The notes under the pieces were generated by a model. The model did not search any database. It was not told where the DNA came from and worked only from the letters and a program-made list of their open reading frames with translations. Below, piece after piece: positions 1 through 64,000 of a stretch of DNA of 64,000 bases. The translations under genes and the position numbers were made by a program. The stretch is taken from assembly GCF_031679605.1 (NCBI RefSeq), contig NZ_CP117522.1, positions 4,526,001 through 4,590,000 on the forward strand, in the 5' to 3' direction. Positions within the stretch are counted from its first letter, which is position 1. Each line of letters starts with the position of its first letter. This stretch comes from Streptomyces luomodiensis (lineage in GTDB: Bacteria > Actinomycetota > Actinomycetes > Streptomycetales > Streptomycetaceae).

Positions 1-774
<774 letters not shown>

Positions 775-910
775 TTAGGGGGTACCTCCCAGGCCGTTAG
801 GCCGTGGGGGCGGATTGCTCCGGACCGCGCTGGCGCCCGCGACGGACGGCCTGTCTGCCGTGCGGTTCCTTGCCCCGCATGGCCCGACGGGCCTCACCGA
901 CCCGGTCCTT

Positions 911-937
911 CTGTCACTCTCAACGTCAGAGTGCTAA
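911..937 (-). promoter_or_regulatory. CIRCE operator 1 (HrcA site) upstream of groEL
   Basis: The inverted repeat CTGTCACTC-N9-GAGTGCTAA matches the CIRCE consensus TTAGCACTC-N9-GAGTGCTAA. The right arm is perfect and the left arm matches 6 of 9. It lies in the groEL leader, where the heat-shock repressor HrcA binds. Confidence 0.88.
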
Positions 938-946
938 CGCCAATGA

Positions 947-973
947 TTAGCACTCGGACCTATCGAGTGCAAG
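947..973 (-). promoter_or_regulatory. CIRCE operator 2 (HrcA site) upstream of groEL
   Basis: TTAGCACTC-N9-GAGTGCAAG is a second CIRCE-like element whose centre is 36 bp from that of the first. The left arm is perfect and the right arm matches 7 of 9. Each element has one perfect arm, and the two perfect arms face each other. Confidence 0.85.
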
Positions 974-1080
974 CGCCCGAAGGGCTCCTTGGGGGGTGGC
1001 GGCCGGGTGACGGGTAGGCACAGGCGCCCGAAGGGCGTGGGCGAGGCGCGCGGGCCGGGGGGAGGGAGCCCCCGGGCATG

Positions 1081-1120
1081 CCGAAGGGTCCGTACCCTGG
1101 TCGAGGTACGGACCCTTCGG
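1081..1120 (-). terminator. Rho-independent-type hairpin downstream of the cold-shock gene
   Basis: A perfect 16-bp stem (1081-1096 with 1105-1120) closes an 8-nt loop 34 bp past the csp stop. No clear U tract follows, as is common in streptomycetes. Confidence 0.75.
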
Positions 1121-1153
1121 ACTTGTTCTGTTCAGCTGCGTCGCGTCGGCGCG

Positions 1154-1360
1154 TCAGCCTACGGCCACGCGGACCATGTCGGCCTGCGGGCCCTTCTGGC
1201 CCTGCGAGATCTCGAACTCGACCCGCTGGCCTTCCTCGAGGGTGCGGTACCCGTCCATCTGGATCGCGCTGTAGTGGACGAACACGTCCGCACCACCGTC
1301 GACCGCGATGAAGCCGTACCCCTTCTCCGCGTTGAACCACTTGACGGTGCCCTGAGCCAT
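1154..1360 (-). CDS. csp: Cold-shock protein, CspA family
   Basis: Single-stranded nucleic-acid chaperone of 68 residues, the usual length for a one-domain CSD protein. It forms an OB-fold that melts RNA structure. The RNP1-like motif KGYGFIAVD (about residues 13-21) and RNP2-like DVFVHYSAI (about 25-33) are present. The protein opens [17 protein letters not shown], typical of streptomycete Csp proteins. The ATG at 1360 follows a GGGGAGTTAGGA ribosome-binding stretch. It is transcribed alone toward groEL and ends at the strong hairpin at 1081-1120. Which Csp paralogue it is cannot be told by eye. Confidence 0.97.
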
Positions 1361-1708
1361 TCCTAACTCCCCTATTGCTGGCCCTTGCGCAGGACCGCAC
1401 TCCGCGGACCCGGGTCAGACCTCACCCCCCGGATGTGGGGGGTGTGCGCCGGAACGCGTCGACCGCCGCTGAATGTATCCGTCCCAACGCCCTCTGCAAC
1501 AGGTCAATCGGACGAGAATTCTGGGCACGGCCGAACGGTTAAAAGCGAGAATTCATATGAAGTTCGGGCAAGCCGGGCGGGACATAAGGGACCAACCCGA
1601 CAATTCATGCACACACTTTACGCACAAGTTGACGAGTTCTCATATGTGGCTCCGACCCCGGGTGCACTGGGGAATCCGGGCAACTGTATCGCGTTTCCAC
1701 ACACGGAA
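1361..1708. other. Non-coding interval between csp and metO; probable csp promoter/leader
   Basis: About 350 bp with no supported gene. It is clearly richer in A+T than the flanks (for example around 1540-1640), as expected for the csp promoter and a long 5' leader on the minus strand. The related hexamer contexts GAATTCATATGA (about 1549-1560) and TTCTCATATG recur but form no recognised site. Confidence 0.5.
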
Positions 1709-1740
1709 TCGCCCCGTCCGGTTGTCCCCGGACGGGGCGA
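1709..1740 (-). terminator. Hairpin terminator of the metM-metO operon
   Basis: A perfect 13-bp stem (1709-1721 with 1728-1740) with a 6-nt loop lies 29 bp beyond the metO stop codon. Confidence 0.8.
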
Positions 1741-1768
1741 TGTCAAAGGTGAGGAGGGTGACGCGGGG

Positions 1769-2047
1769 TCAGCAGCCGCCCGCGACCGCCGGGATGATCG
1801 AGACGCCGGCGCCGTCCGGGGTCGCCGTGGCCAGGCCGTCGGCGAAGCGGACGTCGTCGTCGTTGACGTAGACGTTGACGAAGCGGCGGAGCTTGCCGGT
1901 GTCGTCCAGAACGCGCGCCGCGATCCCCTGGTGGTTCTTCTCCAGGTCCGCCAGGACCTCGGCGAGGGTCGCGCCCTCGGCGGTGACCTCGGCCTGACCG
2001 CCGGTGTAGGTGCGCAGGATGGTCGGGATGCGAACGTTGACGCTCAT
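1769..2047 (-). CDS. metO: MoaD/ThiS-fold sulfur-carrier protein, MetO type
   Basis: Small ubiquitin-like sulfur carrier of 92 residues. When thiocarboxylated at a terminal Gly-Gly it donates sulfur. It starts inside metM (4-nt overlap, ATG at 2047), so the two are translationally coupled. In Streptomyces a threonine-synthase homologue (MetM) and its downstream sulfur carrier (MetO) make homocysteine from O-phosphohomoserine; the arrangement here and the SAM riboswitch fit that pathway. The protein is labelled MoaD or CysO in many annotations. Unusually, it ends AVAGGC: one Cys follows the Gly-Gly, so the carboxylate used for activation is not at the encoded C-terminus. Trimming by a JAMM-type protease would be needed. 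No such gene is visible here. Confidence 0.88.
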   Translation of the reverse strand: MSVNVRIPTILRTYTGGQAEVTAEGATLAEVLADLEKNHQGIAARVLDDTGKLRRFVNVYVNDDDVRFADGLATATPDGAGVSIIPAVAGGC

Positions 2048-3354
2048 ACGAGGCCAGCCTCTCGGAACGAGTCAAGGGTGGGGCGGATGATGGCGGAGGG
2101 GCCCGTGGTGGGAGCCACCGCGTCGAGGGTCTTGAGGCCGTCGCCGGTGTTCAGCACGACGGTCGTCAGGGACGGGTCGAGCAGGCCGTCCTCGATCAGC
2201 TTCTTGGTCACGCCGACGGTCACGCCGCCCGCGGTCTCCGCGAAGATCCCCTCGGTGCGGGCCAGCAGCTTGATCGCGTCGACGATCTGCTCGTCGTTCA
2301 CGTCCTCCACCGCGCCGCCCGTACGGCGGGCGATGTCCAGGACGTACGGGCCGTCCGCGGGGTTCCCGATGGCCAGCGACTTGGCGATGGTCCGCGGCTT
2401 CTGCGGCCGTACGACGTCATGGCCGGCCTTGAAGGCGGCAGAGACCGGGGAGCAGCCCTCGGCCTGGGCGCCGAAGATCTTGTAGGGCTTGTCCTCGACC
2501 AGCCCGAGCGCGATCAGCTCCTTCAGCCCCTTGTCGATCTTGGTGAGCTGGGAGCCGGAGGCGATCGGGATGACGATCTGGTCCGGCAGCCGCCAGCCGA
2601 GCTGCTCGCAGATCTCGTACGCCAGGGTCTTGGAGCCCTCGCCGTAGTACGGCCGCAGATTGACGTTGACGAAGCCCCAGCCCTCGCCCGCGGGGTCGCC
2701 GATCAGCTCGCTGCAGAAGCGGTTGACGTCGTCGTAGGTGCCCTCGATGCCGACCAGGTCACCGCCGTAGACCGCGGCCATGACGACCTTGCCCGCCTCC
2801 AGGTCGTGCGGGATGAAGACGCAGGAGCGGAAGCCCGCGCGGGCGGCCGCGGCGCCGACCGCGCCGGCCAGGTTGCCGGTGGAGGAGCAGGAGAGGGTGG
2901 TGAAGCCGAAGGTGCGGGCGGCCTGGACGGCGATGGCGACGACCCGGTCCTTGAAGGAGTGGGTGGGGTTGCCGGAGTCGTCCTTGATGTGCAGCTCACC
3001 GGTGACGCCGAGCTCACGGGCGAGGTGGTCGGCCTTGACCAGCTTGGTGAAACCGGGGTTCAGACTGGGCAGGTCCGCCACGTCCGCCGGGACGGGCAGC
3101 AGCGGGGCGTAGCGCCAGATGCTGTTCGGGCCGGCCTCGATCCGGCGGCGCAGCCCTTCCGGGTCGCCGGTCGGCAGCTCGTACGCGACCTCGAGCGGCC
3201 CGAAACAGACCTCACACGCGAAAATCGGGCCCAGATCGAACCGCTCACCGCACTCCCGGCAGGACAATGCGACGGCGGGGCCGAAAGCCTTGGAGGCGGC
3301 GGAGGTGGAGGTGGGGGAGGAAGTGGTTGAGCTTTCTACTGACTGCACAGCCAT
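2044..3354 (-). CDS. metM: PLP-dependent threonine synthase homologue, probable homocysteine synthase MetM
   Basis: Fold-type II PLP enzyme of 436 residues. An N-terminal Cys-rich zinc-finger-like segment (CRECGERFDLGPIFACEVC, about residues 33-51) precedes the catalytic body. The PLP lysine lies in SGNPTHSFKDRVV (about 127-139), and SCSSTGNLAGAVGA (about 154-167) binds phosphate. The family default is threonine synthase (O-phosphohomoserine to threonine, thrC). Overlap with a sulfur-carrier gene and a SAM-I riboswitch in the leader point instead to MetM, which converts O-phosphohomoserine plus thiocarboxylated MetO to homocysteine. I infer MetM from context. Which reaction dominates cannot be settled from sequence alone. 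The ATG at 3354 precedes MAVQSVESSTTS. Confidence 0.9.
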   Translation of the reverse strand: MAVQSVESSTTSSPTSTSAASKAFGPAVALSCRECGERFDLGPIFACEVCFGPLEVAYELPTGDPEGLRRRIEAGPNSIWRYAPLLPVPADVADLPSLNPGFTKLVKADHLARELGVTGELHIKDDSGNPTHSFKDRVVAIAVQAARTFGFTTLSCSSTGNLAGAVGAAAARAGFRSCVFIPHDLEAGKVVMAAVYGGDLVGIEGTYDDVNRFCSELIGDPAGEGWGFVNVNLRPYYGEGSKTLAYEICEQLGWRLPDQIVIPIASGSQLTKIDKGLKELIALGLVEDKPYKIFGAQAEGCSPVSAAFKAGHDVVRPQKPRTIAKSLAIGNPADGPYVLDIARRTGGAVEDVNDEQIVDAIKLLARTEGIFAETAGGVTVGVTKKLIEDGLLDPSLTTVVLNTGDGLKTLDAVAPTTGPSAIIRPTLDSFREAGLV

Positions 3355-3374
3355 GGATGGCGAGGCCCTTTCTC

Positions 3375-3533
3375 CTCATCTTCCTCGGGACGCGTTTCGC
3401 CACGAGCCGGAATTGGCACCTTCCCTAGCTGGGAGCCTCACTGCGGAAGCTCGGAGCCTCGCTGCGGAGCGCGAGACCAGCTGGAGGGTTGCCGGGGCTT
3501 CAACGGGCCGTTCCCTCTGCCCCTCTGGATGAG
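3375..3533 (-). promoter_or_regulatory. SAM-I (S-box) riboswitch controlling metM-metO
   Basis: On the minus strand the leader carries the S-box core in order: CTCATCCAGAG (P1 5' strand), GGCCCGTTGAAG, CGGCAACC, GGTGCCAATTCCGGC, then a P4 hairpin with a GAAA loop and a closing GATGAG that pairs with the first CTCATC. These are the invariant SAM-I elements. High S-adenosylmethionine should switch the operon off, linking it to methionine rather than threonine supply. The 3' end lies about 20 nt before the metM start, so translational control is likely. Confidence 0.9.
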
Positions 3534-3722
3534 CGGTATGGCACCGGGCGGGCCCGGAGCGTTTGTCAGCACGGCCGTCGCCGGTCGGCCATCTTCGGTA
3601 AACACCGAGGTTGACCCCGACATACGACGGTCATGTGCGTTGTTCAAGACTGTAACCGAAGGCCCGGATGGTTGAGGTAGCCGTCCGAAGCGCGAGATGG
3701 ATCACAGCAGGGAGAGACACAG

Positions 3723-4670
3723 GTGCTGGATGAGGTGGAGCGCTGGCTGAAGCACCGCTCCTGGTCTGCCGACGACCGTCCGCTGGATCGCCTGCTGGCC
3801 GCGAAGCGGGCCACGACCACGACGGTGAGCGTGGTCCTGCCCGCCCTGAACGAGGAGGCCACGGTCGGCGAGATCGCCGGGGCGATCCGCCGTGAGCTGA
3901 TGGGCGAGGCGGTGCCGCTGGTGGACGAGCTGGTGGTGCTGGACTCCGGTTCGACGGACCGCACCGCCGAGGTCGCCGCGGCGGCGGGCGCGACCGTCGT
4001 CGCCCGCGACTCGCTGCTGCCCCGGCTGCCCGCGCTGCCCGGCAAGGGCGAGGTGCTGTGGCGGTCGCTGCTGGCCACCAGCGGCGACATCGTCTGCTTC
4101 ATCGACGCCGACCTGCGGGAATTCGACCCGCGCTTCGTCTCGGGGATCGTCGGCCCGCTGCTGACCGACCCCGCGCTCCAGCTGGTGAAGGGCATGTACG
4201 ACCGCCCGCTCGGCGAGGCGGCGGGCCAGGGCGGCCGGGTCACCGAACTGGTCGCGCGGCCCCTGCTCAACCTGCACTGGCCCCAGCTGGCCGGATTCGT
4301 CCAGCCGCTGGGCGGTGAGTACGCGGCCCGCCGCTCGCTGCTGGAGCGGCTGCCCTTCCCGGTGGGCTACGGGGTCGAGCTGGGGCTGCTGGTCGACGCG
4401 CTGCACACGGTGGGCCTCGACGCGCTCGGCCAGGTGGACGTCGGGGTCCGCAAACACCGCCACCAGGACGGGCTGGCGCTCGGCCGGATGGCGGCCGCGA
4501 TCTACCGCACCGCGCAGCTGCGGCTGGCCCGCGGCCACCTGGTGCGGCCGCGGCTGACCCAGTTCGACCGGGGCGAGAACGGCTTCGAGCCGCGTACCAC
4601 CTCCGTGGACACCGAGGAGCGGCCGCCGATGATCGAGATCCCGGAGTACGCGGCGCGCCGCGCGGCGTGA
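3723..4670 (+). CDS. gpgS: Glucosyl-3-phosphoglycerate synthase (GT81)
   Basis: Retaining glycosyltransferase that moves glucose from a nucleotide sugar to 3-phosphoglycerate, the first step to glucosylglycerate, a nitrogen-stress compatible solute and precursor of methylglucose polysaccharides. It has 315 residues, the normal GpgS length. Motifs include VVLPALNEEATVGEI (about 37-51, nucleotide binding), DSGSTDRTAEV (about 76-86), the metal-binding DAD in FIDADLREFDP (about 126-136) and the acceptor-side region GGEYAARRSLLERLPF. The GTG start at 3723 follows GGGAGAG. It lies upstream of otsA in the same direction with a 148-bp gap, grouping solute-synthesis genes. Confidence 0.93.
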   Translation: MLDEVERWLKHRSWSADDRPLDRLLAAKRATTTTVSVVLPALNEEATVGEIAGAIRRELMGEAVPLVDELVVLDSGSTDRTAEVAAAAGATVVARDSLLPRLPALPGKGEVLWRSLLATSGDIVCFIDADLREFDPRFVSGIVGPLLTDPALQLVKGMYDRPLGEAAGQGGRVTELVARPLLNLHWPQLAGFVQPLGGEYAARRSLLERLPFPVGYGVELGLLVDALHTVGLDALGQVDVGVRKHRHQDGLALGRMAAAIYRTAQLRLARGHLVRPRLTQFDRGENGFEPRTTSVDTEERPPMIEIPEYAARRAA

Positions 4671-4818
4671 GCCCGTGGCGTGAACCCGCGGCGTGAGCCC
4701 GCGCACGGCGCCTGCGCGCCGGGGTGACGCGTGGCGCGCGTGGCGGCCGGCGACACACCTACGGGGCAAGAAACCGTACGTACGTTTGCGCGGGGCCGCG
4801 CGTGGCTAGGCTCGCGAC

Positions 4819-6273
4819 ATGGCAGCCCCGCGTTCCGCCCCGATCCTGGTCGCCTCCAACCGCGGTCCGGTCTCGTACACCCTGGGCGAGGACGGCTCGC
4901 TGACCGCCCGGCGCGGCGGCGGCGGGCTGGTCTCCGGCCTCAGCGCGATCGGTCCCGAGGCGGGCGCGGTGTGGGTGTGCGCGGCGCTCGGTGAGGCCGA
5001 CCGCGAGGCGGCCCGGCGCGCCGGGACCAACCATCTGAACCCCGGTGACACCGGCGGTCAGCAGGTGCGGATGCTCGACATCGCGCCGGATGTCTTCGCC
5101 GCCGCCTACAACGGCATCGCCAACTCGGTGCTGTGGTTCGTCCACCACCTGCTCTACCAGACCCCGGTCGAGCCGGTCTTCGACGCCGAGTTCGCCGCCC
5201 AGTGGGCGGCCTATGAGAGCTACAACGCGGCCTTCGCGGACGCGCTCGCCCGGGAGGCGGTGGACGAGGCCGTCGTCCTGGTGCAGGACTACCACCTGGC
5301 GCTGGTGCCCGGGATGCTCCGCGAGCTCCGCCCCGACCTGCGGATCGGCCACTTCTCCCATACGCCCTGGGCGCCGCCGGACTACTACCGGCTGCTGCCG
5401 GACGAGGTGGCGGCGGGGGTGCTGCGCGGCATCCTCGGCGGCGACCGCGCCGGGTTCCTCACCGAGCGCTGGGCCGGTGCCTTCGCCGACTGCTGCGCGG
5501 CCGTGCTGGGCGCGGAGGTCGTGCGGGACGGCGACGGCGCGGCGACGGCCGTGCGCTTCGAGGGGCGCGAGACCCGGCTGGGCGTGCACGGACTGGGCGC
5601 GGACGCGGACTTCCTGCGGGAGCGGTCGCGGCAGGCGGATGTCGACGAGCGGCTGACCAGCCTGCGGGCACAGATCGGAGCGGGCCGGAAGTCGATCGTC
5701 CGGGTGGACCGCACCGAGCTGTCCAAGAACATCGTGCGCGGACTGCTGGCGTACCGGCGGCTGCTGGAGACCCGTCCCGAGTGGCGGGAGCGCGTGGTGC
5801 ACGTGGCCTTCGCCTACCCCTCACGCCAGGACCTCGCCGTCTACCGCGACTACACCGAGCGGGTGCGGCGGCTCGCGGACGAGATCAACGCCGAGTACGG
5901 CACGGAGGGCTGGACCCCGGTCGCGCTGCACGTGAAGGACGACTTCGCCCGCTCCCTCGCGGCCTACCGGCTGGCGGACGTGGCACTGGTCAACCCGATC
6001 CGGGACGGGATGAACCTGGTGGCCAAGGAAGTGCCGGTGGTCTCCGAGCGAGGGTGTGCGCTGGTGCTGTCGCGGGAGGCGGGGGCCTACGCCGAGCTGG
6101 GCGAGGACGCGCTGGTGGTGAACCCGTACGACGTGGAGGCCACGGCTCAGGCGCTGCACGAGGGCTTGCGCATGGGCGACGGCGAGCGCGCGGACCGCAC
6201 GAAGCGGCTCGCCGCCGCCGCGACCGCGCTGCCGCCGCAGGCGTGGTTCCTGGCGCAGTTGCGGGCGCTGTAG
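4819..6273 (+). CDS. otsA: Alpha,alpha-trehalose-6-phosphate synthase (GT20)
   Basis: Makes trehalose-6-phosphate from a nucleotide glucose and glucose-6-phosphate in the cytosol. It has 484 residues, in the usual range. Donor and acceptor motifs are present: SNRGPVSY and GGGGLVSGL near the N-terminus, QDYHLALVPGMLR (about 156-168), HFSHTPW (about 179-185), RVDRTELSKNI (about 294-304) and NPIRDGMNLVAKE (about 393-405). The ATG at 4819 precedes MAAPRSAPILVASNRGP. otsB follows in convergent orientation, separated by a MITE-like element that may also end transcription. Confidence 0.95.
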   Translation: MAAPRSAPILVASNRGPVSYTLGEDGSLTARRGGGGLVSGLSAIGPEAGAVWVCAALGEADREAARRAGTNHLNPGDTGGQQVRMLDIAPDVFAAAYNGIANSVLWFVHHLLYQTPVEPVFDAEFAAQWAAYESYNAAFADALAREAVDEAVVLVQDYHLALVPGMLRELRPDLRIGHFSHTPWAPPDYYRLLPDEVAAGVLRGILGGDRAGFLTERWAGAFADCCAAVLGAEVVRDGDGAATAVRFEGRETRLGVHGLGADADFLRERSRQADVDERLTSLRAQIGAGRKSIVRVDRTELSKNIVRGLLAYRRLLETRPEWRERVVHVAFAYPSRQDLAVYRDYTERVRRLADEINAEYGTEGWTPVALHVKDDFARSLAAYRLADVALVNPIRDGMNLVAKEVPVVSERGCALVLSREAGAYAELGEDALVVNPYDVEATAQALHEGLRMGDGERADRTKRLAAAATALPPQAWFLAQLRAL

Positions 6274-6370
6274 AGGCGCTGTATCGGTGACCGCCCGCGA
6301 TGCGCCGCTCGGGGAGTGTTGACGGGTAACCGGCGTAACCGGCCCCGGACCGGGCGCTGTCCGAGCGGGC

Positions 6371-6553
6371 CCTAGGGCGTGTTTCGAAAGTCCCGCCTGC
6401 CCCGCGACGCCTGGCACGCGCGCTCGCTGCGTTGTCGGGATCGTCCGAGTAGGCCCACTACGAGGACGACCCTCCGCCTTGCGATCACACGCACCAGACG
6501 CCGCGGGGCCCGCCCTCCGGGCGGACGGCGCTACTTTCGAAACACGCCCTAGG
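6371..6553. mobile_element. MITE-like element with perfect 21-bp terminal inverted repeats
   Basis: Positions 6371-6391 and 6533-6553 are perfect 21-nt inverted copies (starting CCTAGGGCGTGTTTCGAAAG). The 141-bp interior has no reading frame of note and contains a further imperfect hairpin around 6449-6475 (TCGTCC-GA-GTAG, mirrored by CTAC-GA-GGACGA). The layout is that of a short non-autonomous element or structured intergenic repeat. It lies between the convergent genes otsA and otsB, and its right terminal repeat supplies the otsB stop codon. Confidence 0.7.
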
Positions 6554-7412
6554 CGGCGTCGCCGCCGACCGCGTCGGCCAGGGCCGAGAGCAGCCCCACC
6601 ACGCCCGCCGGGCCGTCGACCACCAGATCCGCCCGTTCGGCCAGCTCGGTCACCTCCGCGCTGCCACTGCACACCAGCACCCCCGGCACGCCCTCCTCGC
6701 GCAGCCGCTCCACCGCCGCGAACGCGGCCAGGTCGCCGAGGTCGTCGCCCGCGTAGAGCACGGCCGCCGCACCCGTCCGCCGCACGTACTCGGTGAGCGC
6801 CACGCCCTTGTCCATGCCCGGCGGCCGCAGCTCCAGCACCAGCCGGCCGGGCTCGACGATGAGCCCATGGCGCTCGGCCAGTGCGTGGAGGGGTGCGCGC
6901 AGCCGCTCGAAGGTGGCCTGGGGGTCCTCGGCGCGACGGGTGTGGACGGCGACGGCGCGGCCCTTGTCCTCGATCCAGGTGCCCTGCGAGGCACCGTGCG
7001 CGGTGAGGGTGGCGGGGAGTTCGGCCTTGACGTCGGCGACGCCGGGGTGCGGTTCGGGCGCCTGGACGGCGCCGCTCGCCGCGTCCCAGCGCTCGGCCCC
7101 GTAGAGGCCGAGGACGACGAGCCCGTCCAGCCCCTCGGCCCCGGCGAAGCCGCCGTACCGGACGGCGACCTCGGCCGGACGGCCCGTGATCACCGCGACG
7201 GAGCGCATCCGCGGGGCCAGCCGGGAGAGCGCGGGAACGGCGCCGGAGTGGGCGCGGGCCCGATCGGGGTCGGGGACGATCTCGGCGAGGGTGCCGTCGA
7301 AGTCGAGTCCGACGACGGCGTGGCCGGGCCGTTCGAGGAGAGCGGCGAGGCCCTCACGGCCGACGGAGGTGGTGGGTACGGGAAGGGGATGACTGCCCAT
7401 AGCGCTGCCCAT
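6549..7412 (-). CDS. otsB: Trehalose-6-phosphate phosphatase
   Basis: HAD-superfamily phosphatase that removes phosphate from trehalose-6-phosphate, completing the OtsA-OtsB route. It has 287 residues from the ATG at 7412 (7400 is also possible). HAD motif I is VGLDFDGTLAEI (nucleophile Asp), motif II lies in VAVITGRPAE, and GDDLGDLAAF carries the metal-binding aspartates. The reading frame stays open upstream of 7412, but that extension is made of the intergenic repeats and has no counterpart in the family, so it is excluded. The stop codon TAG lies inside the terminal inverted repeat at 6533-6553, so the C-terminal residues may have been set by that insertion. Confidence 0.92.
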   Translation of the reverse strand: MGSAMGSHPLPVPTTSVGREGLAALLERPGHAVVGLDFDGTLAEIVPDPDRARAHSGAVPALSRLAPRMRSVAVITGRPAEVAVRYGGFAGAEGLDGLVVLGLYGAERWDAASGAVQAPEPHPGVADVKAELPATLTAHGASQGTWIEDKGRAVAVHTRRAEDPQATFERLRAPLHALAERHGLIVEPGRLVLELRPPGMDKGVALTEYVRRTGAAAVLYAGDDLGDLAAFAAVERLREEGVPGVLVCSGSAEVTELAERADLVVDGPAGVVGLLSALADAVGGDAA

Positions 7413-7439
7413 GGCGGTGACCCTACCGGCCCCGCCGGC

Positions 7440-8075
7440 ACAGCGGGCTTCCGGTGGCCACCCCATGGGCGTCCCCCCGGTGAATGGCGCGATGGCGTCC
7501 GCCAGTGACCGCACGCCGGACGTGGCGCCGGCTGATGGCCTACGGGCGCCACGCCGGTGAACCGCACGTGGGCCTCCGCGCCGGTGCACCACATCGTGGG
7601 CGCCTCGCCGATGAGCGGCGCGATGGCCCCCGCCAGTGACCACACCACGAGCGCCACGCCGGCTGATGGCTCACGGGCACCGCACCGGAGAACGGCTCAA
7701 CGGGCACCGCGCCGGTGCACCGCATCGTGGGCGTCCCGCCGGTGAGCGGCGCGATGGCTCCCGCCGGTGACCGCACCACGAGCGCCGCGCCGGCTGATGG
7801 CCCACGGGCGCCGCGCCGGTACACCGCATCGTGGGCGTCCCGCCGATGAGCGGCGCGATGGCTCCCGCCAGTGACCGCACCACGGGCGCCACGCCGGTAC
7901 ACCGTGGGCCTCGCGCCGGTGAACCACATCGTGGGCGCCTCGCCGATGAGCGGCGCGATGGCCCCCGCCAGTGACCACACCACGGGCGCCGCACCGGAGA
8001 ACGGCTCAACGGGCGTCGGGCCGGTTGCCCCGCCCACGGCGTCGCGTCGGTTGCCCCCGTAGACGTCGCGCCGGT
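7440..8075. repeat. Block of degenerate tandem repeats, about 100-130 bp units
   Basis: A unit centred on GAGCGGCGCGATGGC-YCCCGCC followed by GTGACC-CACCACG-GCGCC recurs at about 7481 (diverged), 7611, 7743, 7845 and 7945, with spacings of about 130, 132, 102 and 100 bp. Sub-blocks (ATCGTGGGCG, GCCGGTGCACC, GAACGGCTCAACGGGC) are shuffled between units. Several frames stay open only because of GC-rich repetition, and none looks like a protein. I see no gene here. Confidence 0.75.
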
Positions 8076-8084
8076 GGGGAGGCT

Positions 8085-8423
8085 TCAGCGTCGTTCGCGG
8101 CGCTCGTCCCTGATCCTGCGCAGCCGGTTGATGGTCACCGGGTCGTGTGCCAGGGCTCTGGGGTCGTCCAGCAGCGCGTTCAGCAGCTGGTAGTAGCGGG
8201 TCGGGGAGATGCCGAGCCGCTCCCGTATCGCGCGCTCCTTGGCGCCGGGGCCCGGCCAGCCACGCCGCTCCACGGCCAGCACGGACCGGTCACGGTCGGA
8301 CAGCCCGGCTCCTGAGCCCCGCTCCTGACCCTGGTCCTGCCCCTGGTCCTGGTCCTGCTCGGCGGGGTCTTCCGAAGGGTCCGGGCCGGGCGGGCCGGGC
8401 GTGGTGGGCCTGTCCACTGTCAT
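8085..8423 (-). CDS. DUF3263 family small helical protein
   Basis: Protein of 112 residues. The N-terminal ~40 residues are low-complexity and rich in Pro, Glu and Gln (EDPAEQDQDQGQDQGQER). The conserved DUF3263 body follows: LSDRDRSVLAVERRGWPGPGAKERAIRERLGISPTRYYQLLNALLDDPRALAHDPVTINRLRRIRDERRE, read in consecutive segments. The ISPTRYYQLLNALL stretch resembles a helix-turn-helix, so a DNA-binding role is plausible, but the function is unknown. The stop at 8085 adjoins the repeat block. The gene lies 25 bp downstream of the sugar-binding lipoprotein gene in the same direction, possibly one transcript. Confidence 0.85.
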   Translation of the reverse strand: MTVDRPTTPGPPGPDPSEDPAEQDQDQGQDQGQERGSGAGLSDRDRSVLAVERRGWPGPGAKERAIRERLGISPTRYYQLLNALLDDPRALAHDPVTINRLRRIRDERRERR

Positions 8424-8448
8424 GCCCCTGCATTCTGCACGGTGTCCG

Positions 8449-9726
8449 TCATGCCCCCGCGTTCTCCAGGGCGTCGGCCTCGCGCTGGATCTGGCCCAGC
8501 ACGCTCGCCGGGTCGCCGCCCTTGGCCACGGTCGAGCCGATCTTCTCCTTGATCAGCTTGCTGACCTCCGCCCAGGAGGTCTTGTCGGCCGGGTAGAACT
8601 CGGCGCTCTCCAGCTCGTCGAGGAACTGCCACAGCCGCTTGTGCTCACGGTCGTCGCGCATCGTCTGCTCGACGGAGGTAGTCACCGGCAGCAGGTCGTA
8701 CTCGTCGGCGAAGGCGAGCACGTTCTTGTCGCTGTAGACGAAGTCGAGGAAGGTCCCGATCTCCTCGCGGTGGCCGTTCTGCTTGAAGGCCATCGCCCAG
8801 TCGGCGACGCCCATCGTCGACTCGGCCTTGCCCTTGCGGCCGGGCAGGGGGGCGGTGCCGTAGCTGATGCCGTGGCCGGCTGCCTGCTGCATCAGGGTCG
8901 GGTGGCCGTTGAGCATGCCGACCTCGCCGCGGGTGAAGGCGTCGAAGGTGTCCTGCCGGTTGGTGCGGGCCGGGGAGCCGGGGCCGGTGAGGCCGGCGCC
9001 GACCAGCTCGTCCCGCAGCCATTCGAAGGTCTTGATGTTCTGGGTGGAGTCGATGGTGTAGCTGCCGTTGGTGTCGGTGTAGCCGCCACCGCCGCTGAGC
9101 ATCCACATCATGGTCTCGGCCTGGCACTCCTCGGGGCCGAGCGGCAGCCCGTACGGGATCTTCACCCCGCTGGACTTGAGCAGCTCCGCGGCCTCCTTGA
9201 GCTCGTCCCAGCTGGTGGGGGCGGAGGATATGCCGGCCTGGTCGAAGAGCTTCTTGTTGTAGAAGAGCAGCCGGGCGCTGGCCACGAACGGCAGCCCGTA
9301 CTGCACCCGTCTCACCTCACCCGCATGGGCGATGGAGGCGATGAAACCGGCCTGGGTGGGGATGGAGAGCATCTCGTCGGCGCGGTAGAGCATGCCCTGC
9401 GCGGCGTAGTCGGCGTACGCGCCGATCTGCGCGATGTCCGGGGCCTGCCCCTTCTTGACCATGTCGGCGACGCGCCGGTCGACATCGGTCCAGCTGTAGA
9501 CCTTGACGTCGACCTTGATCCCGCGGTGCTTCGCCTCGAACGCCCGGACCAGCTTGTCCCAGTACTTCTGGGAGCTGTTGGCGGTGCTGTCGCCGTAGTC
9601 GGCCGCGACCACCGTCAAGGTGACGTCGCCGTCCGAACCGGAGCCGCCGCAGGCCGTGAGCCCCGGGGTGGCCGCCACCGCGGCGACACCCGCCGTCGTC
9701 AGACCCAAGAACCGTCGCCGCTGCAC
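8449..9726 (-). CDS. ABC-type sugar-binding lipoprotein (solute-binding protein family 1)
   Basis: Extracellular sugar receptor of 425 residues. The export signal is a Tat-like VQRRRFLGLTTAGVAAVAAT ending in the lipobox LTAC-GGSG, so the mature protein should be a lipid-anchored Cys form. The body has features of the MalE/UgpB class, such as KYWDKLVRAFEAKHRGIKVDV and LLFYNKKLFDQAGI. I chose the GTG at 9726 because GAGGGTGGG lies about 10 nt upstream and the twin-arginine segment then follows at once; an ATG at 9756 is the alternative. No permease or ATPase gene is adjacent, so it must share another transporter. A DasR-like half-matching palindrome lies upstream at 9809-9820. Confidence 0.88.
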   Translation of the reverse strand: MQRRRFLGLTTAGVAAVAATPGLTACGGSGSDGDVTLTVVAADYGDSTANSSQKYWDKLVRAFEAKHRGIKVDVKVYSWTDVDRRVADMVKKGQAPDIAQIGAYADYAAQGMLYRADEMLSIPTQAGFIASIAHAGEVRRVQYGLPFVASARLLFYNKKLFDQAGISSAPTSWDELKEAAELLKSSGVKIPYGLPLGPEECQAETMMWMLSGGGGYTDTNGSYTIDSTQNIKTFEWLRDELVGAGLTGPGSPARTNRQDTFDAFTRGEVGMLNGHPTLMQQAAGHGISYGTAPLPGRKGKAESTMGVADWAMAFKQNGHREEIGTFLDFVYSDKNVLAFADEYDLLPVTTSVEQTMRDDREHKRLWQFLDELESAEFYPADKTSWAEVSKLIKEKIGSTVAKGGDPASVLGQIQREADALENAGA

Positions 9727-9808
9727 CGCTGTTTCCCACCCTCTGGCTTGATTCATCCTCCAGGGGCCTCCCCCGAGGTCGAGCGAGTCTGCCTCACAAA
9801 CCTCCACA

Positions 9809-9820
9809 GGGTCTACACCA
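9809..9820 (-). promoter_or_regulatory. Possible DasR-responsive element (dre-like) upstream of the sugar-binding lipoprotein gene
   Basis: GGGTCTACACCA matches the dre core TGGTCTAGACCA at 10 of 12 positions. It lies about 85 bp upstream of the lipoprotein start, opposite the nagKA dre. Two mismatches make it weaker than the nagKA site. Confidence 0.45.
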
Positions 9821-10027
9821 TGGGCATCCCGCTTCTCTGTCGACGTGGCGCCTTCCCAGGTCAGCGGGGTTCTACACACCCAAGTGCGATGCGTCACGCA
9901 GTCACAAGCGGAATGGTTGGTTCATACCAATCCCCTGGTGTGCAAGGGTGCGATCTCCGCACGAGAGGCGGTACGAGACGGCGAGAAGTCACCGCGATGA
10001 GGCGCTGAGAAGCGGCGAGAAGCGGCG

Positions 10028-10043
10028 AGTGGACTAGACCTCT
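10028..10043 (+). promoter_or_regulatory. DasR-responsive element (dre) of nagKA
   Basis: AGTGGACTAGACCTCT matches the 16-nt dre consensus AGTGGTCTAGACCACT at 14 positions. It sits 28 bp before the preferred nagK start. DasR is the GntR-type N-acetylglucosamine regulator of streptomycetes, and nagKA is a known target. Confidence 0.85.
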
Positions 10044-10071
10044 CATGGTGGATCGCGGGAGACTGTTCCAT

Positions 10072-11004
10072 GTGAAACACGTCATCGCCCTGGATGTGGG
10101 CGGCACCGGCATGAAGGCCGCCCTGATCGGGGCGGACACCACACTCCTCCACGAGGCCCGGAGGCCCACCGGGCGGGAGCGCGGACCCGACGCGGTCGTG
10201 GCCGCGATCCTCGACTTCGCCGCCGAGCTGCGCGAGATCGGCGAGCGGCGGTTCGGCGGGCCCCCGGTGGCGGCCGGGGTCGGCGTGCCCGGGGTCCTGG
10301 ACGAGGACCGCGGAGTGGCCGTCTTCGCCGCCAACCTCGGCTGGAGCAACGTCCCGCTGCGGGCGCTGCTGACCGAGCGGCTGGACGGCATCCCGGTCGC
10401 GCTCGCGCACGACGTCCGGATGGGCGGGCTGGCCGAGGGGCGGATAGGAGCGGGTGAGGGCGCCCCGCGCTTCCTGTTCGTAGCCGTCGGCACCGGGATC
10501 GCGGGCGCCATCGGCATCGACGGGCGCGTCGACCCCGGAGCGCACGGTTCCTCCGGCGAGATCGGCCATATCGTCGTCCGGCCGGGCGGCCCCGCCTGCG
10601 GCTGCGGCCAGTCCGGCTGTCTGGAGACGCTCGCCTCGGCGTCGGCGGTGGGCCGTGCCTGGGCCGACGCGAGCGGCGATCCGGCGGCGACCGCCGCCGA
10701 CTGCGCCAAGGCCGTCCGGGCCGGGGACCCGAAGGCCGTGGCGGTGTGGCGGGAGATGGTGGACGCGCTCGCCGACGGTCTGGTGACCGCCCTCACCCTG
10801 CTGGACCCCGGTGTGCTGATCGTCGGCGGCGGGCTGGCCGAGGCCGGCGAGACGCTGTTCGCACCGCTGCGTACCGCGGTCGAGGAGCGGCTCACCTTCC
10901 AGCAGCTTCCCCGTATCGTCCCGGCGGCCCTCGGGGACACCGCCGGTTGCCTGGGCGCGGGTCTGCTCGCCTGGGATCGTCTCTCTACGGAGGTAACCAC
11001 CTGA
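10072..11004 (+). CDS. nagK: N-acetylglucosamine kinase, ROK family
   Basis: Phosphorylates N-acetylglucosamine released from chitin or peptidoglycan to the 6-phosphate. It has 310 residues from the GTG at 10072, which has GGGAGA 9 nt upstream and gives the usual MKHVIALDVGGTGMKAAL start. An in-frame ATG at 10045 would begin 1 nt after the dre and lacks a ribosome site. The ROK signature with zinc ligands is complete: GHIVVRPGGPACGCGQSGC (about 165-183), followed by LE. The C-terminal LIVGGGLAEAGE is also conserved. Its stop overlaps the nagA start by 1 nt (TGATG), so the pair is one operon under DasR. Confidence 0.93.
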   Translation: MKHVIALDVGGTGMKAALIGADTTLLHEARRPTGRERGPDAVVAAILDFAAELREIGERRFGGPPVAAGVGVPGVLDEDRGVAVFAANLGWSNVPLRALLTERLDGIPVALAHDVRMGGLAEGRIGAGEGAPRFLFVAVGTGIAGAIGIDGRVDPGAHGSSGEIGHIVVRPGGPACGCGQSGCLETLASASAVGRAWADASGDPAATAADCAKAVRAGDPKAVAVWREMVDALADGLVTALTLLDPGVLIVGGGLAEAGETLFAPLRTAVEERLTFQQLPRIVPAALGDTAGCLGAGLLAWDRLSTEVTT

Positions 11005-12221
11005 TGGTCCAGCGAACGGTTCTCACGGGCGCCCGGGTGGTCCGGCCGGAAGGCGTGGTCGACGACGGGCGGGTCACGGTCGAGGGCACGCGCATCGCCG
11101 CGACCGGCACGCGCATCGCCGCGACGGACGCGCACACCGCCGCGACGGGACCGGCGGCGGACCCGGTGTCCGCCCCCGGCGGGGAGGTGCTCGACCTGCC
11201 GGGCTGCTGGATCGTCCCCGGCTTCGTGGACCTGCATGTGCACGGCGGCGGCGGGGCCTCGTTCTCGGCGGGCACCCCCGAGGAGGCCCTGACCGCCATC
11301 GGTACGCACCGGCGGCACGGCACCACCACCATGCTCGCCTCCACCGTCACCGGCGATCTGGACGACCTCGCCCAGCAGGCCGCCGCCCTCTCGGATCTGG
11401 TGGAGCAGGGCGAGTTGGCGGGCATCCACTTCGAGGGGCCGTTCATCTCCCCCCACCGCTGCGGTGCCCACCAGCCGTCGCTGCTGCGCGCACCCGATCC
11501 GGCGGATGTGCGCAAGCTCGTGGACGCGGCGCGCGGCACCGCGCGGATGATGACCCTCGCGCCCGAGCTGCCGGGCGGGCTGGAGTCCGTACGGCTGCTG
11601 GCCGACAGCGGAGTCCGCGCGGCCGTCGGCCACACCGACTCGACGTACGAGGCGACGCTGGAGGCCGTCGAGGCGGGCGCGACCGTGGCGACCCACCTGT
11701 TCAACGCGATGCCGTCACTGCTGCACCGCGCCCCCGGACCGATCGCGGCGCTGCTGGAGGACGAGCGGGTCACCGTCGAGCTGATCAACGACGGCACGCA
11801 TCTGCACCCCGCCGCGCTCCAGCTGGCGTTCCACCGGGCGGGCGCGGACCGGGTCGCCTTCATCACCGACGCGATGGGCGCGGCGGGCATGAGCGACGGG
11901 CGCTATCCGCTCGGCCCGATGGAGGTCGAGGTGAAGGACGGCGTCGCGCGGATCAGCGACGGGCCGACGGCCGGCTCCATCGCGGGCTCCACCCTCACCC
12001 TGGACCGGGCCTTCCGGCGGGCCGTCACGGTCGACGGGCTCAGCGTCGAGGAGGCCGTCAGGGCGCTGTCCGCCACCCCCGCCCGGGTGCTGGGCATCGC
12101 CGACCGGGTGGGCTCGCTGGAGCCGGGCAAGGACGCCGATCTCGTCGTGCTCGACGACGGCTTCCGGCTGCGGGGCGTGATGCGCCGGGGCGACTGGGTG
12201 GTCCGTCCCGAACTGGACTGA
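11004..12221 (+). CDS. nagA: N-acetylglucosamine-6-phosphate deacetylase
   Basis: Metal-dependent amidohydrolase that converts GlcNAc-6-P to GlcN-6-P, the DasR effector, and acetate. It has 405 residues. The metal-binding HVHGGGG lies at about residue 77, HFEGPFISPHRCGAHQP at about 145, VGHTDSTYEA at about 212 and THLFNAMPSLLHR at about 233. The catalytic Asp lies in FITDAMGAAG. An ATG start at 11004 sits behind GGAGG at 10989-10993. A threefold repeat of ATGTRIAAT-like residues (about 31-50) makes the N-terminal beta region longer than in most homologues. It is coupled to nagK. Confidence 0.95.
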   Translation: MVQRTVLTGARVVRPEGVVDDGRVTVEGTRIAATGTRIAATDAHTAATGPAADPVSAPGGEVLDLPGCWIVPGFVDLHVHGGGGASFSAGTPEEALTAIGTHRRHGTTTMLASTVTGDLDDLAQQAAALSDLVEQGELAGIHFEGPFISPHRCGAHQPSLLRAPDPADVRKLVDAARGTARMMTLAPELPGGLESVRLLADSGVRAAVGHTDSTYEATLEAVEAGATVATHLFNAMPSLLHRAPGPIAALLEDERVTVELINDGTHLHPAALQLAFHRAGADRVAFITDAMGAAGMSDGRYPLGPMEVEVKDGVARISDGPTAGSIAGSTLTLDRAFRRAVTVDGLSVEEAVRALSATPARVLGIADRVGSLEPGKDADLVVLDDGFRLRGVMRRGDWVVRPELD

Positions 12222-12401
12222 AGTGCCCTGATTCCAGGCGGCGATGACGTGTCCGGACGGTGTCCGGAACGACACGGAGGTCTGGGCCGACGCCACTCGT
12301 TTTGGCATGATCGCTCGGGCACGGGCACCGCCCGGCGCACAGTCGCACGCTTCAGCACAGGAATCTCCGTCCGGCGGGGGGACGGGAGAGGGGATGCCAG
12401 G

Positions 12402-13424
12402 GTGATCCTTACGGTCACGCTCAACACCGCCCTCGACATCACCTACCGGGTGCCAGAACTGCGCCCACACGCCACCCATCGCGTCACCGAGGCCCTCGAA
12501 CGGCCCGGCGGCAAGGGCCTCAACGTGGCCCGGGTGCTGGCCGCGCTCGGCCATGACACCGTCGTCACCGGCTTCGCCGGCGGGGTCACCGGAACGGTGC
12601 TGCGGCAACTGCTCGCCCAGCTCCCCACGGCTGGTGACGGCCTCGGGGACGGGGCACGTCCGGGGACAGTTCCCGGCGGGGCACGTCCGGGGACAGTTCC
12701 CGACGGCACACGTCCGGGGAGGATCACCGACGCGCTGGTCCCGATCGCCGGCACCACCCGGCGCACCATCGGCGTCGTGGACGCCACCACGGGCGACACC
12801 ACCCAGCTCAACGAGCCCGGCCCGGTCGTCACCACCGCCGAGTGGTCCGCCTTCATGGAGAGTTACGGCCGGCTGCTGCGCGAGGCGTCGGCGGTCGCCC
12901 TGTGCGGCAGTCTGCCGCCCGGGGTCCCCGTCGGGACGTACGCCCTGCTGATCCGGGAGGCGCATGCGGCGGGCGTACCCACCCTGCTGGACACCAGCGG
13001 CGAACCGCTGCGCCGGGGCATCGCCGCCCGCCCGCATGTCGTCAAGCCCAACGCCGAGGAGCTCGCCGGACTCACCGGCGCCACCGACCCGCTGCGCGCC
13101 GCGCGTGACGCCCGGCGGCGCGGGGCGCACGCGGTGGCCGCCTCACTGGGCTCCGAGGGCATGCTCGCGGCCACCGCCCACGGCACCTGGCGCGCCGCCC
13201 CGCCCCGCCGGCTGACGGGCAATCCGACGGGGGCCGGGGACGCGGCGGTCGCGGGGCTGCTGTCCGGGCTGGTGGAGGAGTTGCCGTGGCCGGACCGGCT
13301 GGCCCGCGCGGTGGCCCTGTCGGCGGCGGCCGTACGGGCCCCGGTGGCGGGCGAGTTCGACCGACCGGTCTACGACGAGGTGCTGAGCCAGGTCGAGGTG
13401 ACGGAGCACCCCACGGCGGCGTGA
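12402..13424 (+). CDS. PfkB-family sugar kinase (1-phosphofructokinase/tagatose-6-phosphate kinase type)
   Basis: Ribokinase-fold kinase of 340 residues. The N-terminal signature ILTVTLNTALDITYRV and sugar-binding PGGKGLNVARVLAALG (about 30-46) are those of LacC/FruK-type enzymes. The C-terminal GNPTGAGDAAVAG carries the catalytic Asp. The GTG at 12402 follows GGGAGAGGGG. A low-complexity insert at about residues 84-110 repeats a 9-residue unit (GARPGTVPG/GARPGTVPD/GTRPGRITD), encoded by a 27-bp tandem repeat. It lies 180 bp downstream of nagA in the same direction and may act on a phosphosugar of the aminosugar pathway, but the substrate is not determined. Confidence 0.88.
   Translation: MILTVTLNTALDITYRVPELRPHATHRVTEALERPGGKGLNVARVLAALGHDTVVTGFAGGVTGTVLRQLLAQLPTAGDGLGDGARPGTVPGGARPGTVPDGTRPGRITDALVPIAGTTRRTIGVVDATTGDTTQLNEPGPVVTTAEWSAFMESYGRLLREASAVALCGSLPPGVPVGTYALLIREAHAAGVPTLLDTSGEPLRRGIAARPHVVKPNAEELAGLTGATDPLRAARDARRRGAHAVAASLGSEGMLAATAHGTWRAAPPRRLTGNPTGAGDAAVAGLLSGLVEELPWPDRLARAVALSAAAVRAPVAGEFDRPVYDEVLSQVEVTEHPTAA
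12654..12734 (+). repeat. In-frame 27-bp tandem repeat, three copies, within the sugar kinase gene
   Basis: Three consecutive 27-nt units share GCACGTCCGGGGA. The first two are nearly identical and the third has diverged. They encode a 9-residue repeat and keep the frame, so the expansion is tolerated as a surface loop. Confidence 0.7.
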
Positions 13425-13472
13425 GGCAGCGCGCTCAGCGCCCTTCAAGCACACCCAACACCCCCAGCGCAG

Positions 13473-15419
13473 CTATCTCTCTTCCCGGGAGATGACGAAC
13501 AGCACGCGCAGCACCAGCAGCGCCGTGATCACCAGCAGGTGGTAGCCGAGCAGTTGGAAGAGCCCCGTGCCGGGGACGACCTCCGGGCCGCGCTGGATGG
13601 TCAGCAGGATCGCCGACATCAGGCCGCTGGTCGCCGCGATGAAGGTGAGCAGCACCTGATGGACCAGGGTGCGGACGTAACGCCGGTCGCGGGCGTCGGC
13701 GAACAGCCGCACCCCGACCCCCAGCCGCCCCTGCTCCAACGCGCTGGTGACGCGGTCCAGACGGCGCGGCAGCCGGCGCAGCAGCTCCCATGCGGCCAGC
13801 AGCTCCCCCGGCAGGACCTGTTCCGGGGATACGGGCCCGCCCTGGCCGGGGGATGTGCCGCGGCGCGCCGTCCCCAGGGTGGCGCCGCGTGCCTCGTCCA
13901 CCATGTTGAACCCCGGGGAGATCTTGGTGAGCGTCCCTTCCAGCGTGGCCAGCGCCCGGAAGACCGCGGCCGCCTCCGGCGGCACCGTCAGCCCGTACCT
14001 GGCGACGAGCTGGAGGAGGTCGGCGAACACCTGCACCGAGGGGGTCGAGCCGGGCACGAAGTGGCGGGACAGGAAGCGGCCCAGCGCCCGTTCGAGTCCG
14101 CGTTCGTCGATCTCGTCGGGGCGGGGCACGATCTGGAGCAGGGCGTCGTACAGGGCGGCCGGATCACCGGTGTTGACGGCCAGCAGGAACAGCTTGAGCC
14201 CGGACCGCAGCTGGGCGTCGACCCGGCCGACGGAGCCGAAGTCGATGAGTCCGATCCGCCCGTCGTCCAGCAGCAGGATGTTTCCCGGGTGCGGGTCGGC
14301 GTGGAACACGCCGTCGACCAGTATCTGATCGAACATGCTGGTCAGCAGGGCCCGCGCCCAGTCCAGCCGCTCCGCGTCGGTCGCGGTGGCAAGCCGTTTG
14401 GCCGCACCGATGGACTCCCCCGGCAGCCACTCCAGGACCAGCACGCGCTCACCGGACAGCTCTTCGCGGACCGACGGCAGCCGTATGGGCCCGTCCTGCG
14501 GCCGCCGCGCCCACGCGGCCGCCACCGTGGCGATGTTCGCCGCCTCGACCCGGAAGTCCAGCTCCTCGTGGACGGAGGCGGCGAACCCCTCCGCCAGTCC
14601 CACCATGCCGAGGGTGCGCGCCCAGCGGGTGCGCCGCTCCAGCATGGCGGCCAGCCGGCAGATGATGTCCAGGTCGCGCTCGACGACCGTACGGACGCCC
14701 GGACGCAACACCTTGATGACGGCCTTCTCGCCACCTCGCAACCACACCGCGTGCACCTGGGCGACGGAGGCGGAGGCCAGCGGGACCGGGTCGACGTCCT
14801 TGAAGATCTCCTCCCAGGGCACCCCGTACGCCTCGGCCAAGGACTTCTCCACCGCGGGCCAGGGCTCGGGAGGCACCTGGGACTGGAGTCTGCTGAGCTC
14901 GCTGATGAACTCCGGCGGCAGCATGTCATGCCGGGTCGACAGCATCTGGCCGAGCTTGACGAAGGTGGGGCCGCCCTCCTCCAGCGCCAGCCGCAGCGGC
15001 CGGGCCAGCCGGACGGACCCGGTGGAGCGACCGCGCAGATACGGGCGCAGCCCGTGCCGTACCGCGATCGAGACGATGTGGGAGTAGCGGCGGCCCCGGG
15101 CGATCCGCGACCGCAGTGCCCTCGGCCAGCTGGCCGGCGAACCCATCGATCCGCTGGGGAACACCACCTCCCAGGCGGCCAGGAATCCCATCGTGACCAG
15201 GAGCGTGGAGCCGAACTGGACCCCGGTGAGGGCGCCCTGCTGCTCGGGGCGCTGCATCACCAGGTTGAAGACCCCGAGCCCCGCCAGGCTGACCAGCCCG
15301 GCGAAGAGCGCCCGGATGAAGCCGATGTGCAGCCCGAGCAGCCGCCGCGCGCTCACCACGAAGGCGGTCATGAACCCGCTCATCACCAGCAGGACCAGGG
15401 AGAACTGAGCCACCTTCAC
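13473..15419 (-). CDS. ABC1/UbiB (AarF)-family atypical kinase, membrane associated
   Basis: Protein of 648 residues. An N-terminal pair of membrane segments (VAQFSLVLLVMSGFMTAFVV and IGFIRALFAGLVSLAGLGVF, about residues 2-50) leads to the ABC1 kinase domain. This includes GPTFVKLGQMLSTRHDMLP (KxGQ motif), PLASASVAQVHAVW (Ala-rich loop), AVIKVLRPGV (ATP Lys), FHADPHPGNILLLDDGRI (catalytic loop) and LIDFGSVG (DFG). Two more membrane helices close the C-terminus. UbiB proteins act in quinone or lipid metabolism, and the substrate here is unknown. The GTG at 15419 follows GGGGGCAGCG; an ATG at 15521 would add a low-complexity tail. It is convergent with the sugar kinase. Confidence 0.88.
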   Translation of the reverse strand: MKVAQFSLVLLVMSGFMTAFVVSARRLLGLHIGFIRALFAGLVSLAGLGVFNLVMQRPEQQGALTGVQFGSTLLVTMGFLAAWEVVFPSGSMGSPASWPRALRSRIARGRRYSHIVSIAVRHGLRPYLRGRSTGSVRLARPLRLALEEGGPTFVKLGQMLSTRHDMLPPEFISELSRLQSQVPPEPWPAVEKSLAEAYGVPWEEIFKDVDPVPLASASVAQVHAVWLRGGEKAVIKVLRPGVRTVVERDLDIICRLAAMLERRTRWARTLGMVGLAEGFAASVHEELDFRVEAANIATVAAAWARRPQDGPIRLPSVREELSGERVLVLEWLPGESIGAAKRLATATDAERLDWARALLTSMFDQILVDGVFHADPHPGNILLLDDGRIGLIDFGSVGRVDAQLRSGLKLFLLAVNTGDPAALYDALLQIVPRPDEIDERGLERALGRFLSRHFVPGSTPSVQVFADLLQLVARYGLTVPPEAAAVFRALATLEGTLTKISPGFNMVDEARGATLGTARRGTSPGQGGPVSPEQVLPGELLAAWELLRRLPRRLDRVTSALEQGRLGVGVRLFADARDRRYVRTLVHQVLLTFIAATSGLMSAILLTIQRGPEVVPGTGLFQLLGYHLLVITALLVLRVLFVISREER

Positions 15420-15549
15420 CCGCTGCCCCCATGCCCCCGCCGTCGGACGACCCGTCCGCCCACTCTGCGCCGTCCGCCCATTCTGCGCGGGGCGGGGGAC
15501 AGAGGGAGCGGGGAGGATCATTCGTGGCCGGAACCTGCCACGGGGGTGG

Positions 15550-16533
15550 TCAGCCCTTGTCCAGCCACATCTGGTCGATGTTGGCGTCGCACTTGTCGCC
15601 GTTCTCGCACGACACGGTGATCGTGTTGGTGCCCTTGTTGAGCTGGACGATGGACCAGGTCTCGGTCCAGCCCTTCTCGTAGTCGCCCTTCGGCGCGCCC
15701 GCGAAGTTCTTCATGTTGAGCGGCCGCGACTCCTTCTTGCCGTTGATCGTCAGCGACATGCTCTGGTCCTCGCCGGGCACACCGTAGGTGACGTACAGCC
15801 GGTACGACTTCGCCTTGGCCACGTCCACGGTCCAGGTCGCCGACGCGCCCGGGGTGTTGAGCCCGCCGACGTAGGTGCCGCCCTCGGCCTTGGCGCCCTG
15901 GATGTCGCTCGCGGTGGCCGCGCCGCCGGCCAGCCGCATCTTCGCGGCGTCCTCAGCGGGCAGGTCCTCGTCCGGGTCCTTGGAGGCCCCGGCGGACCCG
16001 CTGGGCTGGGCGCTGGCGCTCGCCGTGGGCTGGTTGGTCGGGTCGGCCTGGTCGTCCTTCTTGTCGTCACCGTTGGTGATCATGGCGACGCCGATGCCCA
16101 CGATGACCACCGCGACCACGGCGATCGCGCCGATGAGCAGCCCCTTGTTGTTGGGGCCGCGGCCGCCGCCCCCGTGGCCGCCGCGCGGGGCGGCCGCACC
16201 GGGCTGGCGGGGAGCGCCGCCGGGCAGGGTCTCGGGGGCGGCGTAGTAGGCGTTCTGCCGGCCGGGGCCGCCCTGCTGGCCGTACCCCTGCGGCTGCTGG
16301 TTCGGGATCTGCTGGCCGTAGGTGCGCTCACCCACCGCGCGCACATGGTTGTAGGAGGTGCGGGGGACCCCCGGCTGGGCCGGACCGGGGTAGCCGTAAC
16401 CACCGGTGCGGGGGGCGGCACCCGGCTGACCCGACTGACCGCCCTGCTGTCCCTGGTCGCCCTCCGAGCGATACAGGTAGGCGAACGGGTCGTCGTTCTC
16501 CGGCGTGTCCGAGCCGTTGTTGCCGGCCGTCAT
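15550..16533 (-). CDS. Membrane-anchored protein with C-terminal CBM35/CBM6-like domain
   Basis: Protein of 327 residues. Residues 1-128 form a Gln/Gly/Pro-rich cytoplasmic tail (QGQQGGQSGQPG, QIPNQQPQGYGQQ). One transmembrane helix follows (LLIGAIAVVAVVIVGIGVAM, about 133-152). Then comes a Ser/Pro/Asp linker and a beta-rich domain of about 135 residues beginning at MRLAGGAATASDIQ. That domain reads GGTYVGGLNTPGASATWTV ... RLYVTYGVPGEDQSMSLTIN, typical of CBM35/CBM6 sugar-binding modules. The domain should face outside and bind glycan. It is encoded immediately downstream of cdgB in the same direction. No catalytic domain is present. Confidence 0.82.
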   Translation of the reverse strand: MTAGNNGSDTPENDDPFAYLYRSEGDQGQQGGQSGQPGAAPRTGGYGYPGPAQPGVPRTSYNHVRAVGERTYGQQIPNQQPQGYGQQGGPGRQNAYYAAPETLPGGAPRQPGAAAPRGGHGGGGRGPNNKGLLIGAIAVVAVVIVGIGVAMITNGDDKKDDQADPTNQPTASASAQPSGSAGASKDPDEDLPAEDAAKMRLAGGAATASDIQGAKAEGGTYVGGLNTPGASATWTVDVAKAKSYRLYVTYGVPGEDQSMSLTINGKKESRPLNMKNFAGAPKGDYEKGWTETWSIVQLNKGTNTITVSCENGDKCDANIDQMWLDKG

Positions 16534-16743
16534 CCCTGGTCACTCCCCTATGCATATGGCCATCGGCGCAACTGTGAGAACGCGCCACGACAGCTCATAT
16601 CAGGGTCGAGAGGGCCTCAACAGAGCGTGTGCCGTCCGGATGGCCAATATTCATGATCGGTTCACTGTCGGCGGCAAGGCCGCATCGGCGCAGCCTACCG
16701 CGCACGGACACCCCAACGCCTCTTCCGGCCCGGCGGCAGCGCA

Positions 16744-18435
16744 TCATCCGGCCCGCCGGCGCTCCTTGGAGCGGGACCGCTTCTCGATGTACATCCGCTG
16801 GTCAGCGGATTGCAGCACCTCTTCGGCGGACATTCCGCAGCCCGCCCAGCCGATGCCGAAGCTGGCCCCCACCCGGACGGCCCGGCCGTCCACCCGGATG
16901 GGCGGGGTGATCGCATTGCGCAGCCGCACCGCCAGGTCCTGGGCGTCGGCCCGGCCGAGGCCGTCGGCGAGGACGACGAACTCGTCGCCGCCGAGGCGGG
17001 CGACCGTGTCCCCGTCCCGTACGCCGTTGCTCAGCCGGCGGGCGACCTCGATGAGCACGGCGTCGCCCGCGTGGTGGCCGAACCGGTCGTTGATGGACTT
17101 GAAGCCGTCGAGGTCGCAGAAGAGCACCGCGAGTCCCTTGTGACCGTCGTCGGCGGCGGAGTCCTCGTTGGGCGGGATGGTGTGCACATGACCGTCGAAC
17201 GGGACGCTGTCGGCGGGGGGCGGGGTGCCGAAGCACTCGAAATCGTCGAAGCCGTGGAGATGCCCCGCCGCGTCCACGTAGACCCCGCCGCCCATGGCAC
17301 CCCCGTCGGGCGAGGCGGCCTCGTCCTCGTACCCCCCGCCCGGCTGCGGCGGGGTGGCGCACAGCCGGGCGGCGAGGCGGGCCCGCAGCTCGGCGCTGTT
17401 GGGCAGTCCGGTCAGGGAGTCATGGCTGGCGCGGTGGGCGAGCTGGAGCTCATGGCGCTTGCGCTCCTCGATGTCCTCGACATGGGTGAGCAGGAAGCGC
17501 GGGCCGTCGGCGGCGTCGGCCACCACCGAGTTGCGCAGCGAGACCCAGACGTACGAACCGTCGCGGCGGGCCAGCCGCAGCTCGGCGCGGCCGCCCTCGG
17601 CGGAGGTGCGCAGCAGGGTGCCGATGTCCTCGGGGTGGACGAGGTCGGAGAACGAGCAGCGGCGCATCGCGGAGGCGGGGCGGCCCAGCAGCCGGCACAG
17701 GGCGTCGTTGGTGCGCAGCAGCCGGCCGTCCTGATCGCCGCCCATCTCGGCGATGGCCATACCGCTGGGCGCGTACTCGAACGCCTGCCGGAAGGACTCC
17801 TCGCTGGCGCGCAGCGCCTGCTGCTCGCGCTCCAGGCGCAGCAGGGCGCGCTGCATGTTGCCGCGCAGCCGGGCGTTGCCGATCGCGACGGCGGCGTGGA
17901 AGGCGTACACCTGGAGGGCTTCGCGGCCCCAGGCGCCGGGGCGGCGGCCGTTGCGGGGCTTGTCGACGGACAGCACGCCTATCAGCTCCCCGCCGGAGGC
18001 GCCCGCCGCGTAGAGCGGGGCGAACAGGCGGTCCATGGGGTGCCATTCGTCGGGGAAGCGGGGCGCGGGGCCGGGCGTGTGCCACTGCGGGACGTCGTCG
18101 TCGTCCAGGACCCAGCCCTCGCTGTACGGAATGAAGCGCAGATCGCCCCAGCGGTCGCCCATGGCCAGCCGGCGCTCCCAGGAGGAACGGGAGCCGACCC
18201 GCCCGGCCATCAGCGCCTCGGCGCCCGGACTGCCGCCGACGGCGGCGACGACGAGGTCTCCGTCGGGGCGGACGAGGTTGACGGCCGACAGCTCGAAGCC
18301 GAGTCCGGCGATGACGCCGTCGGCGACGGCCTGAAGCGTGTCGGCGAAGTTGCGGGCGGTGTTCAGATCGGCGACCACCTGGTGCAGCTGCCGCAGTGTC
18401 GCAAGGCGGATGTACGGCTCCGACTCGGTCTCCAT
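16744..18435 (-). CDS. cdgB: Diguanylate cyclase with GAF and PAS domains (CdgB)
   Basis: Makes cyclic di-GMP, which through BldD holds Streptomyces in vegetative growth. It has 563 residues from the ATG at 18435, with GGGGGAG upstream. A GAF-like domain occupies about residues 10-190, a PAS/PAC segment follows (ESFRQAFEYAPSGMAIAEMG, then GRAELRLARRDGSYVWVSLR), and then a GGDEF domain with intact LGGDEFVVLADG and substrate-binding FCDLDGFKSINDRFGH. Between PAS and GGDEF lies an insert of about 70 residues rich in Gly and Asp. The domain order and neighbours match cdgB of S. coelicolor (SCO4281). The Crp/BldD-type palindrome at 18555-18572 lies 120 bp upstream. Confidence 0.93.
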   Translation of the reverse strand: METESEPYIRLATLRQLHQVVADLNTARNFADTLQAVADGVIAGLGFELSAVNLVRPDGDLVVAAVGGSPGAEALMAGRVGSRSSWERRLAMGDRWGDLRFIPYSEGWVLDDDDVPQWHTPGPAPRFPDEWHPMDRLFAPLYAAGASGGELIGVLSVDKPRNGRRPGAWGREALQVYAFHAAVAIGNARLRGNMQRALLRLEREQQALRASEESFRQAFEYAPSGMAIAEMGGDQDGRLLRTNDALCRLLGRPASAMRRCSFSDLVHPEDIGTLLRTSAEGGRAELRLARRDGSYVWVSLRNSVVADAADGPRFLLTHVEDIEERKRHELQLAHRASHDSLTGLPNSAELRARLAARLCATPPQPGGGYEDEAASPDGGAMGGGVYVDAAGHLHGFDDFECFGTPPPADSVPFDGHVHTIPPNEDSAADDGHKGLAVLFCDLDGFKSINDRFGHHAGDAVLIEVARRLSNGVRDGDTVARLGGDEFVVLADGLGRADAQDLAVRLRNAITPPIRVDGRAVRVGASFGIGWAGCGMSAEEVLQSADQRMYIEKRSRSKERRRAG

Positions 18436-18554
18436 CGCTCGCACTCCCCCGAGACCTCGACAGCAAACTCCTGGCTTCTTGTCGTCCGATTGCCACGGCC
18501 ACTGAATCACAGCGAGCTGCTCACTCGGTACACAGGGTCAACAATTACTGCCTG

Positions 18555-18572
18555 CTGTGACTTATGTCACAG
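18555..18572. promoter_or_regulatory. Palindromic Crp/BldD-type operator in the cdgB promoter region
   Basis: CTGTGAC-TTAT-GTCACAG is a perfect 7-bp inverted repeat in the 354-bp space between cdgB and the divergent flavin reductase gene. It satisfies both TGTGA-N6-TCACA and the streptomycete Crp pattern GTG-N6-GNCAC. BldD also recognises GTNAC-type palindromes and is known to control cdgB, so either regulator could use it. I see no other gene-sized feature in this interval. Confidence 0.65.
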
Positions 18573-18789
18573 ACCGTATTCGCCCCTTCGACAGAGCGTA
18601 TGGGAGCGCTCCTAGTTTTTGTGATCGCAAATCCCGGAACGATCACGCCTGGTCATACAAGGTGGTCGCGCGAAGGACCGAACCCCGCCGGGGGCCGCCC
18701 GGCCGCACCCGGCCTACGGCCGACGGCTGAGCCGGGCGTGGTTCCGGCGCCCGATGCGGGGAGCGGGCGGGGGCGTCTAGCGTCGAGGT

Positions 18790-19347
18790 GTGTGCTCTAC
18801 GACGCCTTCCACCCCAGCCGAGTCCGCCGTCCCCCATGCTGGTGGGGTGAGTGAGGACGAGTTCCGCGCCGCGCTGTCACGGTTCACCGCCGGTGTGGTG
18901 CTGGTCACCGCGCACGACCCGGAGGAGGGGCCGCGCGGTGAGGACGTCGGCATGACGGCCACCGCGTTCATGTCGGTGTCACTTGACCCGCCGCTGGTGA
19001 TGGTGAGCGTTCGCAACGGTTCCCGGATGGACGAGCTGCTGGAGCGACAGCCGCACTGGGCGGTATCGGTCCTGTCGGACGCTCAACGGCACATCGCGGG
19101 ACGATTCGCCATGAAGGGGCGCATCAGCGACAGGCTGCTGTTCCAGGACATGACCGTGGCGCGCGGAGCGCATACGGACGCCCCGCTCGCGGTGGGCGCG
19201 CTGGCGACACTGGAGTGCCGCACCGAGCAGCGGGTGACCGCCGGGGACCACACGCTGGTGGTGGGACGGGTGCTCGAGGCGTCGGCACCGGCCGGGGAGG
19301 GCGGGCCGCTGACGTACTACCGGGGGCGCTACCGCACATTGGGCTGA
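18790..19347 (+). CDS. Flavin reductase-like FMN-binding protein
   Basis: Protein of 185 residues with the split-barrel flavin reductase fold: FRAALSRFTAGVVLVTAHD (about 26-44), MTATAFMSVSLDPPLVMVSV (about 55-74), then NGSRMDELLERQPHWAVSVL. It should reduce or bind FMN, serving a partner oxygenase not apparent next door. The GTG at 18790 has no ribosome-binding site, but a TAGCGT -10-like hexamer ends 7 nt upstream, which suggests a leaderless mRNA; starts further in (about residue 20, VSEDEF) are possible. It is divergent from cdgB. Confidence 0.85.
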   Translation: MCSTTPSTPAESAVPHAGGVSEDEFRAALSRFTAGVVLVTAHDPEEGPRGEDVGMTATAFMSVSLDPPLVMVSVRNGSRMDELLERQPHWAVSVLSDAQRHIAGRFAMKGRISDRLLFQDMTVARGAHTDAPLAVGALATLECRTEQRVTAGDHTLVVGRVLEASAPAGEGGPLTYYRGRYRTLG

Positions 19348-19387
19348 GGGCCTCGCGCCGACGGAAGACCCCGCCCGGAGGTGGCGC

Positions 19388-19861
19388 TCAGCGTTCTTCG
19401 AGTTCCCGGCGCACGGTAGTGGCTATGCGGGCGAGCGCGGCCCCGAGGTGGCGGCGCTGGGCGGCGGTGAGCGGATCGAAGACCAGCCGCTTGACCTGTG
19501 CGACGTGTTCCGGTGCGCTCTCGACGAGCTTCTGCCGACCTGTGTCGGTCAGAGCGGCGAGGGTGTACCGACCGTCTCCGGGATCGGGCCGGCGGGCGAC
19601 CCAGTCGCGGGCCTCGAAGCGGTCCATCAGCTTCGACAGGCGGGGCTGGGTGCTGTCGCAGTCCCGGGCCAGATCGCTGAGCCGCATCGTGGCCTCGTCG
19701 GCCATGGACAGCCGGGCCAGCACCCCGTACTCGAAGTTGGAGATTCCCGACGTTCGCTGGAGCTGACGGTCGAGGGCCGCCGGCAGGGCGATCACGACGG
19801 TGAGGAGCGCCTGCCACAGGTCCTGCTGGTCGTCGTCGAGCCAGGGTGACTGGGTGTTCAT
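19388..19861 (-). CDS. MarR-family transcriptional regulator
   Basis: Winged-helix repressor of 157 residues. The recognition region reads FEYGVLARLSMADEATMRLSDLARDCDSTQPRLSKLMDRFEARDWV, and the wing reads RRPDPGDGRYTLAALTDTGRQ, both typical of MarR. I chose the ATG at 19861 (MNTQSPWLDDDQQ) with ATGAGG upstream; the frame stays open through the operator to 19909. It is divergent from an oxidoreductase/flavin monooxygenase set, and four copies of one 16-bp palindrome fill the space between them. It should repress both directions until a phenolic or quinone ligand binds (inferred). Confidence 0.93.
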   Translation of the reverse strand: MNTQSPWLDDDQQDLWQALLTVVIALPAALDRQLQRTSGISNFEYGVLARLSMADEATMRLSDLARDCDSTQPRLSKLMDRFEARDWVARRPDPGDGRYTLAALTDTGRQKLVESAPEHVAQVKRLVFDPLTAAQRRHLGAALARIATTVRRELEER

Positions 19862-19873
19862 AAGCCTCATCAT

Positions 19874-19889
19874 ACTTGCCCAGGCAAGT
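19874..19889. promoter_or_regulatory. MarR-type operator, copy 1
   Basis: ACTTGCCCAGGCAAGT, a perfect 16-bp palindrome, abuts the marR start. With copy 2 it forms a larger perfect inverted repeat of two 20-bp arms (19871-19890 and 19895-19914). Confidence 0.85.
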
Positions 19890-19895
19890 GGCATC

Positions 19896-19911
19896 ACTTG
19901 CCTGGGCAAGT
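19896..19911. promoter_or_regulatory. MarR-type operator, copy 2
   Basis: ACTTGCCTGGGCAAGT, the same palindrome 22 bp (about two helical turns) from copy 1. Confidence 0.85.
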
Positions 19912-19930
19912 ATGAACGGGTTACGGTTTC

Positions 19931-19946
19931 ACTTGCCTGGGCAAGT
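19931..19946. promoter_or_regulatory. MarR-type operator, copy 3
   Basis: ACTTGCCTGGGCAAGT, identical to copy 2, 35 bp further on toward the oxidoreductase gene. Confidence 0.85.
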
Positions 19947-19953
19947 CACGAAC

Positions 19954-19969
19954 ACGTGCCTGGGCAAGC
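19954..19969. promoter_or_regulatory. MarR-type operator, copy 4
   Basis: ACGTGCCTGGGCAAGC, the most diverged copy, 23 bp from copy 3. The spacing suggests it is paired with copy 3, as 1 is with 2. Confidence 0.75.
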
Positions 19970-20098
19970 GAACGAGCACGTCGTCCCACTGCCGGCCGCC
20001 GTCGGGGCCGCCGACGACCCCGTTCGCGTGCTTCTCGTTCCCGCCTGATCGCCTCACTCCCTTGGCGACGGCATCAGGAGATCCTGGAGGAAAGTGCC

Positions 20099-21034
20099 AT
20101 GAAGGCAATGCGTTTCCACGAGTTCGGCGGCAGTGCGGTCCTGCGCTACGAGGACGTCGACCGTCCGGTTCCCGGGGCCGGGCAGGTGCTGGTGCGGGTG
20201 GCGGCCACCTCGTTCAACCCGGTCGACGACCACATCCGCGCCGGTGTCCTGGCCGAGATGATCCCGATCGCTCTCCCGTACGTGCCGGGGATCGACCTGG
20301 CGGGCACCGTCGATGAACTCGGCGCGGGCGTGACGGGCGTCCAGGTGGGTGACCGGGTGGTGGCGATGCTGCCCCTCGACTCCGCCGGCGGCGCCGCCGA
20401 GTACGTCGCCGTCCCGGCCGAGTCCCTGGCCCCGGCGCCCCGGACGATCGAACTGGTCGACGCCGCCGCCCTGCCGCTGGCCGGCCTGTCGGCCTGGCAG
20501 ACGGCATTCGAGCTGGCCGAGCTGAAAGCCGGTCAGTCCGTCCTGGTCAACGGGGCAGGGGGCGCGGTGGGCAGCCTCGTGGTGCAGCTCGCCGTCGACG
20601 CGGGAGCCCAGGTGACCGCGGTGAGCACGCCGCGGCACGCGGACCGCCTTCGCGGCTACGGCGCGCACCGGGTCGTCGGACCTCTCGACCTCGCCGCGGG
20701 CCCGGCCGCCGTGGGCGGCCCGTTCCAGGCCGTGGTGAACCACGTGCGCGTCTCCCCGGAGGAGCTCGCACGGCTGACGGCCTACGTCGCCGACGGCGGA
20801 GCCGCCGCGAGCACGGCCGGCCCGATTCCCGAGGACCCCGCCCGGGGAGTGCGCAGCGCGAACCTGTGGGTGCGCAGCGACGGAGCGCAGCTGGCCGAGC
20901 TGGTCGGCAAGGTGGACGCCGGCAAGCTCAGGCTCCACGTCGCCGCCCACCGCGCGGTGGCCGAGCTGGCCGCCGTGCATGAGGACGCCGGCGCCGGGCG
21001 GCTGCCCGGCAAGACGGTCGTACTCGCTCCCTGA
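20099..21034 (+). CDS. NADP-dependent quinone oxidoreductase-like MDR enzyme
   Basis: Zinc-free medium-chain dehydrogenase/reductase of 311 residues. The start is MKAMRFHEFGGSAVLRYEDV, substrate-side PYVPGIDLAGTVDELGAGV, and the nucleotide-binding loop is VLVNGAGGAVGSLVVQLA (about 145-162). No structural-zinc Cys cluster is present. It likely reduces quinones or enones with NADPH. GGAGGAA precedes the ATG at 20099. It is first of three genes in one direction with a flavin reductase and a flavin monooxygenase, all downstream of the four MarR operators, so it probably handles products of that oxygenase. Confidence 0.92.
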   Translation: MKAMRFHEFGGSAVLRYEDVDRPVPGAGQVLVRVAATSFNPVDDHIRAGVLAEMIPIALPYVPGIDLAGTVDELGAGVTGVQVGDRVVAMLPLDSAGGAAEYVAVPAESLAPAPRTIELVDAAALPLAGLSAWQTAFELAELKAGQSVLVNGAGGAVGSLVVQLAVDAGAQVTAVSTPRHADRLRGYGAHRVVGPLDLAAGPAAVGGPFQAVVNHVRVSPEELARLTAYVADGGAAASTAGPIPEDPARGVRSANLWVRSDGAQLAELVGKVDAGKLRLHVAAHRAVAELAAVHEDAGAGRLPGKTVVLAP

Positions 21035-21131
21035 CCGAGCCCGGCCCGGCCGCCGGCCGTACGACTCGGCACCCGGCCGGTGGCGGCCACGCGTTACGGC
21101 ACACCGATTCCAGCACACCGGGAGGCACGCG

Positions 21132-21626
21132 ATGATCGACCAGGAAACCTTCGTCGAGCTGATGAGCGGGGTGTGTGCCCCGGTCACCGTGGTGACGGCG
21201 ACATCCGCGGACGGACGGCCGCACGGCAGCACCGTGTCGAGCTTCGCCTCGCTCTCGCTCCACCCCCCGCTGGTGAGCTTCGCGCTGGACCGCTCCTCGG
21301 GGCTGCTGCCCCACCTGCGGCCGGGGGCCCGGGTGGGGGTGCACATCCTCGGCGCCCACCAGCAGGAACTGGCGTCGGCATTCGCCCGCCGGCACCGGGG
21401 GCCGGGCTCGAAGTTCGACGGCCTCACCTGGACCGTCCGCGCCGGACTGCCCTACCTGCCCGAGTCCGCCGGCTGGACCGCGGGGCGCGTCGAACGCCAC
21501 GTGGACGGCGGCGACCACGTCCTGCTCATCATGAGCCTCGAGGAAGCCGAGTCGACCGCCGCGGCCCCGCTGGTCTACGCCCGCCGGACCTTCGGCACCC
21601 ACTCCGGCCTCGCCGTCGCCGGCTGA
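21132..21626 (+). CDS. Flavin reductase component of a two-component monooxygenase
   Basis: Protein of 164 residues, the compact HpaC/ActVB-like size. The FMN-binding region reads VCAPVTVVTATSADGRPHGSTVSSFASLSLHPPLVSFALD (about 16-55), and the GxH segment is GARVGVHILGAHQQELA. It should supply reduced flavin to the oxygenase encoded 50 bp downstream. The ATG at 21132 follows GGAGGCACGCG. It shares a fold with the protein at 18790-19347 but little sequence, so they are separate recruitments. Confidence 0.9.
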   Translation: MIDQETFVELMSGVCAPVTVVTATSADGRPHGSTVSSFASLSLHPPLVSFALDRSSGLLPHLRPGARVGVHILGAHQQELASAFARRHRGPGSKFDGLTWTVRAGLPYLPESAGWTAGRVERHVDGGDHVLLIMSLEEAESTAAAPLVYARRTFGTHSGLAVAG

Positions 21627-21676
21627 CCCGCTGTGCCATCCCTCTCCGACCCTCTCCGACACCGGAAGTGACGACG

Positions 21677-22891
21677 ATGAGCACCATCACGGACGTACCC
21701 CGCACCACCGACGCCGCGCGCACCCTGCGGGCCGACCTCGTCGAACGCGCCGCCGCCCTGCGACCACTGATCGCCGCCAACGCCGATGCGACCGACCGCG
21801 AACGGGCGGTGCCCGCCGGGAACATCGACGCCCTGGCCCAGGCCGGCCTGCTCTCCCTGATGCGGCCCGCCCGCTACGGCGGTCTTCAGACCGACTTCCG
21901 CACCCTGCTGGAGGTCAGCCGCGAGATCGGATACGCCTGCGGCTCCACCGCCTGGCTGACCTCCCTGCTCAACGCCAACGCCTGGTTCGTCGGGCTCTTT
22001 CCCGCGCAGGCCCAGGACGACGTCTGGGCCCACCACCCCGGCGCCCGGGTCGCCGGCGTCGTGACCCCCTCGGGCACCGCGCACGTGGTCGAGGGCGGAT
22101 ACCGGGTGAGCGGGCGCTGGGCGCCGGCCTCCGGGTGCACCCACGCCGACTGGGCCGTCCTGGGGGTCACCCGGCCCGACGCCGAGGGCACGGCGGACGC
22201 CGTCGGCATCGTGCTCGCGCCGATGTCGGAGCTGACCGTCGAGGACACCTGGTTCGTGGCGGGGATGCGCGGGACCGCGTCGAACACGCTCATCGGCGAG
22301 GACCTGTTCGTGCCCGCTCACCGCTTCCACTCCGTACCCGACGCCATCGAGGGCCGCTACGCCACACCCTTCACCGACGAGGCCCTCTACCGCTCACCCT
22401 TCGTGCCCACCACCGCGCTCGTGCTGACCGGGCCCCAGCTCGGGCTGGCCGCCGCCGCGGTCGATCTCCTGATCACCAAGGCCCCGCAGAGGAGGCTGAC
22501 CCTGACGCACTACACCGTCCAGGCCGAGGCGCCCACGATCCAGCTCGCCGCCGCGCACGCGGCCTCGCACGCCGACTCCGCCCAGCTGCACGCCTACCGC
22601 GCCGCCGACGACATCGACAAGGCGGCGCGGACCGGGGAGTACCCCGCCTACGACACCCGGGCGCGGATGCGCATGGACGCGGGCAGGGCCGCGGTCCACG
22701 CACGCGAGGCGGTCCGCACGGTGTGCTCTGCCCAAGGCGCCTCGAGCTTCGGCGATGCCAACCCGCTCCAGCGCATCTGGCGCGACATCGAGACCGGAAG
22801 CCGGCACGCCGTCCTCAGCCCCGAGGTCGCCGCCGAGGTCTACGGCGCCTCGCTGTTCGGCATCCGGGGCACGGTGTCCGCGCTGGTGTGA
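21677..22891 (+). CDS. Acyl-CoA dehydrogenase-fold flavin monooxygenase (HsaA/HpaB-group D type)
   Basis: Protein of 404 residues with acyl-CoA dehydrogenase fold. The N-terminal helical domain reads IDALAQAGLLSLMRPARYGG (about 51-70), GSTAWLTSLLNANAWFVGLF is typical of group D flavin hydroxylases rather than true dehydrogenases, and the C-terminal helices end RIWRDIETGSRHAVLSPEV. The catalytic Glu of acyl-CoA dehydrogenases is not evident. With reduced flavin from the preceding gene it should hydroxylate an aromatic or related ring (inferred). The ATG at 21677 is preceded by GGAAGTGACGACG. It is last in the MarR-controlled set. Confidence 0.87.
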   Translation: MSTITDVPRTTDAARTLRADLVERAAALRPLIAANADATDRERAVPAGNIDALAQAGLLSLMRPARYGGLQTDFRTLLEVSREIGYACGSTAWLTSLLNANAWFVGLFPAQAQDDVWAHHPGARVAGVVTPSGTAHVVEGGYRVSGRWAPASGCTHADWAVLGVTRPDAEGTADAVGIVLAPMSELTVEDTWFVAGMRGTASNTLIGEDLFVPAHRFHSVPDAIEGRYATPFTDEALYRSPFVPTTALVLTGPQLGLAAAAVDLLITKAPQRRLTLTHYTVQAEAPTIQLAAAHAASHADSAQLHAYRAADDIDKAARTGEYPAYDTRARMRMDAGRAAVHAREAVRTVCSAQGASSFGDANPLQRIWRDIETGSRHAVLSPEVAAEVYGASLFGIRGTVSALV

Positions 22892-22917
22892 GCGCGGTTG
22901 GCCGCCGCACCGCCGTA

Positions 22918-23346
22918 CTAGACCCACCCTCGGCCCGAACGCCCCCGCTTGGTCTCACCGCGCTGCTTCTTCTCACGCAGCCGCCGCTCGTTGATGCCCC
23001 GGGGAATCCGGGTCGGGCGGCGCGGCTTGGGCGGTGGCGCGGTCGCCTCCGCGAGCAGTGAGGCGAGCCTTACGGCGGCCGTCTCGCGGTTGCGCCACTG
23101 CGAACGGTGCTCGGCGGCCCGTACGGTCACCACCCCGTCCACCAGGCGGCCCGCCAGCCGCTCCAGCGCGCGCTCCTTCCACACGGGCGGCAGCGCCTCG
23201 GTGCGGGCGAGGTCGAAGCGCAGCTCGACCTGGCTGTCGCTGGTGTTGACGTGCTGTCCACCGGGCCCGGAGGAGCGCGAGAAACGCCACATCAGCTCGG
23301 CCTCGGGCAAGCAGACCGAACCTCGGATGACATAGGGCGCGGACAT
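22918..23346 (-). CDS. arfB: Alternative ribosome-rescue factor / peptidyl-tRNA hydrolase ArfB
   Basis: Rescues ribosomes stalled on non-stop mRNA by hydrolysing peptidyl-tRNA. It has 142 residues. The catalytic GGQ lies in [25 protein letters not shown] (about 20-44), as in release factors without a codon-recognition domain. The C-terminus is a basic tail ([21 protein letters not shown]) that enters the empty mRNA channel. I chose the ATG at 23346 ([10 protein letters not shown]); the frame runs on upstream without a family match. The neighbouring terD gene follows in the standard streptomycete order. Confidence 0.94.
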
Positions 23347-23541
23347 GCCTCCATGGTCGCGCGCCGACCCCGATGGCGTCATCTTCTTATCCGGTCCGGT
23401 CATCTCGTCGCACCAGGCCATCAGGGTTTGGCAAAGAAAGTAAAGCGAGCTGGAACCTGTCGGTGTGTTCGTGGCGTTGTGGAGGGTGACGACGGCTTCG
23501 CCCGTCGCCTCGGACCATCGAGACCACGAAAGGGACTCCCC

Positions 23542-24117
23542 ATGGCTGTAAGCCTGTCCAAGGGCGGCAACGTCTCGCTCACCAAGGAGGCACCGGGCCT
23601 GACCGCCGTCACGGTCGGCCTCGGCTGGGACGTCCGCACCACCACGGGCACCGACTTCGACCTCGACGCGAGCGCCATCGCCGTGAACGCCAACGGCAAG
23701 GTCTACTCCGACCAGCACTTCGTGTTCTTCAACAACAAGTCCACGCCGGACCAGACCATCGTCCACACCGGTGACAACCTCACCGGCCAGGGCGAGGGCG
23801 ACGACGAGCAGATCAACGTCAACCTGGCCGGTCTGCCGGCCGACGTGGAGAAGATCGTCTTCCCGGTCTCGATCTACGACGCCGAGTCCCGCAGCCAGAA
23901 CTTCGGCCAGGTGCGGAACGCGTTCATCCGCATCGTCAACCAGGCCGGCGGCACCGAGATCGCCCGCTACGACCTGAGCGAGGACGCCGCCACCGAGACC
24001 GCCATGGTCTTCGGCGAGCTGTACCGCAACGGCGCCGAGTGGAAGTTCCGCGCCGTCGGCCAGGGCTACGCCTCCGGCCTGGTCGGCATCGCCCAGGACT
24101 TCGGCGTCAACGTCTAG
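23542..24117 (+). CDS. terD: TerD-family calcium-binding stress protein
   Basis: Cytosolic protein of 191 residues, full length for TerD. The Ca2+-binding motifs [18 protein letters not shown] (about 29-46) and [21 protein letters not shown] (about 94-114) are complete. It opens [20 protein letters not shown], essentially the family consensus. TerD proteins act in tellurite resistance and in streptomycete differentiation and Ca2+ responses. The ATG at 23542 follows AAAGGGA. Codon choice is strongly biased to C-ending codons, suggesting high expression. A strong terminator follows. Confidence 0.97.
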
Positions 24118-24134
24118 CGTCGCGCTCCGGCTGA

Positions 24135-25547
<1,413 letters not shown>

Positions 25548-26144
25548 TCACTCCTGCGGGGGGTGGGTGGCGGCCGGGTGGAAGGCGGCGGACACCGCTG
25601 TGGCGAGGGCCTGCTTGCGGCGGTCGTGGTCCGCGGTGGGGTCGTCCGGGCGGGCGGTGGCGTGGAGGCCGGACGGGGACCAGGTCAGGGCCATGGCGGT
25701 GACCAGGGCGAGGACGTCCGGCGGTGCGATCGCGGCGATGACGCGGCCGGTGCGCTGGGCTTCGGCGATCGCGCTCAGTTTGGCCGCGCCCACCGATGAC
25801 TCGGTCACCGCGTCATCGGTGGCGACGCCCTCCATCTTGGCCCAGGTGGCCAGGCGGACCAGTTCCGGTCGTGCGACGGCGGCGTCGTACAGCCGCACGG
25901 CGTACCGGGGGAGGTCGTCGGCCGTGAACGGCACGGCGTCGACCACGGCGTCGGCGTGCAGGCGGAAGACGGCGCGGAAGAGGCCGAGTTTGTCTCCGAA
26001 GTAGGCGTACAGCTGCGCCTTGTTGACACCCGCGGCGGCCGCGATGCGGTCGACCCGGGCACCCGCGATGCCATGGGCGGCGAAGTCGGTGGTGGCCGCG
26101 TCGAGGAGGCGGCGGCGGGTGGCATCGCTTTTCCGGGGGGACAC
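25548..26144 (-). CDS. TetR-family transcriptional regulator
   Basis: Repressor of 198 residues. The N-terminal helix-turn-helix reads DATRRRLLDAATTDFAAHGIAGARVDRIAAAAGVNKAQLYAYFGDKLGLFRAVF (about 6-59), the standard TetR pattern. The C-terminal domain is the TetR_C type that ends with WSPSGLHAT. The ATG at 26144 precedes MSPRKSDATRR. It is divergent from a zinc alcohol dehydrogenase. Two copies of a CCAACT-GTTAG palindrome lie between them, consistent with autoregulation and control of the dehydrogenase. Confidence 0.93.
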   Translation of the reverse strand: MSPRKSDATRRRLLDAATTDFAAHGIAGARVDRIAAAAGVNKAQLYAYFGDKLGLFRAVFRLHADAVVDAVPFTADDLPRYAVRLYDAAVARPELVRLATWAKMEGVATDDAVTESSVGAAKLSAIAEAQRTGRVIAAIAPPDVLALVTAMALTWSPSGLHATARPDDPTADHDRRKQALATAVSAAFHPAATHPPQE

Positions 26145-26157
26145 GGGAGTCAGGTTA

Positions 26158-26169
26158 CCAACTGGTTAG
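26158..26169. promoter_or_regulatory. TetR operator copy 1
   Basis: CCAACTGGTTAG, within GGTTACCAACTGGTTAGTTG, lies 13 bp from the tetR start codon. Confidence 0.7.
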
Positions 26170-26212
26170 TTGCTATCGCCGGACGGTGGTGCGTAGGCTC
26201 GGCGTCCCGAAA

Positions 26213-26224
26213 CCAACTAGTTAG
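26213..26224. promoter_or_regulatory. TetR operator copy 2
   Basis: CCAACTAGTTAG, with the perfect core AACTAGTT, lies 55 bp from copy 1 and just before the dehydrogenase ribosome-binding site, so binding would block both promoters. Confidence 0.7.
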
Positions 26225-26245
26225 TTAGAAACGAGGTGGCGGCGC

Positions 26246-27292
26246 ATGACTGTGCGCGCTTACGCGGTGGAGCGGCCCGGCGGCCCCGTTCGGCGGTACG
26301 AGTACGAGCCGGAACCCCTGGGCCCCCTGGAGGTCGACGTCGCCGTGACGCACTGCGGCGTCTGCCAGACCGACGTCGGCGCGGTCGACGACACGTATGG
26401 CATCTCCCGGTTCCCGGTGGTCGCGGGGCACGAGGCGGTCGGCGTCATCGAGGCCGTGGGCAGCGCCGTGGACGGCACCCGGCTGGCGGTCGGTCAGCGG
26501 GTGGGGGTGGGGGCGACGGCCGGGGCGTGCTTCGCCTGCGCGTGGTGCCTCAGCGGCCGGCAGCACCTGTGCACGGAGAAGGACGACCTGGTCCTGCGTG
26601 GCGTCGGGGGCGCGTTCGCCACCCGCGTGCGCGCGGGCGACTGGCGGTATGTCCACCCCCTGCCCGACGCCCTCGCCTCCGAGCACGCGGCGCCGCTCCT
26701 GTGCGCCGGGATCACGGTGTTCTCGGCGGTCGTACGGTACGGGGTCCGGCCCACGGACCGGGTCGCGGTGGTGGGGGTGGGCGGACTGGGCCATCTGGCG
26801 CTCCAGTTCCTCGCCAAGTGGGGCTGCCATGTGACGGCCATCTCCACGACGGCCGCGAAGGAGGACGACGCCCGCCGGTTCGGCGCCCATGAGTTCGTCG
26901 TCGCGGATGACCTCCTCCAGGGGGACAGCGGCCCCCACGCGGACGGCGGACTCCAGCGGGGCTCGGGCTCGTTCGACTTCATCCTCTCCACCGTCTCGGC
27001 CGATCTGCCGTGGGACGCGTATCTCGCGGCGCTGCGCCCCCACGGAACGCTGTGCGTGGTCGGCGTCCCCCACGGGGCGCTCACCGTCAACCCGTTGAGC
27101 CTTCTGCTGGGCGAGAAGCGGCTCGTCGGCGGTCTCGTGGGAACACCGGAGGAGACCCGGCAGATGCTGGACTTCGCGGCCCGGCACGACATCCGCCCCA
27201 CCGTCGAGCCCTTCCCCGCCGCGCGCCTGGACGACGCGCTCGACCACGTCCGCCACGGCCGCGCCCGCTACCGCGCGGTGGTGGAATTCTGA
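26246..27292 (+). CDS. Zinc-dependent alcohol dehydrogenase, CAD/YahK type
   Basis: Medium-chain dehydrogenase of 348 residues. Catalytic zinc ligands are in HCGVCQTDVG (about 36-45) and AGHEAVGVIE (about 62-71). The structural zinc Cys cluster is ACFACAWCLSGRQHLC. The Rossmann loop is VAVVGVGGLGHLALQFLAKWG (about 173-193). It resembles NADP-dependent cinnamyl-alcohol-type aldehyde reductases. The ATG at 26246 follows GAGGTGGCGGC. A short Gly/Asp/Gln-rich insert (LLQGDSGPHADGGLQRGSG) follows the second Rossmann strand region. It is controlled by the divergent TetR gene. Confidence 0.92.
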   Translation: MTVRAYAVERPGGPVRRYEYEPEPLGPLEVDVAVTHCGVCQTDVGAVDDTYGISRFPVVAGHEAVGVIEAVGSAVDGTRLAVGQRVGVGATAGACFACAWCLSGRQHLCTEKDDLVLRGVGGAFATRVRAGDWRYVHPLPDALASEHAAPLLCAGITVFSAVVRYGVRPTDRVAVVGVGGLGHLALQFLAKWGCHVTAISTTAAKEDDARRFGAHEFVVADDLLQGDSGPHADGGLQRGSGSFDFILSTVSADLPWDAYLAALRPHGTLCVVGVPHGALTVNPLSLLLGEKRLVGGLVGTPEETRQMLDFAARHDIRPTVEPFPAARLDDALDHVRHGRARYRAVVEF

Positions 27293-27818
27293 CCGGGCGG
27301 GACCATCGGAACGGCCCCGTCCGGCACGCCGGAGGGACGCGGCGGCGCACAGGCACCGCATAGATCGACTTCTCGTCGCGTACACGGCAAGACCGCGCCC
27401 GCCTCGCCCTGCGCGGCCGCCGCGCGGTCCGCCACGCTCCCCACCTGCGCGATCAGCGCGGTTCGACCCCGGGTGGCCGGAGGGCCGCCGCGGTGGCGCG
27501 GGCATGACCTAGAGGGATAAGTCGGCATCAACTACCCGTTATTGCCTCATGCCTCGCTGACCGAATTCGCCCCTACTTGAACAACGGCGAGTCAAATTCT
27601 TGTTACGCACCTATCCGAATCGATCGGTGGGATGCCAATCTCTGCTCGGCTCGCTGCGCGTCAGCTGACTCCGCGGTAAGGGCTCAGGCACCACGACGTG
27701 CACCACCGCACCACGCGCACCACTCGCACCACTCCTGCTCGACCGGACGGCCCACCCATGGCCGTCCGCACCCCCTACACAGGGCCGCGACCCGGCGGCC
27801 CCAAGGCAAGGAGACCGA
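27293..27818. other. Gene-free interval; probable promoter region of the M4 protease gene
   Basis: About 525 bp without a supported gene. Positions about 27,505-27,640 are relatively A+T-rich, as expected for a promoter. Positions about 27,690-27,735 carry a run of short CACCA/CACCACTC repeats without recognisable function. Confidence 0.5.
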
Positions 27819-29438
27819 GTGAGACCCATCGCTTCCTCCCCCCGCCAGAAGACCGTCCGCGCGGCCGCGTTCATCGCCTCCGCCGCCATGGTCGTCATCG
27901 GTGTGCAGACCGGCCAGGCCAGCGCCCAGCCGGAGCGCTCCCGCGAGGCGGGCGCCACGGCGCTTTCGCTGACCCCCGCCGAGCGCACCACCGCGATCAA
28001 GGCGGCCCAGGCCGACGCCTCCGCGCAGGCCGAGTCCCTCGGGCTCGGGTCCAAGGAGAAGCTCCTCGTCCGCGACGTCATCAAGGACGCGGACGGAACC
28101 GTGCACACCCGCTACGAGCGCACCTACGCGGGGCTGCCCGTCCTCGGCGGCGACCTGGTCGTCCACCAGAAGACCAACGGCACCCAGTCCGTCAACAAGG
28201 CCACCAGCGCGCGCATAGCGGTCAAGAGCACCGACGCCGCCGTGACTCCCTCGGCCGCCTCCGGCACCGCGCTGAAGGCCGCGCCGAAGGCGACCACCGG
28301 CGAGAAGGCCACGTCGCCGCGGAAGGTGGTCTGGGCGGCCACCGGCACGCCCGTCCTGGCCTGGGAGACCGTCGTCACCGGGACGCAGGCCGACGGCACC
28401 CCGAGCGAGCTGCACGTCGTCACCGACGCGAGCACGGGCGAGAAGCTCTCCCAGTGGGAAGCCGTCAAGAACGGCACGGGCACCAGCAAGTACAGCGGCA
28501 CGGTGACCCTGGGCACCACCAAGAGCGGCTCCACCTACAGCCTCACCGACGGTGCGCGCGGCAACCACAAGACCTATGACCTGAACCAGGGCAGCTCGGG
28601 CACCGGCACCCTGTTCACCGACGCGGACGACGTATGGGGCGGCGGCCGGCAGACCGCCGGCGTCGACGCGCACTACGGCGCGGCCGAGACCTGGGACTTC
28701 TACAAGGAGTTCCTGGGCCGCAACGGCATCAAGAACAACGGCGTGGGCTCGTACTCCCGCGTCCACTACGGCAACAACTACGTCAACGCGTTCTGGCAGG
28801 ACTCCTGCTTCTGCATGACCTACGGCGACGGCTCGGGCAACGCCAACCCGCTGACCTCGCTCGACGTGGCCGCCCACGAGATGAGCCACGGCGTGACCGC
28901 CGCCACCGCCAACCTCAACTACAGCGGTGAGTCCGGCGGTCTCAACGAGGCCACCTCCGACATCTTCGCCTCCGCGGTGGAGTTCTACGCGGGCAACTCC
29001 TCGGACGTCGGTGACTACCTCATCGGCGAGAAGATCAACATCAATGGCGACGGCACCCCGCTGCGCTACCAGGACAAGCCCAGCAAGGACGGGGCGTCCC
29101 GGGACTACTGGTCCTCGTCGCTCGGCAGCATCGACGTCCACTACTCCTCCGGGCCCGCCAACCACTTCTTCTACCTGCTGTCCGAGGGCAGCGGCGCGAA
29201 GACCATCAACGGCGTGAGCTACAACAGCCCGACCTACGACGGCTCGACCGTCACCGGGATCGGCCGGGACAAGGCCATCAAGATCTGGTACCGGGCCCTG
29301 ACCACGTACTGGACCTCGACCACCAAGTACGCGGGCGCCCGCACCGGCACCCTCAGCGCCGCGGCCGACCTCTACGGCTCCGGCTCCACCGAGTACAAGG
29401 CGGTCGCCGCCGCCTGGACCGCGATCAACGTGAAGTAG
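27819..29438 (+). CDS. Secreted M4-family (thermolysin-like) metallopeptidase
   Basis: Extracellular zinc protease of 539 residues. A signal peptide (VRPIASSPRQKTVRAAAFIA ... ASAQ, about residues 1-34) leads to a FTP/PepSY-type propeptide of about 170 residues (VRDVIKDADGTVHTRYERTYAGLPVLGGDLVVH). The catalytic domain has the zinc motif VAAHEMSHGVTAATANL and the third ligand in GESGGLNEATSDIFAS. The M4 C-terminal domain includes DVHYSSGPANHFFYLLSEG with the catalytic His. The GTG at 27819 follows AAGGAGA at 27808-27814. It has no cell-wall anchor. The mature enzyme should need autocleavage of the propeptide. A terminator follows. Confidence 0.95.
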   Translation: MRPIASSPRQKTVRAAAFIASAAMVVIGVQTGQASAQPERSREAGATALSLTPAERTTAIKAAQADASAQAESLGLGSKEKLLVRDVIKDADGTVHTRYERTYAGLPVLGGDLVVHQKTNGTQSVNKATSARIAVKSTDAAVTPSAASGTALKAAPKATTGEKATSPRKVVWAATGTPVLAWETVVTGTQADGTPSELHVVTDASTGEKLSQWEAVKNGTGTSKYSGTVTLGTTKSGSTYSLTDGARGNHKTYDLNQGSSGTGTLFTDADDVWGGGRQTAGVDAHYGAAETWDFYKEFLGRNGIKNNGVGSYSRVHYGNNYVNAFWQDSCFCMTYGDGSGNANPLTSLDVAAHEMSHGVTAATANLNYSGESGGLNEATSDIFASAVEFYAGNSSDVGDYLIGEKININGDGTPLRYQDKPSKDGASRDYWSSSLGSIDVHYSSGPANHFFYLLSEGSGAKTINGVSYNSPTYDGSTVTGIGRDKAIKIWYRALTTYWTSTTKYAGARTGTLSAAADLYGSGSTEYKAVAAAWTAINVK

Positions 29439-29468
29439 GACCGTAAGCCTTCGGTCAGAAGCGGTCAT

Positions 29469-29496
29469 GGGCCGCACCGGGGAACCGGTGCGGCCC
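29469..29496 (+). terminator. Hairpin terminator after the M4 protease gene
   Basis: A perfect 12-bp stem, GGGCCGCACCGG with CCGGTGCGGCCC, and a GGAA tetraloop lie 30 bp past the stop. Confidence 0.8.
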
Positions 29497-29555
29497 GTTC
29501 CCGCCATGCCCGGTCATCCCTGTCGTAGCCGCTGATCAGCGCTTACGCTGCTGCC

Positions 29556-30641
29556 ATGACTCAACAGGTACGCGGCGTGGTGGCCCCCGGCAAGGGCGAG
29601 AAGGTCAGGATCGAGACGATCGTGGTGCCGGACCCCGGCCCCGGCGAGGCGGTGGTGAAGGTCCAGGCGTGTGGCGTCTGCCACACCGATCTGCACTACC
29701 GGGAGGGCGGGATCAACGACGAGTTCCCCTTCCTCCTCGGCCACGAGGCGGCGGGTGTCGTGGAGTCCGTGGGCGACGGCGTCACGGAGGTGGCCCCGGG
29801 CGACTTCGTGATCCTCAACTGGCGGGCGGTGTGCCATGAGTGCCGGGCCTGCCGCCGCGGCCGCCCCTGGTACTGCTTCAACACCCACAACGCCGGCCAG
29901 CCCATGACGCTGACCGACGGCACCGCGCTGACCCCCGCGCTGGGCATCGGCGCGTTCGCCGAGAAGACGCTGGTGGCCGCCGGTCAGTGCACCAAGGTCG
30001 ACCCCTCGGCCTCGCCCGCCGCGGCCGGGCTGCTCGGCTGCGGGGTGATGGCCGGGATCGGCGCGGCGATCAACACCGGCAACGTCCAGCGCGGCGACTC
30101 GGTCGCCGTCATCGGCTGCGGCGGGGTCGGCGCCGCCGCGGTCGCCGGGGCGCGGCTGGCCGGCGCCGCGAAGATCATCGCGGTGGATCTGGACGAGCGG
30201 AAGCTGGACTGGGCCCGTTCGCTGGGCGCCACCCACACCGTCAACGCCAAGAGCGCCGACGTCGTCGAGGCCGTCCAGGGGCTGACCGACGGCAACGGCG
30301 CCGATGTCGTCATCGAGGCGGTGGGCCGCCCCGAGACCTACCGGCAGGCGTTCTACGCCCGTGACCTGGCCGGCACGGTCGTCCTGGTCGGCGTCCCCAC
30401 CCCCGAGATGAAGCTGGAGCTGCCGCTGCTGGACGTCTTCGGGCGCGGCGGGGCGCTCAAGTCCTCCTGGTACGGGGACTGTCTGCCGTCCCGCGACTTC
30501 CCCATGCTGATCGACCTCTACCAGCAGGGCCGCCTGGACCTGGACGCGTTCGTCAGCGAGACGATCGGGCTCGAGGACATCGAGGAGGCGTTCGCCAAGA
30601 TGCACCGCGGTGAGGTGCTCCGTTCGGTGGTGAACCTCTGA
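29556..30641 (+). CDS. mscR: S-(hydroxymethyl)mycothiol dehydrogenase / S-nitrosomycothiol reductase
   Basis: Zinc- and NAD-dependent class III-type alcohol dehydrogenase of 361 residues that oxidises the formaldehyde-mycothiol adduct to S-formylmycothiol and can reduce S-nitrosomycothiol. Zinc ligands lie in [15 protein letters not shown] (about 38-52) and GHEAAGVVE (about 63-71). The structural cluster is [15 protein letters not shown]. The Rossmann loop is [12 protein letters not shown]. The ATG at 29556 lacks a ribosome-binding site and lies 6 nt past TACGCT, a -10-like hexamer, so a leaderless mRNA is likely. It overlaps the next gene by 1 nt, so the two are one operon. Confidence 0.94.
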
Positions 30642-31279
30642 TGACCCCTCCGCCCGTACGCGTCGACCACCTCGTCACCTCCGGCACCTTCTCGCTGGAC
30701 GGCGGCACCTGGGAGGTCGACAACAACGTCTGGCTGATCGGCGACGACCACGAGGTGTACGTGATCGACGCCGCCCATGACGCCGACGCCATCGCGGACG
30801 CGGTCGGCGGCCGCCGGCTGCTCGGTATCATCTGCACCCACGGCCATGACGACCACATCGACGCGGCCCCGGCGCTCGCCGACCGCACCGGCGCGCCGAT
30901 CCTGCTGCACCCGGAAGACGAGGTGCTGTGGCGGATGCGCCACCCCGACCGCGCCCCGGACAAGCCGCTGGCCGACGGCGACGTGCTCACCGTCGCCGGC
31001 GCCCAGCTGCGCGTGGTGCACACCCCCGGCCACTCCCCCGGCGCGGTCTGCCTGCACGCCCCGGCGCTGACCACGGTCTTCTCCGGGGACACCCTCTTCC
31101 AGGGCGGACCGGGCGCGACCGGGCGCTCGTACTCGTCCTTCCCGACGATCATCGAGTCCATCCGGGAACGGCTGCTGACGCTGCCCCCGGAGACGGTGGT
31201 CCGCACCGGCCACGGCGACTCCACGACGATCGGGGACGAGGCCCCGCACCTGGACGAGTGGATCGCCCGGGGACACTGA
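30641..31279 (+). CDS. Metallo-beta-lactamase-fold hydrolase, probable S-formylmycothiol hydrolase
   Basis: Protein of 212 residues with the MBL metal site: THGHDDHIDAA (HxHxDH, about 66-76), HTPGHSPGAVC (about 126-136), FSGDTLFQGGPG (about 147-158) and a final RTGHGDSTTIG. It resembles glyoxalase-II-type thioesterases. It is coupled to the mycothiol dehydrogenase gene (TGATG overlap), where a partner hydrolase would split S-formylmycothiol to formate and mycothiol. The substrate is inferred from that pairing, which is conserved in actinobacteria. Confidence 0.9.
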   Translation: MTPPPVRVDHLVTSGTFSLDGGTWEVDNNVWLIGDDHEVYVIDAAHDADAIADAVGGRRLLGIICTHGHDDHIDAAPALADRTGAPILLHPEDEVLWRMRHPDRAPDKPLADGDVLTVAGAQLRVVHTPGHSPGAVCLHAPALTTVFSGDTLFQGGPGATGRSYSSFPTIIESIRERLLTLPPETVVRTGHGDSTTIGDEAPHLDEWIARGH

Positions 31280-31370
31280 ACGGCACGCGTCGTGTGCGCG
31301 GGGCCGGCGGGCGCGAGGGCGGGGCCGCCCTCCGGCCGGCGGCCCCGCGCCGCATGACACCATCGGCCCT

Positions 31371-31868
31371 GTGATCGACCTGGGCTACTCCCTCTCGCGC
31401 CGCTTCCCGGATCCCCCGCAGACGGACTACCGGACCGCCGATGTGCGCGCCCTGCGGCACGACCTGTTCTGCGGGGACGTCTACATCGCCGATACGGACA
31501 CGGACCGCGAGCTGTCCACGGCCTGGGGATGGGTGCCGGTGCTCGACTTCGCCTGGGCGCTGTGCGACATCGTGGAGCGGCTCGACCGGGACCCGCGCGG
31601 CAGCCGTTCCGCCACCGCGATCCACGCGGATCTGGACTTCACCGAGTCGACGGACCGGATGCTCTTCGAGCGCCGCTTCGGCTGGGTGGACATCACCGCC
31701 GACTGGGTGCCGCTGGAGGAGGCTCCGCTGACGTTCCAGCACGCGGCGCTGCGCCGGGAGGCGCGCGACTTCCTGCACGATCTGATCGCCGATCTCGTCG
31801 ATATGCACGAGGGGCTCGGCGACAACCCCGTGGTGTGGGGCCTGCAGTCCCGCTTCCCCCGGGTCTGA
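31371..31868 (+). CDS. Conserved hypothetical protein, 165 residues
   Basis: I do not recognise this family with certainty. The protein is acidic, soluble and without signal or membrane segments. Its features are DVRALRHDLFCGDVYIADTDTDRELSTAWGWVPVLDFAWALCDIV (about 24-68) and an acidic C-terminal helix DFLHDLIADLVDMHEGLGDN. It may be an immunity-like or small scaffold protein, but nothing proves this. The GTG at 31371 has no ribosome site, and CACCAT lies 7-12 nt upstream as a possible -10 of a leaderless message. Codon use is host-like. It is the last housekeeping-type gene before the biosynthetic cluster. Confidence 0.75.
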   Translation: MIDLGYSLSRRFPDPPQTDYRTADVRALRHDLFCGDVYIADTDTDRELSTAWGWVPVLDFAWALCDIVERLDRDPRGSRSATAIHADLDFTESTDRMLFERRFGWVDITADWVPLEEAPLTFQHAALRREARDFLHDLIADLVDMHEGLGDNPVVWGLQSRFPRV

Positions 31869-32048
31869 CCCGGCGCACTGTCAAGAATTCTATTTCGATG
31901 CCACGTGGCCCGCTCCCGACCGCACAATACGACCAGCATTACCGTCTGCGGCGTCCCCCACCCCTTAGACAAGGGCGATGACGGGCGGTATTCCATGCTG
32001 GTTCCGCGGCCGCAGGTGTGCGTCCGCATGAAAACCGGGGAGGAAGCA

Positions 32049-32393
32049 TTGGAAACGAATACGACGGAGATTCTGGCCAGAATGGAACGTGACTACACGA
32101 CCTGGCTGGAGCAGGGGGGGCTGAGCCGGATGGTCAGTCTGGAGGGCCGTGATCTGACCGATCCGGCCGTGTTCGCCGAGGTGATCAGCGAACTGGCCCT
32201 GGAGCCGCACCGCGCGGAATACGCCGGGTCCCTGGCGGGCCACTCGCTGATGAGCGACGCCAGCGCCCGCTGGGCGAGTCTGGTGGGCACCTTCATCAAC
32301 GCCGTGCACAGCGACACCTTGGACGCCCTGCGCGCCGAGACCTCGGTGATGGCGGCGAGCCTGGACGGCGGCCACGCGGGTGGCTGCGGCTGA
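32049..32393 (+). CDS. Small unknown protein with Gly-rich, Cys-containing C-terminus at the cluster border
   Basis: Not recognised. From a TTG start at 32049, with GGGGAGGA 5 nt upstream, it is 114 residues; an in-frame ATG at 32028 is the alternative. The body is predicted helical (TEILARMERDYTTWLEQGG, FAEVISELALEPHRAEYAGSL, DTLDALRAETSVMAASL) and ends DGGHAGGCG. An alpha-helical leader followed by a short Gly/Cys tail is reminiscent of RiPP precursors, but no maturation enzyme adjoins it and this is speculative. Alternatively it is a small structural or regulatory protein of the polyketide cluster. Two hairpins follow. Confidence 0.6.
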   Translation: METNTTEILARMERDYTTWLEQGGLSRMVSLEGRDLTDPAVFAEVISELALEPHRAEYAGSLAGHSLMSDASARWASLVGTFINAVHSDTLDALRAETSVMAASLDGGHAGGCG

Positions 32394-32413
32394 GCGGTCG
32401 CACGCAGCGGCAT

Positions 32414-32449
32414 CCGTTCGGCGGCCGTCACGCGGTGGCCGCCGAACGG
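32414..32449 (+). terminator. Hairpin after the small unknown gene
   Basis: A perfect 13-bp stem, CCGTTCGGCGGCC with GGCCGCCGAACGG (10-nt loop), lies 20 bp past the stop. Confidence 0.75.
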
Positions 32450-32493
32450 TCCCAGCTCACCTCATCCCGCGGACCGCGGACCGTCATCCCACA

Positions 32494-32526
32494 CGCCCCG
32501 CCGGGCGATCCCTGCCCGGCGGGGCG
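32494..32526. terminator. Bidirectional hairpin between the small gene and iclR
   Basis: A perfect 13-bp stem, CGCCCCGCCGGGC with GCCCGGCGGGGCG (7-nt loop), lies 26 bp past the convergent iclR stop. Confidence 0.78.
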
Positions 32527-32551
32527 CTTGGCGGTGGTGCGGGGCGGGCCG

Positions 32552-33286
32552 TCAGCCGCCCGAGAGTTCGGCGAGCCGGACGGCCGCGTCGATCGTCTTG
32601 GCCCCGTACTGCCGCCCGGGGTGCCGGGTCACCCGGCTGACCGGCCCGGACAGCGACACGGCGGCGATCACCTGCCCACCGGGGCCACGGACCGGGGCCG
32701 CGACGGTGGCCATGGCGGGCTCCCAGCCGCCGAAGCTCTGGGCCCAGCCGCGGCGGCGGACCCCGGAGAGCACCGACGCGCTGAACCGGGCCCCGCGCAG
32801 GCCCTCGCAGAGCAGCTCGGGCTCGTCCCAGGCGAGCAGCGCCTGCGCGACCGCCCCGGACTTCATGGGGAAGGCGCTGCCCACGGGCACGCTCTCGCCC
32901 CCGGCGGGCGTCTCGGCGGAGGCCACGCAGACCCGCAGCTGCCCCCGTCGCCGGTAGAGCCGGGCGCTGGCGCCGGTGCGGTCGCGCAGCTCGGGGAGCA
33001 CCGTCTCGGCGGCGAGCAGCAGCCGGTCGTGGCGGGCCTCGACGGCCATGTCGCCGAGGCGCGGGCCGAGCGCGAACCGCCCGTCGGGGTCCCGGGCCAC
33101 CAGCCGCAGCCGCTCCAGGGCGAGGGCGAGCCGGTGCACGGTGGGGCGCTTGAGACCGGTGACGGAGACGAGGGTGGCCAAGGTGGCCGGGCCCGCCTCC
33201 AACACCCCCAGCAGCATCGATGCCTTGTCGAGTACGCCGACTCCGCTTTCCGGCCGGAGGGGCGTGGTTACCGTCGCGGTGGCCAT
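32552..33286 (-). CDS. IclR-family transcriptional regulator
   Basis: Regulator of 244 residues from the ATG at 33286. The winged helix reads LDKASMLLGVLEAGPATLATLVSVTGLKRPTVHRLALALERLRLV (about 19-63). The effector domain includes GASARLYRRRGQLRVCVAS and the family C-terminal signature VIAAVSLSGPVSRVT. It starts 13 bp after the type II thioesterase stop and reads in the same direction, so both may be co-transcribed and the gene probably belongs to the cluster. IclR proteins bind small acids; the ligand is unknown. The frame stays open upstream but that overlaps the thioesterase gene. Confidence 0.92.
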   Translation of the reverse strand: MATATVTTPLRPESGVGVLDKASMLLGVLEAGPATLATLVSVTGLKRPTVHRLALALERLRLVARDPDGRFALGPRLGDMAVEARHDRLLLAAETVLPELRDRTGASARLYRRRGQLRVCVASAETPAGGESVPVGSAFPMKSGAVAQALLAWDEPELLCEGLRGARFSASVLSGVRRRGWAQSFGGWEPAMATVAAPVRGPGGQVIAAVSLSGPVSRVTRHPGRQYGAKTIDAAVRLAELSGG

Positions 33287-33299
33287 GGCAGTCAGTTCC

Positions 33300-34058
33300 T
33301 CAGCCGAGGTGTGCGGCCAGCGTGCGGACCAGGACGTCCTGCTGCTGGACCAGGTAGAAGTGGTCGCCGGGCAGCACCGTGAGGTCGAAGCCGGCCGGGG
33401 CCACGGCGGCCCAGGCCCGCATGTCGGCCACGGTGATCCCGGGGTCGCGGTCGCCCACATGGGCGCGGACGGGGCAGCTCACCGGAGTGGCGGCGCGGGG
33501 GCCGTAGGTGCCCACGGCCTTGAAGTCGGCGCGGATCGCGGGCAGGACGAGTTCGCGCAGGTCCCCATCGTCCAGCAGCGCGGTGTCGGTGCCGCCCAGC
33601 CCCCGGACCTCGTCCAGCAGGGCCTGGTCACCGCGGAGATAGGTGTCCTTGGGGGTGAGCGCGTGGGGTGCCTTGCGGCTCGACACGAAGAGCGCGTCGG
33701 GCCGGATGCCGTGCCGGGTCTCCAGCCGCAGCGCCACCTCGTAGCCGACCGAGGCCCCCATGCTGTGGCCGAAAAGGGTGAGGGGCGTGTCGGCGAACGG
33801 CAGCAGGGCCGCGGTGATCTCGTCGGCCAGGGCCTCGACGCTGTCCAGGGCCGGTTCCTCCAGCCGCTCCTGGCGGCCGGGGTAGCGGGTGGCCAGCACC
33901 TCCACCCCGTCGGCGGTCCCCGGTCCGGCCAGGGCGGTCCCCCAGCCGTGGAAGAAGCTCGCGGAACCCCCCGCGTGGGGCAGGCAGACCAGCCGCCTGT
34001 GTGGTGTCCCCCCGGTTCCGTACCTGCGGAACCATCTGCTGTCGATGCCGACGGTCAT
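33300..34058 (-). CDS. Type II thioesterase (first of two)
   Basis: Alpha/beta hydrolase of 252 residues that clears misloaded carrier proteins in NRPS/PKS systems. The nucleophile elbow is LFGHSMGASVGYE (about 92-104), the entry motif is LVCLPHAGGSASFFHGW (about 23-39), and the catalytic His is in LPGDHFYLVQQQ. The ATG at 34058 follows GGGGAGG. It is co-directional with iclR. A second type II thioesterase at 53743-54492 brackets the other side of the cluster, which suggests separate editing of the PCP and ACP. Confidence 0.93.
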   Translation of the reverse strand: MTVGIDSRWFRRYGTGGTPHRRLVCLPHAGGSASFFHGWGTALAGPGTADGVEVLATRYPGRQERLEEPALDSVEALADEITAALLPFADTPLTLFGHSMGASVGYEVALRLETRHGIRPDALFVSSRKAPHALTPKDTYLRGDQALLDEVRGLGGTDTALLDDGDLRELVLPAIRADFKAVGTYGPRAATPVSCPVRAHVGDRDPGITVADMRAWAAVAPAGFDLTVLPGDHFYLVQQQDVLVRTLAAHLG

Positions 34059-34220
34059 GATTGTTGTGCCTCCCCGTTGAGAGGAATCCGTGATTCACCA
34101 TACGGACCGGACAGCCCCCGAATTCCCCTGTTCCTGTCTAGCGGCGGCCCTCGGTATCCCGCAACGCCTCTTCATGAAGCTGCCAACGACCTGGATAGCC
34201 CGGTGCCGCGCGCAATTCCC

Positions 34221-35051
34221 TCATCGTCGCGAGCCGGGTGACCGGGCCAGCAGAAGGCCCAGTTCAGCGGCGCGCACACCGGCCTGAAATCGCGAGGTGG
34301 CGCCCAGCAGGGACATTATCTCGGCCACATATCTTCGATAGGTCCGCACGGAGATGGCGAGTTCCCGTGCGGCGACCTCGTCGGTGACCCCGGCGCGCAG
34401 CCGCTCCAGAATCTGCTGGGCGATTTCCGTACGGGTCCGGTCCCCGAAATCGATACGGTCGGCCACCACCACCGCGTTCCGCCACACGCCGTCGAAGAGC
34501 GCGCGCAGCGGCCGGATCACCCCGACCGAGCCGGTGGCCGAGGCGCGGCGGCCGGCCGCCGAGTCGGCGCAGACCAGGGCCTGTTCGTCGTCGGCGATGA
34601 CGGCGGCGAGCGCCGGAATCCGGGCCACCCGGGTCTCGACCCGGGGCTCGGCGGCGTACGCCGTGACGAACCGCCAGTCCAGGGTGCTCGGGGTGCACAG
34701 CAGCCGCACCGCGAGGCGGTCGCCGCCGTCGGCCGACAACCGCTCGGTCAGGGCCTGGTACACGGCCCGGGAGTAGCCGTGCTCGGCCGCGAGCACCACA
34801 TCAACGCGCGTCACCGCGTCCGTCACCAGCCGTGCCGCCGCTTCCACGGCGATATGCGGAACGTCGATGACACAGACCCGCGCGTCCCGGTGCAGCCGGT
34901 CCCGTCGGCGCACCATGGTGGACGCCAGAAGGGCGCTCACTTCCAGGAGTTCCTGCTCGAATTCGTCGCCGACGCGGACCGGTGCCAGGCTGACGTCGCA
35001 CTGGCCGGTGCCGGACGTCCGTTCGGACATGACGGATGACACACCACTCAC
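34221..35051 (-). CDS. LuxR-type HTH regulator with PLD/TrmB-like sensor domain (paralogue 1)
   Basis: Regulator of 276 residues. The N-terminal helix is followed by an alpha/beta region with a TrmB-like layout (HIAVEAAARLVTDAVTRVDVVLAAEHGYSRAVYQAL). The C-terminal HTH reads ILERLRAGVTDEVAARELAISVRTYRRYVAEIMSLLGATSRFQAGVRAAELG (about 215-266). The same HTH occurs in the next gene with about 70 percent identity, so the two arose by duplication. I chose the GTG at 35051; ATG at 35030 is also possible. Tandem 11-bp palindromes 46-77 bp upstream may be its own or its paralogue's operator. Confidence 0.87.
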   Translation of the reverse strand: MSGVSSVMSERTSGTGQCDVSLAPVRVGDEFEQELLEVSALLASTMVRRRDRLHRDARVCVIDVPHIAVEAAARLVTDAVTRVDVVLAAEHGYSRAVYQALTERLSADGGDRLAVRLLCTPSTLDWRFVTAYAAEPRVETRVARIPALAAVIADDEQALVCADSAAGRRASATGSVGVIRPLRALFDGVWRNAVVVADRIDFGDRTRTEIAQQILERLRAGVTDEVAARELAISVRTYRRYVAEIMSLLGATSRFQAGVRAAELGLLLARSPGSRR

Positions 35052-35096
35052 CCCCGTGTGAGTTCGTCCGGCGGAGTCGCCACCGGACGTGTTGTT

Positions 35097-35128
35097 CAGT
35101 CGGACTGTCCCGTTGTTCGGTCAGACCG
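35097..35128 (-). promoter_or_regulatory. Tandem palindromic operator upstream of LuxR paralogue 1
   Basis: CAGTC-G-GACTG (35097-35107) and CGGTC-A-GACCG (35118-35128) are each perfect 5-1-5 palindromes, exactly 21 bp apart inside a 20-bp direct repeat beginning GTTGTTC. Two full helical turns place both on one DNA face. Confidence 0.6.
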
Positions 35129-35148
35129 TCCTGCGGACCGGCGGCGGA

Positions 35149-35940
35149 TCAGTCGCCCGCCGGCAGTAAGCCCAGCTCGACCGCGCGCACCCCGGCTTGG
35201 AACCGGGAACTGGCCCCCAGGCCGCGCATGATTTCGGCGACATGGCGCCGGTAGGTGCGCAGTGACACCTCGACCTCCCGGGCCGCCACGTCGTCGGTGT
35301 ACCCCTGACAGAGCCTCTCGAGGATGCGCCGGACCGACTCGCTCCGCAACCACTTGTCGATCCACTCGTGCTCGGCCAGCGGTACGGCGCTCCCCCACGC
35401 GCCCGCGAACAGCAGGTCCAGCGTCCGGACCAGGGCCGGGTCCTCGATGACGGAGACGACCTCCTCGCCACGGCTCTCCACCCGGGAGCGGACCATGGCG
35501 ATCCTGCCGTCCACGATCAGGGTGTCCGCGAGCGCCTCCGCCACCCGCACCTGCACCTGCGCCTCACCGCGCTCGACGGCGGCGCGCACGGCGGACTCGC
35601 GTAAGGACTCGGGCGTGCACAGGAGACGGGCCGGTATGCGCTTACGGCCGCCCACGGCAAGCCGCTCCATGGCCGCGCCGACCACCTTCGCGCGCTCTCC
35701 CCCGTCCGGCAGGGCCACGCTGACGCTGTGTTTCGCCTGACCGATCAGGACGTCCACGGCGTTGGCGACGGCGGCCTCGTCGCGGTCCAGTGTGATGACG
35801 GAGTTCCGGGCGGTGCGGCGGTGCAGATTCACCGTGGACACGATCAGCTCGCGGGCCTTGAGCAGTGCCGCTTCCACGCTGTCGGCCGATCTGACGTCGG
35901 CCGGTCTCTCGGAATCGGAAGCCTTCGATGGACCTGTCAT
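35149..35940 (-). CDS. LuxR-type HTH regulator with PLD/TrmB-like sensor domain (paralogue 2)
   Basis: Regulator of 263 residues from the ATG at 35940, which follows GGGGGGTAGGC. The domain plan equals that of paralogue 1: an N-terminal helix (SVEAALLKARELIVSTVNLHRRTA), a TrmB/PLD-like middle (AVANAVDVLIGQAKHSVSVALPDG) and the HTH ILERLCQGYTDDVAAREVEVSLRTYRRHVAEIMRGLGASSRFQAGVRAVELG. Such pairs often serve as pathway-specific regulators in streptomycete clusters. The region upstream to 36020 is unusually A+T-rich and is its likely promoter. Confidence 0.88.
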   Translation of the reverse strand: MTGPSKASDSERPADVRSADSVEAALLKARELIVSTVNLHRRTARNSVITLDRDEAAVANAVDVLIGQAKHSVSVALPDGGERAKVVGAAMERLAVGGRKRIPARLLCTPESLRESAVRAAVERGEAQVQVRVAEALADTLIVDGRIAMVRSRVESRGEEVVSVIEDPALVRTLDLLFAGAWGSAVPLAEHEWIDKWLRSESVRRILERLCQGYTDDVAAREVEVSLRTYRRHVAEIMRGLGASSRFQAGVRAVELGLLPAGD

Positions 35941-36485
35941 GCCTACCCCCCGAACGGAACGCACAGCGTGATCCACGGGATGCCGAGAGACTGCCCCAGC
36001 ATTGGTTGACCCTTAAATTTATTACCGACGTACAGGGCCGTACCAGGAGGGAATCGCCTGAACATCCGAGCAGAACTCCGTGAAGCGGAAAAGCTGCGGA
36101 GCGCTAAACACATTAACAAGCGGCTCGCGGCCGAGGTTAGTTTGGGCGGCGCATCACCGTCAACGCGCCCAAGAGCGTAAAGAGTTGGCAAAGATACCCG
36201 CTTATCCGGAATGCCGCCTCCCGCCGCCCCGCCCGGCGTCCGCCTTGTCAGGAACTTCCCCGGCCGACCGGAAACTGTTCCCCGACTCCCCGCCCATCGA
36301 CCACCCTGCGCACCGGCCACACTACGCTCAGCCATCATCGGCACTCTCTCTGTCCTCTTGCTGCCACCTCCGCGCGATATCGGAGCCGCCCCGGACGAAA
36401 GGCCGTCGGCGGCCCGAATTCCACAGCGTCCGCCGGATGCGGAATACGCGATACGGAATCTGTACAACCGTTCTTCCACGGCCTT
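35941..36485. other. Gene-free interval between serA homologue and LuxR paralogue 2
   Basis: About 545 bp without a supported gene. An A+T-rich stretch (TTAAATTTATTA, about 36013-36024) is the best candidate for the paralogue 2 promoter. The long frames here have the composition of non-coding DNA. Confidence 0.5.
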
Positions 36486-38198
36486 TTATCCGCGGCCACT
36501 CAGCGTCCACCAGTGCGTCGCCTCGACCGCGCCGGCGGCCTCGGTCAGCAGGCCGGGGCGCACCGGCCGGTCCACGCCCAGCACGACGACCGCGTCGCCG
36601 CCCGGCGCGGTGCGGGCCACCCGCATCGCGGTGATGTGCACCCCGCCCCGGCCGAGCGCCGCACCGAGCCCGCCGAGCACGCCCGCCGCGTCCCGGCAGC
36701 GGAGGAAGAGCGTCTCCCCGGCGAGCGGGAAGTCCAGCGGCCGGCCGCAGATCTCCACCAGCCTGACGGTGCCCTCGGGCGCCGACAGGGCACCGGTCAC
36801 CGAGACGCCGTCGCCGCCGGGGAGGGTCGCGCGGACCGTCACCGAGCGGTCGCCCCCGGCCTCGGGGGCGGCGGTGGTGGCGGTGGCCGTCATGCCGCGC
36901 TCCTCGGCCAGCGCGGGCGCGTTCACGTACGAGACGCGGGTGAGGCCCGCACCGGTCAGCGCGCCCTTCAGGGCCGCGAGTTCCAGCGCGGCCGGTTCCA
37001 GCGCCGCGGGCTCCCGCCTCGTGGGCTCCGGCGTCGTGGGCTCCGGTGCGGCCGCCTCGGGTTCGGTGGGTCCGCCCGTCGCCACGATCTCCAGCCGGGG
37101 CGGCGGCCCTCCGGTGGCGGCGGTGACCAGGGCGGCCAGCCGCTCCGTCAGCGCCAGCCAGGGCGCCGGCGCGCGAGGGACCGTCCCGGCCCGTACGTTG
37201 ACCGCCTCCGGCACCACCTCGCCGCCGAGCACACGCCGTACGGACCGTGCCGCCGACACCCCGGCCCGCTCCTCGGCCTCCGGGGTGTGCGCCGCCGGCT
37301 CCGGGGTGATCACCACGGTGTCCAGTTCGGCCAGCGGGGACTCGGCGCGGGCGACGATCCCCGCCGCCGCGACCCGGCCCTCCTTCAGCGCCGCGTACAG
37401 CTCCAGCTGGTCCACGGCGCCGCCGCCGGTGACGTCGACCAGGCGCGCCCCCGGTCCGATCCGGTGCAGCGCATCGAACCCCAGCAGCCCGCGGTGCTCG
37501 GGCGTTTCGGGCAGGTGCACGGAGACCAGATCGGCACGGGCCAGGAGTTCGTCCAGCGTGACCAGCCGGACGCCCTCCGCCGCGAGGTGACCGGCGAGGT
37601 GACCGGCGGAGTGGCCGGTGCCCGCCGACGGGTCGTAGGCGATCACCTCCATGGCGAACGCGCGCATCCGCCGGGCCACCTCCCACCCGACCGGTCCCAG
37701 GCCGACCAGCCCCAGCACCTTGTCCGCCAGCTCCATCCCCGGCGGCCGGGAGCGCGGCCGGCGCCCGCCCGTGGGCGACGCGTCGGCCCGTGGGATGCCG
37801 CGTGCCACGGCCAGCAGCAGCCCGACGGCGAGCTCGGCGGCGCTGACGGCGTGCGCGGTGGGCGCGTTGACCACCATGACCCCGGCGGCGGTGGCGGCGG
37901 GCACGTCCACCGCGCCCACCCCCGCCCCCGCCGTGGCGATCACCTTCAGCCGGGGCGCGGCGGCCAGGGCCTCGGCGTCGATCCGCGTGGTGTCGCGGAC
38001 GAGCACCGCGTCGGCCTCGGCCAGCTCCCTCAGCAGGGCGTCCCGCCCGGCGCCGGAGCGCTCGCGGATCTCCACCTCCGGTCCGAGGGCGGCCACGGCG
38101 GTGGGCGACAGCTCCTCGGCGATCAGTACGACCGGCCGGCGGTCCGCGGTGGCCTCGCCCCCGGCCTCCGTTCCGCCGCCGCGCACGGGGCCGGTCAA
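36486..38198 (-). CDS. D-3-phosphoglycerate dehydrogenase-like protein (SerA homologue) of the diaminopropionate pathway
   Basis: Protein of 570 residues from a TTG at 38198, whose 4-nt overlap with the sbnA stop (TTGA) copies the ATGA/GTGA overlaps along this operon. The Rossmann loop is LGLVGLGPVGWEVARRM, followed by a SerA-type intervening domain and a C-terminal ACT-like domain (GETLFLRCRDAAGVLGGLGAALGRGGVHITAMRVART). It should start serine/O-phosphoserine supply for SbnA. Key residues look altered: the usual NxARG segment reads DVTGGGAVDQ without the substrate Arg, and the usual TPH reads TPEPAAH. An Ala/Glu/Pro repeat of about 45 residues (EPTTPEPTRREPAALEPAAL) interrupts it. It may be impaired or altered in substrate. 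Confidence 0.85.
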   Translation of the reverse strand: MTGPVRGGGTEAGGEATADRRPVVLIAEELSPTAVAALGPEVEIRERSGAGRDALLRELAEADAVLVRDTTRIDAEALAAAPRLKVIATAGAGVGAVDVPAATAAGVMVVNAPTAHAVSAAELAVGLLLAVARGIPRADASPTGGRRPRSRPPGMELADKVLGLVGLGPVGWEVARRMRAFAMEVIAYDPSAGTGHSAGHLAGHLAAEGVRLVTLDELLARADLVSVHLPETPEHRGLLGFDALHRIGPGARLVDVTGGGAVDQLELYAALKEGRVAAAGIVARAESPLAELDTVVITPEPAAHTPEAEERAGVSAARSVRRVLGGEVVPEAVNVRAGTVPRAPAPWLALTERLAALVTAATGGPPPRLEIVATGGPTEPEAAAPEPTTPEPTRREPAALEPAALELAALKGALTGAGLTRVSYVNAPALAEERGMTATATTAAPEAGGDRSVTVRATLPGGDGVSVTGALSAPEGTVRLVEICGRPLDFPLAGETLFLRCRDAAGVLGGLGAALGRGGVHITAMRVARTAPGGDAVVVLGVDRPVRPGLLTEAAGAVEATHWWTLSGRG

Positions 38199-39202
38199 CC
38201 GGCACCGACCAGTTGGGAGGAGGGGTCGGTGCGGGGGGCCGGGAGCTGCGCACCGGCGGGCTCCTCGTAGTGCTCGGCCACCCACTCCGGGTCGTACACC
38301 GAGTCGAGATAGCGGTCACCCTGGTCGGGTGCGATGGCCACCGAGACGAGCGGACCGCCGCCCGGCCGCTCGGCCAGCCAGCGCCGGGCGCCGCTGACCA
38401 CGGTGCCCGTCGAACCGCCGAAGAGGAAACCGCGCCGCGCCATGGCCCGGCAGGTCTCGATGGTCTCCGGCTCCTCCACCATCACCACCTCGTCGACCAG
38501 TCCGGGGTCCAGCAGCGCCGGCCGGACCCCGGCCCCGAGGCCCGGGATCAGCCGGCGCGCCGGCGGTCCGCCGAAGGTGACCGACCCGACCGAGTCCACG
38601 GCCACCACGGTCACCGAGGGCCGGTGCTCCCGGAACCAGCGGGCGCAGCCCATCAGGGTGCCGGTCGTGCCGGCGCCGATGAACACCACGTCCAGTCCGG
38701 GGAACTGCTCGGCGATGGCCGGGGCGGTGGTGCGGTAGTGGGCCAGCCAGTTGTGGCGGTTGTCGTACTGGTTGAGCCAGACATACCGCGGGTCGTAGGC
38801 GCACAGCCGCTGTACGTAGTCCAGGCGGGCGCCGAGCAGGCCCCGGGTCTTGTCCGGGCGGCTGATGGTGAGCACCTGGGCGCCGAGGGCCTGCATCTGG
38901 CGGCGGCTGGCCGGGTTGCAGCGCGAGTCCGTGACGCACAGGAAGCCGTAACCGCGGCTGGCGGCGATCATGCTCAGCGCGATTCCGAGGTTGCCGGAGG
39001 AGGACTCCACCAGGACCGACCCCGGGGCCAGCAGCCCGTCGCGTTCGGCGGCGAGCACCATCTCACGAGCCGCCTTCAGCTTCACGGATCCCGCGAAGTT
39101 GAAGCTCTCGCATTTGAGATACAGAGGAACGTCGACCACCGCGCCGAGATCCACATAGAGGTCTTCCATGTTGATCTCGTGCGGGGCTGAGATTACGGGC
39201 AC
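38195..39202 (-). CDS. sbnA: SbnA: N-(2-amino-2-carboxyethyl)-L-glutamate synthase
   Basis: Fold-type II PLP enzyme of 335 residues that joins O-phospho-L-serine and L-glutamate to ACEGA, the precursor of L-2,3-diaminopropionate. The PLP Lys lies in ESFNFAGSVKLKAA (about 33-46), VESSSGNLGIALSM binds phosphate, and VFIGAGTTGTLMG is typical of the cysteine-synthase family. The GTG at 39202 gives the family N-terminus VPVISAPHEIN. It lies 41 bp downstream of sbnB and overlaps serA. The sbnA-sbnB pair is the recognised diaminopropionate cassette of staphyloferrin B and viomycin-type pathways. Confidence 0.94.
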   Translation of the reverse strand: MPVISAPHEINMEDLYVDLGAVVDVPLYLKCESFNFAGSVKLKAAREMVLAAERDGLLAPGSVLVESSSGNLGIALSMIAASRGYGFLCVTDSRCNPASRRQMQALGAQVLTISRPDKTRGLLGARLDYVQRLCAYDPRYVWLNQYDNRHNWLAHYRTTAPAIAEQFPGLDVVFIGAGTTGTLMGCARWFREHRPSVTVVAVDSVGSVTFGGPPARRLIPGLGAGVRPALLDPGLVDEVVMVEEPETIETCRAMARRGFLFGGSTGTVVSGARRWLAERPGGGPLVSVAIAPDQGDRYLDSVYDPEWVAEHYEEPAGAQLPAPRTDPSSQLVGAG

Positions 39203-39243
39203 GTCATCACCGTTATTCGTCTGGGGCGCAGCCGCCCGGCCGG

Positions 39244-40287
39244 TTACGAGCCCGATCGTCCGTAGCGGCTGAGCTCGTGGAAGAAACCGTCCACCACCGA
39301 CAACGCCCCTTCGGCGCGCAGCTGATCGTGGATGTAGCGGCCGAGCGCGATGTCGAGTACGCCCAGGCCGAACGGGGAGAACACCAGCGGGCGGTCGGCG
39401 GGCAGCTCGACCCGGCCCTCCAGCACGTCGTAGAGCGTCCCGGCGATGAAGTCCCGATTGCCGGTGAGCTGTTCGGCCAGGTGCGGGGAGGTGTCCGCCT
39501 TCAGGCAGTGCTCCACGTCGTCCACCACGTTGGTGGCGGCCAGCAGGATCTCGGGGGCCAGATCGCGCAGCGAGACGTTGAGCACCAGCGGGTTGTGGGC
39601 GAACCAGGCCGGGTCGTGGATATGCGGGGTGCCCGCGACGGTGGCGAGGATCACCAGGTCGCTGGCCTCGATCAGCTCGCGGGCGCCTGCGTGCACCACG
39701 GCCGGGGCGGCGTCCGCGCGCGAACCGAGGTAGCCGGCGAAGCCCTGGGCGTGCTGCGCGGACAGGTCGAAGATGCCGACCTCGTCGAAGTCCCAGCCGC
39801 TCGCCACCAGATAGGTGTGGATATAGCGGGCGATCAGTCCGGTGCCGATGAAGCCGACCCGGCGCGGCCGCTCCCCCCGGCTGAGCTTGTCGGCGGCGAG
39901 CGCCGCCGAGGCCGCGGTGCGCGAGGCGGAGATGATGGACGACTCCAGGCAGGCGAACGGATAGCCGGTGTCGTGGTCGTTGAGGATCAGCACGGCCGAG
40001 GCGCGCGGGATGCCCGCGGCCACGTTCTCCGGGAAGCTGGAGATCCACTTCAGGCCGTCGGTGGCCCGCTCACCGCCGACCGACGCGGGCAGTGCGATGA
40101 TCCGCGAGCTGGGCCGGTCGGGGAAGCGCAGGAAGTACGACGGCGGGTTGACGGTCTGCTGGGCGCCGTGCAGCCGGTAGACCTCCTCCACCAGTGTCAG
40201 GACCTGCTTCTCGTTGCCCGAGAGCACGTGGTCCACCTGCGCGCCGGAGATGACGGCGAAGGGCGGCACGCCGGATTGCCGGGACAT
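39244..40287 (-). CDS. sbnB: SbnB: ACEGA dehydrogenase releasing L-2,3-diaminopropionate
   Basis: NAD-dependent enzyme of the ornithine cyclodeaminase/mu-crystallin family that oxidatively hydrolyses ACEGA to L-2,3-diaminopropionate and 2-oxoglutarate. It has 347 residues from the ATG at 40287, which has GGAG 8 nt upstream; the ATG at 40305 lacks one. Substrate residues lie in KWISSFPENV (about 81-90) and the Rossmann loop in RVGFIGTGLIARYIH. It precedes sbnA in the operon. With SerA-like and SbnA proteins it should furnish Dap to the adenylation protein encoded upstream. Confidence 0.94.
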   Translation of the reverse strand: MSRQSGVPPFAVISGAQVDHVLSGNEKQVLTLVEEVYRLHGAQQTVNPPSYFLRFPDRPSSRIIALPASVGGERATDGLKWISSFPENVAAGIPRASAVLILNDHDTGYPFACLESSIISASRTAASAALAADKLSRGERPRRVGFIGTGLIARYIHTYLVASGWDFDEVGIFDLSAQHAQGFAGYLGSRADAAPAVVHAGARELIEASDLVILATVAGTPHIHDPAWFAHNPLVLNVSLRDLAPEILLAATNVVDDVEHCLKADTSPHLAEQLTGNRDFIAGTLYDVLEGRVELPADRPLVFSPFGLGVLDIALGRYIHDQLRAEGALSVVDGFFHELSRYGRSGS

Positions 40288-40360
40288 GTAGGGCACTCCA
40301 TTCATCCGTGGGATCGGGGGTGACGTCGCGGGCGACGTCGGGGGCGTCGTCGGGGGTCGG

Positions 40361-41389
40361 TCAGGCCGTGTCCGGCACCCGCACCGGGTCGCCGAGGACG
40401 ACGACGACCTCGCGCTCCCCCTCGTAGGGCTCGCGGCTGTGCGCCATCCGCAGGTTGTCCACGACCATCAGGTCCCCGGCCTGCCAGGGCTCCCGGAGCG
40501 TGTGCTTCTCGTACACCGCGTTGATGGCGAGCACCGTGGCCTCGTCGATGGTGCCGCCGTCTCCGTAGCCGCTGTTGAACGGCAGTCCGTCCGGGCCGAA
40601 TTCGAAGGTCAGGTACTCGCGGATCACCGGGTCGAGGGTCCACTCGTTGAGGAAGGCGATCTGGTTGAACCAGCCGAGGCGGCCGTTCACCGGATGGCGC
40701 AGCACCGCGGCCGAGCGCTGCCGGGTGCGCAGATCACCGCCCGGCCGCCACTCGGTCTCGATGCCCCACCGGCGGCAGTAGGCGTCGACGGCCTCGCGGT
40801 CCTCGGCACCGAAGGACTCCGCACGCCCGATCCCCACGGTGTCGGTGTAGTTCCGGTCCAGCCGCCAGCCGACCTGCTGGAACCGGGCCACCAGCGCCGG
40901 GTCCAGCGCCTCCAGCACCGTCTGGGAGTCGGCCACGCCGGTCACCCCGCCGGAGGCCGGCGGCGTCAGGCACGCGAAGAGCAGGGTCGCGGGCACTTCG
41001 CGGCGGTAGCTCAGCTCATGGTGCATGCACATCGGCTGGTCGGGCGGCCACTCCGAGGAGGAGTAGACGCCGTCGGCGCGGAGGTGGCGGGTGGCGAAGC
41101 CCTCCCGTTCGGCCATCACCTCGTCCAGGAGTTCCCGGCCCACCCGGCCCACCGTCCGGGCGTCGGCGAGGCCGAGGCCGCGCACCAGCACCGCGCCGTG
41201 TTCGGCGACGGCGGCGCGCAGTTCGGCGCGGTGGGCGGCGGCCCACGCGGCCGGGTCGGCGGGCGGGGGCCCGTCGAGGCGGAGCACCGCGGGTCGGTCG
41301 GCGAGGACCTCCACCGGCATCGCGCTCGACGTCGTGCTCGATGTCATGTCCGATGCCGCGCTCGTTGTCATGTCGGGCGTCACAGCCAT
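40361..41389 (-). CDS. TauD/TfdA-family Fe(II)/2-oxoglutarate dioxygenase, SyrP-like
   Basis: Protein of 342 residues. The iron ligands are visible as MHHELSYRREVPATLLF (HxE-type facial triad start, about residues 121-137) and the distal His in NLRMAHSREPYEGEREVVVVLGDP, with Arg for 2-oxoglutarate. It resembles SyrP and clavaminate-synthase-like enzymes that hydroxylate amino acids tethered to a PCP. Residues 1-25 are a Ser/Thr/Ala-rich tail. It lies 13 bp downstream of the adenylation-PCP gene, so beta-hydroxylation or desaturation of the PCP-bound amino acid, probably Dap, is the natural proposal. The reaction is inferred. Confidence 0.88.
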   Translation of the reverse strand: MAVTPDMTTSAASDMTSSTTSSAMPVEVLADRPAVLRLDGPPPADPAAWAAAHRAELRAAVAEHGAVLVRGLGLADARTVGRVGRELLDEVMAEREGFATRHLRADGVYSSSEWPPDQPMCMHHELSYRREVPATLLFACLTPPASGGVTGVADSQTVLEALDPALVARFQQVGWRLDRNYTDTVGIGRAESFGAEDREAVDAYCRRWGIETEWRPGGDLRTRQRSAAVLRHPVNGRLGWFNQIAFLNEWTLDPVIREYLTFEFGPDGLPFNSGYGDGGTIDEATVLAINAVYEKHTLREPWQAGDLMVVDNLRMAHSREPYEGEREVVVVLGDPVRVPDTA

Positions 41390-41402
41390 GGTCGGGGTGT
41401 CC

Positions 41403-43805
41403 TCACGTGTCGTTGCGGGCGTCGATCAGTTCGGCCAGCTCGGCGAGCACGGGGCGCTGGTGGATGTCGCGCAGGGTGAAGCCGCGCTCCATCCGGACCA
41501 CCAGCCGCACCGCCGAGAGCGAGGTGCCGCCCCGGTCGAAGAAGTTCTCGTTCCGCCCGATCTCGTCGTCGGGCAGCCGCAGCACCTCGGCCCACGCCCG
41601 CGCCAGCCGGCGCTCGGTGGCGGTGCGCGGGGCCTCCCGGACGGCGTCCCCGGCGGGGGCGTCGAGGTCGGCGGCCACGGCGCGCAGCGCCTTCTTGTCG
41701 ATCTTCCCGTTGCCGGTCAGGGGCAGCGCCGCCAGGCGCTCGATCCGGTGCGGCACCATATAGGCGGGCAGCACCGCGCGGAGCTGTTCGCGCAGGCCGT
41801 CGGAGGACTCGCCGGAGCCGGCCTGGAAGCCGACCAGATGCTTTCCGGCGTCCGGGGTCTCCACGACCACCACCGCCGCGTCCCGGACCGCGTCCAGCTT
41901 CAGCAGCTGGTTCTCGATCTCGCCGATCTCGATCCGGAAGCCCCGGATCTTGACCTGCGCGTCCCGGCGGCCGAGGAACTCCAGCTTGCCCTCCGGGAGC
42001 CAGCGGCCGAAGTCGCCGGAGCGGTAGAGCCGGTTGCCGGGGCGGTGCGGATCGGTGCCGAACGCCTGGGCGGTGCGCTCGGGGTCGTTGACATAGCCGC
42101 GCCCCACGCAGACCCCGGAGAAGACGATCTCGCCGGGGGCGCCCAGCGGCACCGGCTGGAGGTTCTCGTCCACCACGTAGACGGTGACGTTGCCGACCGG
42201 TGGGCCCAGCGGGACCGAGTCCCGCTCGGGCACGCCCGTCATCACCTCGTGGTTGGTGTCGTCGCTGGTCTCGGTGAGCCCATAGGCGTTCATCAGCGCG
42301 ATGCCCGGGAAGCGGGCGAACCAGCGGACGGTCAGCTCCTTCTTGAGCGCCTCGCCGGTGACCGACACACAGCGCAGCGCGGGCAGGTCACGCGGCCGGT
42401 TCTCCAGCCGGGACAGCACCACCTCGAGATAGGAGGGCACGGCCTGGAGCACCGCGACCTCGCCGCGCTCGATGGTGTCGAGATAGCGGTCGACGTCGAG
42501 CACCGCCTCCTGCTCCACGATGAGCGTGCGGCCACCCACCACCAGCGCCGCCACCAGCTGCCACAGCGAGATGTCGAAGGACTGCGGGGCGGTCTGCGCC
42601 ACCACCTGCCCCGCGCCGATCGACTGGTCGTCGATCTTGGCGTAGAGGTGGTTGACAAACCCGGCGTGCTCGCACATCGCGCCCTTGGGCTCCCCCGTGG
42701 AACCCGAGGTGAAGTAGAGGTACGCCAGCCGCTCGGGGCCGATGACGAGCCCCGGGTCGGTGTCCGGCCGTCCCTCCGCCCAGGCGTCCTCGACCGTCAG
42801 CAGCTCCAGGCCCTCGGGCGCGGCCTGCTGGAGGTGGCCGGGGCCACCGGGCTCGGTGAGCACCAGCCGGCAGTCGGCCCGGACCAGGGTGCGGGCCATC
42901 CGGTCGGCGGGGGCCTGCGGTTCGATGGGCAGATACGCGGCGCCCGCCTTGAACACGCCGATGACCGCGGCCATCCAGTGCAGATTGCGCTCGGTGACGA
43001 CGGCGACGACGGCCTCGGGGGCCAGGTCGCGGGCGAGCAGCGCGTGGGCGATCCGGTTGGCGCGGGCGTTGAGTTCCGCGTAGGTCCAGCTCGTACCGGC
43101 GTGGACGGCGGCGATCTCCTCGGGGCGGGCGGCCACCTGCTCCTCGAACAGCTCATGGAACCGCCGGTCCGGCAGGGCGCGTTCGGGCCCCGACAGGCCG
43201 GTGATCTGGTGGCGCAGCTCCTCGTCGGAGAGCAGGGTGCGGGCCCGGCAGGGCGCGTCCGGCTCGGCCACCAGCCGGGCCAGCGCCGTCAGGTGGTAAC
43301 CGGCGATCCGGTCGGCCGCCTCGGCGTTCAGCACATCGACGCGGTGGCGCAGCCGGAGGGTGCGGGTGGCGGGGTCGAAGGACACGGTCAGCACGACGGG
43401 GGACCCCTCGGGCGGGGTGTGGCCGCCGCCGAGGTCCAGGACCGTCTCGTAGGCCGTGTCGTACGCGGGGTCGTGGGCGGACGGGGACGCGTCGACCGCG
43501 CGCAGCAGCTCGCGCCACGTCAGGGCGCCGACCTCGACCCGGCGGCCGGCCGGGGCGGTGGCGGTGTCCGCCACGTACCCGGCGATCAGTTCGGGTTCGC
43601 CGCTGAGCGCCGAGAGCACCACGGCGTGCGCGGCGAGCGCGACGGCCTGCCAGCCGGTACCGGTACGGCGCGACACCAGCCGGGCGGCGGCCACCAGCCG
43701 GGCGGGCAGGGGGCGGGACAGCTCGGCGGTGCGCGGCTCGGTCTCCAAGGACCAGCGGGGCACGGTGCGCTGGGGTTCGGCGGTCACCCGGGGCTCGTCG
43801 GTCAT
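41403..43805 (-). CDS. NRPS adenylation-PCP protein with N-terminal condensation-domain remnant
   Basis: Protein of 800 residues. Residues about 1-210 resemble only the C-terminal lobe of a condensation domain (LSALSGEPELIAGYVADT, LRLRHRVDVLNAEAADRIAGYHL) and lack HHxxxDG. The adenylation domain follows with A3 YFTSGSTGEPKGAM, A4 FDISLWQLVAALVVGG, A5 NAYGLTETSDDTNH, A7 YRSGDFGRWLPEG, A8 and A10 LPLTGNGKIDKKAL. A PCP ends the protein with FDRGGTSLSAVRL (Ser for phosphopantetheine). The selectivity code begins Asp-Ile...Trp; the full code was not resolved. Dap is the likely substrate from context. An MbtH gene lies in the same operon. The start ATG overlaps the previous gene by 4 nt. Confidence 0.93.
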   Translation of the reverse strand: MTDEPRVTAEPQRTVPRWSLETEPRTAELSRPLPARLVAAARLVSRRTGTGWQAVALAAHAVVLSALSGEPELIAGYVADTATAPAGRRVEVGALTWRELLRAVDASPSAHDPAYDTAYETVLDLGGGHTPPEGSPVVLTVSFDPATRTLRLRHRVDVLNAEAADRIAGYHLTALARLVAEPDAPCRARTLLSDEELRHQITGLSGPERALPDRRFHELFEEQVAARPEEIAAVHAGTSWTYAELNARANRIAHALLARDLAPEAVVAVVTERNLHWMAAVIGVFKAGAAYLPIEPQAPADRMARTLVRADCRLVLTEPGGPGHLQQAAPEGLELLTVEDAWAEGRPDTDPGLVIGPERLAYLYFTSGSTGEPKGAMCEHAGFVNHLYAKIDDQSIGAGQVVAQTAPQSFDISLWQLVAALVVGGRTLIVEQEAVLDVDRYLDTIERGEVAVLQAVPSYLEVVLSRLENRPRDLPALRCVSVTGEALKKELTVRWFARFPGIALMNAYGLTETSDDTNHEVMTGVPERDSVPLGPPVGNVTVYVVDENLQPVPLGAPGEIVFSGVCVGRGYVNDPERTAQAFGTDPHRPGNRLYRSGDFGRWLPEGKLEFLGRRDAQVKIRGFRIEIGEIENQLLKLDAVRDAAVVVVETPDAGKHLVGFQAGSGESSDGLREQLRAVLPAYMVPHRIERLAALPLTGNGKIDKKALRAVAADLDAPAGDAVREAPRTATERRLARAWAEVLRLPDDEIGRNENFFDRGGTSLSAVRLVVRMERGFTLRDIHQRPVLAELAELIDARNDT

Positions 43806-44560
43806 CGGGACGCCCCTTCCGGCCGGGCCCCGGCGACGGCCGGTGCCGAGGAGGGGTCTTCCGACGGACGGCCTGCCGAGGAGAGGTCTGGGGCGAGGTC
43901 TCCCGATGAGCGGTCGAACGGGGCGTCCGAACGGCCGTCCCAGGCGGTGCCGCGCACCGACGCGACGAAGGCGGAGACCCGTTCGGCGCCCCAGAAGCCC
44001 TCCCGGCCGTTGACGAAGTACGGCACCCCGAAGGCGTCGTCGTGGTACGCGGCGGCCAGGCACTCCACGCCCTTGGCGCGCAGCCGGTCGTCGTCCACCG
44101 AGTCCGCGATCCCCGGGTCGAGGCCCAGCTCGTCGGCGATCAGGGTGATGGTGCCGCGCTCGGCGAGGTCCAGGCCCCGGTGCCAGCGGGCCCGGTAGGC
44201 GGCGGCGACGAACTCCCGGCCCCGGCCCGCCTCCTCGGCGGCGAGGTACGCCAGGTGGGAGACCTCCCAGTGCGGCGCCCGGTCCACCGGCCAGGTGACC
44301 TGCCAGCCGCGGGCGTGCGCCCAGCGGCGGGCGTCGCGCAGGATGTAGAAGTTCTTGGCCCGCGACATCGGCACCACGGGCAGGGTGACGCCCTGGTCGG
44401 CCAGCAGCTTCTCGGACACGGCGTCCGGCTCCCAGTACGGGATCCACTCGATCGCGTCGAGGACGTCGGGATAGCGCTCGCTCAGGTCACGGTACGCGAA
44501 CCACGAATACGGGCTGCGCAACGAGAAATACCAGCGAGGATGTTTCTTCTTACGGCTCAC
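43802..44560 (-). CDS. DsbA/2-hydroxychromene-2-carboxylate isomerase-fold protein
   Basis: Thioredoxin-fold protein of 252 residues. The first strand reads WYFSLRSPYSWFAYRDL (about 10-26), where the Ser/Pro of SPYS sits at the site of the CxxC in DsbA, as in HCCA isomerases and kappa-class GST. The motif FGVPYFVNGREGFWGAERVSAFV (about 188-210) is the family C-terminal signature. The last ~40 residues are a Ser/Asp/Pro-rich tail. Such enzymes isomerise double bonds through a thiol adduct, so a cis/trans isomerase for the polyene chain, or redox maintenance, are options. It overlaps both flanking genes by 4 nt. Confidence 0.85.
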   Translation of the reverse strand: MSRKKKHPRWYFSLRSPYSWFAYRDLSERYPDVLDAIEWIPYWEPDAVSEKLLADQGVTLPVVPMSRAKNFYILRDARRWAHARGWQVTWPVDRAPHWEVSHLAYLAAEEAGRGREFVAAAYRARWHRGLDLAERGTITLIADELGLDPGIADSVDDDRLRAKGVECLAAAYHDDAFGVPYFVNGREGFWGAERVSAFVASVRGTAWDGRSDAPFDRSSGDLAPDLSSAGRPSEDPSSAPAVAGARPEGASR

Positions 44561-45318
44561 AGCACGATTCCCCCGTCGATCTGGAAAACGGATCCGGTGA
44601 TGTAGCCGGCGCGGTTCCCGGCCAGGAAGCCGACCAGTTCGGCGACTTCCTCCGGGGTGCCCATGCGGCCCAGGGCCACGGTGGCGAGCGCCGCGCCGCG
44701 CGCCTTCTCGCTCACGGCCGCGACCATGTCGGTGTCGATGAACCCGGGCGCGACGACGTTGACCCGCACGCCATAGCGGCCGATCTCCTTGGCCAGGGAC
44801 CGGGAGAACCCGATGATCCCGGCCTTGGAGGCGGCGTAGTTGGTCTGGGTGGCGTTGCCGTGCACCCCGGCCACCGAGGAGATGTTGACGATGCTGCCGG
44901 AGCGGCGCTTCATCATGGAGAAGCCGACCGAGCGGCAGACGTGGAAGACCCCGTCGAGATTGGTGGCGACCACCGAGCCCCAGTCCTCGTCGCTCATCAT
45001 CACCATCGCCTTGTCGCGGGTGATGCCGGCCGAGGTGACGGCGACCTCCACGGGGCCCAGCTCCTGCTCGGTGCGGGCCACCCAGGCGCGTACGGGCGCG
45101 GCCTGCGAGACGTCCACGCGCTCGGCGAGCACCCTGGCGCCCAGTGCCTCCGCCTCCTTGGCGAGGAGTTCGGCGGCCTCGGGGCGGGAGTGGTAGCAGA
45201 AGCTCACGTCGTAGCCGTCCTCGGCGAGCCGCAGCACCGTGGCCCGGCCGATGCCGCGTGAGCCGCCGCTGATCAGCGCGACGGGACGGCCTTCGGGCCG
45301 ATGCGGATCCTGTGTCAT
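44557..45318 (-). CDS. 3-oxoacyl-ACP reductase (FabG-type ketoreductase)
   Basis: Short-chain dehydrogenase of 253 residues. The NADPH motif is ALISGGSRGIGRATVLRLAE (about 13-32). The catalytic set is NISSVAGVHGNATQTNYAASKAGII (Ser, Tyr, Lys, about 144-168). The FabG-like end is YITGSVFQIDGGIVL. It should reduce each beta-keto group made by the ketosynthase pair. The ATG at 45318 overlaps the dehydratase stop by 4 nt. No enoyl reductase is present in the operon, which predicts that double bonds are kept and the chain is a polyene. Confidence 0.95.
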   Translation of the reverse strand: MTQDPHRPEGRPVALISGGSRGIGRATVLRLAEDGYDVSFCYHSRPEAAELLAKEAEALGARVLAERVDVSQAAPVRAWVARTEQELGPVEVAVTSAGITRDKAMVMMSDEDWGSVVATNLDGVFHVCRSVGFSMMKRRSGSIVNISSVAGVHGNATQTNYAASKAGIIGFSRSLAKEIGRYGVRVNVVAPGFIDTDMVAAVSEKARGAALATVALGRMGTPEEVAELVGFLAGNRAGYITGSVFQIDGGIVL

Positions 45319-46427
45319 GAAGTCGCCTCCTTGAGCGCGCCGGCCGGGCGGAAGGCCATCACCATGCGCGCCACGGACATCACCGGACGGGAGCCGCAGC
45401 GGCTCTCGCCCTCGAAGATCACCGAGTCGCCGAGCGAACGCGCGATGCGGACCCGGTGCTCGATCAGCTCCCCGGGCCGGACCGGGCTGTGGAACGCGGC
45501 GTCGGCCACGGAGCCGAAGAGCATCACCTGACCGCGGCTCTCCGGGGAGTCCGCCGAGGCCAGCAGCCCCGCCGTCTGCCCCCAGGACTCGATCACCAGG
45601 GACGGGGGGTAGGCGAGCCCGGCCCCCGGTGTGAGCCCGGCGTACCAGGGCTCGTTGAGCGTGACGGCCTTGACCGCGGTGACCCGCTCCCCGGGCACCA
45701 GCTCCACCACCCGGTCCACCAGCAGCATCGGATAGCGGTGCGGCAGCAGATCGGCGACGGCGGGTGCGGACGCGGCGGTCGCCGCGGACGCTACGGACGC
45801 CGCTTCGGGTGCGGCCGCCGCGGACGCCGGCTCGGGCGCGGCCGCCGCTTCGGGGCCGGCCGCCGGCTCGGGCGGCTGCCCGGCGGGCCGGTAGCGCAGC
45901 CGTACGGAGGCGGCCTCACCGCGTGCGGTCGAGGCCGACGCCGAGCAGCGCCAGCCGTCGCCCCGGCGCCGCCAGGTGAGGCGGAGGTCGATGACGTCGC
46001 CCGGGTAGACCGCACCGCTGAACCGTGCCGAGTCCACGGCCGCGAGCGCGACCGGCTCCGGCGCGGTGGACAGCGCGGCGCGGTGGGCGCACTCCACGAC
46101 GCAGACCCCGGGGAAGATCGGGAAGTCGGGGTAGTGCCCCGCGAAGACCGGCTCCGAGGCGTCGACCGCGACCCGGGCGGCGGCCCGTCCGTCGGCGAGC
46201 GCGCTGGTGACCGTCACCCCCGCCGCCACGGGGCTCACTCCGGCGGCCCCGTCGGCGACCGCCGCCACCGCCGGGCTCACTTCGCGGGGAGCGGCGCCGC
46301 CGCCCAGGGCGACTCCGCCGCCCGAAGCAGCATCCCCGCCCTCAGGCACGGCCGCGTTCGCCACGTTCGCCACGTCCACCGCGTTGGCCACGTCCACCGC
46401 GCCCACCGCACCCACCGGCCCGTTCAC
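45315..46427 (-). CDS. Fused double-hotdog 3-hydroxyacyl-ACP dehydratase (FabZ/FabA-like)
   Basis: Protein of 370 residues from the GTG at 46427 (GTGA overlap). After an Ala/Gly/Val-rich N-terminus (about 1-75) comes hotdog 1 with FAGHYPDFPIFPGVCVVECAH, which keeps the catalytic His (GHYP) and Glu. A linker of about 50 residues rich in Ala/Pro/Glu follows. Hotdog 2 reads LLPHRYPMLLVDRVVELVPG and EPWYAGLTPGAGLAYPPSLVIESWGQ; here the His of GHFP is Leu but the Glu remains. One active site per fused pair is therefore likely. It should dehydrate the growing polyketide. Confidence 0.88.
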   Translation of the reverse strand: MNGPVGAVGAVDVANAVDVANVANAAVPEGGDAASGGGVALGGGAAPREVSPAVAAVADGAAGVSPVAAGVTVTSALADGRAAARVAVDASEPVFAGHYPDFPIFPGVCVVECAHRAALSTAPEPVALAAVDSARFSGAVYPGDVIDLRLTWRRRGDGWRCSASASTARGEAASVRLRYRPAGQPPEPAAGPEAAAAPEPASAAAAPEAASVASAATAASAPAVADLLPHRYPMLLVDRVVELVPGERVTAVKAVTLNEPWYAGLTPGAGLAYPPSLVIESWGQTAGLLASADSPESRGQVMLFGSVADAAFHSPVRPGELIEHRVRIARSLGDSVIFEGESRCGSRPVMSVARMVMAFRPAGALKEATS

Positions 46428-47554
46428 GGTGCCACCAGCCTCAGGACCGCGCAGGCCAGGGAGCCGTCGCGGTCGGCCGAGGTGATGACGGCGAGACGGC
46501 CCGCCGCCTCGTCGGACAGTGCGGCCGTCGCCAGCAGGAAGGCGATCTGGAAGGTGGCCGAGGCCGCCGAGACATCGCCGAGCCGGCCCACTCCGGGCAC
46601 CCGCTCCACCGCCTCCGCGCCGAACAGCGCGGTCAGCGCCTGTCGTTCGCACGCGCCCAGGCGGCCGGGCGCGTCGCTGGGGCTGGCCGCCCACACGTCG
46701 TGCGGCCGGGCGCCCGCGGCCTCCAGGGCGGAGGCGACACACGCCTCCAGCACCGGCCGCACCCGGTCTCCGGTGGCGACGCGCGTGCGGACCGCGAGGA
46801 TCTCGGCGAGCGCCGGGCGGGCGGGGCTGAGCGTGTCCGGCCGCTGGACCAGCAGCGCCGCCGCGCCCTCGCCCAGCGCCACCTCCGCGTCGTACCCGGC
46901 GTCGCCGGCTTCGGCGGCCCGGCTGTGGCGCTCGAGCCAGTAGCGGGCCCGGGAGAACTCCTCGGCGGCGGTGCACAGCACCGACCCCGCCCGTCCCGAG
47001 GTCAGCAGCCGGGTGGAGTAGTGGAGCGCCGCGAGTCCGGCGGTGCGGCCCTGGGCGAGCGTGGTGTTGGGGCCCCGGATGCCGTACCAGATGGAGCACT
47101 GTCCGGCCGCGCAGTTCATCACCGCGTTGGGCATCACGGCCGGGTCGACGTCGAACGGCGCCTCACCCAGGAGTGAGGTGCGGGTGAAGTCCATCATGGA
47201 CTCGGCGCTGCCGGTCGTGGTGCCGAGCACCAGCGCGGCCCGCTCCCCGGTCTCCCGTTCCCGGTCGGCCTCCGGCTGGTCCAGCAGGCCGCCGACCACG
47301 CTGACCGCGAGACCGGTCACCCGGTCCATCGAGCGGGTGCCCTTCTTGCCCAGCACCTGCCGGGTCTCGAAGCCGGGCACCAGATGGGCCGGGCCCTCGG
47401 GCACGCCCCAGCGGGCGGTGTCCACCGGGGCGGCGGTGGACCGGCCCGAGCGGAGCCCGTCCACGAGCGCCTGGGCGCCCAGGCCGTACGGGGAGACCGC
47501 CGACCACGCCGAGATCACCGGCCGGGTGGCGGCGGGGGCCGCCGCGGCGGTCAT
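46424..47554 (-). CDS. Ketosynthase-like protein without active-site Cys (chain-length-factor type), KS-D
   Basis: Thiolase-fold protein of 376 residues. The segment corresponding to the nucleophile elbow reads NTTLAQGRTAGLAALHYS, with Arg where the catalytic Cys belongs. The first His motif (HGTGT in active enzymes) reads SPSDAPG, and the second (GH) reads RLGDVSAASATFQ. All three catalytic residues are lost, as in chain-length factors. It should pair with one of the active ketosynthases encoded upstream. The ATG at 47554 overlaps the previous stop by 4 nt. Confidence 0.88.
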   Translation of the reverse strand: MTAAAAPAATRPVISAWSAVSPYGLGAQALVDGLRSGRSTAAPVDTARWGVPEGPAHLVPGFETRQVLGKKGTRSMDRVTGLAVSVVGGLLDQPEADRERETGERAALVLGTTTGSAESMMDFTRTSLLGEAPFDVDPAVMPNAVMNCAAGQCSIWYGIRGPNTTLAQGRTAGLAALHYSTRLLTSGRAGSVLCTAAEEFSRARYWLERHSRAAEAGDAGYDAEVALGEGAAALLVQRPDTLSPARPALAEILAVRTRVATGDRVRPVLEACVASALEAAGARPHDVWAASPSDAPGRLGACERQALTALFGAEAVERVPGVGRLGDVSAASATFQIAFLLATAALSDEAAGRLAVITSADRDGSLACAVLRLVAP

Positions 47555-48564
47555 GACCGGACCCCCTTCGGGCTGCTGAGGGCCTCGATGGTCGCCTCGT
47601 CGAGGGTGGCCATGGACCACTGGTTGGGGGCGTGCTCGGTGAGGTAGCCGTGGGTGATGGTGCCGGTGGCGGTGTGCACCAGCGCGCCGTCGCGGATCAC
47701 GTAGCAGTCCATCCGCGCCGTGTAGAGCAGGCTCTTGAAGATGTCCTCGATGGTGTAGACGGTGTAGAGCTCCTCCTCCATCACCGTCTCGTCGAGCAGC
47801 CGGATACGGGACTGGGTGACGACGGGGATCCAGCCGCGGCCGTCCAGCACCTCCTTGATGGCCAGGCCCCGGTCGGCGAGGAAGAGGTCCTCGGCCTCCT
47901 CCATCACGCGCAGGAAGCCGGACATCTGCACCCGCTCGTTGAAGTGGCAGTAGAAGTACGGCATCCGCCAGCGCCAGCCGAACGCGTTGTCCTCGCCGAT
48001 CAGCTGGGCCAGGACCGGGTCCGCGGTGCCGGTGACGCCGCGGCCCTCGGCGAAGCCGCCGTACGGGCGCGGGGTCACGGCCAGTTCGCGGCGTTCGCCG
48101 GTGCCCAGCCGCTCGACGGCGAACCGGGCGAGCCCGGCCGGGTACTCCTCGGACGCCGTGATGTGACCGTCGATCCGCAGCACCACGCCCACCGTGGACC
48201 CGGCGCATTTGACCCGCTGGCCGTCGCGCTGGACGAAAAGCGCCACCTGGAAGGTGAGTTCACCGGCGTCGGCCTTGGTGGCGGGGGTCACCTCCGCCTC
48301 GACCTCGTCGTCCACCGCGAGCAGCGCGCCGAGCCGCGAGCGCAGGTCGACGACCTCGAAGCCGAGGCCGTAGCGCTGGTAGAGCTCGCCGACCGGGAGC
48401 CCGGCCACCCGGAAGTGGTTCAGCACGGCCGCCTCGGCGACGTAGTTGATGTGCTTGAAGCCGATCGCGTAGCTGATGTTGTTGCCTTCGAACACCGGGC
48501 GCAGCCGCACGGTGGTCGCAGCGTCCAGCAGGGCCGACACGGCCGGGTCTGGCACCGGTCCCAT
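47551..48564 (-). CDS. Double-hotdog thioesterase-like protein
   Basis: Protein of 337 residues from the ATG at 48564, which follows AAGGAG. Two hotdog-like halves can be traced: ISYAIGFKHINYVAEAAVLNHFRVAGLP (about 29-56) and FYCHFNERVQMSGFLRVMEEAEDLFLADRG (about 207-236). The latter resembles 4-hydroxybenzoyl-CoA/acyl-ACP thioesterases. It could release the chain from ACP, act as a second dehydratase, or be a non-catalytic partner. Exact family not named with certainty. It starts the second coupled block of the operon after a 40-bp gap. Confidence 0.75.
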   Translation of the reverse strand: MGPVPDPAVSALLDAATTVRLRPVFEGNNISYAIGFKHINYVAEAAVLNHFRVAGLPVGELYQRYGLGFEVVDLRSRLGALLAVDDEVEAEVTPATKADAGELTFQVALFVQRDGQRVKCAGSTVGVVLRIDGHITASEEYPAGLARFAVERLGTGERRELAVTPRPYGGFAEGRGVTGTADPVLAQLIGEDNAFGWRWRMPYFYCHFNERVQMSGFLRVMEEAEDLFLADRGLAIKEVLDGRGWIPVVTQSRIRLLDETVMEEELYTVYTIEDIFKSLLYTARMDCYVIRDGALVHTATGTITHGYLTEHAPNQWSMATLDEATIEALSSPKGVRS

Positions 48565-48604
48565 CGCAGTCTCCTTCGTTCAGGGGTCGTTTCCGTCGCC
48601 GGGT

Positions 48605-49357
48605 TCAGGTGCCGGCCACCGGGCTGAGGTCGCAGCGGTCGAGGAAGTCGTGCAGGACGCCGGTGAACCATGCGGGCCGCTCCAGCATCGGGAAGTGGCC
48701 GCCGCCGGGCAGGACGCGCACCCGGCCGCGGGGCAGTTCGGCGGCGAGCGTGCGGGCCTGGGCGACATCGGCGGTGGCGTCCTGGTCTCCGCCGATCACC
48801 AGGCACGGGGTGTCGATCGCGGCCACGCGGATCAGCGGGGTGCCGAGGTAGGCGTCCAGGAAGCGCAGCCAGCCGTACGGGCCGACCCATTCGCACAGCC
48901 GCCGGGCGATGTCGGCCCGCAGCTCCGGCTGGATCGGGCGGTCGCCGGACTGCAGCCGGATGCCCTCCGACATGGTCTGCGGAAAGCTGTCCAGCAGGGG
49001 CGCCATCATGCCCCACTCGAAGTCGTCCGCGGCCCGCCGGTAGAAGGGGTTCACCAGCACCACACCGGGCACGTCGAGGGGGTTCCCGGCCAGCGCCCGG
49101 CGGGCGAGCAGCTCCAGCAGCAGCACCGAGCTGAAGGAGTGCGCGACCACCAGGTCCGCGCCGCCGCCCGGAGTGGCCGCCAGGACCTCCTCGACCAGCC
49201 GGGCCGAGTCCCGCTCATGGCGCCATTCCGCGATCCCCATGCCGGTCCACGGCAGGTCGGGAGCGTGGATCCGCACATCGGGACGCCAATGGGCGGCCAG
49301 CCCGGTCCAGATGCCGCTGCTGTTGCCGAGCCCGTGCAGCAGGACGATCCGCTTCAC
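48605..49357 (-). CDS. Alpha/beta hydrolase of the polyketide operon
   Basis: Protein of 250 residues. Oxyanion loop IVLLHGLGNSSGIW (about 4-17), nucleophile Ser in VVAHSFSSVLLLEL (about 89-102, where the usual GxSxG is H-S-F-S-S), acid in VIGGDQDATAD and His in LPGGGHFPMLERP. It may hydrolyse the thioester or transfer the chain to an amine. Since no condensation domain is present, an acyltransferase role is worth considering. The GTG at 49357 overlaps the KS-C stop by 4 nt. Confidence 0.87.
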   Translation of the reverse strand: MKRIVLLHGLGNSSGIWTGLAAHWRPDVRIHAPDLPWTGMGIAEWRHERDSARLVEEVLAATPGGGADLVVAHSFSSVLLLELLARRALAGNPLDVPGVVLVNPFYRRAADDFEWGMMAPLLDSFPQTMSEGIRLQSGDRPIQPELRADIARRLCEWVGPYGWLRFLDAYLGTPLIRVAAIDTPCLVIGGDQDATADVAQARTLAAELPRGRVRVLPGGGHFPMLERPAWFTGVLHDFLDRCDLSPVAGT

Positions 49358-50328
49358 GCCGCACGCTCCACCGGGATCCAGACCGTGCCGCTCGCTTCCC
49401 CGCCGGCGCCGCCGAGCAGCGCGTAGACCGGTTCAGTACGGCCGGAGTCGGCCCAGGCGACGGCGGTCGCGCAGTGCAGCAGCCCCAGCGCGCCCGAGCA
49501 GTCGCCCCAGCCGGAGAGGTCGGCCGTCTCGCCCCCGGGCGGGACGGCGGACGGGTCCGGGCCGAGCCACAGCCCGGCGGCCGCCTCCCGGGCCGGGCCC
49601 GGGACGGCGTCGGCCAGGGCGGCGACGCAGTCGGGCAGCTTCTCGGTACGGAACGAGGGGCCGAGCAGCACCCGGGGCGCGGCGGCGCCCGCCGCGTCCG
49701 TCCGGCTGACCACCACGGCCGCCCCGCCGTCGACCATCCGCGCGCCGGTGAGCCGCCGGGTGACGTCGTTGTCCGGCTCCACGCCGGCCACCACCATGTG
49801 GTCGGCCCGGCCCGAACGCAGCGTCAGGCGGGCCCAGCGCAGCGCGTCGAGGCCCGAGGTGACGCCGTTGCACACGGTGAGGTTCGGTCCGCGCAGCCCG
49901 AAGCGGATCGCGATCTCGGAGGCGATGATGTTGCTGGACGCGTTGGGCGTGTCCATCGGGCTCAGGGCGCCGGTGTTCTCCTCGGCGATGGTCGCCACCG
50001 CCCGGCAGACCGTATCGGCGTTGCCCAGGTTGGAGCTGACCACCACCCCCACCCGGTCACCGGGGACGAGCAGCCCCCGCGGGCCGAGGAGTCCGGCGTC
50101 GGTCAGCGCGGCCGCGGCCATGCACAGCCCCAGCTGAGTGGCGCGGTCCTTGAACCGCAGCCCCTTCTTGCCGATGAGGGCGGCCGGATCCACCGGGTCC
50201 GCACCGGCCACCGGGCCGTGCCGCAGCCCGCCGGGCTCGTTCAGTCCGGGCAGGACGACCCCGACGCCCGTGACCGCCGCGGCCGCTGATGTCGTCGCTG
50301 TCGTCGTCACTGTCGTGGTCGCTGTCAT
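49354..50328 (-). CDS. Short degenerate ketosynthase-like protein (chain-length-factor type), KS-C
   Basis: Thiolase-fold protein of 324 residues, about 90 shorter than normal ketosynthases. The nucleophile segment reads LTVCNGVTSGLDALRWA; aligned with TACSAG of KS-A, the Cys position is Val. The HGTGT motif is missing and the second His motif reads GWGDCSGALGLLHC (GH to GD). It therefore looks non-catalytic and CLF-like. Its N-terminus is a Thr/Ala repeat (MTATTTVTTTATTSAAAA). It overlaps both flanking genes by 4 nt. Confidence 0.85.
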   Translation of the reverse strand: MTATTTVTTTATTSAAAAVTGVGVVLPGLNEPGGLRHGPVAGADPVDPAALIGKKGLRFKDRATQLGLCMAAAALTDAGLLGPRGLLVPGDRVGVVVSSNLGNADTVCRAVATIAEENTGALSPMDTPNASSNIIASEIAIRFGLRGPNLTVCNGVTSGLDALRWARLTLRSGRADHMVVAGVEPDNDVTRRLTGARMVDGGAAVVVSRTDAAGAAAPRVLLGPSFRTEKLPDCVAALADAVPGPAREAAAGLWLGPDPSAVPPGGETADLSGWGDCSGALGLLHCATAVAWADSGRTEPVYALLGGAGGEASGTVWIPVERAA

Positions 50329-51452
50329 GCCGCACCCGCCACGATCGCGACGGCGTTGACGCCGCCGAAGCCGAAGCCGTTGACCTGGGCCACCCGGACC
50401 GGTGCGGTGAGCGGACGGTCACTGACCAGCCGCAGCCCCTCGCCCTCGGGCAGCGGCTCGGTGAGGTTGGCGATCGGCGGTATCCGGCCGCTCTCGACCG
50501 ACCGGAGCGCCACGATCAGGCTCATCAGCCCGGCGGAGCCGGAGGTGTGCCCGGTCAGTGCCTTGATCCCGGTGAAGGCGGGGGAGGCGCCCTTGAACAC
50601 CTCGGCCACCACCTCCGCCTCGGTGCGGTCGTTGAGCGGCGTGCCGGTGGCGTGCAGCACCACCAGGTCGATGTCCTCGGGGCGGCTGCCCGCCGCCCGC
50701 TGGGCCATCTCGATGGAGGCCCGCACCCCGTCCGCGTCGGGCGCGGTCTGGTGGTAGGCGTCGCAGTTGACCGCGACCGAGCGCAGCCAGCCGCGGACCG
50801 GACGCCCGGCCGCCGGCTCGCGGCGCAGCACGATCGCGGCGGCGCCCTCGCCGAGGATGGTCCCCTGCCGGTCCCGGTCGAAGGGGCGCACCTGCGGCGG
50901 CGGGTCGAACTGCACCCGGTCGGCGAGGCCGAACATGGACTCGGTCACCGTGTCGCAGCCGGCCACGATCACCGTGTCGGTCTCACCCTGTTCCAGCAGG
51001 TCCCAGCCGAGCGCCAGCGCGTAGAGCGAGGCGGAGCAGGCGCCGGCGAAGGTGTGGGTGTCGTACGCGCCGAAGCGGCGGCGCAGCGCGGGCCCGAAGT
51101 CGAGGCCGTCCGCGGTGAAGGGGACGCCGTCGCGCCACCACAGCTCCAGCGAGCGCAGCTCCCGCAGCCCGGTGCCGACCAGCACCGGGACCCCGCCGAG
51201 GTCGTCGGGGAGCCCGGCGTCCGCGGCGGCCTGGCGCACCGCCTCCATCAGGAAGCGGGTGGCGCGGCCGGGTTCGTCACCGTCGCCGGTGCGGTCGTCG
51301 ATCTCGAAGAGCTGCCGTGCGGTGAACCGCCGCTCGTCGAAGCCGCGCAGCGGCCCGATGCCGCTGCGGCCCTCGCACAGGGACGCGAAGATCTCGTCGG
51401 GGTCGTCGCCGATGCTGGCGACCGCGCCGATACCGGTGATCGGGAAGCTCAT
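50325..51452 (-). CDS. Beta-ketoacyl-ACP synthase with complete catalytic triad, KS-B
   Basis: FabF-like enzyme of 375 residues. Catalytic Cys in FAGACSASLYALALG (about 164-178), first His in LHATGTPLNDRTE (about 272-284) and second His in ALTGHTSGSAGLMS (about 305-318), so the C-H-H set is intact. It opens MSFPITGIGAVASIG. The relatively short length and the sequence distance from KS-A suggest a separate role, such as initiation or a different chain window. The start overlaps the KS-A stop by 4 nt. Confidence 0.92.
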   Translation of the reverse strand: MSFPITGIGAVASIGDDPDEIFASLCEGRSGIGPLRGFDERRFTARQLFEIDDRTGDGDEPGRATRFLMEAVRQAAADAGLPDDLGGVPVLVGTGLRELRSLELWWRDGVPFTADGLDFGPALRRRFGAYDTHTFAGACSASLYALALGWDLLEQGETDTVIVAGCDTVTESMFGLADRVQFDPPPQVRPFDRDRQGTILGEGAAAIVLRREPAAGRPVRGWLRSVAVNCDAYHQTAPDADGVRASIEMAQRAAGSRPEDIDLVVLHATGTPLNDRTEAEVVAEVFKGASPAFTGIKALTGHTSGSAGLMSLIVALRSVESGRIPPIANLTEPLPEGEGLRLVSDRPLTAPVRVAQVNGFGFGGVNAVAIVAGAA

Positions 51453-52771
51453 GAGGCGCTCCGCGATCCCGCCGGGGCCCCGCTGCCGGCCTCGGCTCCC
51501 TCGGCTCCCTTGGCCTGCTCGGCCTCCTCGTCGCCCTCGTACTTGCCGAGGATGACGATGGCGTTGTTGCCGCCGAAGGCCAGGCCGTTGTTCTGGACGA
51601 CCCTCAGATCGGCGTCGACGGCCTGGTTGGGCACGCAGTCGATCTCGCACTCGGGGTCGGTCACCGTGTGGTTGATGGTCGGTGGGATGAAGCCGTGGGT
51701 GATGGCGAGTCCGCAGGCGATAGCGCCCAGGGCGCTGGCGGCGCCCATGGTGTGTCCCAGCATGGACTTCAGGGAGATGGTGCGCGGTGTCGCGGCCGCG
51801 AAGACCTGGCGGATCGCCCGGGACTCGGTGATGTCGTTGGCCTTGGTGCCGGTGCCGTGGGCCGAGATCAGGTCGACCTCTTCCGGTTTGACCCCGGCGT
51901 TGTTCAGGGCGAGCTCCATGCACGCGGCGACGCTGTCCCCGTTGGGCGCCACCTGGTGGTAGGCGTCGCAGTTGAGGCCGTAGCCGAGCACCTCGGCGTA
52001 GATACGGGCGCCGCGCGCCAGCGCCGACTCCAGGCTCTCCAGCACCAGCACCCCGGCGCCCTCGCCGGTGAGGATGCCCTTGCGGTTCACATCGAAGGGC
52101 TGGCAGCACTCGGGCGCGATGGTGCCCAGCCGGTAGAAGCCGGTGAAGGTCTTGCGGCACATCGCGTCCGCGCCGCCGCACAGGGCGTACTCGACCTCTC
52201 CGGAGCTCACCGCGTCGAAGCCGTAGCCGATCGAGTAGTTGCCCGCGGAACAGGCGGTCGCGATCGTCAGCGCCTCGACGTCGGTGAGCTGGAGCTCCTG
52301 TGCGATGGCGGTGGACAGCCGGGCGGCCGGCACCCGGCGCACCGTCTGCCGGTCCATCCGCTCGGGGCCCTCGGCGACTTCGGTCGCCACCAGCTGGTCG
52401 AGTTCGAAGGACTCACCGTCCGTGGTGCCCACGGAGACCAGTCCCCGCCGGTCGCCCAGCCACGCGGGGTCGAGTCCCGCGTCCTGGACGGCCATCCGGG
52501 CCGCCGCCACGGCGAACCGGCTGGCCCGTCCGAGCTCCTGAACGGGGGTACTGGTGATCCACTGCTCGGGGGCGAACCCCCTGACCTCACACCCGTTGAC
52601 GTGTGCGAAGCCCTCGACGTCGAACACCGAGATGGGGCTGACTCCGCTGCGCCCCTCCCGCAGGCTCCGGGTGAAATCGGCGGCGCCGATCCCGATACTG
52701 GAAATGACGCCGAAACCGGTGAGCACCACACGGCGTTTCACCGCGTCGGCACCGGGACGTGATTCGGACAT
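51449..52771 (-). CDS. Beta-ketoacyl-ACP synthase with complete catalytic triad, KS-A
   Basis: FabF-like condensing enzyme of 440 residues, full length. Catalytic Cys in TIATACSAGNYSIGYG (about 170-185), first His in SAHGTGTKANDITES and second His in LKSMLGHTMGAASALG. The last ~25 residues form an acidic Ala/Glu/Gly tail (EEAEQAKGAEGAEAGSGAPA). It is the likely main elongating ketosynthase. The gene lies 36 bp downstream of the ACP gene and starts the coupled block. Confidence 0.94.
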   Translation of the reverse strand: MSESRPGADAVKRRVVLTGFGVISSIGIGAADFTRSLREGRSGVSPISVFDVEGFAHVNGCEVRGFAPEQWITSTPVQELGRASRFAVAAARMAVQDAGLDPAWLGDRRGLVSVGTTDGESFELDQLVATEVAEGPERMDRQTVRRVPAARLSTAIAQELQLTDVEALTIATACSAGNYSIGYGFDAVSSGEVEYALCGGADAMCRKTFTGFYRLGTIAPECCQPFDVNRKGILTGEGAGVLVLESLESALARGARIYAEVLGYGLNCDAYHQVAPNGDSVAACMELALNNAGVKPEEVDLISAHGTGTKANDITESRAIRQVFAAATPRTISLKSMLGHTMGAASALGAIACGLAITHGFIPPTINHTVTDPECEIDCVPNQAVDADLRVVQNNGLAFGGNNAIVILGKYEGDEEAEQAKGAEGAEAGSGAPAGSRSAS

Positions 52772-52807
52772 GGTGACTTCCCTTTTGACTCGGCGGCCAC
52801 GGGCCGG

Positions 52808-53059
52808 TTACCGGCTGGGGGCCTCCGCCACCACCTGGTAGACCTTTTCCAGATTCACCATTTCGCTCAGCTCGGACTGGTCAATGGTGATCTTGAACTC
52901 CTTCTCCAGGGAGGCGAGGATCTCGATGGCCCGGAGTGAGTCGGCGCCGTGGTCATCGATGAAGAGGCTGGTGTCGGTGACCTCGTCCTCTTCCAGCTCG
53001 AGAATGTCGCAGACGATCTCCTTGATGGTCGCCTGGAGCTCCGCAGTGATCGTGGCCAT
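52808..53059 (-). CDS. Acyl carrier protein
   Basis: Free-standing ACP of 83 residues, the normal size. The phosphopantetheine Ser lies in DDHGADSLRAIEILASLEKEF (about 36-56), preceded by acidic helix residues (ILELEEDEVTDTSLFID). It carries the growing chain for the ketosynthase, reductase and dehydratase encoded downstream. The ATG at 53059 precedes MATITAELQATIKEIVCD. It is distinct from the PCP in the NRPS protein, giving the cluster two carriers. Confidence 0.96.
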   Translation of the reverse strand: MATITAELQATIKEIVCDILELEEDEVTDTSLFIDDHGADSLRAIEILASLEKEFKITIDQSELSEMVNLEKVYQVVAEAPSR

Positions 53060-53163
53060 GCCGGTTTTCTCCTCATCCACGGTTTCGTTGACGCGTTGCT
53101 GTGCGGTGCGGTGTGGTGCTCTGTGATGCGGTGCCGTGTGGTGCGGTGCGGCCGGTCCGTGCC

Positions 53164-53382
53164 TCAGGACCCGTCCGCCGCCATGGCCTCGGCGAGGCTG
53201 CGCGGGCGCATGTCGGTCCAGTTCTCGTTGATGTAGTCGAGGCATTGCTGCCGCGGGGCAAGGCCGTGAACGGACTTCCAGCCGGCCGGTATCTCGGCGA
53301 AGGCGGGCCACAGGGAATGCTGTCCCTCGTCGTTCACCAGGACGTAGTAGTCGGCCCCGTCGTCCTCGAATGGATTAGCCAT
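53164..53382 (-). CDS. mbtH: MbtH-like adenylation-domain chaperone
   Basis: Protein of 72 residues that binds NRPS adenylation domains and activates them. The family signature is complete: [33 protein letters not shown] (about 3-35) with the three conserved Trp, and [18 protein letters not shown]. It is first in the long minus-strand operon, 104 bp before the ACP gene, and should serve the adenylation protein at 41403-43805, the only NRPS in the window. The ATG at 53382 follows GGAAGGG. Confidence 0.97.
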
Positions 53383-53742
53383 CAGCTTCCCTTCCAGGGG
53401 TGCTCGCCCATTTCGGACCGACCATAGGCAGCCGTGATTCTGACCCACAAGCTTCTTTGGCGACGAGCGACGGGAGGGGCGTGAGAGATTGCAATGAGAA
53501 GAATCTGATAAAGCGTTGCCAAGGTCCGGCCCGCGCGTTCCGCCCTCAGCCGGGAACGCGAGAAAAGGGATGTTCGGCGCAGCACGACCCCCGCGGCGGA
53601 CGTCGCGGCGTCACCCAGCCCGACCGCGCTACCACGCACTGTGACTTCGGGCCATCAAGAAATTCTCGGCTCCAGGCACCGGCCGGGAACCGGGGCGGTA
53701 CCGTGACCGGGCCAACCGCTGTCCACCGCCGAGGAGTCGCCG
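53383..53742. other. Divergent promoter region between mbtH operon and second thioesterase gene
   Basis: About 360 bp without a supported gene. It contains the likely promoter of the main biosynthetic operon (minus strand) and of the thioesterase (plus strand). The stretch about 53,480-53,520 is relatively A+T-rich. No repeated operator like that of LuxR paralogue 1 was seen here. Confidence 0.5.
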
Positions 53743-54492
53743 GTGTCCCGGGCACTGTTCCATCCGCTTCCCCGCCCAGCCGCCGGCCGGACCCTGCTGT
53801 GCCTGAGCTTCTGCGGCGGCGGTACGGCCTCCTTCCGGCCCTGGGCCGAGGCCCTGCCGCCGGACGTGGAACTGGCCTTGTACTGCTACCCCGGCCGCGA
53901 GGGCCGATACACCGTGCCGTTCGCGGCCGACTGGAACGCGCTGGTCGAGGACGCGCTGACCGCCGTCCGGTCCGTCGCCGCGACGCGTCCGTACGTCCTG
54001 CTGGGGCACAGCATGGGCGCCTGGGTCGGCTTCGAGCTCACGTGCCGGCTCGAGGCGGGCGCCGGCACCCCGCCACAGGCTCTGGTGGTCTCCGCCTCCG
54101 ACTCCCCCACCCGCTGGGCCGAGAAGAGCCGCCGGAGCCCGCGCGCGAGCGACACCGACGAGCAGCTCCTGACCTGGATGAGCACGGTGGGCCAGCTCGC
54201 CCCCGAGGTGCTGGAGGAGCCCGATCTGTGCGCGATGGCGCTGGAGGTCTTCCGCGCCGATCTGCGGCTCTCCGACGGCTACCGCTACCGCGAGGGCCTC
54301 GCGGTGCGCACACCGCTCCAGGTGCTGTACGGCGTGGACGACGACCTCGACGCCCCGGCCGACCGCTGGCGCCCCCTGGCCGCCGGGGAGTTCCGGGCCG
54401 ACGAGCTGCCGGGCGGGCACTTCTACACCCCCAAGGTATGGGCCCGCCTACCCGAGTCGGTAGCCGCGCTGGCGCCGTCGGCGGCGCGGTAG
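53743..54492 (+). CDS. Type II thioesterase (second of two)
   Basis: Alpha/beta hydrolase of 249 residues. Nucleophile elbow LLGHSMGAWVGFELTCRLE (about 86-104), entry loop LLCLSFCGGGTASFRPWAEAL (about 18-38) with Cys-Gly-Gly-Gly where the other copy has His-Ala-Gly-Gly, and catalytic His in LPGGHFYTPKVW. The GTG at 53743 follows GAGGAG. It is divergent from the mbtH operon and marks the right edge of the cluster. The two copies are clearly different in sequence, so they may serve ACP and PCP separately. Confidence 0.92.
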   Translation: MSRALFHPLPRPAAGRTLLCLSFCGGGTASFRPWAEALPPDVELALYCYPGREGRYTVPFAADWNALVEDALTAVRSVAATRPYVLLGHSMGAWVGFELTCRLEAGAGTPPQALVVSASDSPTRWAEKSRRSPRASDTDEQLLTWMSTVGQLAPEVLEEPDLCAMALEVFRADLRLSDGYRYREGLAVRTPLQVLYGVDDDLDAPADRWRPLAAGEFRADELPGGHFYTPKVWARLPESVAALAPSAAR

Positions 54493-55007
54493 CCCCGGCC
54501 CCCATGCGCTGCTGTCCCGTCGGCGCGCCGCAACCCCGGCCTCCGCGCGCTGTTGTCCCATCGGCGCGCCAGTAACCCCGGCGCCCGGGGCGTAGCGCGA
54601 GGCGTTGCAGCCCCGGTCCCGTGCTTGAAGCGCGGTCCCCGCGCCGAGCCCCGGCCCCGCGCCGTAGCGGCTGCCGCGCGGCGTCTACCGCGTCCGCTCG
54701 GCGGCCGCCCCCCCCGGAGGGCCCGGCGGCGGATGGCGCGCCCCCCACACCCCAGCCGCTCCGTCCACGCGCGGGTCGGCCCGCACCCCGGAGGGCCCGG
54801 CGGCGGGCCACCCACCCCGTCCCGCGTCCACGCGCGGGCCAACCCGTCATCTGCAAGATCCGGCCGACCGGCCACGCCACCCCGACGCGGATCAGCCCAC
54901 CGCCCGAAGGGCCCAGCAGCGGACCACCCACCCCACCCAGCGTCCACGCGCGGACCGGCCCGTCACCCGCAAGACCCGGCCGACCGGCCACACCACCCCG
55001 ACGCGGG
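54493..55007. repeat. GC-rich intergenic block with 116-bp tandem repeats
   Basis: No gene is supported. From about 54,715 to 55,045 a unit recurs: GTCCACGCGCGG at 54763, 54826 and 54942, GGCCGACCGGCCAC at 54862 and 54978 (116 bp apart), and a 25-bp segment beginning GGAGGGCCCGGCGGCGG at both about 54716 and 55023. The last copy runs into the 3' end of the next gene. A different, shorter repeat (CGGCGCGCC with CCCCGGC) lies at about 54,495-54,600. Confidence 0.7.
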
Positions 55008-55553
55008 TCAGCCCGCCGTCCGGAGGGCCCGGCGGCGGATGGCGCGGAGCATTGAGGTCCGGGTCAGGCCGCTCCCGGCCCGGACGGCCAGCCAGTACGG
55101 GCGGAAGCGGCGCCGGGTGCGGTCGTCGGTGGCGTACACCCGGGTCTCCGTGCTGAGCATCCCGTCGCGGAAGCGCACGTTCATCACCATCTTCAGCAGC
55201 CCCGGTTCCGCGCATTCCCGGACCAGCTCCACCGCGCTGCCCTCGGGCCGTGGCCGGTCCTCCAGCGTGTCCACGCCCACGAACACGACCTCGCCGCCTC
55301 CGGCGTTCAGCGTCTCCCCCATCCCGCCGAGGAAGTCCCTGACGATCCGCCGGTCCTTGCGCACATCGGCCCGGGTCAGCGCCACCAGCGCCCGGGCGAT
55401 CGGCGCCTCCCCCCAGGTGGTCTCCCACACCGCCCGCAGCACCGCCTCGGCCGGCGCCGCGACACACACCTGGTGGACCTCCCGGAAATGCCAGCGCGGC
55501 AGTATCCGGTCCAACTCGGCCTGGCCCTCGTGGCTCCGCGCGCCCATTGGCAT
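55008..55553 (-). CDS. Conserved protein of unknown function, possibly SRPBCC-like
   Basis: Protein of 181 residues from the ATG at 55553, which follows GGGAG. The pattern HFREVHQVCVAAPAEAVLRAVWETTWGEAPIARALVALTRADVR (about 22-65), then GGEVVFVGVDTLEDRPR and KMVMNVRFRDGMLSTETRVYATDDRTRRRFRPYW, is a helix-grip-like order of strands. An SRPBCC-like ligand-binding fold is plausible but not certain. No membrane or signal segments. The 3' end (RRRALRTAG) lies in a repeat that is copied again downstream, so the C-terminus may have been remodelled by that repeat. Confidence 0.75.
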   Translation of the reverse strand: MPMGARSHEGQAELDRILPRWHFREVHQVCVAAPAEAVLRAVWETTWGEAPIARALVALTRADVRKDRRIVRDFLGGMGETLNAGGGEVVFVGVDTLEDRPRPEGSAVELVRECAEPGLLKMVMNVRFRDGMLSTETRVYATDDRTRRRFRPYWLAVRAGSGLTRTSMLRAIRRRALRTAG

Positions 55554-55792
55554 GCATCTCCCTGGCGTCCCGTAGGGGGGTGGCTTCCCGGCAGTCCTCC
55601 CACGGGTGGCGGGCGGCTGTCCACGCCATATCGAATGTCGCGAACCGGGGTGCCGCTCGGCCCGGAAGGGGTCGTGGCCGGCGGTGTCCGGCCGCTTCCG
55701 GCGGCCTTCGGCGGCTACCCTGCGGGCACGTCCCCTGGGCACAACCCGGCCACGGGGCACGACGGGGTGGGACAAGCGCGGGGGGAGAGGCC

Positions 55793-57052
55793 ATGGGCGG
55801 GGAGAGCGGGCGCGGGTCGTGGCGGGGAGTGCGGAAGGTGGTGTGCGGGGTCGCCGCCGGGGGTGCGGTGGTGGGCGGGGTGGCGGCCGGGCCCCGGGCC
55901 GGATGGGCGGCGGCCGTGTCCCTGGTGGTGGCGGTCGGGGCCACGCTGGTGACGGTCGGCTGGTGGCCGCGGACGCGACCGCGGCTCAGCGTGACGGCCG
56001 GGGCGGTGGCCCTGGTCTCCGTGCTGGGGACGCTGCTGACCGGGGACGCGGATGAGGAGTCGCCGATCGGTCTGCTGATGCTGGTGGAGTTCGCCGCGGT
56101 GATGGCGCTGGTGTTCGTCGTGGCGCGGTTCGCGCCCGCGCGCCAAGGGGCTCCGCTGGTGGTGCTGCTGTCGGTGTCGGGTTCGACGGTGATCCTGCGG
56201 GTGGGGGCGTACGACACGTTTCTGGAGGCGTGCGGCCAGTGCGCGTTCATGGGTTTCGGGGTCATCGTGGCGGCCGTGGTCGGGGGGTACCTCCGCGCGC
56301 TGGACGTACGGCGGCTGAGCTCGGTGCGGGAGGCGCGCCGCAGTCAGCGCCTCGAACTCGCACGGGACCTGCATGACTTCGTCGCCCATGACATCTCGGG
56401 CATCGTGGTGCTCGCCCAGGCCGCGCAGCTGGTGGGGGCCGACCAGCCGGAGCGGGTCATGCCGCTGCTCCAGCAGATCGAGGCGGCCGGTCAGCAGGCG
56501 CTCGGCTCGATGGACCGTACGGTGCGGATGCTGAGCGACAGCGCCGGTGCCGAGGGCGACGAGTCGGAGGACCGGCCGCGGGCGTACGGGCTGGAGGACA
56601 TCACCGATGTGGTGGAGCGGTTCCGCTCCTCGGGGCGGGCCGATGTGGGGCTCGAACTGGAGCTGACCGCCGAGGCGATCGCCCGCATCCCACGCGAAGT
56701 GGCCAGTACCGCGCACCGGATGGTGGTGGAGGCGCTCACCAACGTCCGCCGGCACGCCCGTACGGCGGCCACCGTACGGGTCAGGGTGGCACTGGAGCCG
56801 TCCGACGGCCGGGGGAACGGGGCGGAGGGGCACGCGCTGGCCGTCAGCGTCGTCAACGGCGCCGAGGCGATCAGCTCGGGCTCCGGCGGCCTCCTCGGCG
56901 AGGACGGCCGCCGGGGCGGGCAGGGGCTGCTGGGCCTGACCGAGCGGATCGAGGCGCTCGGCGGCACGTTCAGCGCGGGTCCGGACGCGCGGGGAGGCTG
57001 GCGGACGGCCGCCGTTCTGCCGCTCGGCGACGCCGGTAGTACGCGACGGTGA
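55793..57052 (+). CDS. Orphan sensor histidine kinase (HisKA_3/NarL-type)
   Basis: Membrane kinase of 419 residues. The N-terminal half has about five transmembrane helices (including VVCGVAAGGAVVGGVAA, WAAAVSLVVAVGATLVTVGW and LLMLVEFAAVMALVFVVARF). The dimerisation/phosphorylation segment is ARDLHDFVAHDISGIVVLAQA (His at about 192). The ATPase N box lies in AHRMVVEALTNVRRHART and a G box in GGQGLLGLTERIEALGG. Normally a NarL-type response regulator is adjacent; none is seen. The ATG at 55793 follows GGGGGAGAGG. Its last 83 bp overlap the convergent membrane-protein gene. Confidence 0.9.
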   Translation: MGGESGRGSWRGVRKVVCGVAAGGAVVGGVAAGPRAGWAAAVSLVVAVGATLVTVGWWPRTRPRLSVTAGAVALVSVLGTLLTGDADEESPIGLLMLVEFAAVMALVFVVARFAPARQGAPLVVLLSVSGSTVILRVGAYDTFLEACGQCAFMGFGVIVAAVVGGYLRALDVRRLSSVREARRSQRLELARDLHDFVAHDISGIVVLAQAAQLVGADQPERVMPLLQQIEAAGQQALGSMDRTVRMLSDSAGAEGDESEDRPRAYGLEDITDVVERFRSSGRADVGLELELTAEAIARIPREVASTAHRMVVEALTNVRRHARTAATVRVRVALEPSDGRGNGAEGHALAVSVVNGAEAISSGSGGLLGEDGRRGGQGLLGLTERIEALGGTFSAGPDARGGWRTAAVLPLGDAGSTRR

Positions 57053-57584
57053 CCACGCCCAGCAGCGGCCCCCAGGCCAGCAGCGGTGCGTAACAGGCGG
57101 TCTGGAGCCAGTAGAACGGGCCGTACGGATCGCTGATCTCGGCCAGGTTCTCCGGGGCGTTCCAGGTGAAGGCGCCGACGATGGTGATGAAGGTGACGGC
57201 GAGCGCGCCGAGGGAAGCCGGGATCACCGCGCACAGCACCGGAATCCGCTTGCCGCCCAGGAACGGGATCCAGCGCGGCACGACCTCGCCCCAGGGCCGC
57301 ACCAGGCCGAGCGTGAGCAGCCCGAGCCCCTCGGCGAACAGGCTGAGCGCGATGACGTACAGCGTCATCCAGCTCGGGAACTGGCTCTCGTGCAGGTCCG
57401 AGGTCGGGGCGAAGCCGAGCGGCACGCCGAACCCCATCGCGCATCTCCACAGCCCGGTGGGCAGCAGGGTGAACGGCACGGCGTGCGCCGCCCAGCGGAC
57501 CAGCCGCGAGGGGCGTGGGCCCGGCCCGACCACGCCGTCGGCGGGCTGCGGGGAAGCCAGGTCCTGGTCGGTGGTCATCGTCAT
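56970..57584 (-). CDS. Small polytopic membrane protein of unknown function
   Basis: Protein of 204 residues with four hydrophobic segments: AAHAVPFTLLPTGLWRCAMG, MTLYVIALSLFAEGLGLLTLGLV, IPVLCAVIPASLGALAVTFITIVGAF and FYWLQTACYAPLLAWGPLLGVVTVAYY. A basic tail follows (RRRRAAERR). It resembles the DUF3995-like membrane proteins only loosely. The ATG at 57584 follows GGAGGAGACC. The 3' end overlaps the histidine-kinase 3' end by 83 bp on the other strand, so both use the same DNA for their C-termini. Confidence 0.82.
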   Translation of the reverse strand: MTMTTDQDLASPQPADGVVGPGPRPSRLVRWAAHAVPFTLLPTGLWRCAMGFGVPLGFAPTSDLHESQFPSWMTLYVIALSLFAEGLGLLTLGLVRPWGEVVPRWIPFLGGKRIPVLCAVIPASLGALAVTFITIVGAFTWNAPENLAEISDPYGPFYWLQTACYAPLLAWGPLLGVVTVAYYRRRRAAERRPSASLPARPDPR

Positions 57585-57901
57585 GATGGTCTCCTCCGTC
57601 GGTCCGCTCTCAGCGTGACGGAACGGGACGGGCCGGCACATCCACCGATCGGCAGGTCCCGGGGGAGCCCGGCCGGTGCGGAATGTGCCGTTCGGCAGAC
57701 CACGGCAGCCATAGGCAGACTCGGCGGACTCGGCAGACTCGGCAGACTCGGCGGACTCGGCGGACGGGAACGGCGCGTCGGCGGAAACAGCACATCGACC
57801 GGAATAGCACCGCTATCCGCACCCGGCAATTCCAATTCGACGTTATCGATAGCCGGGTCCTTCGGCGCGGCATTCCACCTACCGTATATCCGGTGGACAC
57901 G

Positions 57902-58870
57902 ATGATGATCGACGTCTCGCATATTTCGAAGCGATTCGGGTCGATGACCGCGCTGGACGATATCAGCCTCGCCGTACCGCGCGGCTCCGTCCTGGGGCTG
58001 CTCGGGCACAACGGTGCCGGGAAGACCACCCTGGTCTCCATCCTGAGCACCCTGACCCGCCCATCCTCCGGACGGGCCAGGGTCGCCGGGCTCGATGTGA
58101 CCACCCAGGGCGAGGAGGTGCGCCGGCTCATCGGCCTCACCGGCCAGTACGCGGCGGTGGACGAGACGCTTCCGGGGCGCCACAACCTGATCCTCATCGC
58201 CCGGCTGCTGGGGGCGACCCGGGCGGAGGCGGCGGCGCGCGCCGATGAGCTGCTCGAGCTGTTCGACCTGACCGACGCCGGGCGCCGGAACGCCAAGAAC
58301 TACTCCGGGGGCATGCGCCGCCGTCTGGACCTGGCGGCCAGCCTGGTCGGACGGCCCGAGGTGGTCTTCCTGGACGAGCCCACCACCGGACTGGACCCGG
58401 TGGCCAGGCGCGGGCTGTGGGAGATCGTGGAGCGCCTGGTGAAGGACGGCACCACGGTCCTGCTGACCACGCAGTACCTGGAGGAGGCCGACCAGCTGGC
58501 CGACTCGATCACCGTCCTGGCGGCGGGCCGGATCATCGCCTCGGGCACGGCGGCCGAGCTCAAGGAGCGGGTCGGACGGCGCAGCGTCTCCGTCACCCTG
58601 CGCCGGGCCGAGGACCGGGGCCGCACCGTCGAGGCGCTGCGCCGGGCGGCCCTGACCCCGTCCCACGAGGAGGACGGGCTGGTCCTCACCATCCCCGTGG
58701 CCGACTCCACGGATATCGCGGTGGTGGTCCGGGCCGTCGACGAGGCCGGTACCGACATCGCGGGGCTCGCCTTCTCCGAACCGACCCTCGACGACGTCTA
58801 CATGGCCCTGAACCACCCCACGGCCCTGAATCACTCCACGACCACCGACTCCGAGGCAGGGACGTCCTGA
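57902..58870 (+). CDS. ABC exporter ATP-binding protein, DrrA/daunorubicin-resistance type
   Basis: ATPase of 322 residues. Walker A GHNGAGKTTLVSILST (about 37-52), Q loop LTGQYAAVDETLPG, signature NYSGGMRRRLDLAASL, Walker B VVFLDEPTTGLDPVARR and switch His replaced by Gln in LLTTQYLEEADQLAD, as is usual in the DrrA family. The C-terminal domain (RTVEALRRAALTPSHEEDG) is typical of drug-resistance ATPases. I chose the ATG at 57902; GTG 57893 and ATG 57905 are alternatives, and no good ribosome site exists. TATATC at 57885-57890 could be the -10. It overlaps the permease gene by 1 nt. Confidence 0.93.
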   Translation: MMIDVSHISKRFGSMTALDDISLAVPRGSVLGLLGHNGAGKTTLVSILSTLTRPSSGRARVAGLDVTTQGEEVRRLIGLTGQYAAVDETLPGRHNLILIARLLGATRAEAAARADELLELFDLTDAGRRNAKNYSGGMRRRLDLAASLVGRPEVVFLDEPTTGLDPVARRGLWEIVERLVKDGTTVLLTTQYLEEADQLADSITVLAAGRIIASGTAAELKERVGRRSVSVTLRRAEDRGRTVEALRRAALTPSHEEDGLVLTIPVADSTDIAVVVRAVDEAGTDIAGLAFSEPTLDDVYMALNHPTALNHSTTTDSEAGTS

Positions 58871-59727
58871 TGAGCATCGCCACCGAGCGCCCGAACCCAC
58901 CGGAAGCCGGTGCCACCGCGGCGCCGGGCCCGCCGCGCGACCGGCAGCGCTTCCACGGCTCCGGCCCGCTCCGGCAGATCCAGGTGCTCTCCGGGCGGTC
59001 GCTGCGGGCGCTGCGCGAACCGGCCCTGGTGCTGCCGGGCGTCCTGGAACCGATCCTGATGCTGACCGTCTTCAGCCAGGTGTTCCGCAGCGTGTCGCAG
59101 GCGCAGTCGTTCCCGGCGGGCGTCAGCTACATCGACTATCTGCTGCCCGCCTTCCTCATCACCAGCGCGATCAGCGCGGGGCTGAAGTCCGGTGTGGCGC
59201 TGACCACCGAGCTGAACAACGGGATCATCTCCCGCTTCAAGTCCATGCCGATCCACACCGGCACCATCCTCATCGGCCGGAGCATCGCCGACACCGTGCT
59301 GAACGCGGTGAACATGGTGGTGATGCTGGTCGCCGGCGCTCTGATCTTCGGGTTCGACCCCGCCGGCGGGGTCCTGGGCTCCATCGGCGCGCTGCTGGTG
59401 GCCGTGGTGCTGGGCTGGTCGCTGGGCTGGGTGTTCATGGCGCTCTCGGCGTGGCTGCGCAAGCCGGAGGCGATGCAGCCGGTGGGCGGCATGGTCAACA
59501 TGGTGCTGCTGTTCGCCTCGAACGCGTTCGTACCGCCCGACGGGCTGCCGTCCTGGCTGCGGGCCTTCGCCGAGGTGAACCCGATGTCCCACGCCATCAC
59601 CGCCGCCCGGGGCCTGGCCCTGGGCGAGCCGCGTGCCGGTACGGTGCTGGCGACCCTGGGCATCTGCACGGTGGTCGTCGCCGTCATCGCCCCACTGGCC
59701 ATCCGCAACTTCCGCAAGGCCAGCTGA
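58870..59727 (+). CDS. ABC exporter permease, DrrB/ABC-2 type
   Basis: Membrane protein of 285 residues with six predicted helices. The ABC-2 signatures include FPAGVSYIDYLLPAFLITSAISAGLKSGVAL (about 79-109), FKSMPIHTGTILIGRSIADTV and WLRAFAEVNPMSHAITAARGLALG. It is coupled to the ATPase gene (TGATG). Together they make a DrrAB-like drug exporter. They lie between the polyketide cluster and the graspetide locus, on the strand convergent with the latter, so they could export either product or act as self-resistance. Confidence 0.93.
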   Translation: MSIATERPNPPEAGATAAPGPPRDRQRFHGSGPLRQIQVLSGRSLRALREPALVLPGVLEPILMLTVFSQVFRSVSQAQSFPAGVSYIDYLLPAFLITSAISAGLKSGVALTTELNNGIISRFKSMPIHTGTILIGRSIADTVLNAVNMVVMLVAGALIFGFDPAGGVLGSIGALLVAVVLGWSLGWVFMALSAWLRKPEAMQPVGGMVNMVLLFASNAFVPPDGLPSWLRAFAEVNPMSHAITAARGLALGEPRAGTVLATLGICTVVVAVIAPLAIRNFRKAS

Positions 59728-59743
59728 ACGAGCGCCGAGAAGC

Positions 59744-60865
59744 TCACGCCCAGGTGAGGCGTTGCCCGTCGGGGCCGACGTGCAGCCGCATGCGGTCGGC
59801 CGACGGCCGCCCGTCCGCCTGCCATCGTGTGACGCGCTCGGTGATCTCGTCCCACAGACGCGTCGTGCCGCCCTGCCGGACCATCCACCGGCCGCCGTCT
59901 TGGAAGACGACCGCCCATGACTCCGCGTCCACGTCGATCACGACGAGTTCGGTCCGGCCCTCCCGTTCCAGCGTGAGCCGCTGCGCGCGCGGCGCGGCGA
60001 ACTGCGCGACGAACCGGGTCGTCCAGTCGTCGAGCGCGTCGGCACCCAGCTCGGCGGGCACCGCGTCGCCCGCGCCGAGGTTCGGCAGAACGCCGAGCGG
60101 GGGCGGGAGGTGGGGACGGGCCAGCATGAACGAGACCTGTCCGACGAGAACCGGGCCGCTCGCCGTGCCGTCATCGGCGACCGTGAGCCGTACGAGTTCG
60201 GATGCTTGCATCCACCCGCCGACCGTGACCAGGACCTCACCGCCGGGCCGGGTCTGCGCGAGCCAGTCGGCCGGCACCGTGTGCACGCCGCACGTGGCGA
60301 TCACGCGGTCATACGGGCCGCCCCCCTTGTGGCCGGCCAGGCCGTCACCGACCACGCGGTCAGGCCAGTACCCGGCGCCCGCGAGTGCCATTCCGGCACG
60401 GGCGGACACCTCCGCGTCGACCTCGACCGTGGTCACGTTGTCCTCGCCGACGGCGGCGCACAGCAACGCGGTTGAGTAGCCCGTGCCGGTGCCGATCTCA
60501 AGGACGCGCGTCCCCTCGGTCGCCCGCAGGTCTTCGAGCATTCGCACGACCAGACTCGGCAGGGTGGACGACGACGACGGGGCAGCGGCGATACGCCCCT
60601 CGACCTGGTCGGGGAAGACACCCCCGGCCACCTGTGTCACGAGGGTGTCGTCTTCGTAGATCCGCGCCAGCCCTTCCTCGGACTCCCCGGATACGGGCCG
60701 GTACCAGCCGCCCTCTTCGTACTCGAACCAGCCGTGCGAAAGGAACGCCTCGCGGGGTACAGACAACACGGCCGATTCCCATTCCGGGCTGCGCAGGGCA
60801 CCGGCCTTGGACAGGCGTCGCGCGAGGTCGGCCCGTAGGTCTCCCGACGTCAGAGGGTCACTCAT
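59744..60865 (-). CDS. PIMT-type O-methyltransferase of the graspetide cluster
   Basis: Protein L-isoaspartate methyltransferase homologue of 373 residues. SAM-binding motif I is [21 protein letters not shown] (about 120-140), the PIMT core reads [13 protein letters not shown] and [11 protein letters not shown], and a C-terminal extension of about 150 residues resembles the fused domains of graspetide-associated PIMTs. These enzymes methylate an Asp side chain in the ATP-grasp-modified peptide, which then closes to an aspartimide (imiditides such as fuscimiditide). The ATG at 60865 overlaps the tgmB stop by 8 nt. It is last in the operon. Confidence 0.92.
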
Positions 60866-61817
60866 GCTGACTCGCTCCGTTCTCCAACAGGTCTGCGATT
60901 GCGGTTGTGATCGGCAGGCCGGCCGCGTCTTCGAGCCACGCCCATTGGCCGTTGGGGTTGCACTCCAGAAACCACCATGCGCCGTCCGCGGTCATGGCAA
61001 AGTCGAAGGCGCCGAAGTGCAGGCCGAAAGCGGCGAGGAACCGCAGCAGCGCCCCGTGTGTCCCGTCCGGGCAGGTGATCGGCTCATAGGTGAGGTTCTG
61101 GTACTCGGCTCTCCAGTCCACGACCCCGGGCGGCGCGGTGATGCGGGCGCTGAACACCTGCTCGCCGACGACGACCGCGCGCACGTCCGCCACCTTGGGC
61201 ACCTGAGCTTGGAACAGGTGCGCGCTGTGGGTCACCGCGGCGTCGATCTCGCCCGCCTCGACCGGGGCGGCCCAGATTCCGGCGGGTTCGCCCGCAACGT
61301 CATACGCCCCCGCGTGCAAGGGTTTGTAGATCGTGGGGTGTTCGGCGCAGAACGCCTTGGCCTCCCCCGGGTCGTTCGTGATGAGGGTGGCCGGGACCAT
61401 GAGCCCCACGCGGGTCGCCGCGGCCAGCTGCGCGGGCTTGTACTCGGCCCGTGCGATGGCCTGCGGGTGGCTCAGGTACAGGCACCCCGGTAGCGCGCCC
61501 AGCACGCCGCCCAGGCCGCGCCGGTTCTCCTGCGCGGCGAACCGCGCCGCCTGCTCGCCGCTCCCCGTTGGGTAGGGACTCGGCCGACGGTGGTAAAGGG
61601 CGCGCACGGCGGACAGGTCGGCCGTACGCTCCCCGACCGTCAGCCGCCCGCCCCAGCCGCCCGCGCCGGTTCGCGCGGCGAGCACCATGGGCGTCGGGAA
61701 GTCCCGCCCCGGGTCGAACCGGAGGACGGGCACCCGGCGCCGGTTCAACTCCGCGATGACCAGATCAGCGGTTGCGTCCTCGTACTCCGTACAGACCAGT
61801 ACCGGGCGTCCGTCCAT
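60858..61817 (-). CDS. tgmB: ATP-grasp ribosomal peptide maturase (graspetide ligase)
   Basis: RimK-like ATP-grasp enzyme of 319 residues. It activates Asp/Glu side chains of the precursor and closes esters or amides with Thr/Ser/Lys. Key segments: [20 protein letters not shown] at the N-terminus, [11 protein letters not shown] (ATP Lys), [18 protein letters not shown], and the subfamily signature [26 protein letters not shown] (about 275-300) with metal-binding Glu and Asn. The ATG at 61817 follows GGGGGTGACGCC and lies 12 bp after the tgmA stop. It forms a tight operon with precursor and methyltransferase genes. Confidence 0.93.
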
Positions 61818-61828
61818 GGCGTCACCCC

Positions 61829-62101
61829 CTAGTCCTGCGTCGCGTCGTGGCCAGAGTCGGGGTCCTGCTTCCCGTCCTTGCTGACCTGCGTGGGCGGGTA
61901 GGTGTTCACGGACGTGCCGTGCTTGCCGAGTTCGGCCGGTGTCATGGCTCCGTCCTCCCCGACCCATCGGCCGGTCTGCGTGGCAGGGTCAACGCCCGCG
62001 TACCGCCACGGGGAGGGAGCACCGTTGCGCAGCGGCGCCATACGGCGCAGCCCCCACGGGGCCGGTGCGGCCGTCTCCGTACCTGCGAGGCTCGTTTGCA
62101 C
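61829..62101 (-). CDS. tgmA: ATP-grasp-modified RiPP precursor peptide
   Basis: Precursor of 90 residues. The conserved leader motif PWGLRRMAPLRNG and VDPATQTGRWVGEDG (about 15-47) identifies the TgmA family recognised by TgmB. The C-terminal core is hydrophilic and has Thr/Ser donors (HGTSVNTYPPTQVS) followed by Asp acceptors (KDGKQDPDSGHDATQD). The Asp-Gly is a natural aspartimide site. The GTG at 62101 follows AAGGAGG with a 4-nt spacer, the best ribosome site in this locus. The upstream HATPase frame continues into it without a stop. Confidence 0.9.
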   Translation of the reverse strand: MQTSLAGTETAAPAPWGLRRMAPLRNGAPSPWRYAGVDPATQTGRWVGEDGAMTPAELGKHGTSVNTYPPTQVSKDGKQDPDSGHDATQD

Positions 62102-62590
62102 GTCTCCTCCTTGGTCGCTTCGTACGGTGATGTCGTGCAGGACGGGGGCGGCCAACCGAGTTACGGGAGCACGGTCAGTCGCTTTCAGAGCGCACTCCGC
62201 CCAAACCCGTTTCCCCCATGGCAGGGGGTCGACGCCCCAAACGGCCGACAGGGCGTGGACGATGGTCAGGCCACGGCCGTGCTCATCATCCGGGCCGGCG
62301 GCTCGCGGCCGCGGCTCGGTGCGGTCCTTGTCGATGACCGCGACGCGGACGCGACAGCCCCCTGTGCGGGTCACGGTGACGCGGATACAGGAGCCGTGGG
62401 CATGGTCGGCGGCGTTGGCGACGAGTTCGGTCACAAGGAGGGTCGCGCAGTCGACGAGCTGTGGCAGGTGCCAGGTGTCCAGGGCGGCCTCCACCAGCCG
62501 CCGGGCCAGAGGCGCGGACTGCCGCTCGCGGGGGAAGGACCGGGTGTACGTCGGCGCTCCTGTCGCGGAGGGCCGGGTTGCGATGCTCAC
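61829..62590 (-). CDS. HATPase (anti-sigma-like) ATP-binding protein reading in frame into tgmA
   Basis: ATPase of the RsbW-like HATPase_c group, common in graspetide loci. The N box is CATLLVTELVANAADHAHG and the G box DDEHGRGLTIVHALSAVWGVDPLPWGKRVWAE, with the ATPase domain at about residues 25-130 from the GTG at 62590. Start choice is uncertain: the frame also offers an ATG at 62734. No stop separates the ATPase from the tgmA GTG at 62101, so unless translation ends elsewhere, the predicted product is a 253-residue ATPase-precursor fusion. Likely it is a regulator acting with the XRE protein encoded upstream. Confidence 0.72.
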   Translation of the reverse strand: MSIATRPSATGAPTYTRSFPRERQSAPLARRLVEAALDTWHLPQLVDCATLLVTELVANAADHAHGSCIRVTVTRTGGCRVRVAVIDKDRTEPRPRAAGPDDEHGRGLTIVHALSAVWGVDPLPWGKRVWAECALKATDRAPVTRLAAPVLHDITVRSDQGGDVQTSLAGTETAAPAPWGLRRMAPLRNGAPSPWRYAGVDPATQTGRWVGEDGAMTPAELGKHGTSVNTYPPTQVSKDGKQDPDSGHDATQD

Positions 62591-62801
62591 GAGGCGCCGC
62601 CCCGTCCGAGGTTTCGACGCACATGCCCTTGACGACACACCGGTAACGCCTCGGCGCGTTCCGTGTTCAGCGGTGTCCACAGCAGAGTTCTGGTTGTCAT
62701 GGTCGGCTCCGTGCACGGTCTGTGTGCTGACCATCACATCGTGCCGACCCGCGAGGCTGACAGTGTTCCCAAACGGGGAACAATGGGGCGCCCGGGTGCT
62801 G

Positions 62802-64000
62802 CTACATGCCGACCCACGCGGCCAGCGAAGACAGGGTTTCCGGCGCCCTCCGTTGACGGCGCACCAGGACGCCGATGGTCTCCCGCACAAGGGGGTGATA
62901 CCGGGCCTGCTGCGGAGCGACCTTACGCGCCCGTACCAAGAAGCGCTCAGCAGGCTCCGTCTTCCCCATCTGCGCATAGGCGCGGGCCATCTCGATGTAG
63001 TACCGGCCCACCCGCATGCGGGGGTGCGTGTCCGGGAAATGCAGCTTCTTGGACAGCTTCACCGCCTCGCCGAGCTCACCGAGCTCCACGTTCGTCGCAA
63101 CGTCGAAGTGCTGCACGTTCGTCAGACCGAACGACGTCCAATAGACGTCCGGCACATCTCGGCCGATCTTCTCGGCCATCTCGCGAGCCAGACCCATGTA
63201 CCCGGTGACCGAGTCAGCATCGCGCGCCTGAGCGGCCGCGATGGCCGACGCGAGATGCAGACTGCCGGTCACCGCCAGGGCCTCCACTGACTCGGGCTGC
63301 TCGACCTGGCCGACGAGCCGATGGCCGCGCGTGATGACCTGTAGCGACATCTGGTTGTTCCCGCGACGGAGGAGCATGCTCGACCGCTTGTTCAGGCGGA
63401 TGGCGAGCAGCAGCGGATCCTGAGCCTGCTCAGCCATCCACCCCATGCGCTCCAGTGCGATGGATGCCAGGTGGTGGAAGCCGACTCGATAGGCGAACTC
63501 GTATGCCACCCAGTAGCACCAGCTCAGCGATGAGGCCGTACGCCGGTAGTCCTCGCCCGGAGACAGCAGGCTGACCATGGTGGTGAGTTCGCCGAGCAGA
63601 CCAGGCAGCTTTGAGCCGATGTCTTTGTACTCGGTGGCGGAGGCCCCGCTGCACAGCGCCCGTACGTCCCTCTCCACCTGGTCGATGAGCCGGGGCGTGA
63701 TGTGGGGGTCCGGCCCGAGGTCGTACATGTCGAGCGCCTCGGACAACGGGGAAATCAGGCGGTCGAGATGGTCCTGCTGCAACTCGGAGGTATACGGCTG
63801 GCCGTTGAGCACAGCGACATCCACCTGCAGGACTCGGGCGATGGCGGCTACGACAGAGGGGGTGGCCGGCGCCAGGCCACGTTCGACCTTGGCGATGGTG
63901 CTGCGGGCGAGGAACGATCGTTGTGCGAGTGCGGTCTGGGTTAGCTGGCGCAGTTTCCGGTAGTCCGCGATGCGTGCGCCGGTGTGTTCCTCATTGCTCT
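62802..64000 (-). CDS. XRE-family HTH regulator with TPR-like domain, N-terminus cut by window edge
   Basis: At least 399 residues read from the window end to the stop at 62802; the true start lies beyond 64000. The XRE helix-turn-helix is GARIADYRKLRQLTQTALAQRSFLARSTIAKVERGLA, starting a few residues from the edge. After it come alpha-helical TPR-like repeats (LRATASSLSWCYWVAYEFAYRVGFHHLASIALERMGWMA is close in style; also AEKIGRDVPDVYW and YYIEMARAYAQMGKTEPAERFLVRARKVAP). Regulators of this kind are standard at the head of ATP-grasp and FxLD RiPP loci and probably sense a peptide or its partner ATPase. Confidence 0.9.
   Translation of the reverse strand, partial: SNEEHTGARIADYRKLRQLTQTALAQRSFLARSTIAKVERGLAPATPSVVAAIARVLQVDVAVLNGQPYTSELQQDHLDRLISPLSEALDMYDLGPDPHITPRLIDQVERDVRALCSGASATEYKDIGSKLPGLLGELTTMVSLLSPGEDYRRTASSLSWCYWVAYEFAYRVGFHHLASIALERMGWMAEQAQDPLLLAIRLNKRSSMLLRRGNNQMSLQVITRGHRLVGQVEQPESVEALAVTGSLHLASAIAAAQARDADSVTGYMGLAREMAEKIGRDVPDVYWTSFGLTNVQHFDVATNVELGELGEAVKLSKKLHFPDTHPRMRVGRYYIEMARAYAQMGKTEPAERFLVRARKVAPQQARYHPLVRETIGVLVRRQRRAPETLSSLAAWVGM

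Follow-up and report, generated by a model that had tools for sequence, protein, structure and literature searches.

A putative Dap-containing CCNP gene cluster of Streptomyces luomodiensis in which one stand-alone A-PCP may supply several NRPS modules in trans

Clusters for cinnamoyl-containing nonribosomal peptides (CCNPs) are recognised by a PKS, an isomerase and an NRPS encoded together, and isomerases have been seen in the cal and sky clusters and not in other type II PKSs (both from excerpts of PMC6510318). As far as the excerpts of PMC6510318 and PMC9321520 describe them, the clusters of skyllamycin, WS9326A, kitacinnamycin and epoxinnamide share with the locus analysed here the KS/CLF pairs, KR, DHs, ACP, isomerase and multimodular NRPS, whereas three modules without an adenylation (A) domain, a Dap cassette and fused dehydratases belong to the present locus only; trans supply is not mentioned in those excerpts, and kitacinnamycin has nine modules compared with ten here. 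For epoxinnamide a UV band at 280 nm is described (excerpt of PMC12298158). Dap-containing CCNPs are already known, coprisamides A–D being CCNPs with 2,3-diaminopropanoic acid (excerpts of PMC4778507 on A/B and of PMC13192320 on C), but A/B are cyclic heptapeptides with beta-methylaspartate and the present locus has ten modules. The poly-Dap synthetase of S. albulus is a single protein that combines A, PCP and membrane parts (excerpt of PMC4668381). In the AmbB/AmbE system of AMB the A domain of a partner charges a carrier on another protein, and Fe/2OG oxygenases act on tethered units in trans-loaded systems (excerpt of PMC4357302). Compared with AmbB/AmbE and SyrB1/SyrC, the present locus has several A-less modules along one line and dedicated Dap synthesis. 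SyrB1/SyrC of syringomycin is likewise a trans-loaded NRPS system.

The window is a stretch of 64,000 nt from S. luomodiensis (GCF_031679605.1, NZ_CP117522.1, positions 4,526,001 to 4,590,000), and the feature under study occupies window positions 32049..54492 (Table 1). The original prediction described a highly reducing type II PKS joined to a single A-PCP unit. Pfam recovered each listed part where it had been placed, but a DsbA/HCCA-type isomerase, a double-hotdog protein, an alpha/beta hydrolase and three regulators had been missed. The proposal that most genes form one coupled operon agrees with their tight packing throughout the run bounded by the ACP and SerA-homologue genes, with 4-base overlaps at several junctions. 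Two ketosynthases had been called intact and two degenerate. The nucleophile Cys is kept in g63 and g64 and absent from g59 and g62 (9/9 orthologues aligned for each protein); because Cys is missing in 9/9 orthologues, we dropped the view of g59 and g62 as broken KSs and read them as CLFs. The predicted lack of an enoyl reductase held among the genes scanned, where none was seen; PF13561, a family named for enoyl reductase, is matched in the window by the FabG-like g57, which lies above the cut-off of the FabG subfamily model NF009466 and just below that of TIGR01830. The halves of g58 are separate genes in G287 and G006. For g62 the longer ORF was adopted, and its PDB matches are N-terminal halves of KSs.

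Table 1. Features of the PKS and Dap-cassette region and the neighbouring exporter (window positions)
Feature	Gene	Position	Strand	Evidence
IclR-type regulator	g47	32552..33286	-	PF01614 + PF09339; kept in G360, G357, G069, G287
Type II thioesterase, candidate editing/shuttle enzyme	g48	33300..34058	-	PF00975
LuxR-type regulator	g49	34221..35030	-	PF00196, 21.2 bits vs cut-off 23.5 (below)
LuxR-type regulator, adjoins g49	g50	35149..35877	-	PF00196, 21.5 bits vs cut-off 23.5 (below)
SerA-like protein	g51	36486..38186	-	2-hydroxyacid dehydrogenase; TIGR01327 (PGDH) 362.7 vs cut-off 454 (below)
SbnA, Dap synthesis	g52	38195..39202	-	PALP; TIGR03945 379.8 vs cut-off 349.95
SbnB, Dap synthesis	g53	39244..40287	-	OCD/mu-crystallin; TIGR03944 415.5 vs cut-off 326.9
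TauD-family Fe(II)/2-oxoglutarate oxygenase	g54	40361..41389	-	PF02668
Stand-alone A-PCP, proposed Dap loader in trans	g55	41403..43805	-	PF00501 + PF00550
DsbA/HCCA-isomerase-like, candidate cis-trans isomerase	g56	43802..44560	-	PF01323
FabG-type ketoreductase	g57	44557..45318	-	PF13561/PF00106
Hotdog dehydratase pair, fused	g58	45315..46427	-	PF07977, two stretches
Chain length factor-like KS homologue, Iga12-like	g59	46424..47554	-	PDB 6kxd_B E=1.6e-75
Double-hotdog protein, acyl-ACP-thioesterase-like fold	g60	47551..48564	-	PF13279
Alpha/beta hydrolase	g61	48605..49357	-	PF12697
Second CLF-like KS homologue, truncated	g62	49354..50328	-	PF00109 without PF02801 (shorter start)
Second intact KS	g63	50325..51452	-	PF00109 + PF02801; best PDB match 6kxd_A
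First intact KS, Iga11-like	g64	51449..52729	-	PDB 6kxd_A E=2.4e-164
Free ACP	g65	52808..53059	-	PF00550
MbtH-like protein	g66	53164..53382	-	PF03621
Second type II thioesterase	g67	53743..54492	+	PF00975
ABC exporter, two genes	g71 + g72	57893..59727	+	PF00005 + PF01061

The assignment to highly reducing type II PKSs stood, the nearest solved relatives being Iga11–Iga12 (PDB 6kxd), which we take to be ishigamide proteins and which are the closest solved KS and CLF to g64 and g59. Ishigamide-type clusters are not known to include a large NRPS. Relative to that type, the present locus adds a second KS/CLF pair, a large NRPS (g78–g80) and an isomerase (g56), which the ishigamide type lacks, and a small ishigamide- or aryl-polyene-like product was dropped once the NRPS and isomerase were found. 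The best PDB match of g64 is Iga11, in keeping with a polyene-type CCNP KSalpha, and Iga11 groups with Sky17 and Cal30 (excerpt of PMC6510318). At least two KS/CLF pairs and a PKS-clustered multimodular NRPS (10 modules and TE, in conserved order), both CCNP features, are also found. A CCNP cluster is further expected to encode a polyene-type KR, and the candidate here, g57, is FabG-like. Because a type II PKS set and an isomerase beside a large NRPS form the published CCNP signature, the locus is read as a CCNP cluster, and the presence of two KS/CLF pairs and an isomerase makes a cinnamoyl-type acyl group a more probable product of this PKS than an ishigamide-type polyene. CCNP isomerases are homologues of Sky27/YsfG, and g56 is the candidate for this role. 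The PDB matches of g56 are weak (2-hydroxychromene-2-carboxylate isomerase, best E=7.9e-05); the longer ORF (252 aa) was adopted for this gene, and the Pfam and PDB searches used the shorter start. Its DsbA/HCCA-like type would fit what is expected of a glutathione-dependent isomerase (excerpt of PMC9381841). A cispentacin/coronafacate-like PKS (excerpt of PMC10698177) was rejected, the AmcE, AmcF and AmcG equivalog models remaining below their cut-offs (g58, 61.8 vs 140; g62, 34.7 vs 80; g64, 199.6 vs 325).

Three same-strand NRPS genes (g78, g79 and g80; C1:4591803-4628886) lie to the right of the window, 11 kb right of the feature on the same strand, and encode ten modules and a thioesterase. 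Seven further A domains are found there, 11–48 kb right of the feature; the description of a single A-PCP is therefore correct for the feature and not for the cluster, although, of all genes called across 142 kb, g55 alone encodes an A domain besides g78–g80. The A domain is missing from modules 1, 6 and 7 (3/10), in which the gap from C to T is 18–27 aa, compared with 510–605 aa in the others. No such module was found among 38 in the other NRPS stretches of the same genome, taken as every Condensation match outside the cluster except one weak one. NRPS modules encoded elsewhere had been named beforehand as speaking against the predicted small polyenoyl-Dap conjugate, and this product gives way to the adjoining ten-module NRPS, whose position is kept in orthologous clusters; as a whole, the original prediction is partly supported. 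We regard it as very unlikely that the region holds two separate clusters, with the PKS and Dap operon making a small acyl-Dap and the neighbouring NRPS its own peptide. Such a split would accord with the 11 kb of other genes between them, including an ATP-grasp RiPP island, and with the A-PCP family, relatives of which are encoded at 466 loci in one collection: the PKS core is absent at 68 and present at 12 of the best 80 of these 466, the set to which all counts over 80 refer. However, the order PKS–cassette–exporter–NRPS, with g71/g72 in the same position between PKS operon and NRPS, is conserved in G360, G357, G069, G287 and G006 at NRPS identities down to 61–69%, the RiPP genes are missing between PKS and NRPS in G357 and G069, and a separate NRPS would have three modules without any A domain in its own cluster. 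Because gene order is conserved in these five relatives, the set is, judged by synteny, far beyond chance.

The predicted supply of L-Dap by SbnA and SbnB is supported by NCBIfam equivalog models, both proteins scoring above cut-off; for the S. albulus Dap pair another ammonia source has been proposed (excerpt of PMC4668381). The HxE...H motif of g54 is intact, with H123, E125 and H317 invariant across the 12 sequences aligned. In g55 Pfam shows the A and PCP parts and no other, a TE domain included. Its code, DIWQSTADDK, ends with two acidic residues and is identical in 76/80 family proteins (best 80 of 466 loci); a literature search with the bare code returned no paper. A-PCP, dioxygenase, SbnB and SbnA occur together in 65 of the best 80 loci, and the suggested link between A-PCP and dioxygenase is strengthened by their fusion into one protein in 8 of the best 80; the fusion is also seen in G006. 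It appears unlikely that the substrate of the A-PCP is a different diamino acid, for instance Dab, that the oxygenase would beta-hydroxylate it, and that the SbnA/SbnB product is used elsewhere. The g55 code does resemble a diaminobutyrate code tied to beta-hydroxylation, with D.WQ...DDK in common (excerpt of PMC12283262), and beta-hydroxy-Dab should be stable on general chemical reasoning, but the company of SbnA, SbnB and the oxygenase in those 65 loci argues against it, and no Dab-forming gene caught the eye in passing. By the same kind of reasoning, the hydroxylated Dap of the original prediction is chemically awkward, because a hydroxyl on the carbon that carries the beta-amino group is a hemiaminal.

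The gene content contains both a stand-alone A-PCP and A-less acceptor modules, as in trans supply. We consider it likely that the product is a Dap-containing CCNP and that the one A-PCP provides several modules in trans with Dap, which would probably have been oxidised in its tethered state. Alternatively, within the same CCNP cluster, the A-PCP and oxygenase might yield a free modified amino acid via a thioesterase, as known A-PCP, oxygenase and TE supply systems do, with another A domain of the genome charging the A-less modules. This seems unlikely to us. The A-PCP does carry a C-terminal TE domain in 37 of the best 80 loci, including L103 (by Pfam for L103, by BLAST for the rest), and stand-alone A-T frames elsewhere in the genome could supply A-less modules too; yet the TE domain is missing from g55 and from all 12 A-PCPs with a PKS core, and in the alignment no in-line A domain of the cluster has a code ending with two acidic residues, which leaves free oxidised Dap without an evident way into the line. 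Moreover, A-less modules occur in 10/10 cassette-linked NRPS clusters examined, seven of them CCNP-type; these were picked for co-occurrence of cassette and NRPS, several are close kin, and the 80 loci already include most of their genomes. The count is 3/10 in G000, G357, G069, G287 and G006, 2/9 visible in G360, 2/10 in Saccharothrix, whose apparent module 1 has an A domain, 4/10 in each of two Saccharopolyspora and 3/10 in Allokutzneria; in these last three no PKS core was found in the stretches read. In the PKS-free clusters 3, 3 and 2 of the A-less gaps span 102–206 aa and may hold A-domain remnants. Modules of this kind are not confined to cassette-bearing clusters, since G018, with a PKS core and no cassette in the stretch read, has one beside its own A-T protein.

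A carrier signature for trans loading was rejected: modules 1, 6 and 7 do not cluster together by their PCP, C or E domains, and the PCPs of A-less modules are no closer to each other or to that of g55 than other PCPs. The dedicated aminoacyltransferase of trans A-PCP supply is a Cys enzyme of the SyrC/CmaE type; none of this type was seen, the hydrolases and TEIIs in the sequences inspected by eye reading as Ser-type. The best window match to the TE domain of L103 is g48 (29% identity, BLAST). The matches listed, drawn solely from open-licence PMC texts, include neither a paper on this gene set nor one that describes one A-PCP supplying several A-less modules.

We infer all substrates and reactions of the following pathway; the observations concern which genes are present, how the modules are built, what is conserved, and where fusion and cassette linkage occur. 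The window would hold the acyl-chain and amino-acid-supply halves of the CCNP cluster, with the NRPS half just outside. The type II PKS (ACP, two KS/CLF pairs, KR, two dehydratases and isomerase) would make a cis-containing polyene, which, following the published CCNP model, may close to a cinnamoyl-type acyl group; no desaturase for ring aromatisation was identified. On the NRPS, the initial C domain would link this group to a decapeptide built on g80, g79 and g78, if collinear order is assumed, and released by the C-terminal TE. L-Dap from SbnA and SbnB would be activated and held by the A-PCP and oxidised there by the Fe/2-oxoglutarate oxygenase, perhaps through desaturation or through a hydroxylation whose product is stabilised in a later step, and the aminoacyl unit would pass to modules 1, 6 and 7, their PCPs being charged directly by the A domain or via a thioesterase-like shuttle (g48, g67 or g61).

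The A-PCP adjoins a PCP-membrane protein family in 60 of the best 80 loci, a likeness to the Pls/PosA family; the one member scanned, that of L103, scores 811.6 with TIGR02353 (cut-off 423.1). None of the 12 loci with a PKS core was found to encode a member of this family, and in Pfam g55 itself shows no membrane/hexapeptide part of the TIGR02353 kind. On balance we lean towards A-PCP, Fe/2OG oxygenase, SbnB and SbnA forming a portable 'oxidised-Dap' module, taken up by three or more assembly systems (CCNP NRPSs, a second type of NRPS in Saccharopolyspora/Allokutzneria, and Pls/PosA-like synthetases without their own A domain), in which an oxidised Dap thioester would be passed in trans to an adjacent A-less carrier, one A domain serving up to three separate modules of a line in CCNPs. 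On the CCNP reading, a large cinnamoyl-type decapeptide replaces the small polyenoyl-Dap as the expected product, and one loading enzyme on a conserved, transferable route could provide several NRPS modules with a diamino acid that is non-standard and probably oxidised. Module-by-module reading of the NRPS would leave 3/10 residues blank here; the cassette offers a handle for predicting such residues in other clusters, given the 466 loci, and might also serve as a component in NRPS engineering.

A PDB sequence search with g60 gave no match; its AlphaFold model (mean pLDDT 88.7) is thioesterase-like in its predicted fold (best Foldseek match 2own_B, E=5.6e-13), a match from which no function follows. 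The SerA homologue is present as a 2-hydroxyacid dehydrogenase below the PGDH cut-off. An Arg and a His that we presume to be catalytic are kept in G069, G287 and G006 and lost in G000, G360 and G357, the three closest genomes, and catalysis by g51 in the source locus is probably gone.

Genes were called over 142 kb of the source genome (10.04 Mb, one contig; the window is C1:4526001-4590000) with a simple GC-frame caller that gives approximate starts, and for g56 and g62 the longer ORFs were adopted. The parts on which the original prediction of a highly reducing type II PKS with a diaminopropionate (Dap)-type A-PCP unit was built were all borne out by Pfam and NCBIfam matches, and the cluster also encodes three regulators, g56 (DsbA/HCCA-isomerase-like), g60 (double-hotdog) and g61 (alpha/beta hydrolase), none of which it listed. 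Ketosynthase (KS) g64 matched PDB 6kxd_A (E=2.4e-164) and the CLF-like g59 matched 6kxd_B (E=1.6e-75); both chains are labelled Ketosynthase, and we take them to be Iga11 and Iga12. A second KS, g63, has the nucleophile Cys, which is missing from g62 (CLF-like) and g59 in 9/9 orthologues aligned, and the fused dehydratase g58 is two separate genes in genomes G287 and G006. In the portions of the literature available, clusters for cinnamoyl-containing nonribosomal peptides (CCNPs) were picked through KS, KR, DH, ACP and isomerase genes adjoining an NRPS, with isomerases observed in cal and sky and in no other type II PKSs (PMC6510318); these PKSs are described with two or three KS/CLF pairs plus a glutathione-dependent cis-trans isomerase (PMC9381841), or as two KS, two CLF, KR, two DH and an isomerase (PMC9321520). 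The PKS set in the window fits these descriptions at the level of gene content, g56 being the candidate isomerase, and no aromatising desaturase was identified. CCNPs containing Dap are already known, judging from the accessible text on the coprisamides (PMC4778507, PMC13192320); among the literature matches listed (open-licence PMC texts) we found no publication on this gene set, and none on a Dap cassette feeding modules that lack an adenylation domain (A-less modules). Elsewhere in this genome, at C1:3906001-3926000, lies another set of highly reducing type II PKS genes, which includes a g60-like protein of its own (51-52%), KS genes, KR, DHs and an isomerase-like gene.

The NRPS was located by a Condensation-domain search of the same genome, which found large frames to the right of the window.

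Features of the PKS-NRPS region (window coordinates, which run beyond its right end; module numbers follow g80, g79, g78; in-line adenylation codes in brackets)
Feature	Position	Strand	Content
SerA homologue g51	36486-38186
Graspetide-type ATP-grasp RiPP island	59744-61817	-
NRPS g78	65803-81072	same as g79, g80	M7 C-T-E; M8 C-A-T-E (DFWNVGMVH); M9 C-A-T (DALLVGAVM); M10 C-A-T-TE (DAYFWGVTF)
NRPS g79	81090-96566	same as g78, g80	M3 C-A-T-E (DALLIGAVA); M4 C-A-T (DLTKLGVVN); M5 C-A-T-E (DVAQGGAVA); M6 C-T-E
NRPS g80	96563-102886	same as g78, g79	M1 C-T; M2 C-A-T-E (DLTKVGEVG)
P450s g81, g87	right of NRPS
Second TauD oxygenase g82	right of NRPS
RHS-repeat/PA14 protein, 1339 aa	105343-109362 (L011:3343-7362)	-

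The likely gene order of the assembly line is g80, g79, g78. Pfam totals (g78 and g79 each run as two pieces for length) were in accord with the modules, at 10 PCP, 7 AMP-binding, 16 Condensation-type and 1 Thioesterase; the 16 Condensation-type stretches were read as 10 C and 6 E, and one A domain of g78 that local profiles split in two was counted once by Pfam. Going by known code tables, M2 and M4 presumably take Asp/Asn, M8 Thr and M10 an aliphatic residue, and the codes of M8 and M9 vary in some relatives. The RHS-repeat/PA14 gene overlaps g82 by 4 bases, and its product is conserved in G357, G069, G287 and G006, with a 43% relative in a Saccharothrix region.

To follow the linkage of PKS, Dap genes and NRPS, 392 genomes drawn from the genus were screened for relatives of g60, which occurred at E <= 1e-20 in 61 genomes and at 73% identity or more in nine, including the source genome. 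PKS, Dap genes, exporter and NRPS lie together in six of the nine (the source genome, G360, G357, G069, G287 and G006). NRPS architecture is identical in G357, G069, G287 and G006, where g81-g83 are also conserved, and the gene order is unchanged at identities down to 61-69% (G006) and 63-69% (G287); the G360 stretch stops within g80. The other three, G018, G093 and G306, carry the PKS core alongside NRPS-type genes, and the 40 kb initially inspected showed no gene with a best match to g51-g55. In the source genome, G360 and G357 an Arg and a His of the SerA homologue, which we take to be catalytic, are gone, and G069, G287 and G006 retain both; the homologue holds its operon position despite the loss. 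The RiPP island (TIGR04188 methyltransferase 393.6 against a cut-off of 380; TIGR04187 ATP-grasp 396.9 against 350) separates the PKS operon from the NRPS, and its genes had no match between the two in G357 or G069. An ABC1/UbiB-like kinase, g29, lies 17 kb left of the PKS operon, and relatives stand beside other CCNP-type PKS sets in G018 (58%) and G093 (46%), which may be chance.

Modules 1, 6 and 7 have only 18-27 aa from C to T, compared with 510-605 aa in the other modules of g78-g80. As a control, none of 38 C..T modules in NRPS stretches retrieved from elsewhere in the genome was A-less; these stretches take in all Condensation hits outside the cluster apart from one weak hit at 9472348-9472833. 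Of all genes called across the 142 kb, g55 is the only one besides g78-g80 that encodes an A domain. We read four further NRPS clusters bearing the cassette (A-PCP, oxygenase, SbnB and SbnA), leaving out the NRPS of a fifth candidate, L093. The CCNP-type locus of Saccharothrix sp. NRRL B-16314 has A-less modules at the positions of 6 and 7, but its g80-like protein begins with a module that contains an A domain; Saccharopolyspora hirsuta, S. subtropica and Allokutzneria have 4, 4 and 3 A-less modules of ten, with no PKS core in the stretches read. Because all four added clusters also have A-less modules, the association holds in 10/10 cassette-linked clusters examined, which were picked for having both cassette and NRPS and are not a random draw. 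The link is weakened by G018, in which one A-less module lies next to that genome's own A-T protein.

Scanning contigs with six g55 orthologues as queries gave 466 loci encoding relatives, and the best 80 were inspected; these include close relatives and most genomes of the NRPS comparison, so that counts over them cannot be taken as independent events. With a threshold of at least 45% identity, g55 was recovered at every one of the 80 loci, the oxygenase at 78, SbnB at 75 and SbnA at 67, with all four together at 65, figures lowered in part by contig ends and more distant copies. Twelve of the 80 loci carry the PKS core, 60 carry a gene of a PCP-membrane protein family, none carries both and eight carry neither; the single member of that family that was scanned, with a PCP and without an A domain, passes TIGR02353 (the Pls/PosA model). 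A C-terminal TE domain, recognized by Pfam on L103 and then by BLAST with that domain, was present on the A-PCP in 37/80 loci including L103, none with a PKS core. Hosts include Streptomyces, Pseudonocardia, Saccharopolyspora and Geodermatophilus, as well as MAGs labelled Acidobacteria, Rokuibacteriota and Gammaproteobacteria. A widespread type of locus (L103, L107, L112 and others free of the PKS core) unites the A-PCP, which often has a TE, with the oxygenase, SbnB, SbnA and a Pls/PosA-type PCP-membrane protein; its product may be a polymer of oxidised Dap or something else.

A-PCP and oxygenase form a single ORF in eight of the best 80 loci; in G006, residues 3-823 of this ORF correspond to g55 and residues 894-1176 to g54. 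Because the two are fused, the oxygenase would be tied to the tethered residue. In a Saccharothrix locus (L166; compare L116) the oxygenase gene of the cassette is broken into two frames (162 + 171 aa), and an intact g54-like gene (57%) is present within the region at a distance of ~50 kb (L163). The g55 pocket code DIWQSTADDK occurs in 76 of the 80 family proteins, from which L093_0 and L162_0, other NRPS proteins in the same group, were excluded; the remaining four are near variants. The nearest named record of g55 is from Streptomyces sp. S465 (98%). The part of PMC12283262 available prints DVWQMIGDDK for diaminobutyrate with beta-OH modification, and gives two Dap codes as 80% identical to Dab codes.

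We propose that SbnA/SbnB would supply L-Dap, that g55 would adenylate and hold it, that the TauD-family oxygenase g54 would oxidise the held Dap, and that the oxidised unit would be handed on to modules 1, 6 and 7. Dap hydroxylated at its beta-carbon would be a hemiaminal, and on this chemical reasoning g54 would seem more likely to desaturate Dap, or to hydroxylate it with a subsequent acylation. Such oxygenases can desaturate or cyclise as well, according to the text available from PMC4357302. In what was available of PMC4668381, a different ammonia source is proposed for the S. albulus Dap pair, and the S. aureus SbnA/SbnB pair is described as releasing 2-oxoglutarate along with L-Dap. The co-substrate of the oxygenase is likewise 2-oxoglutarate.
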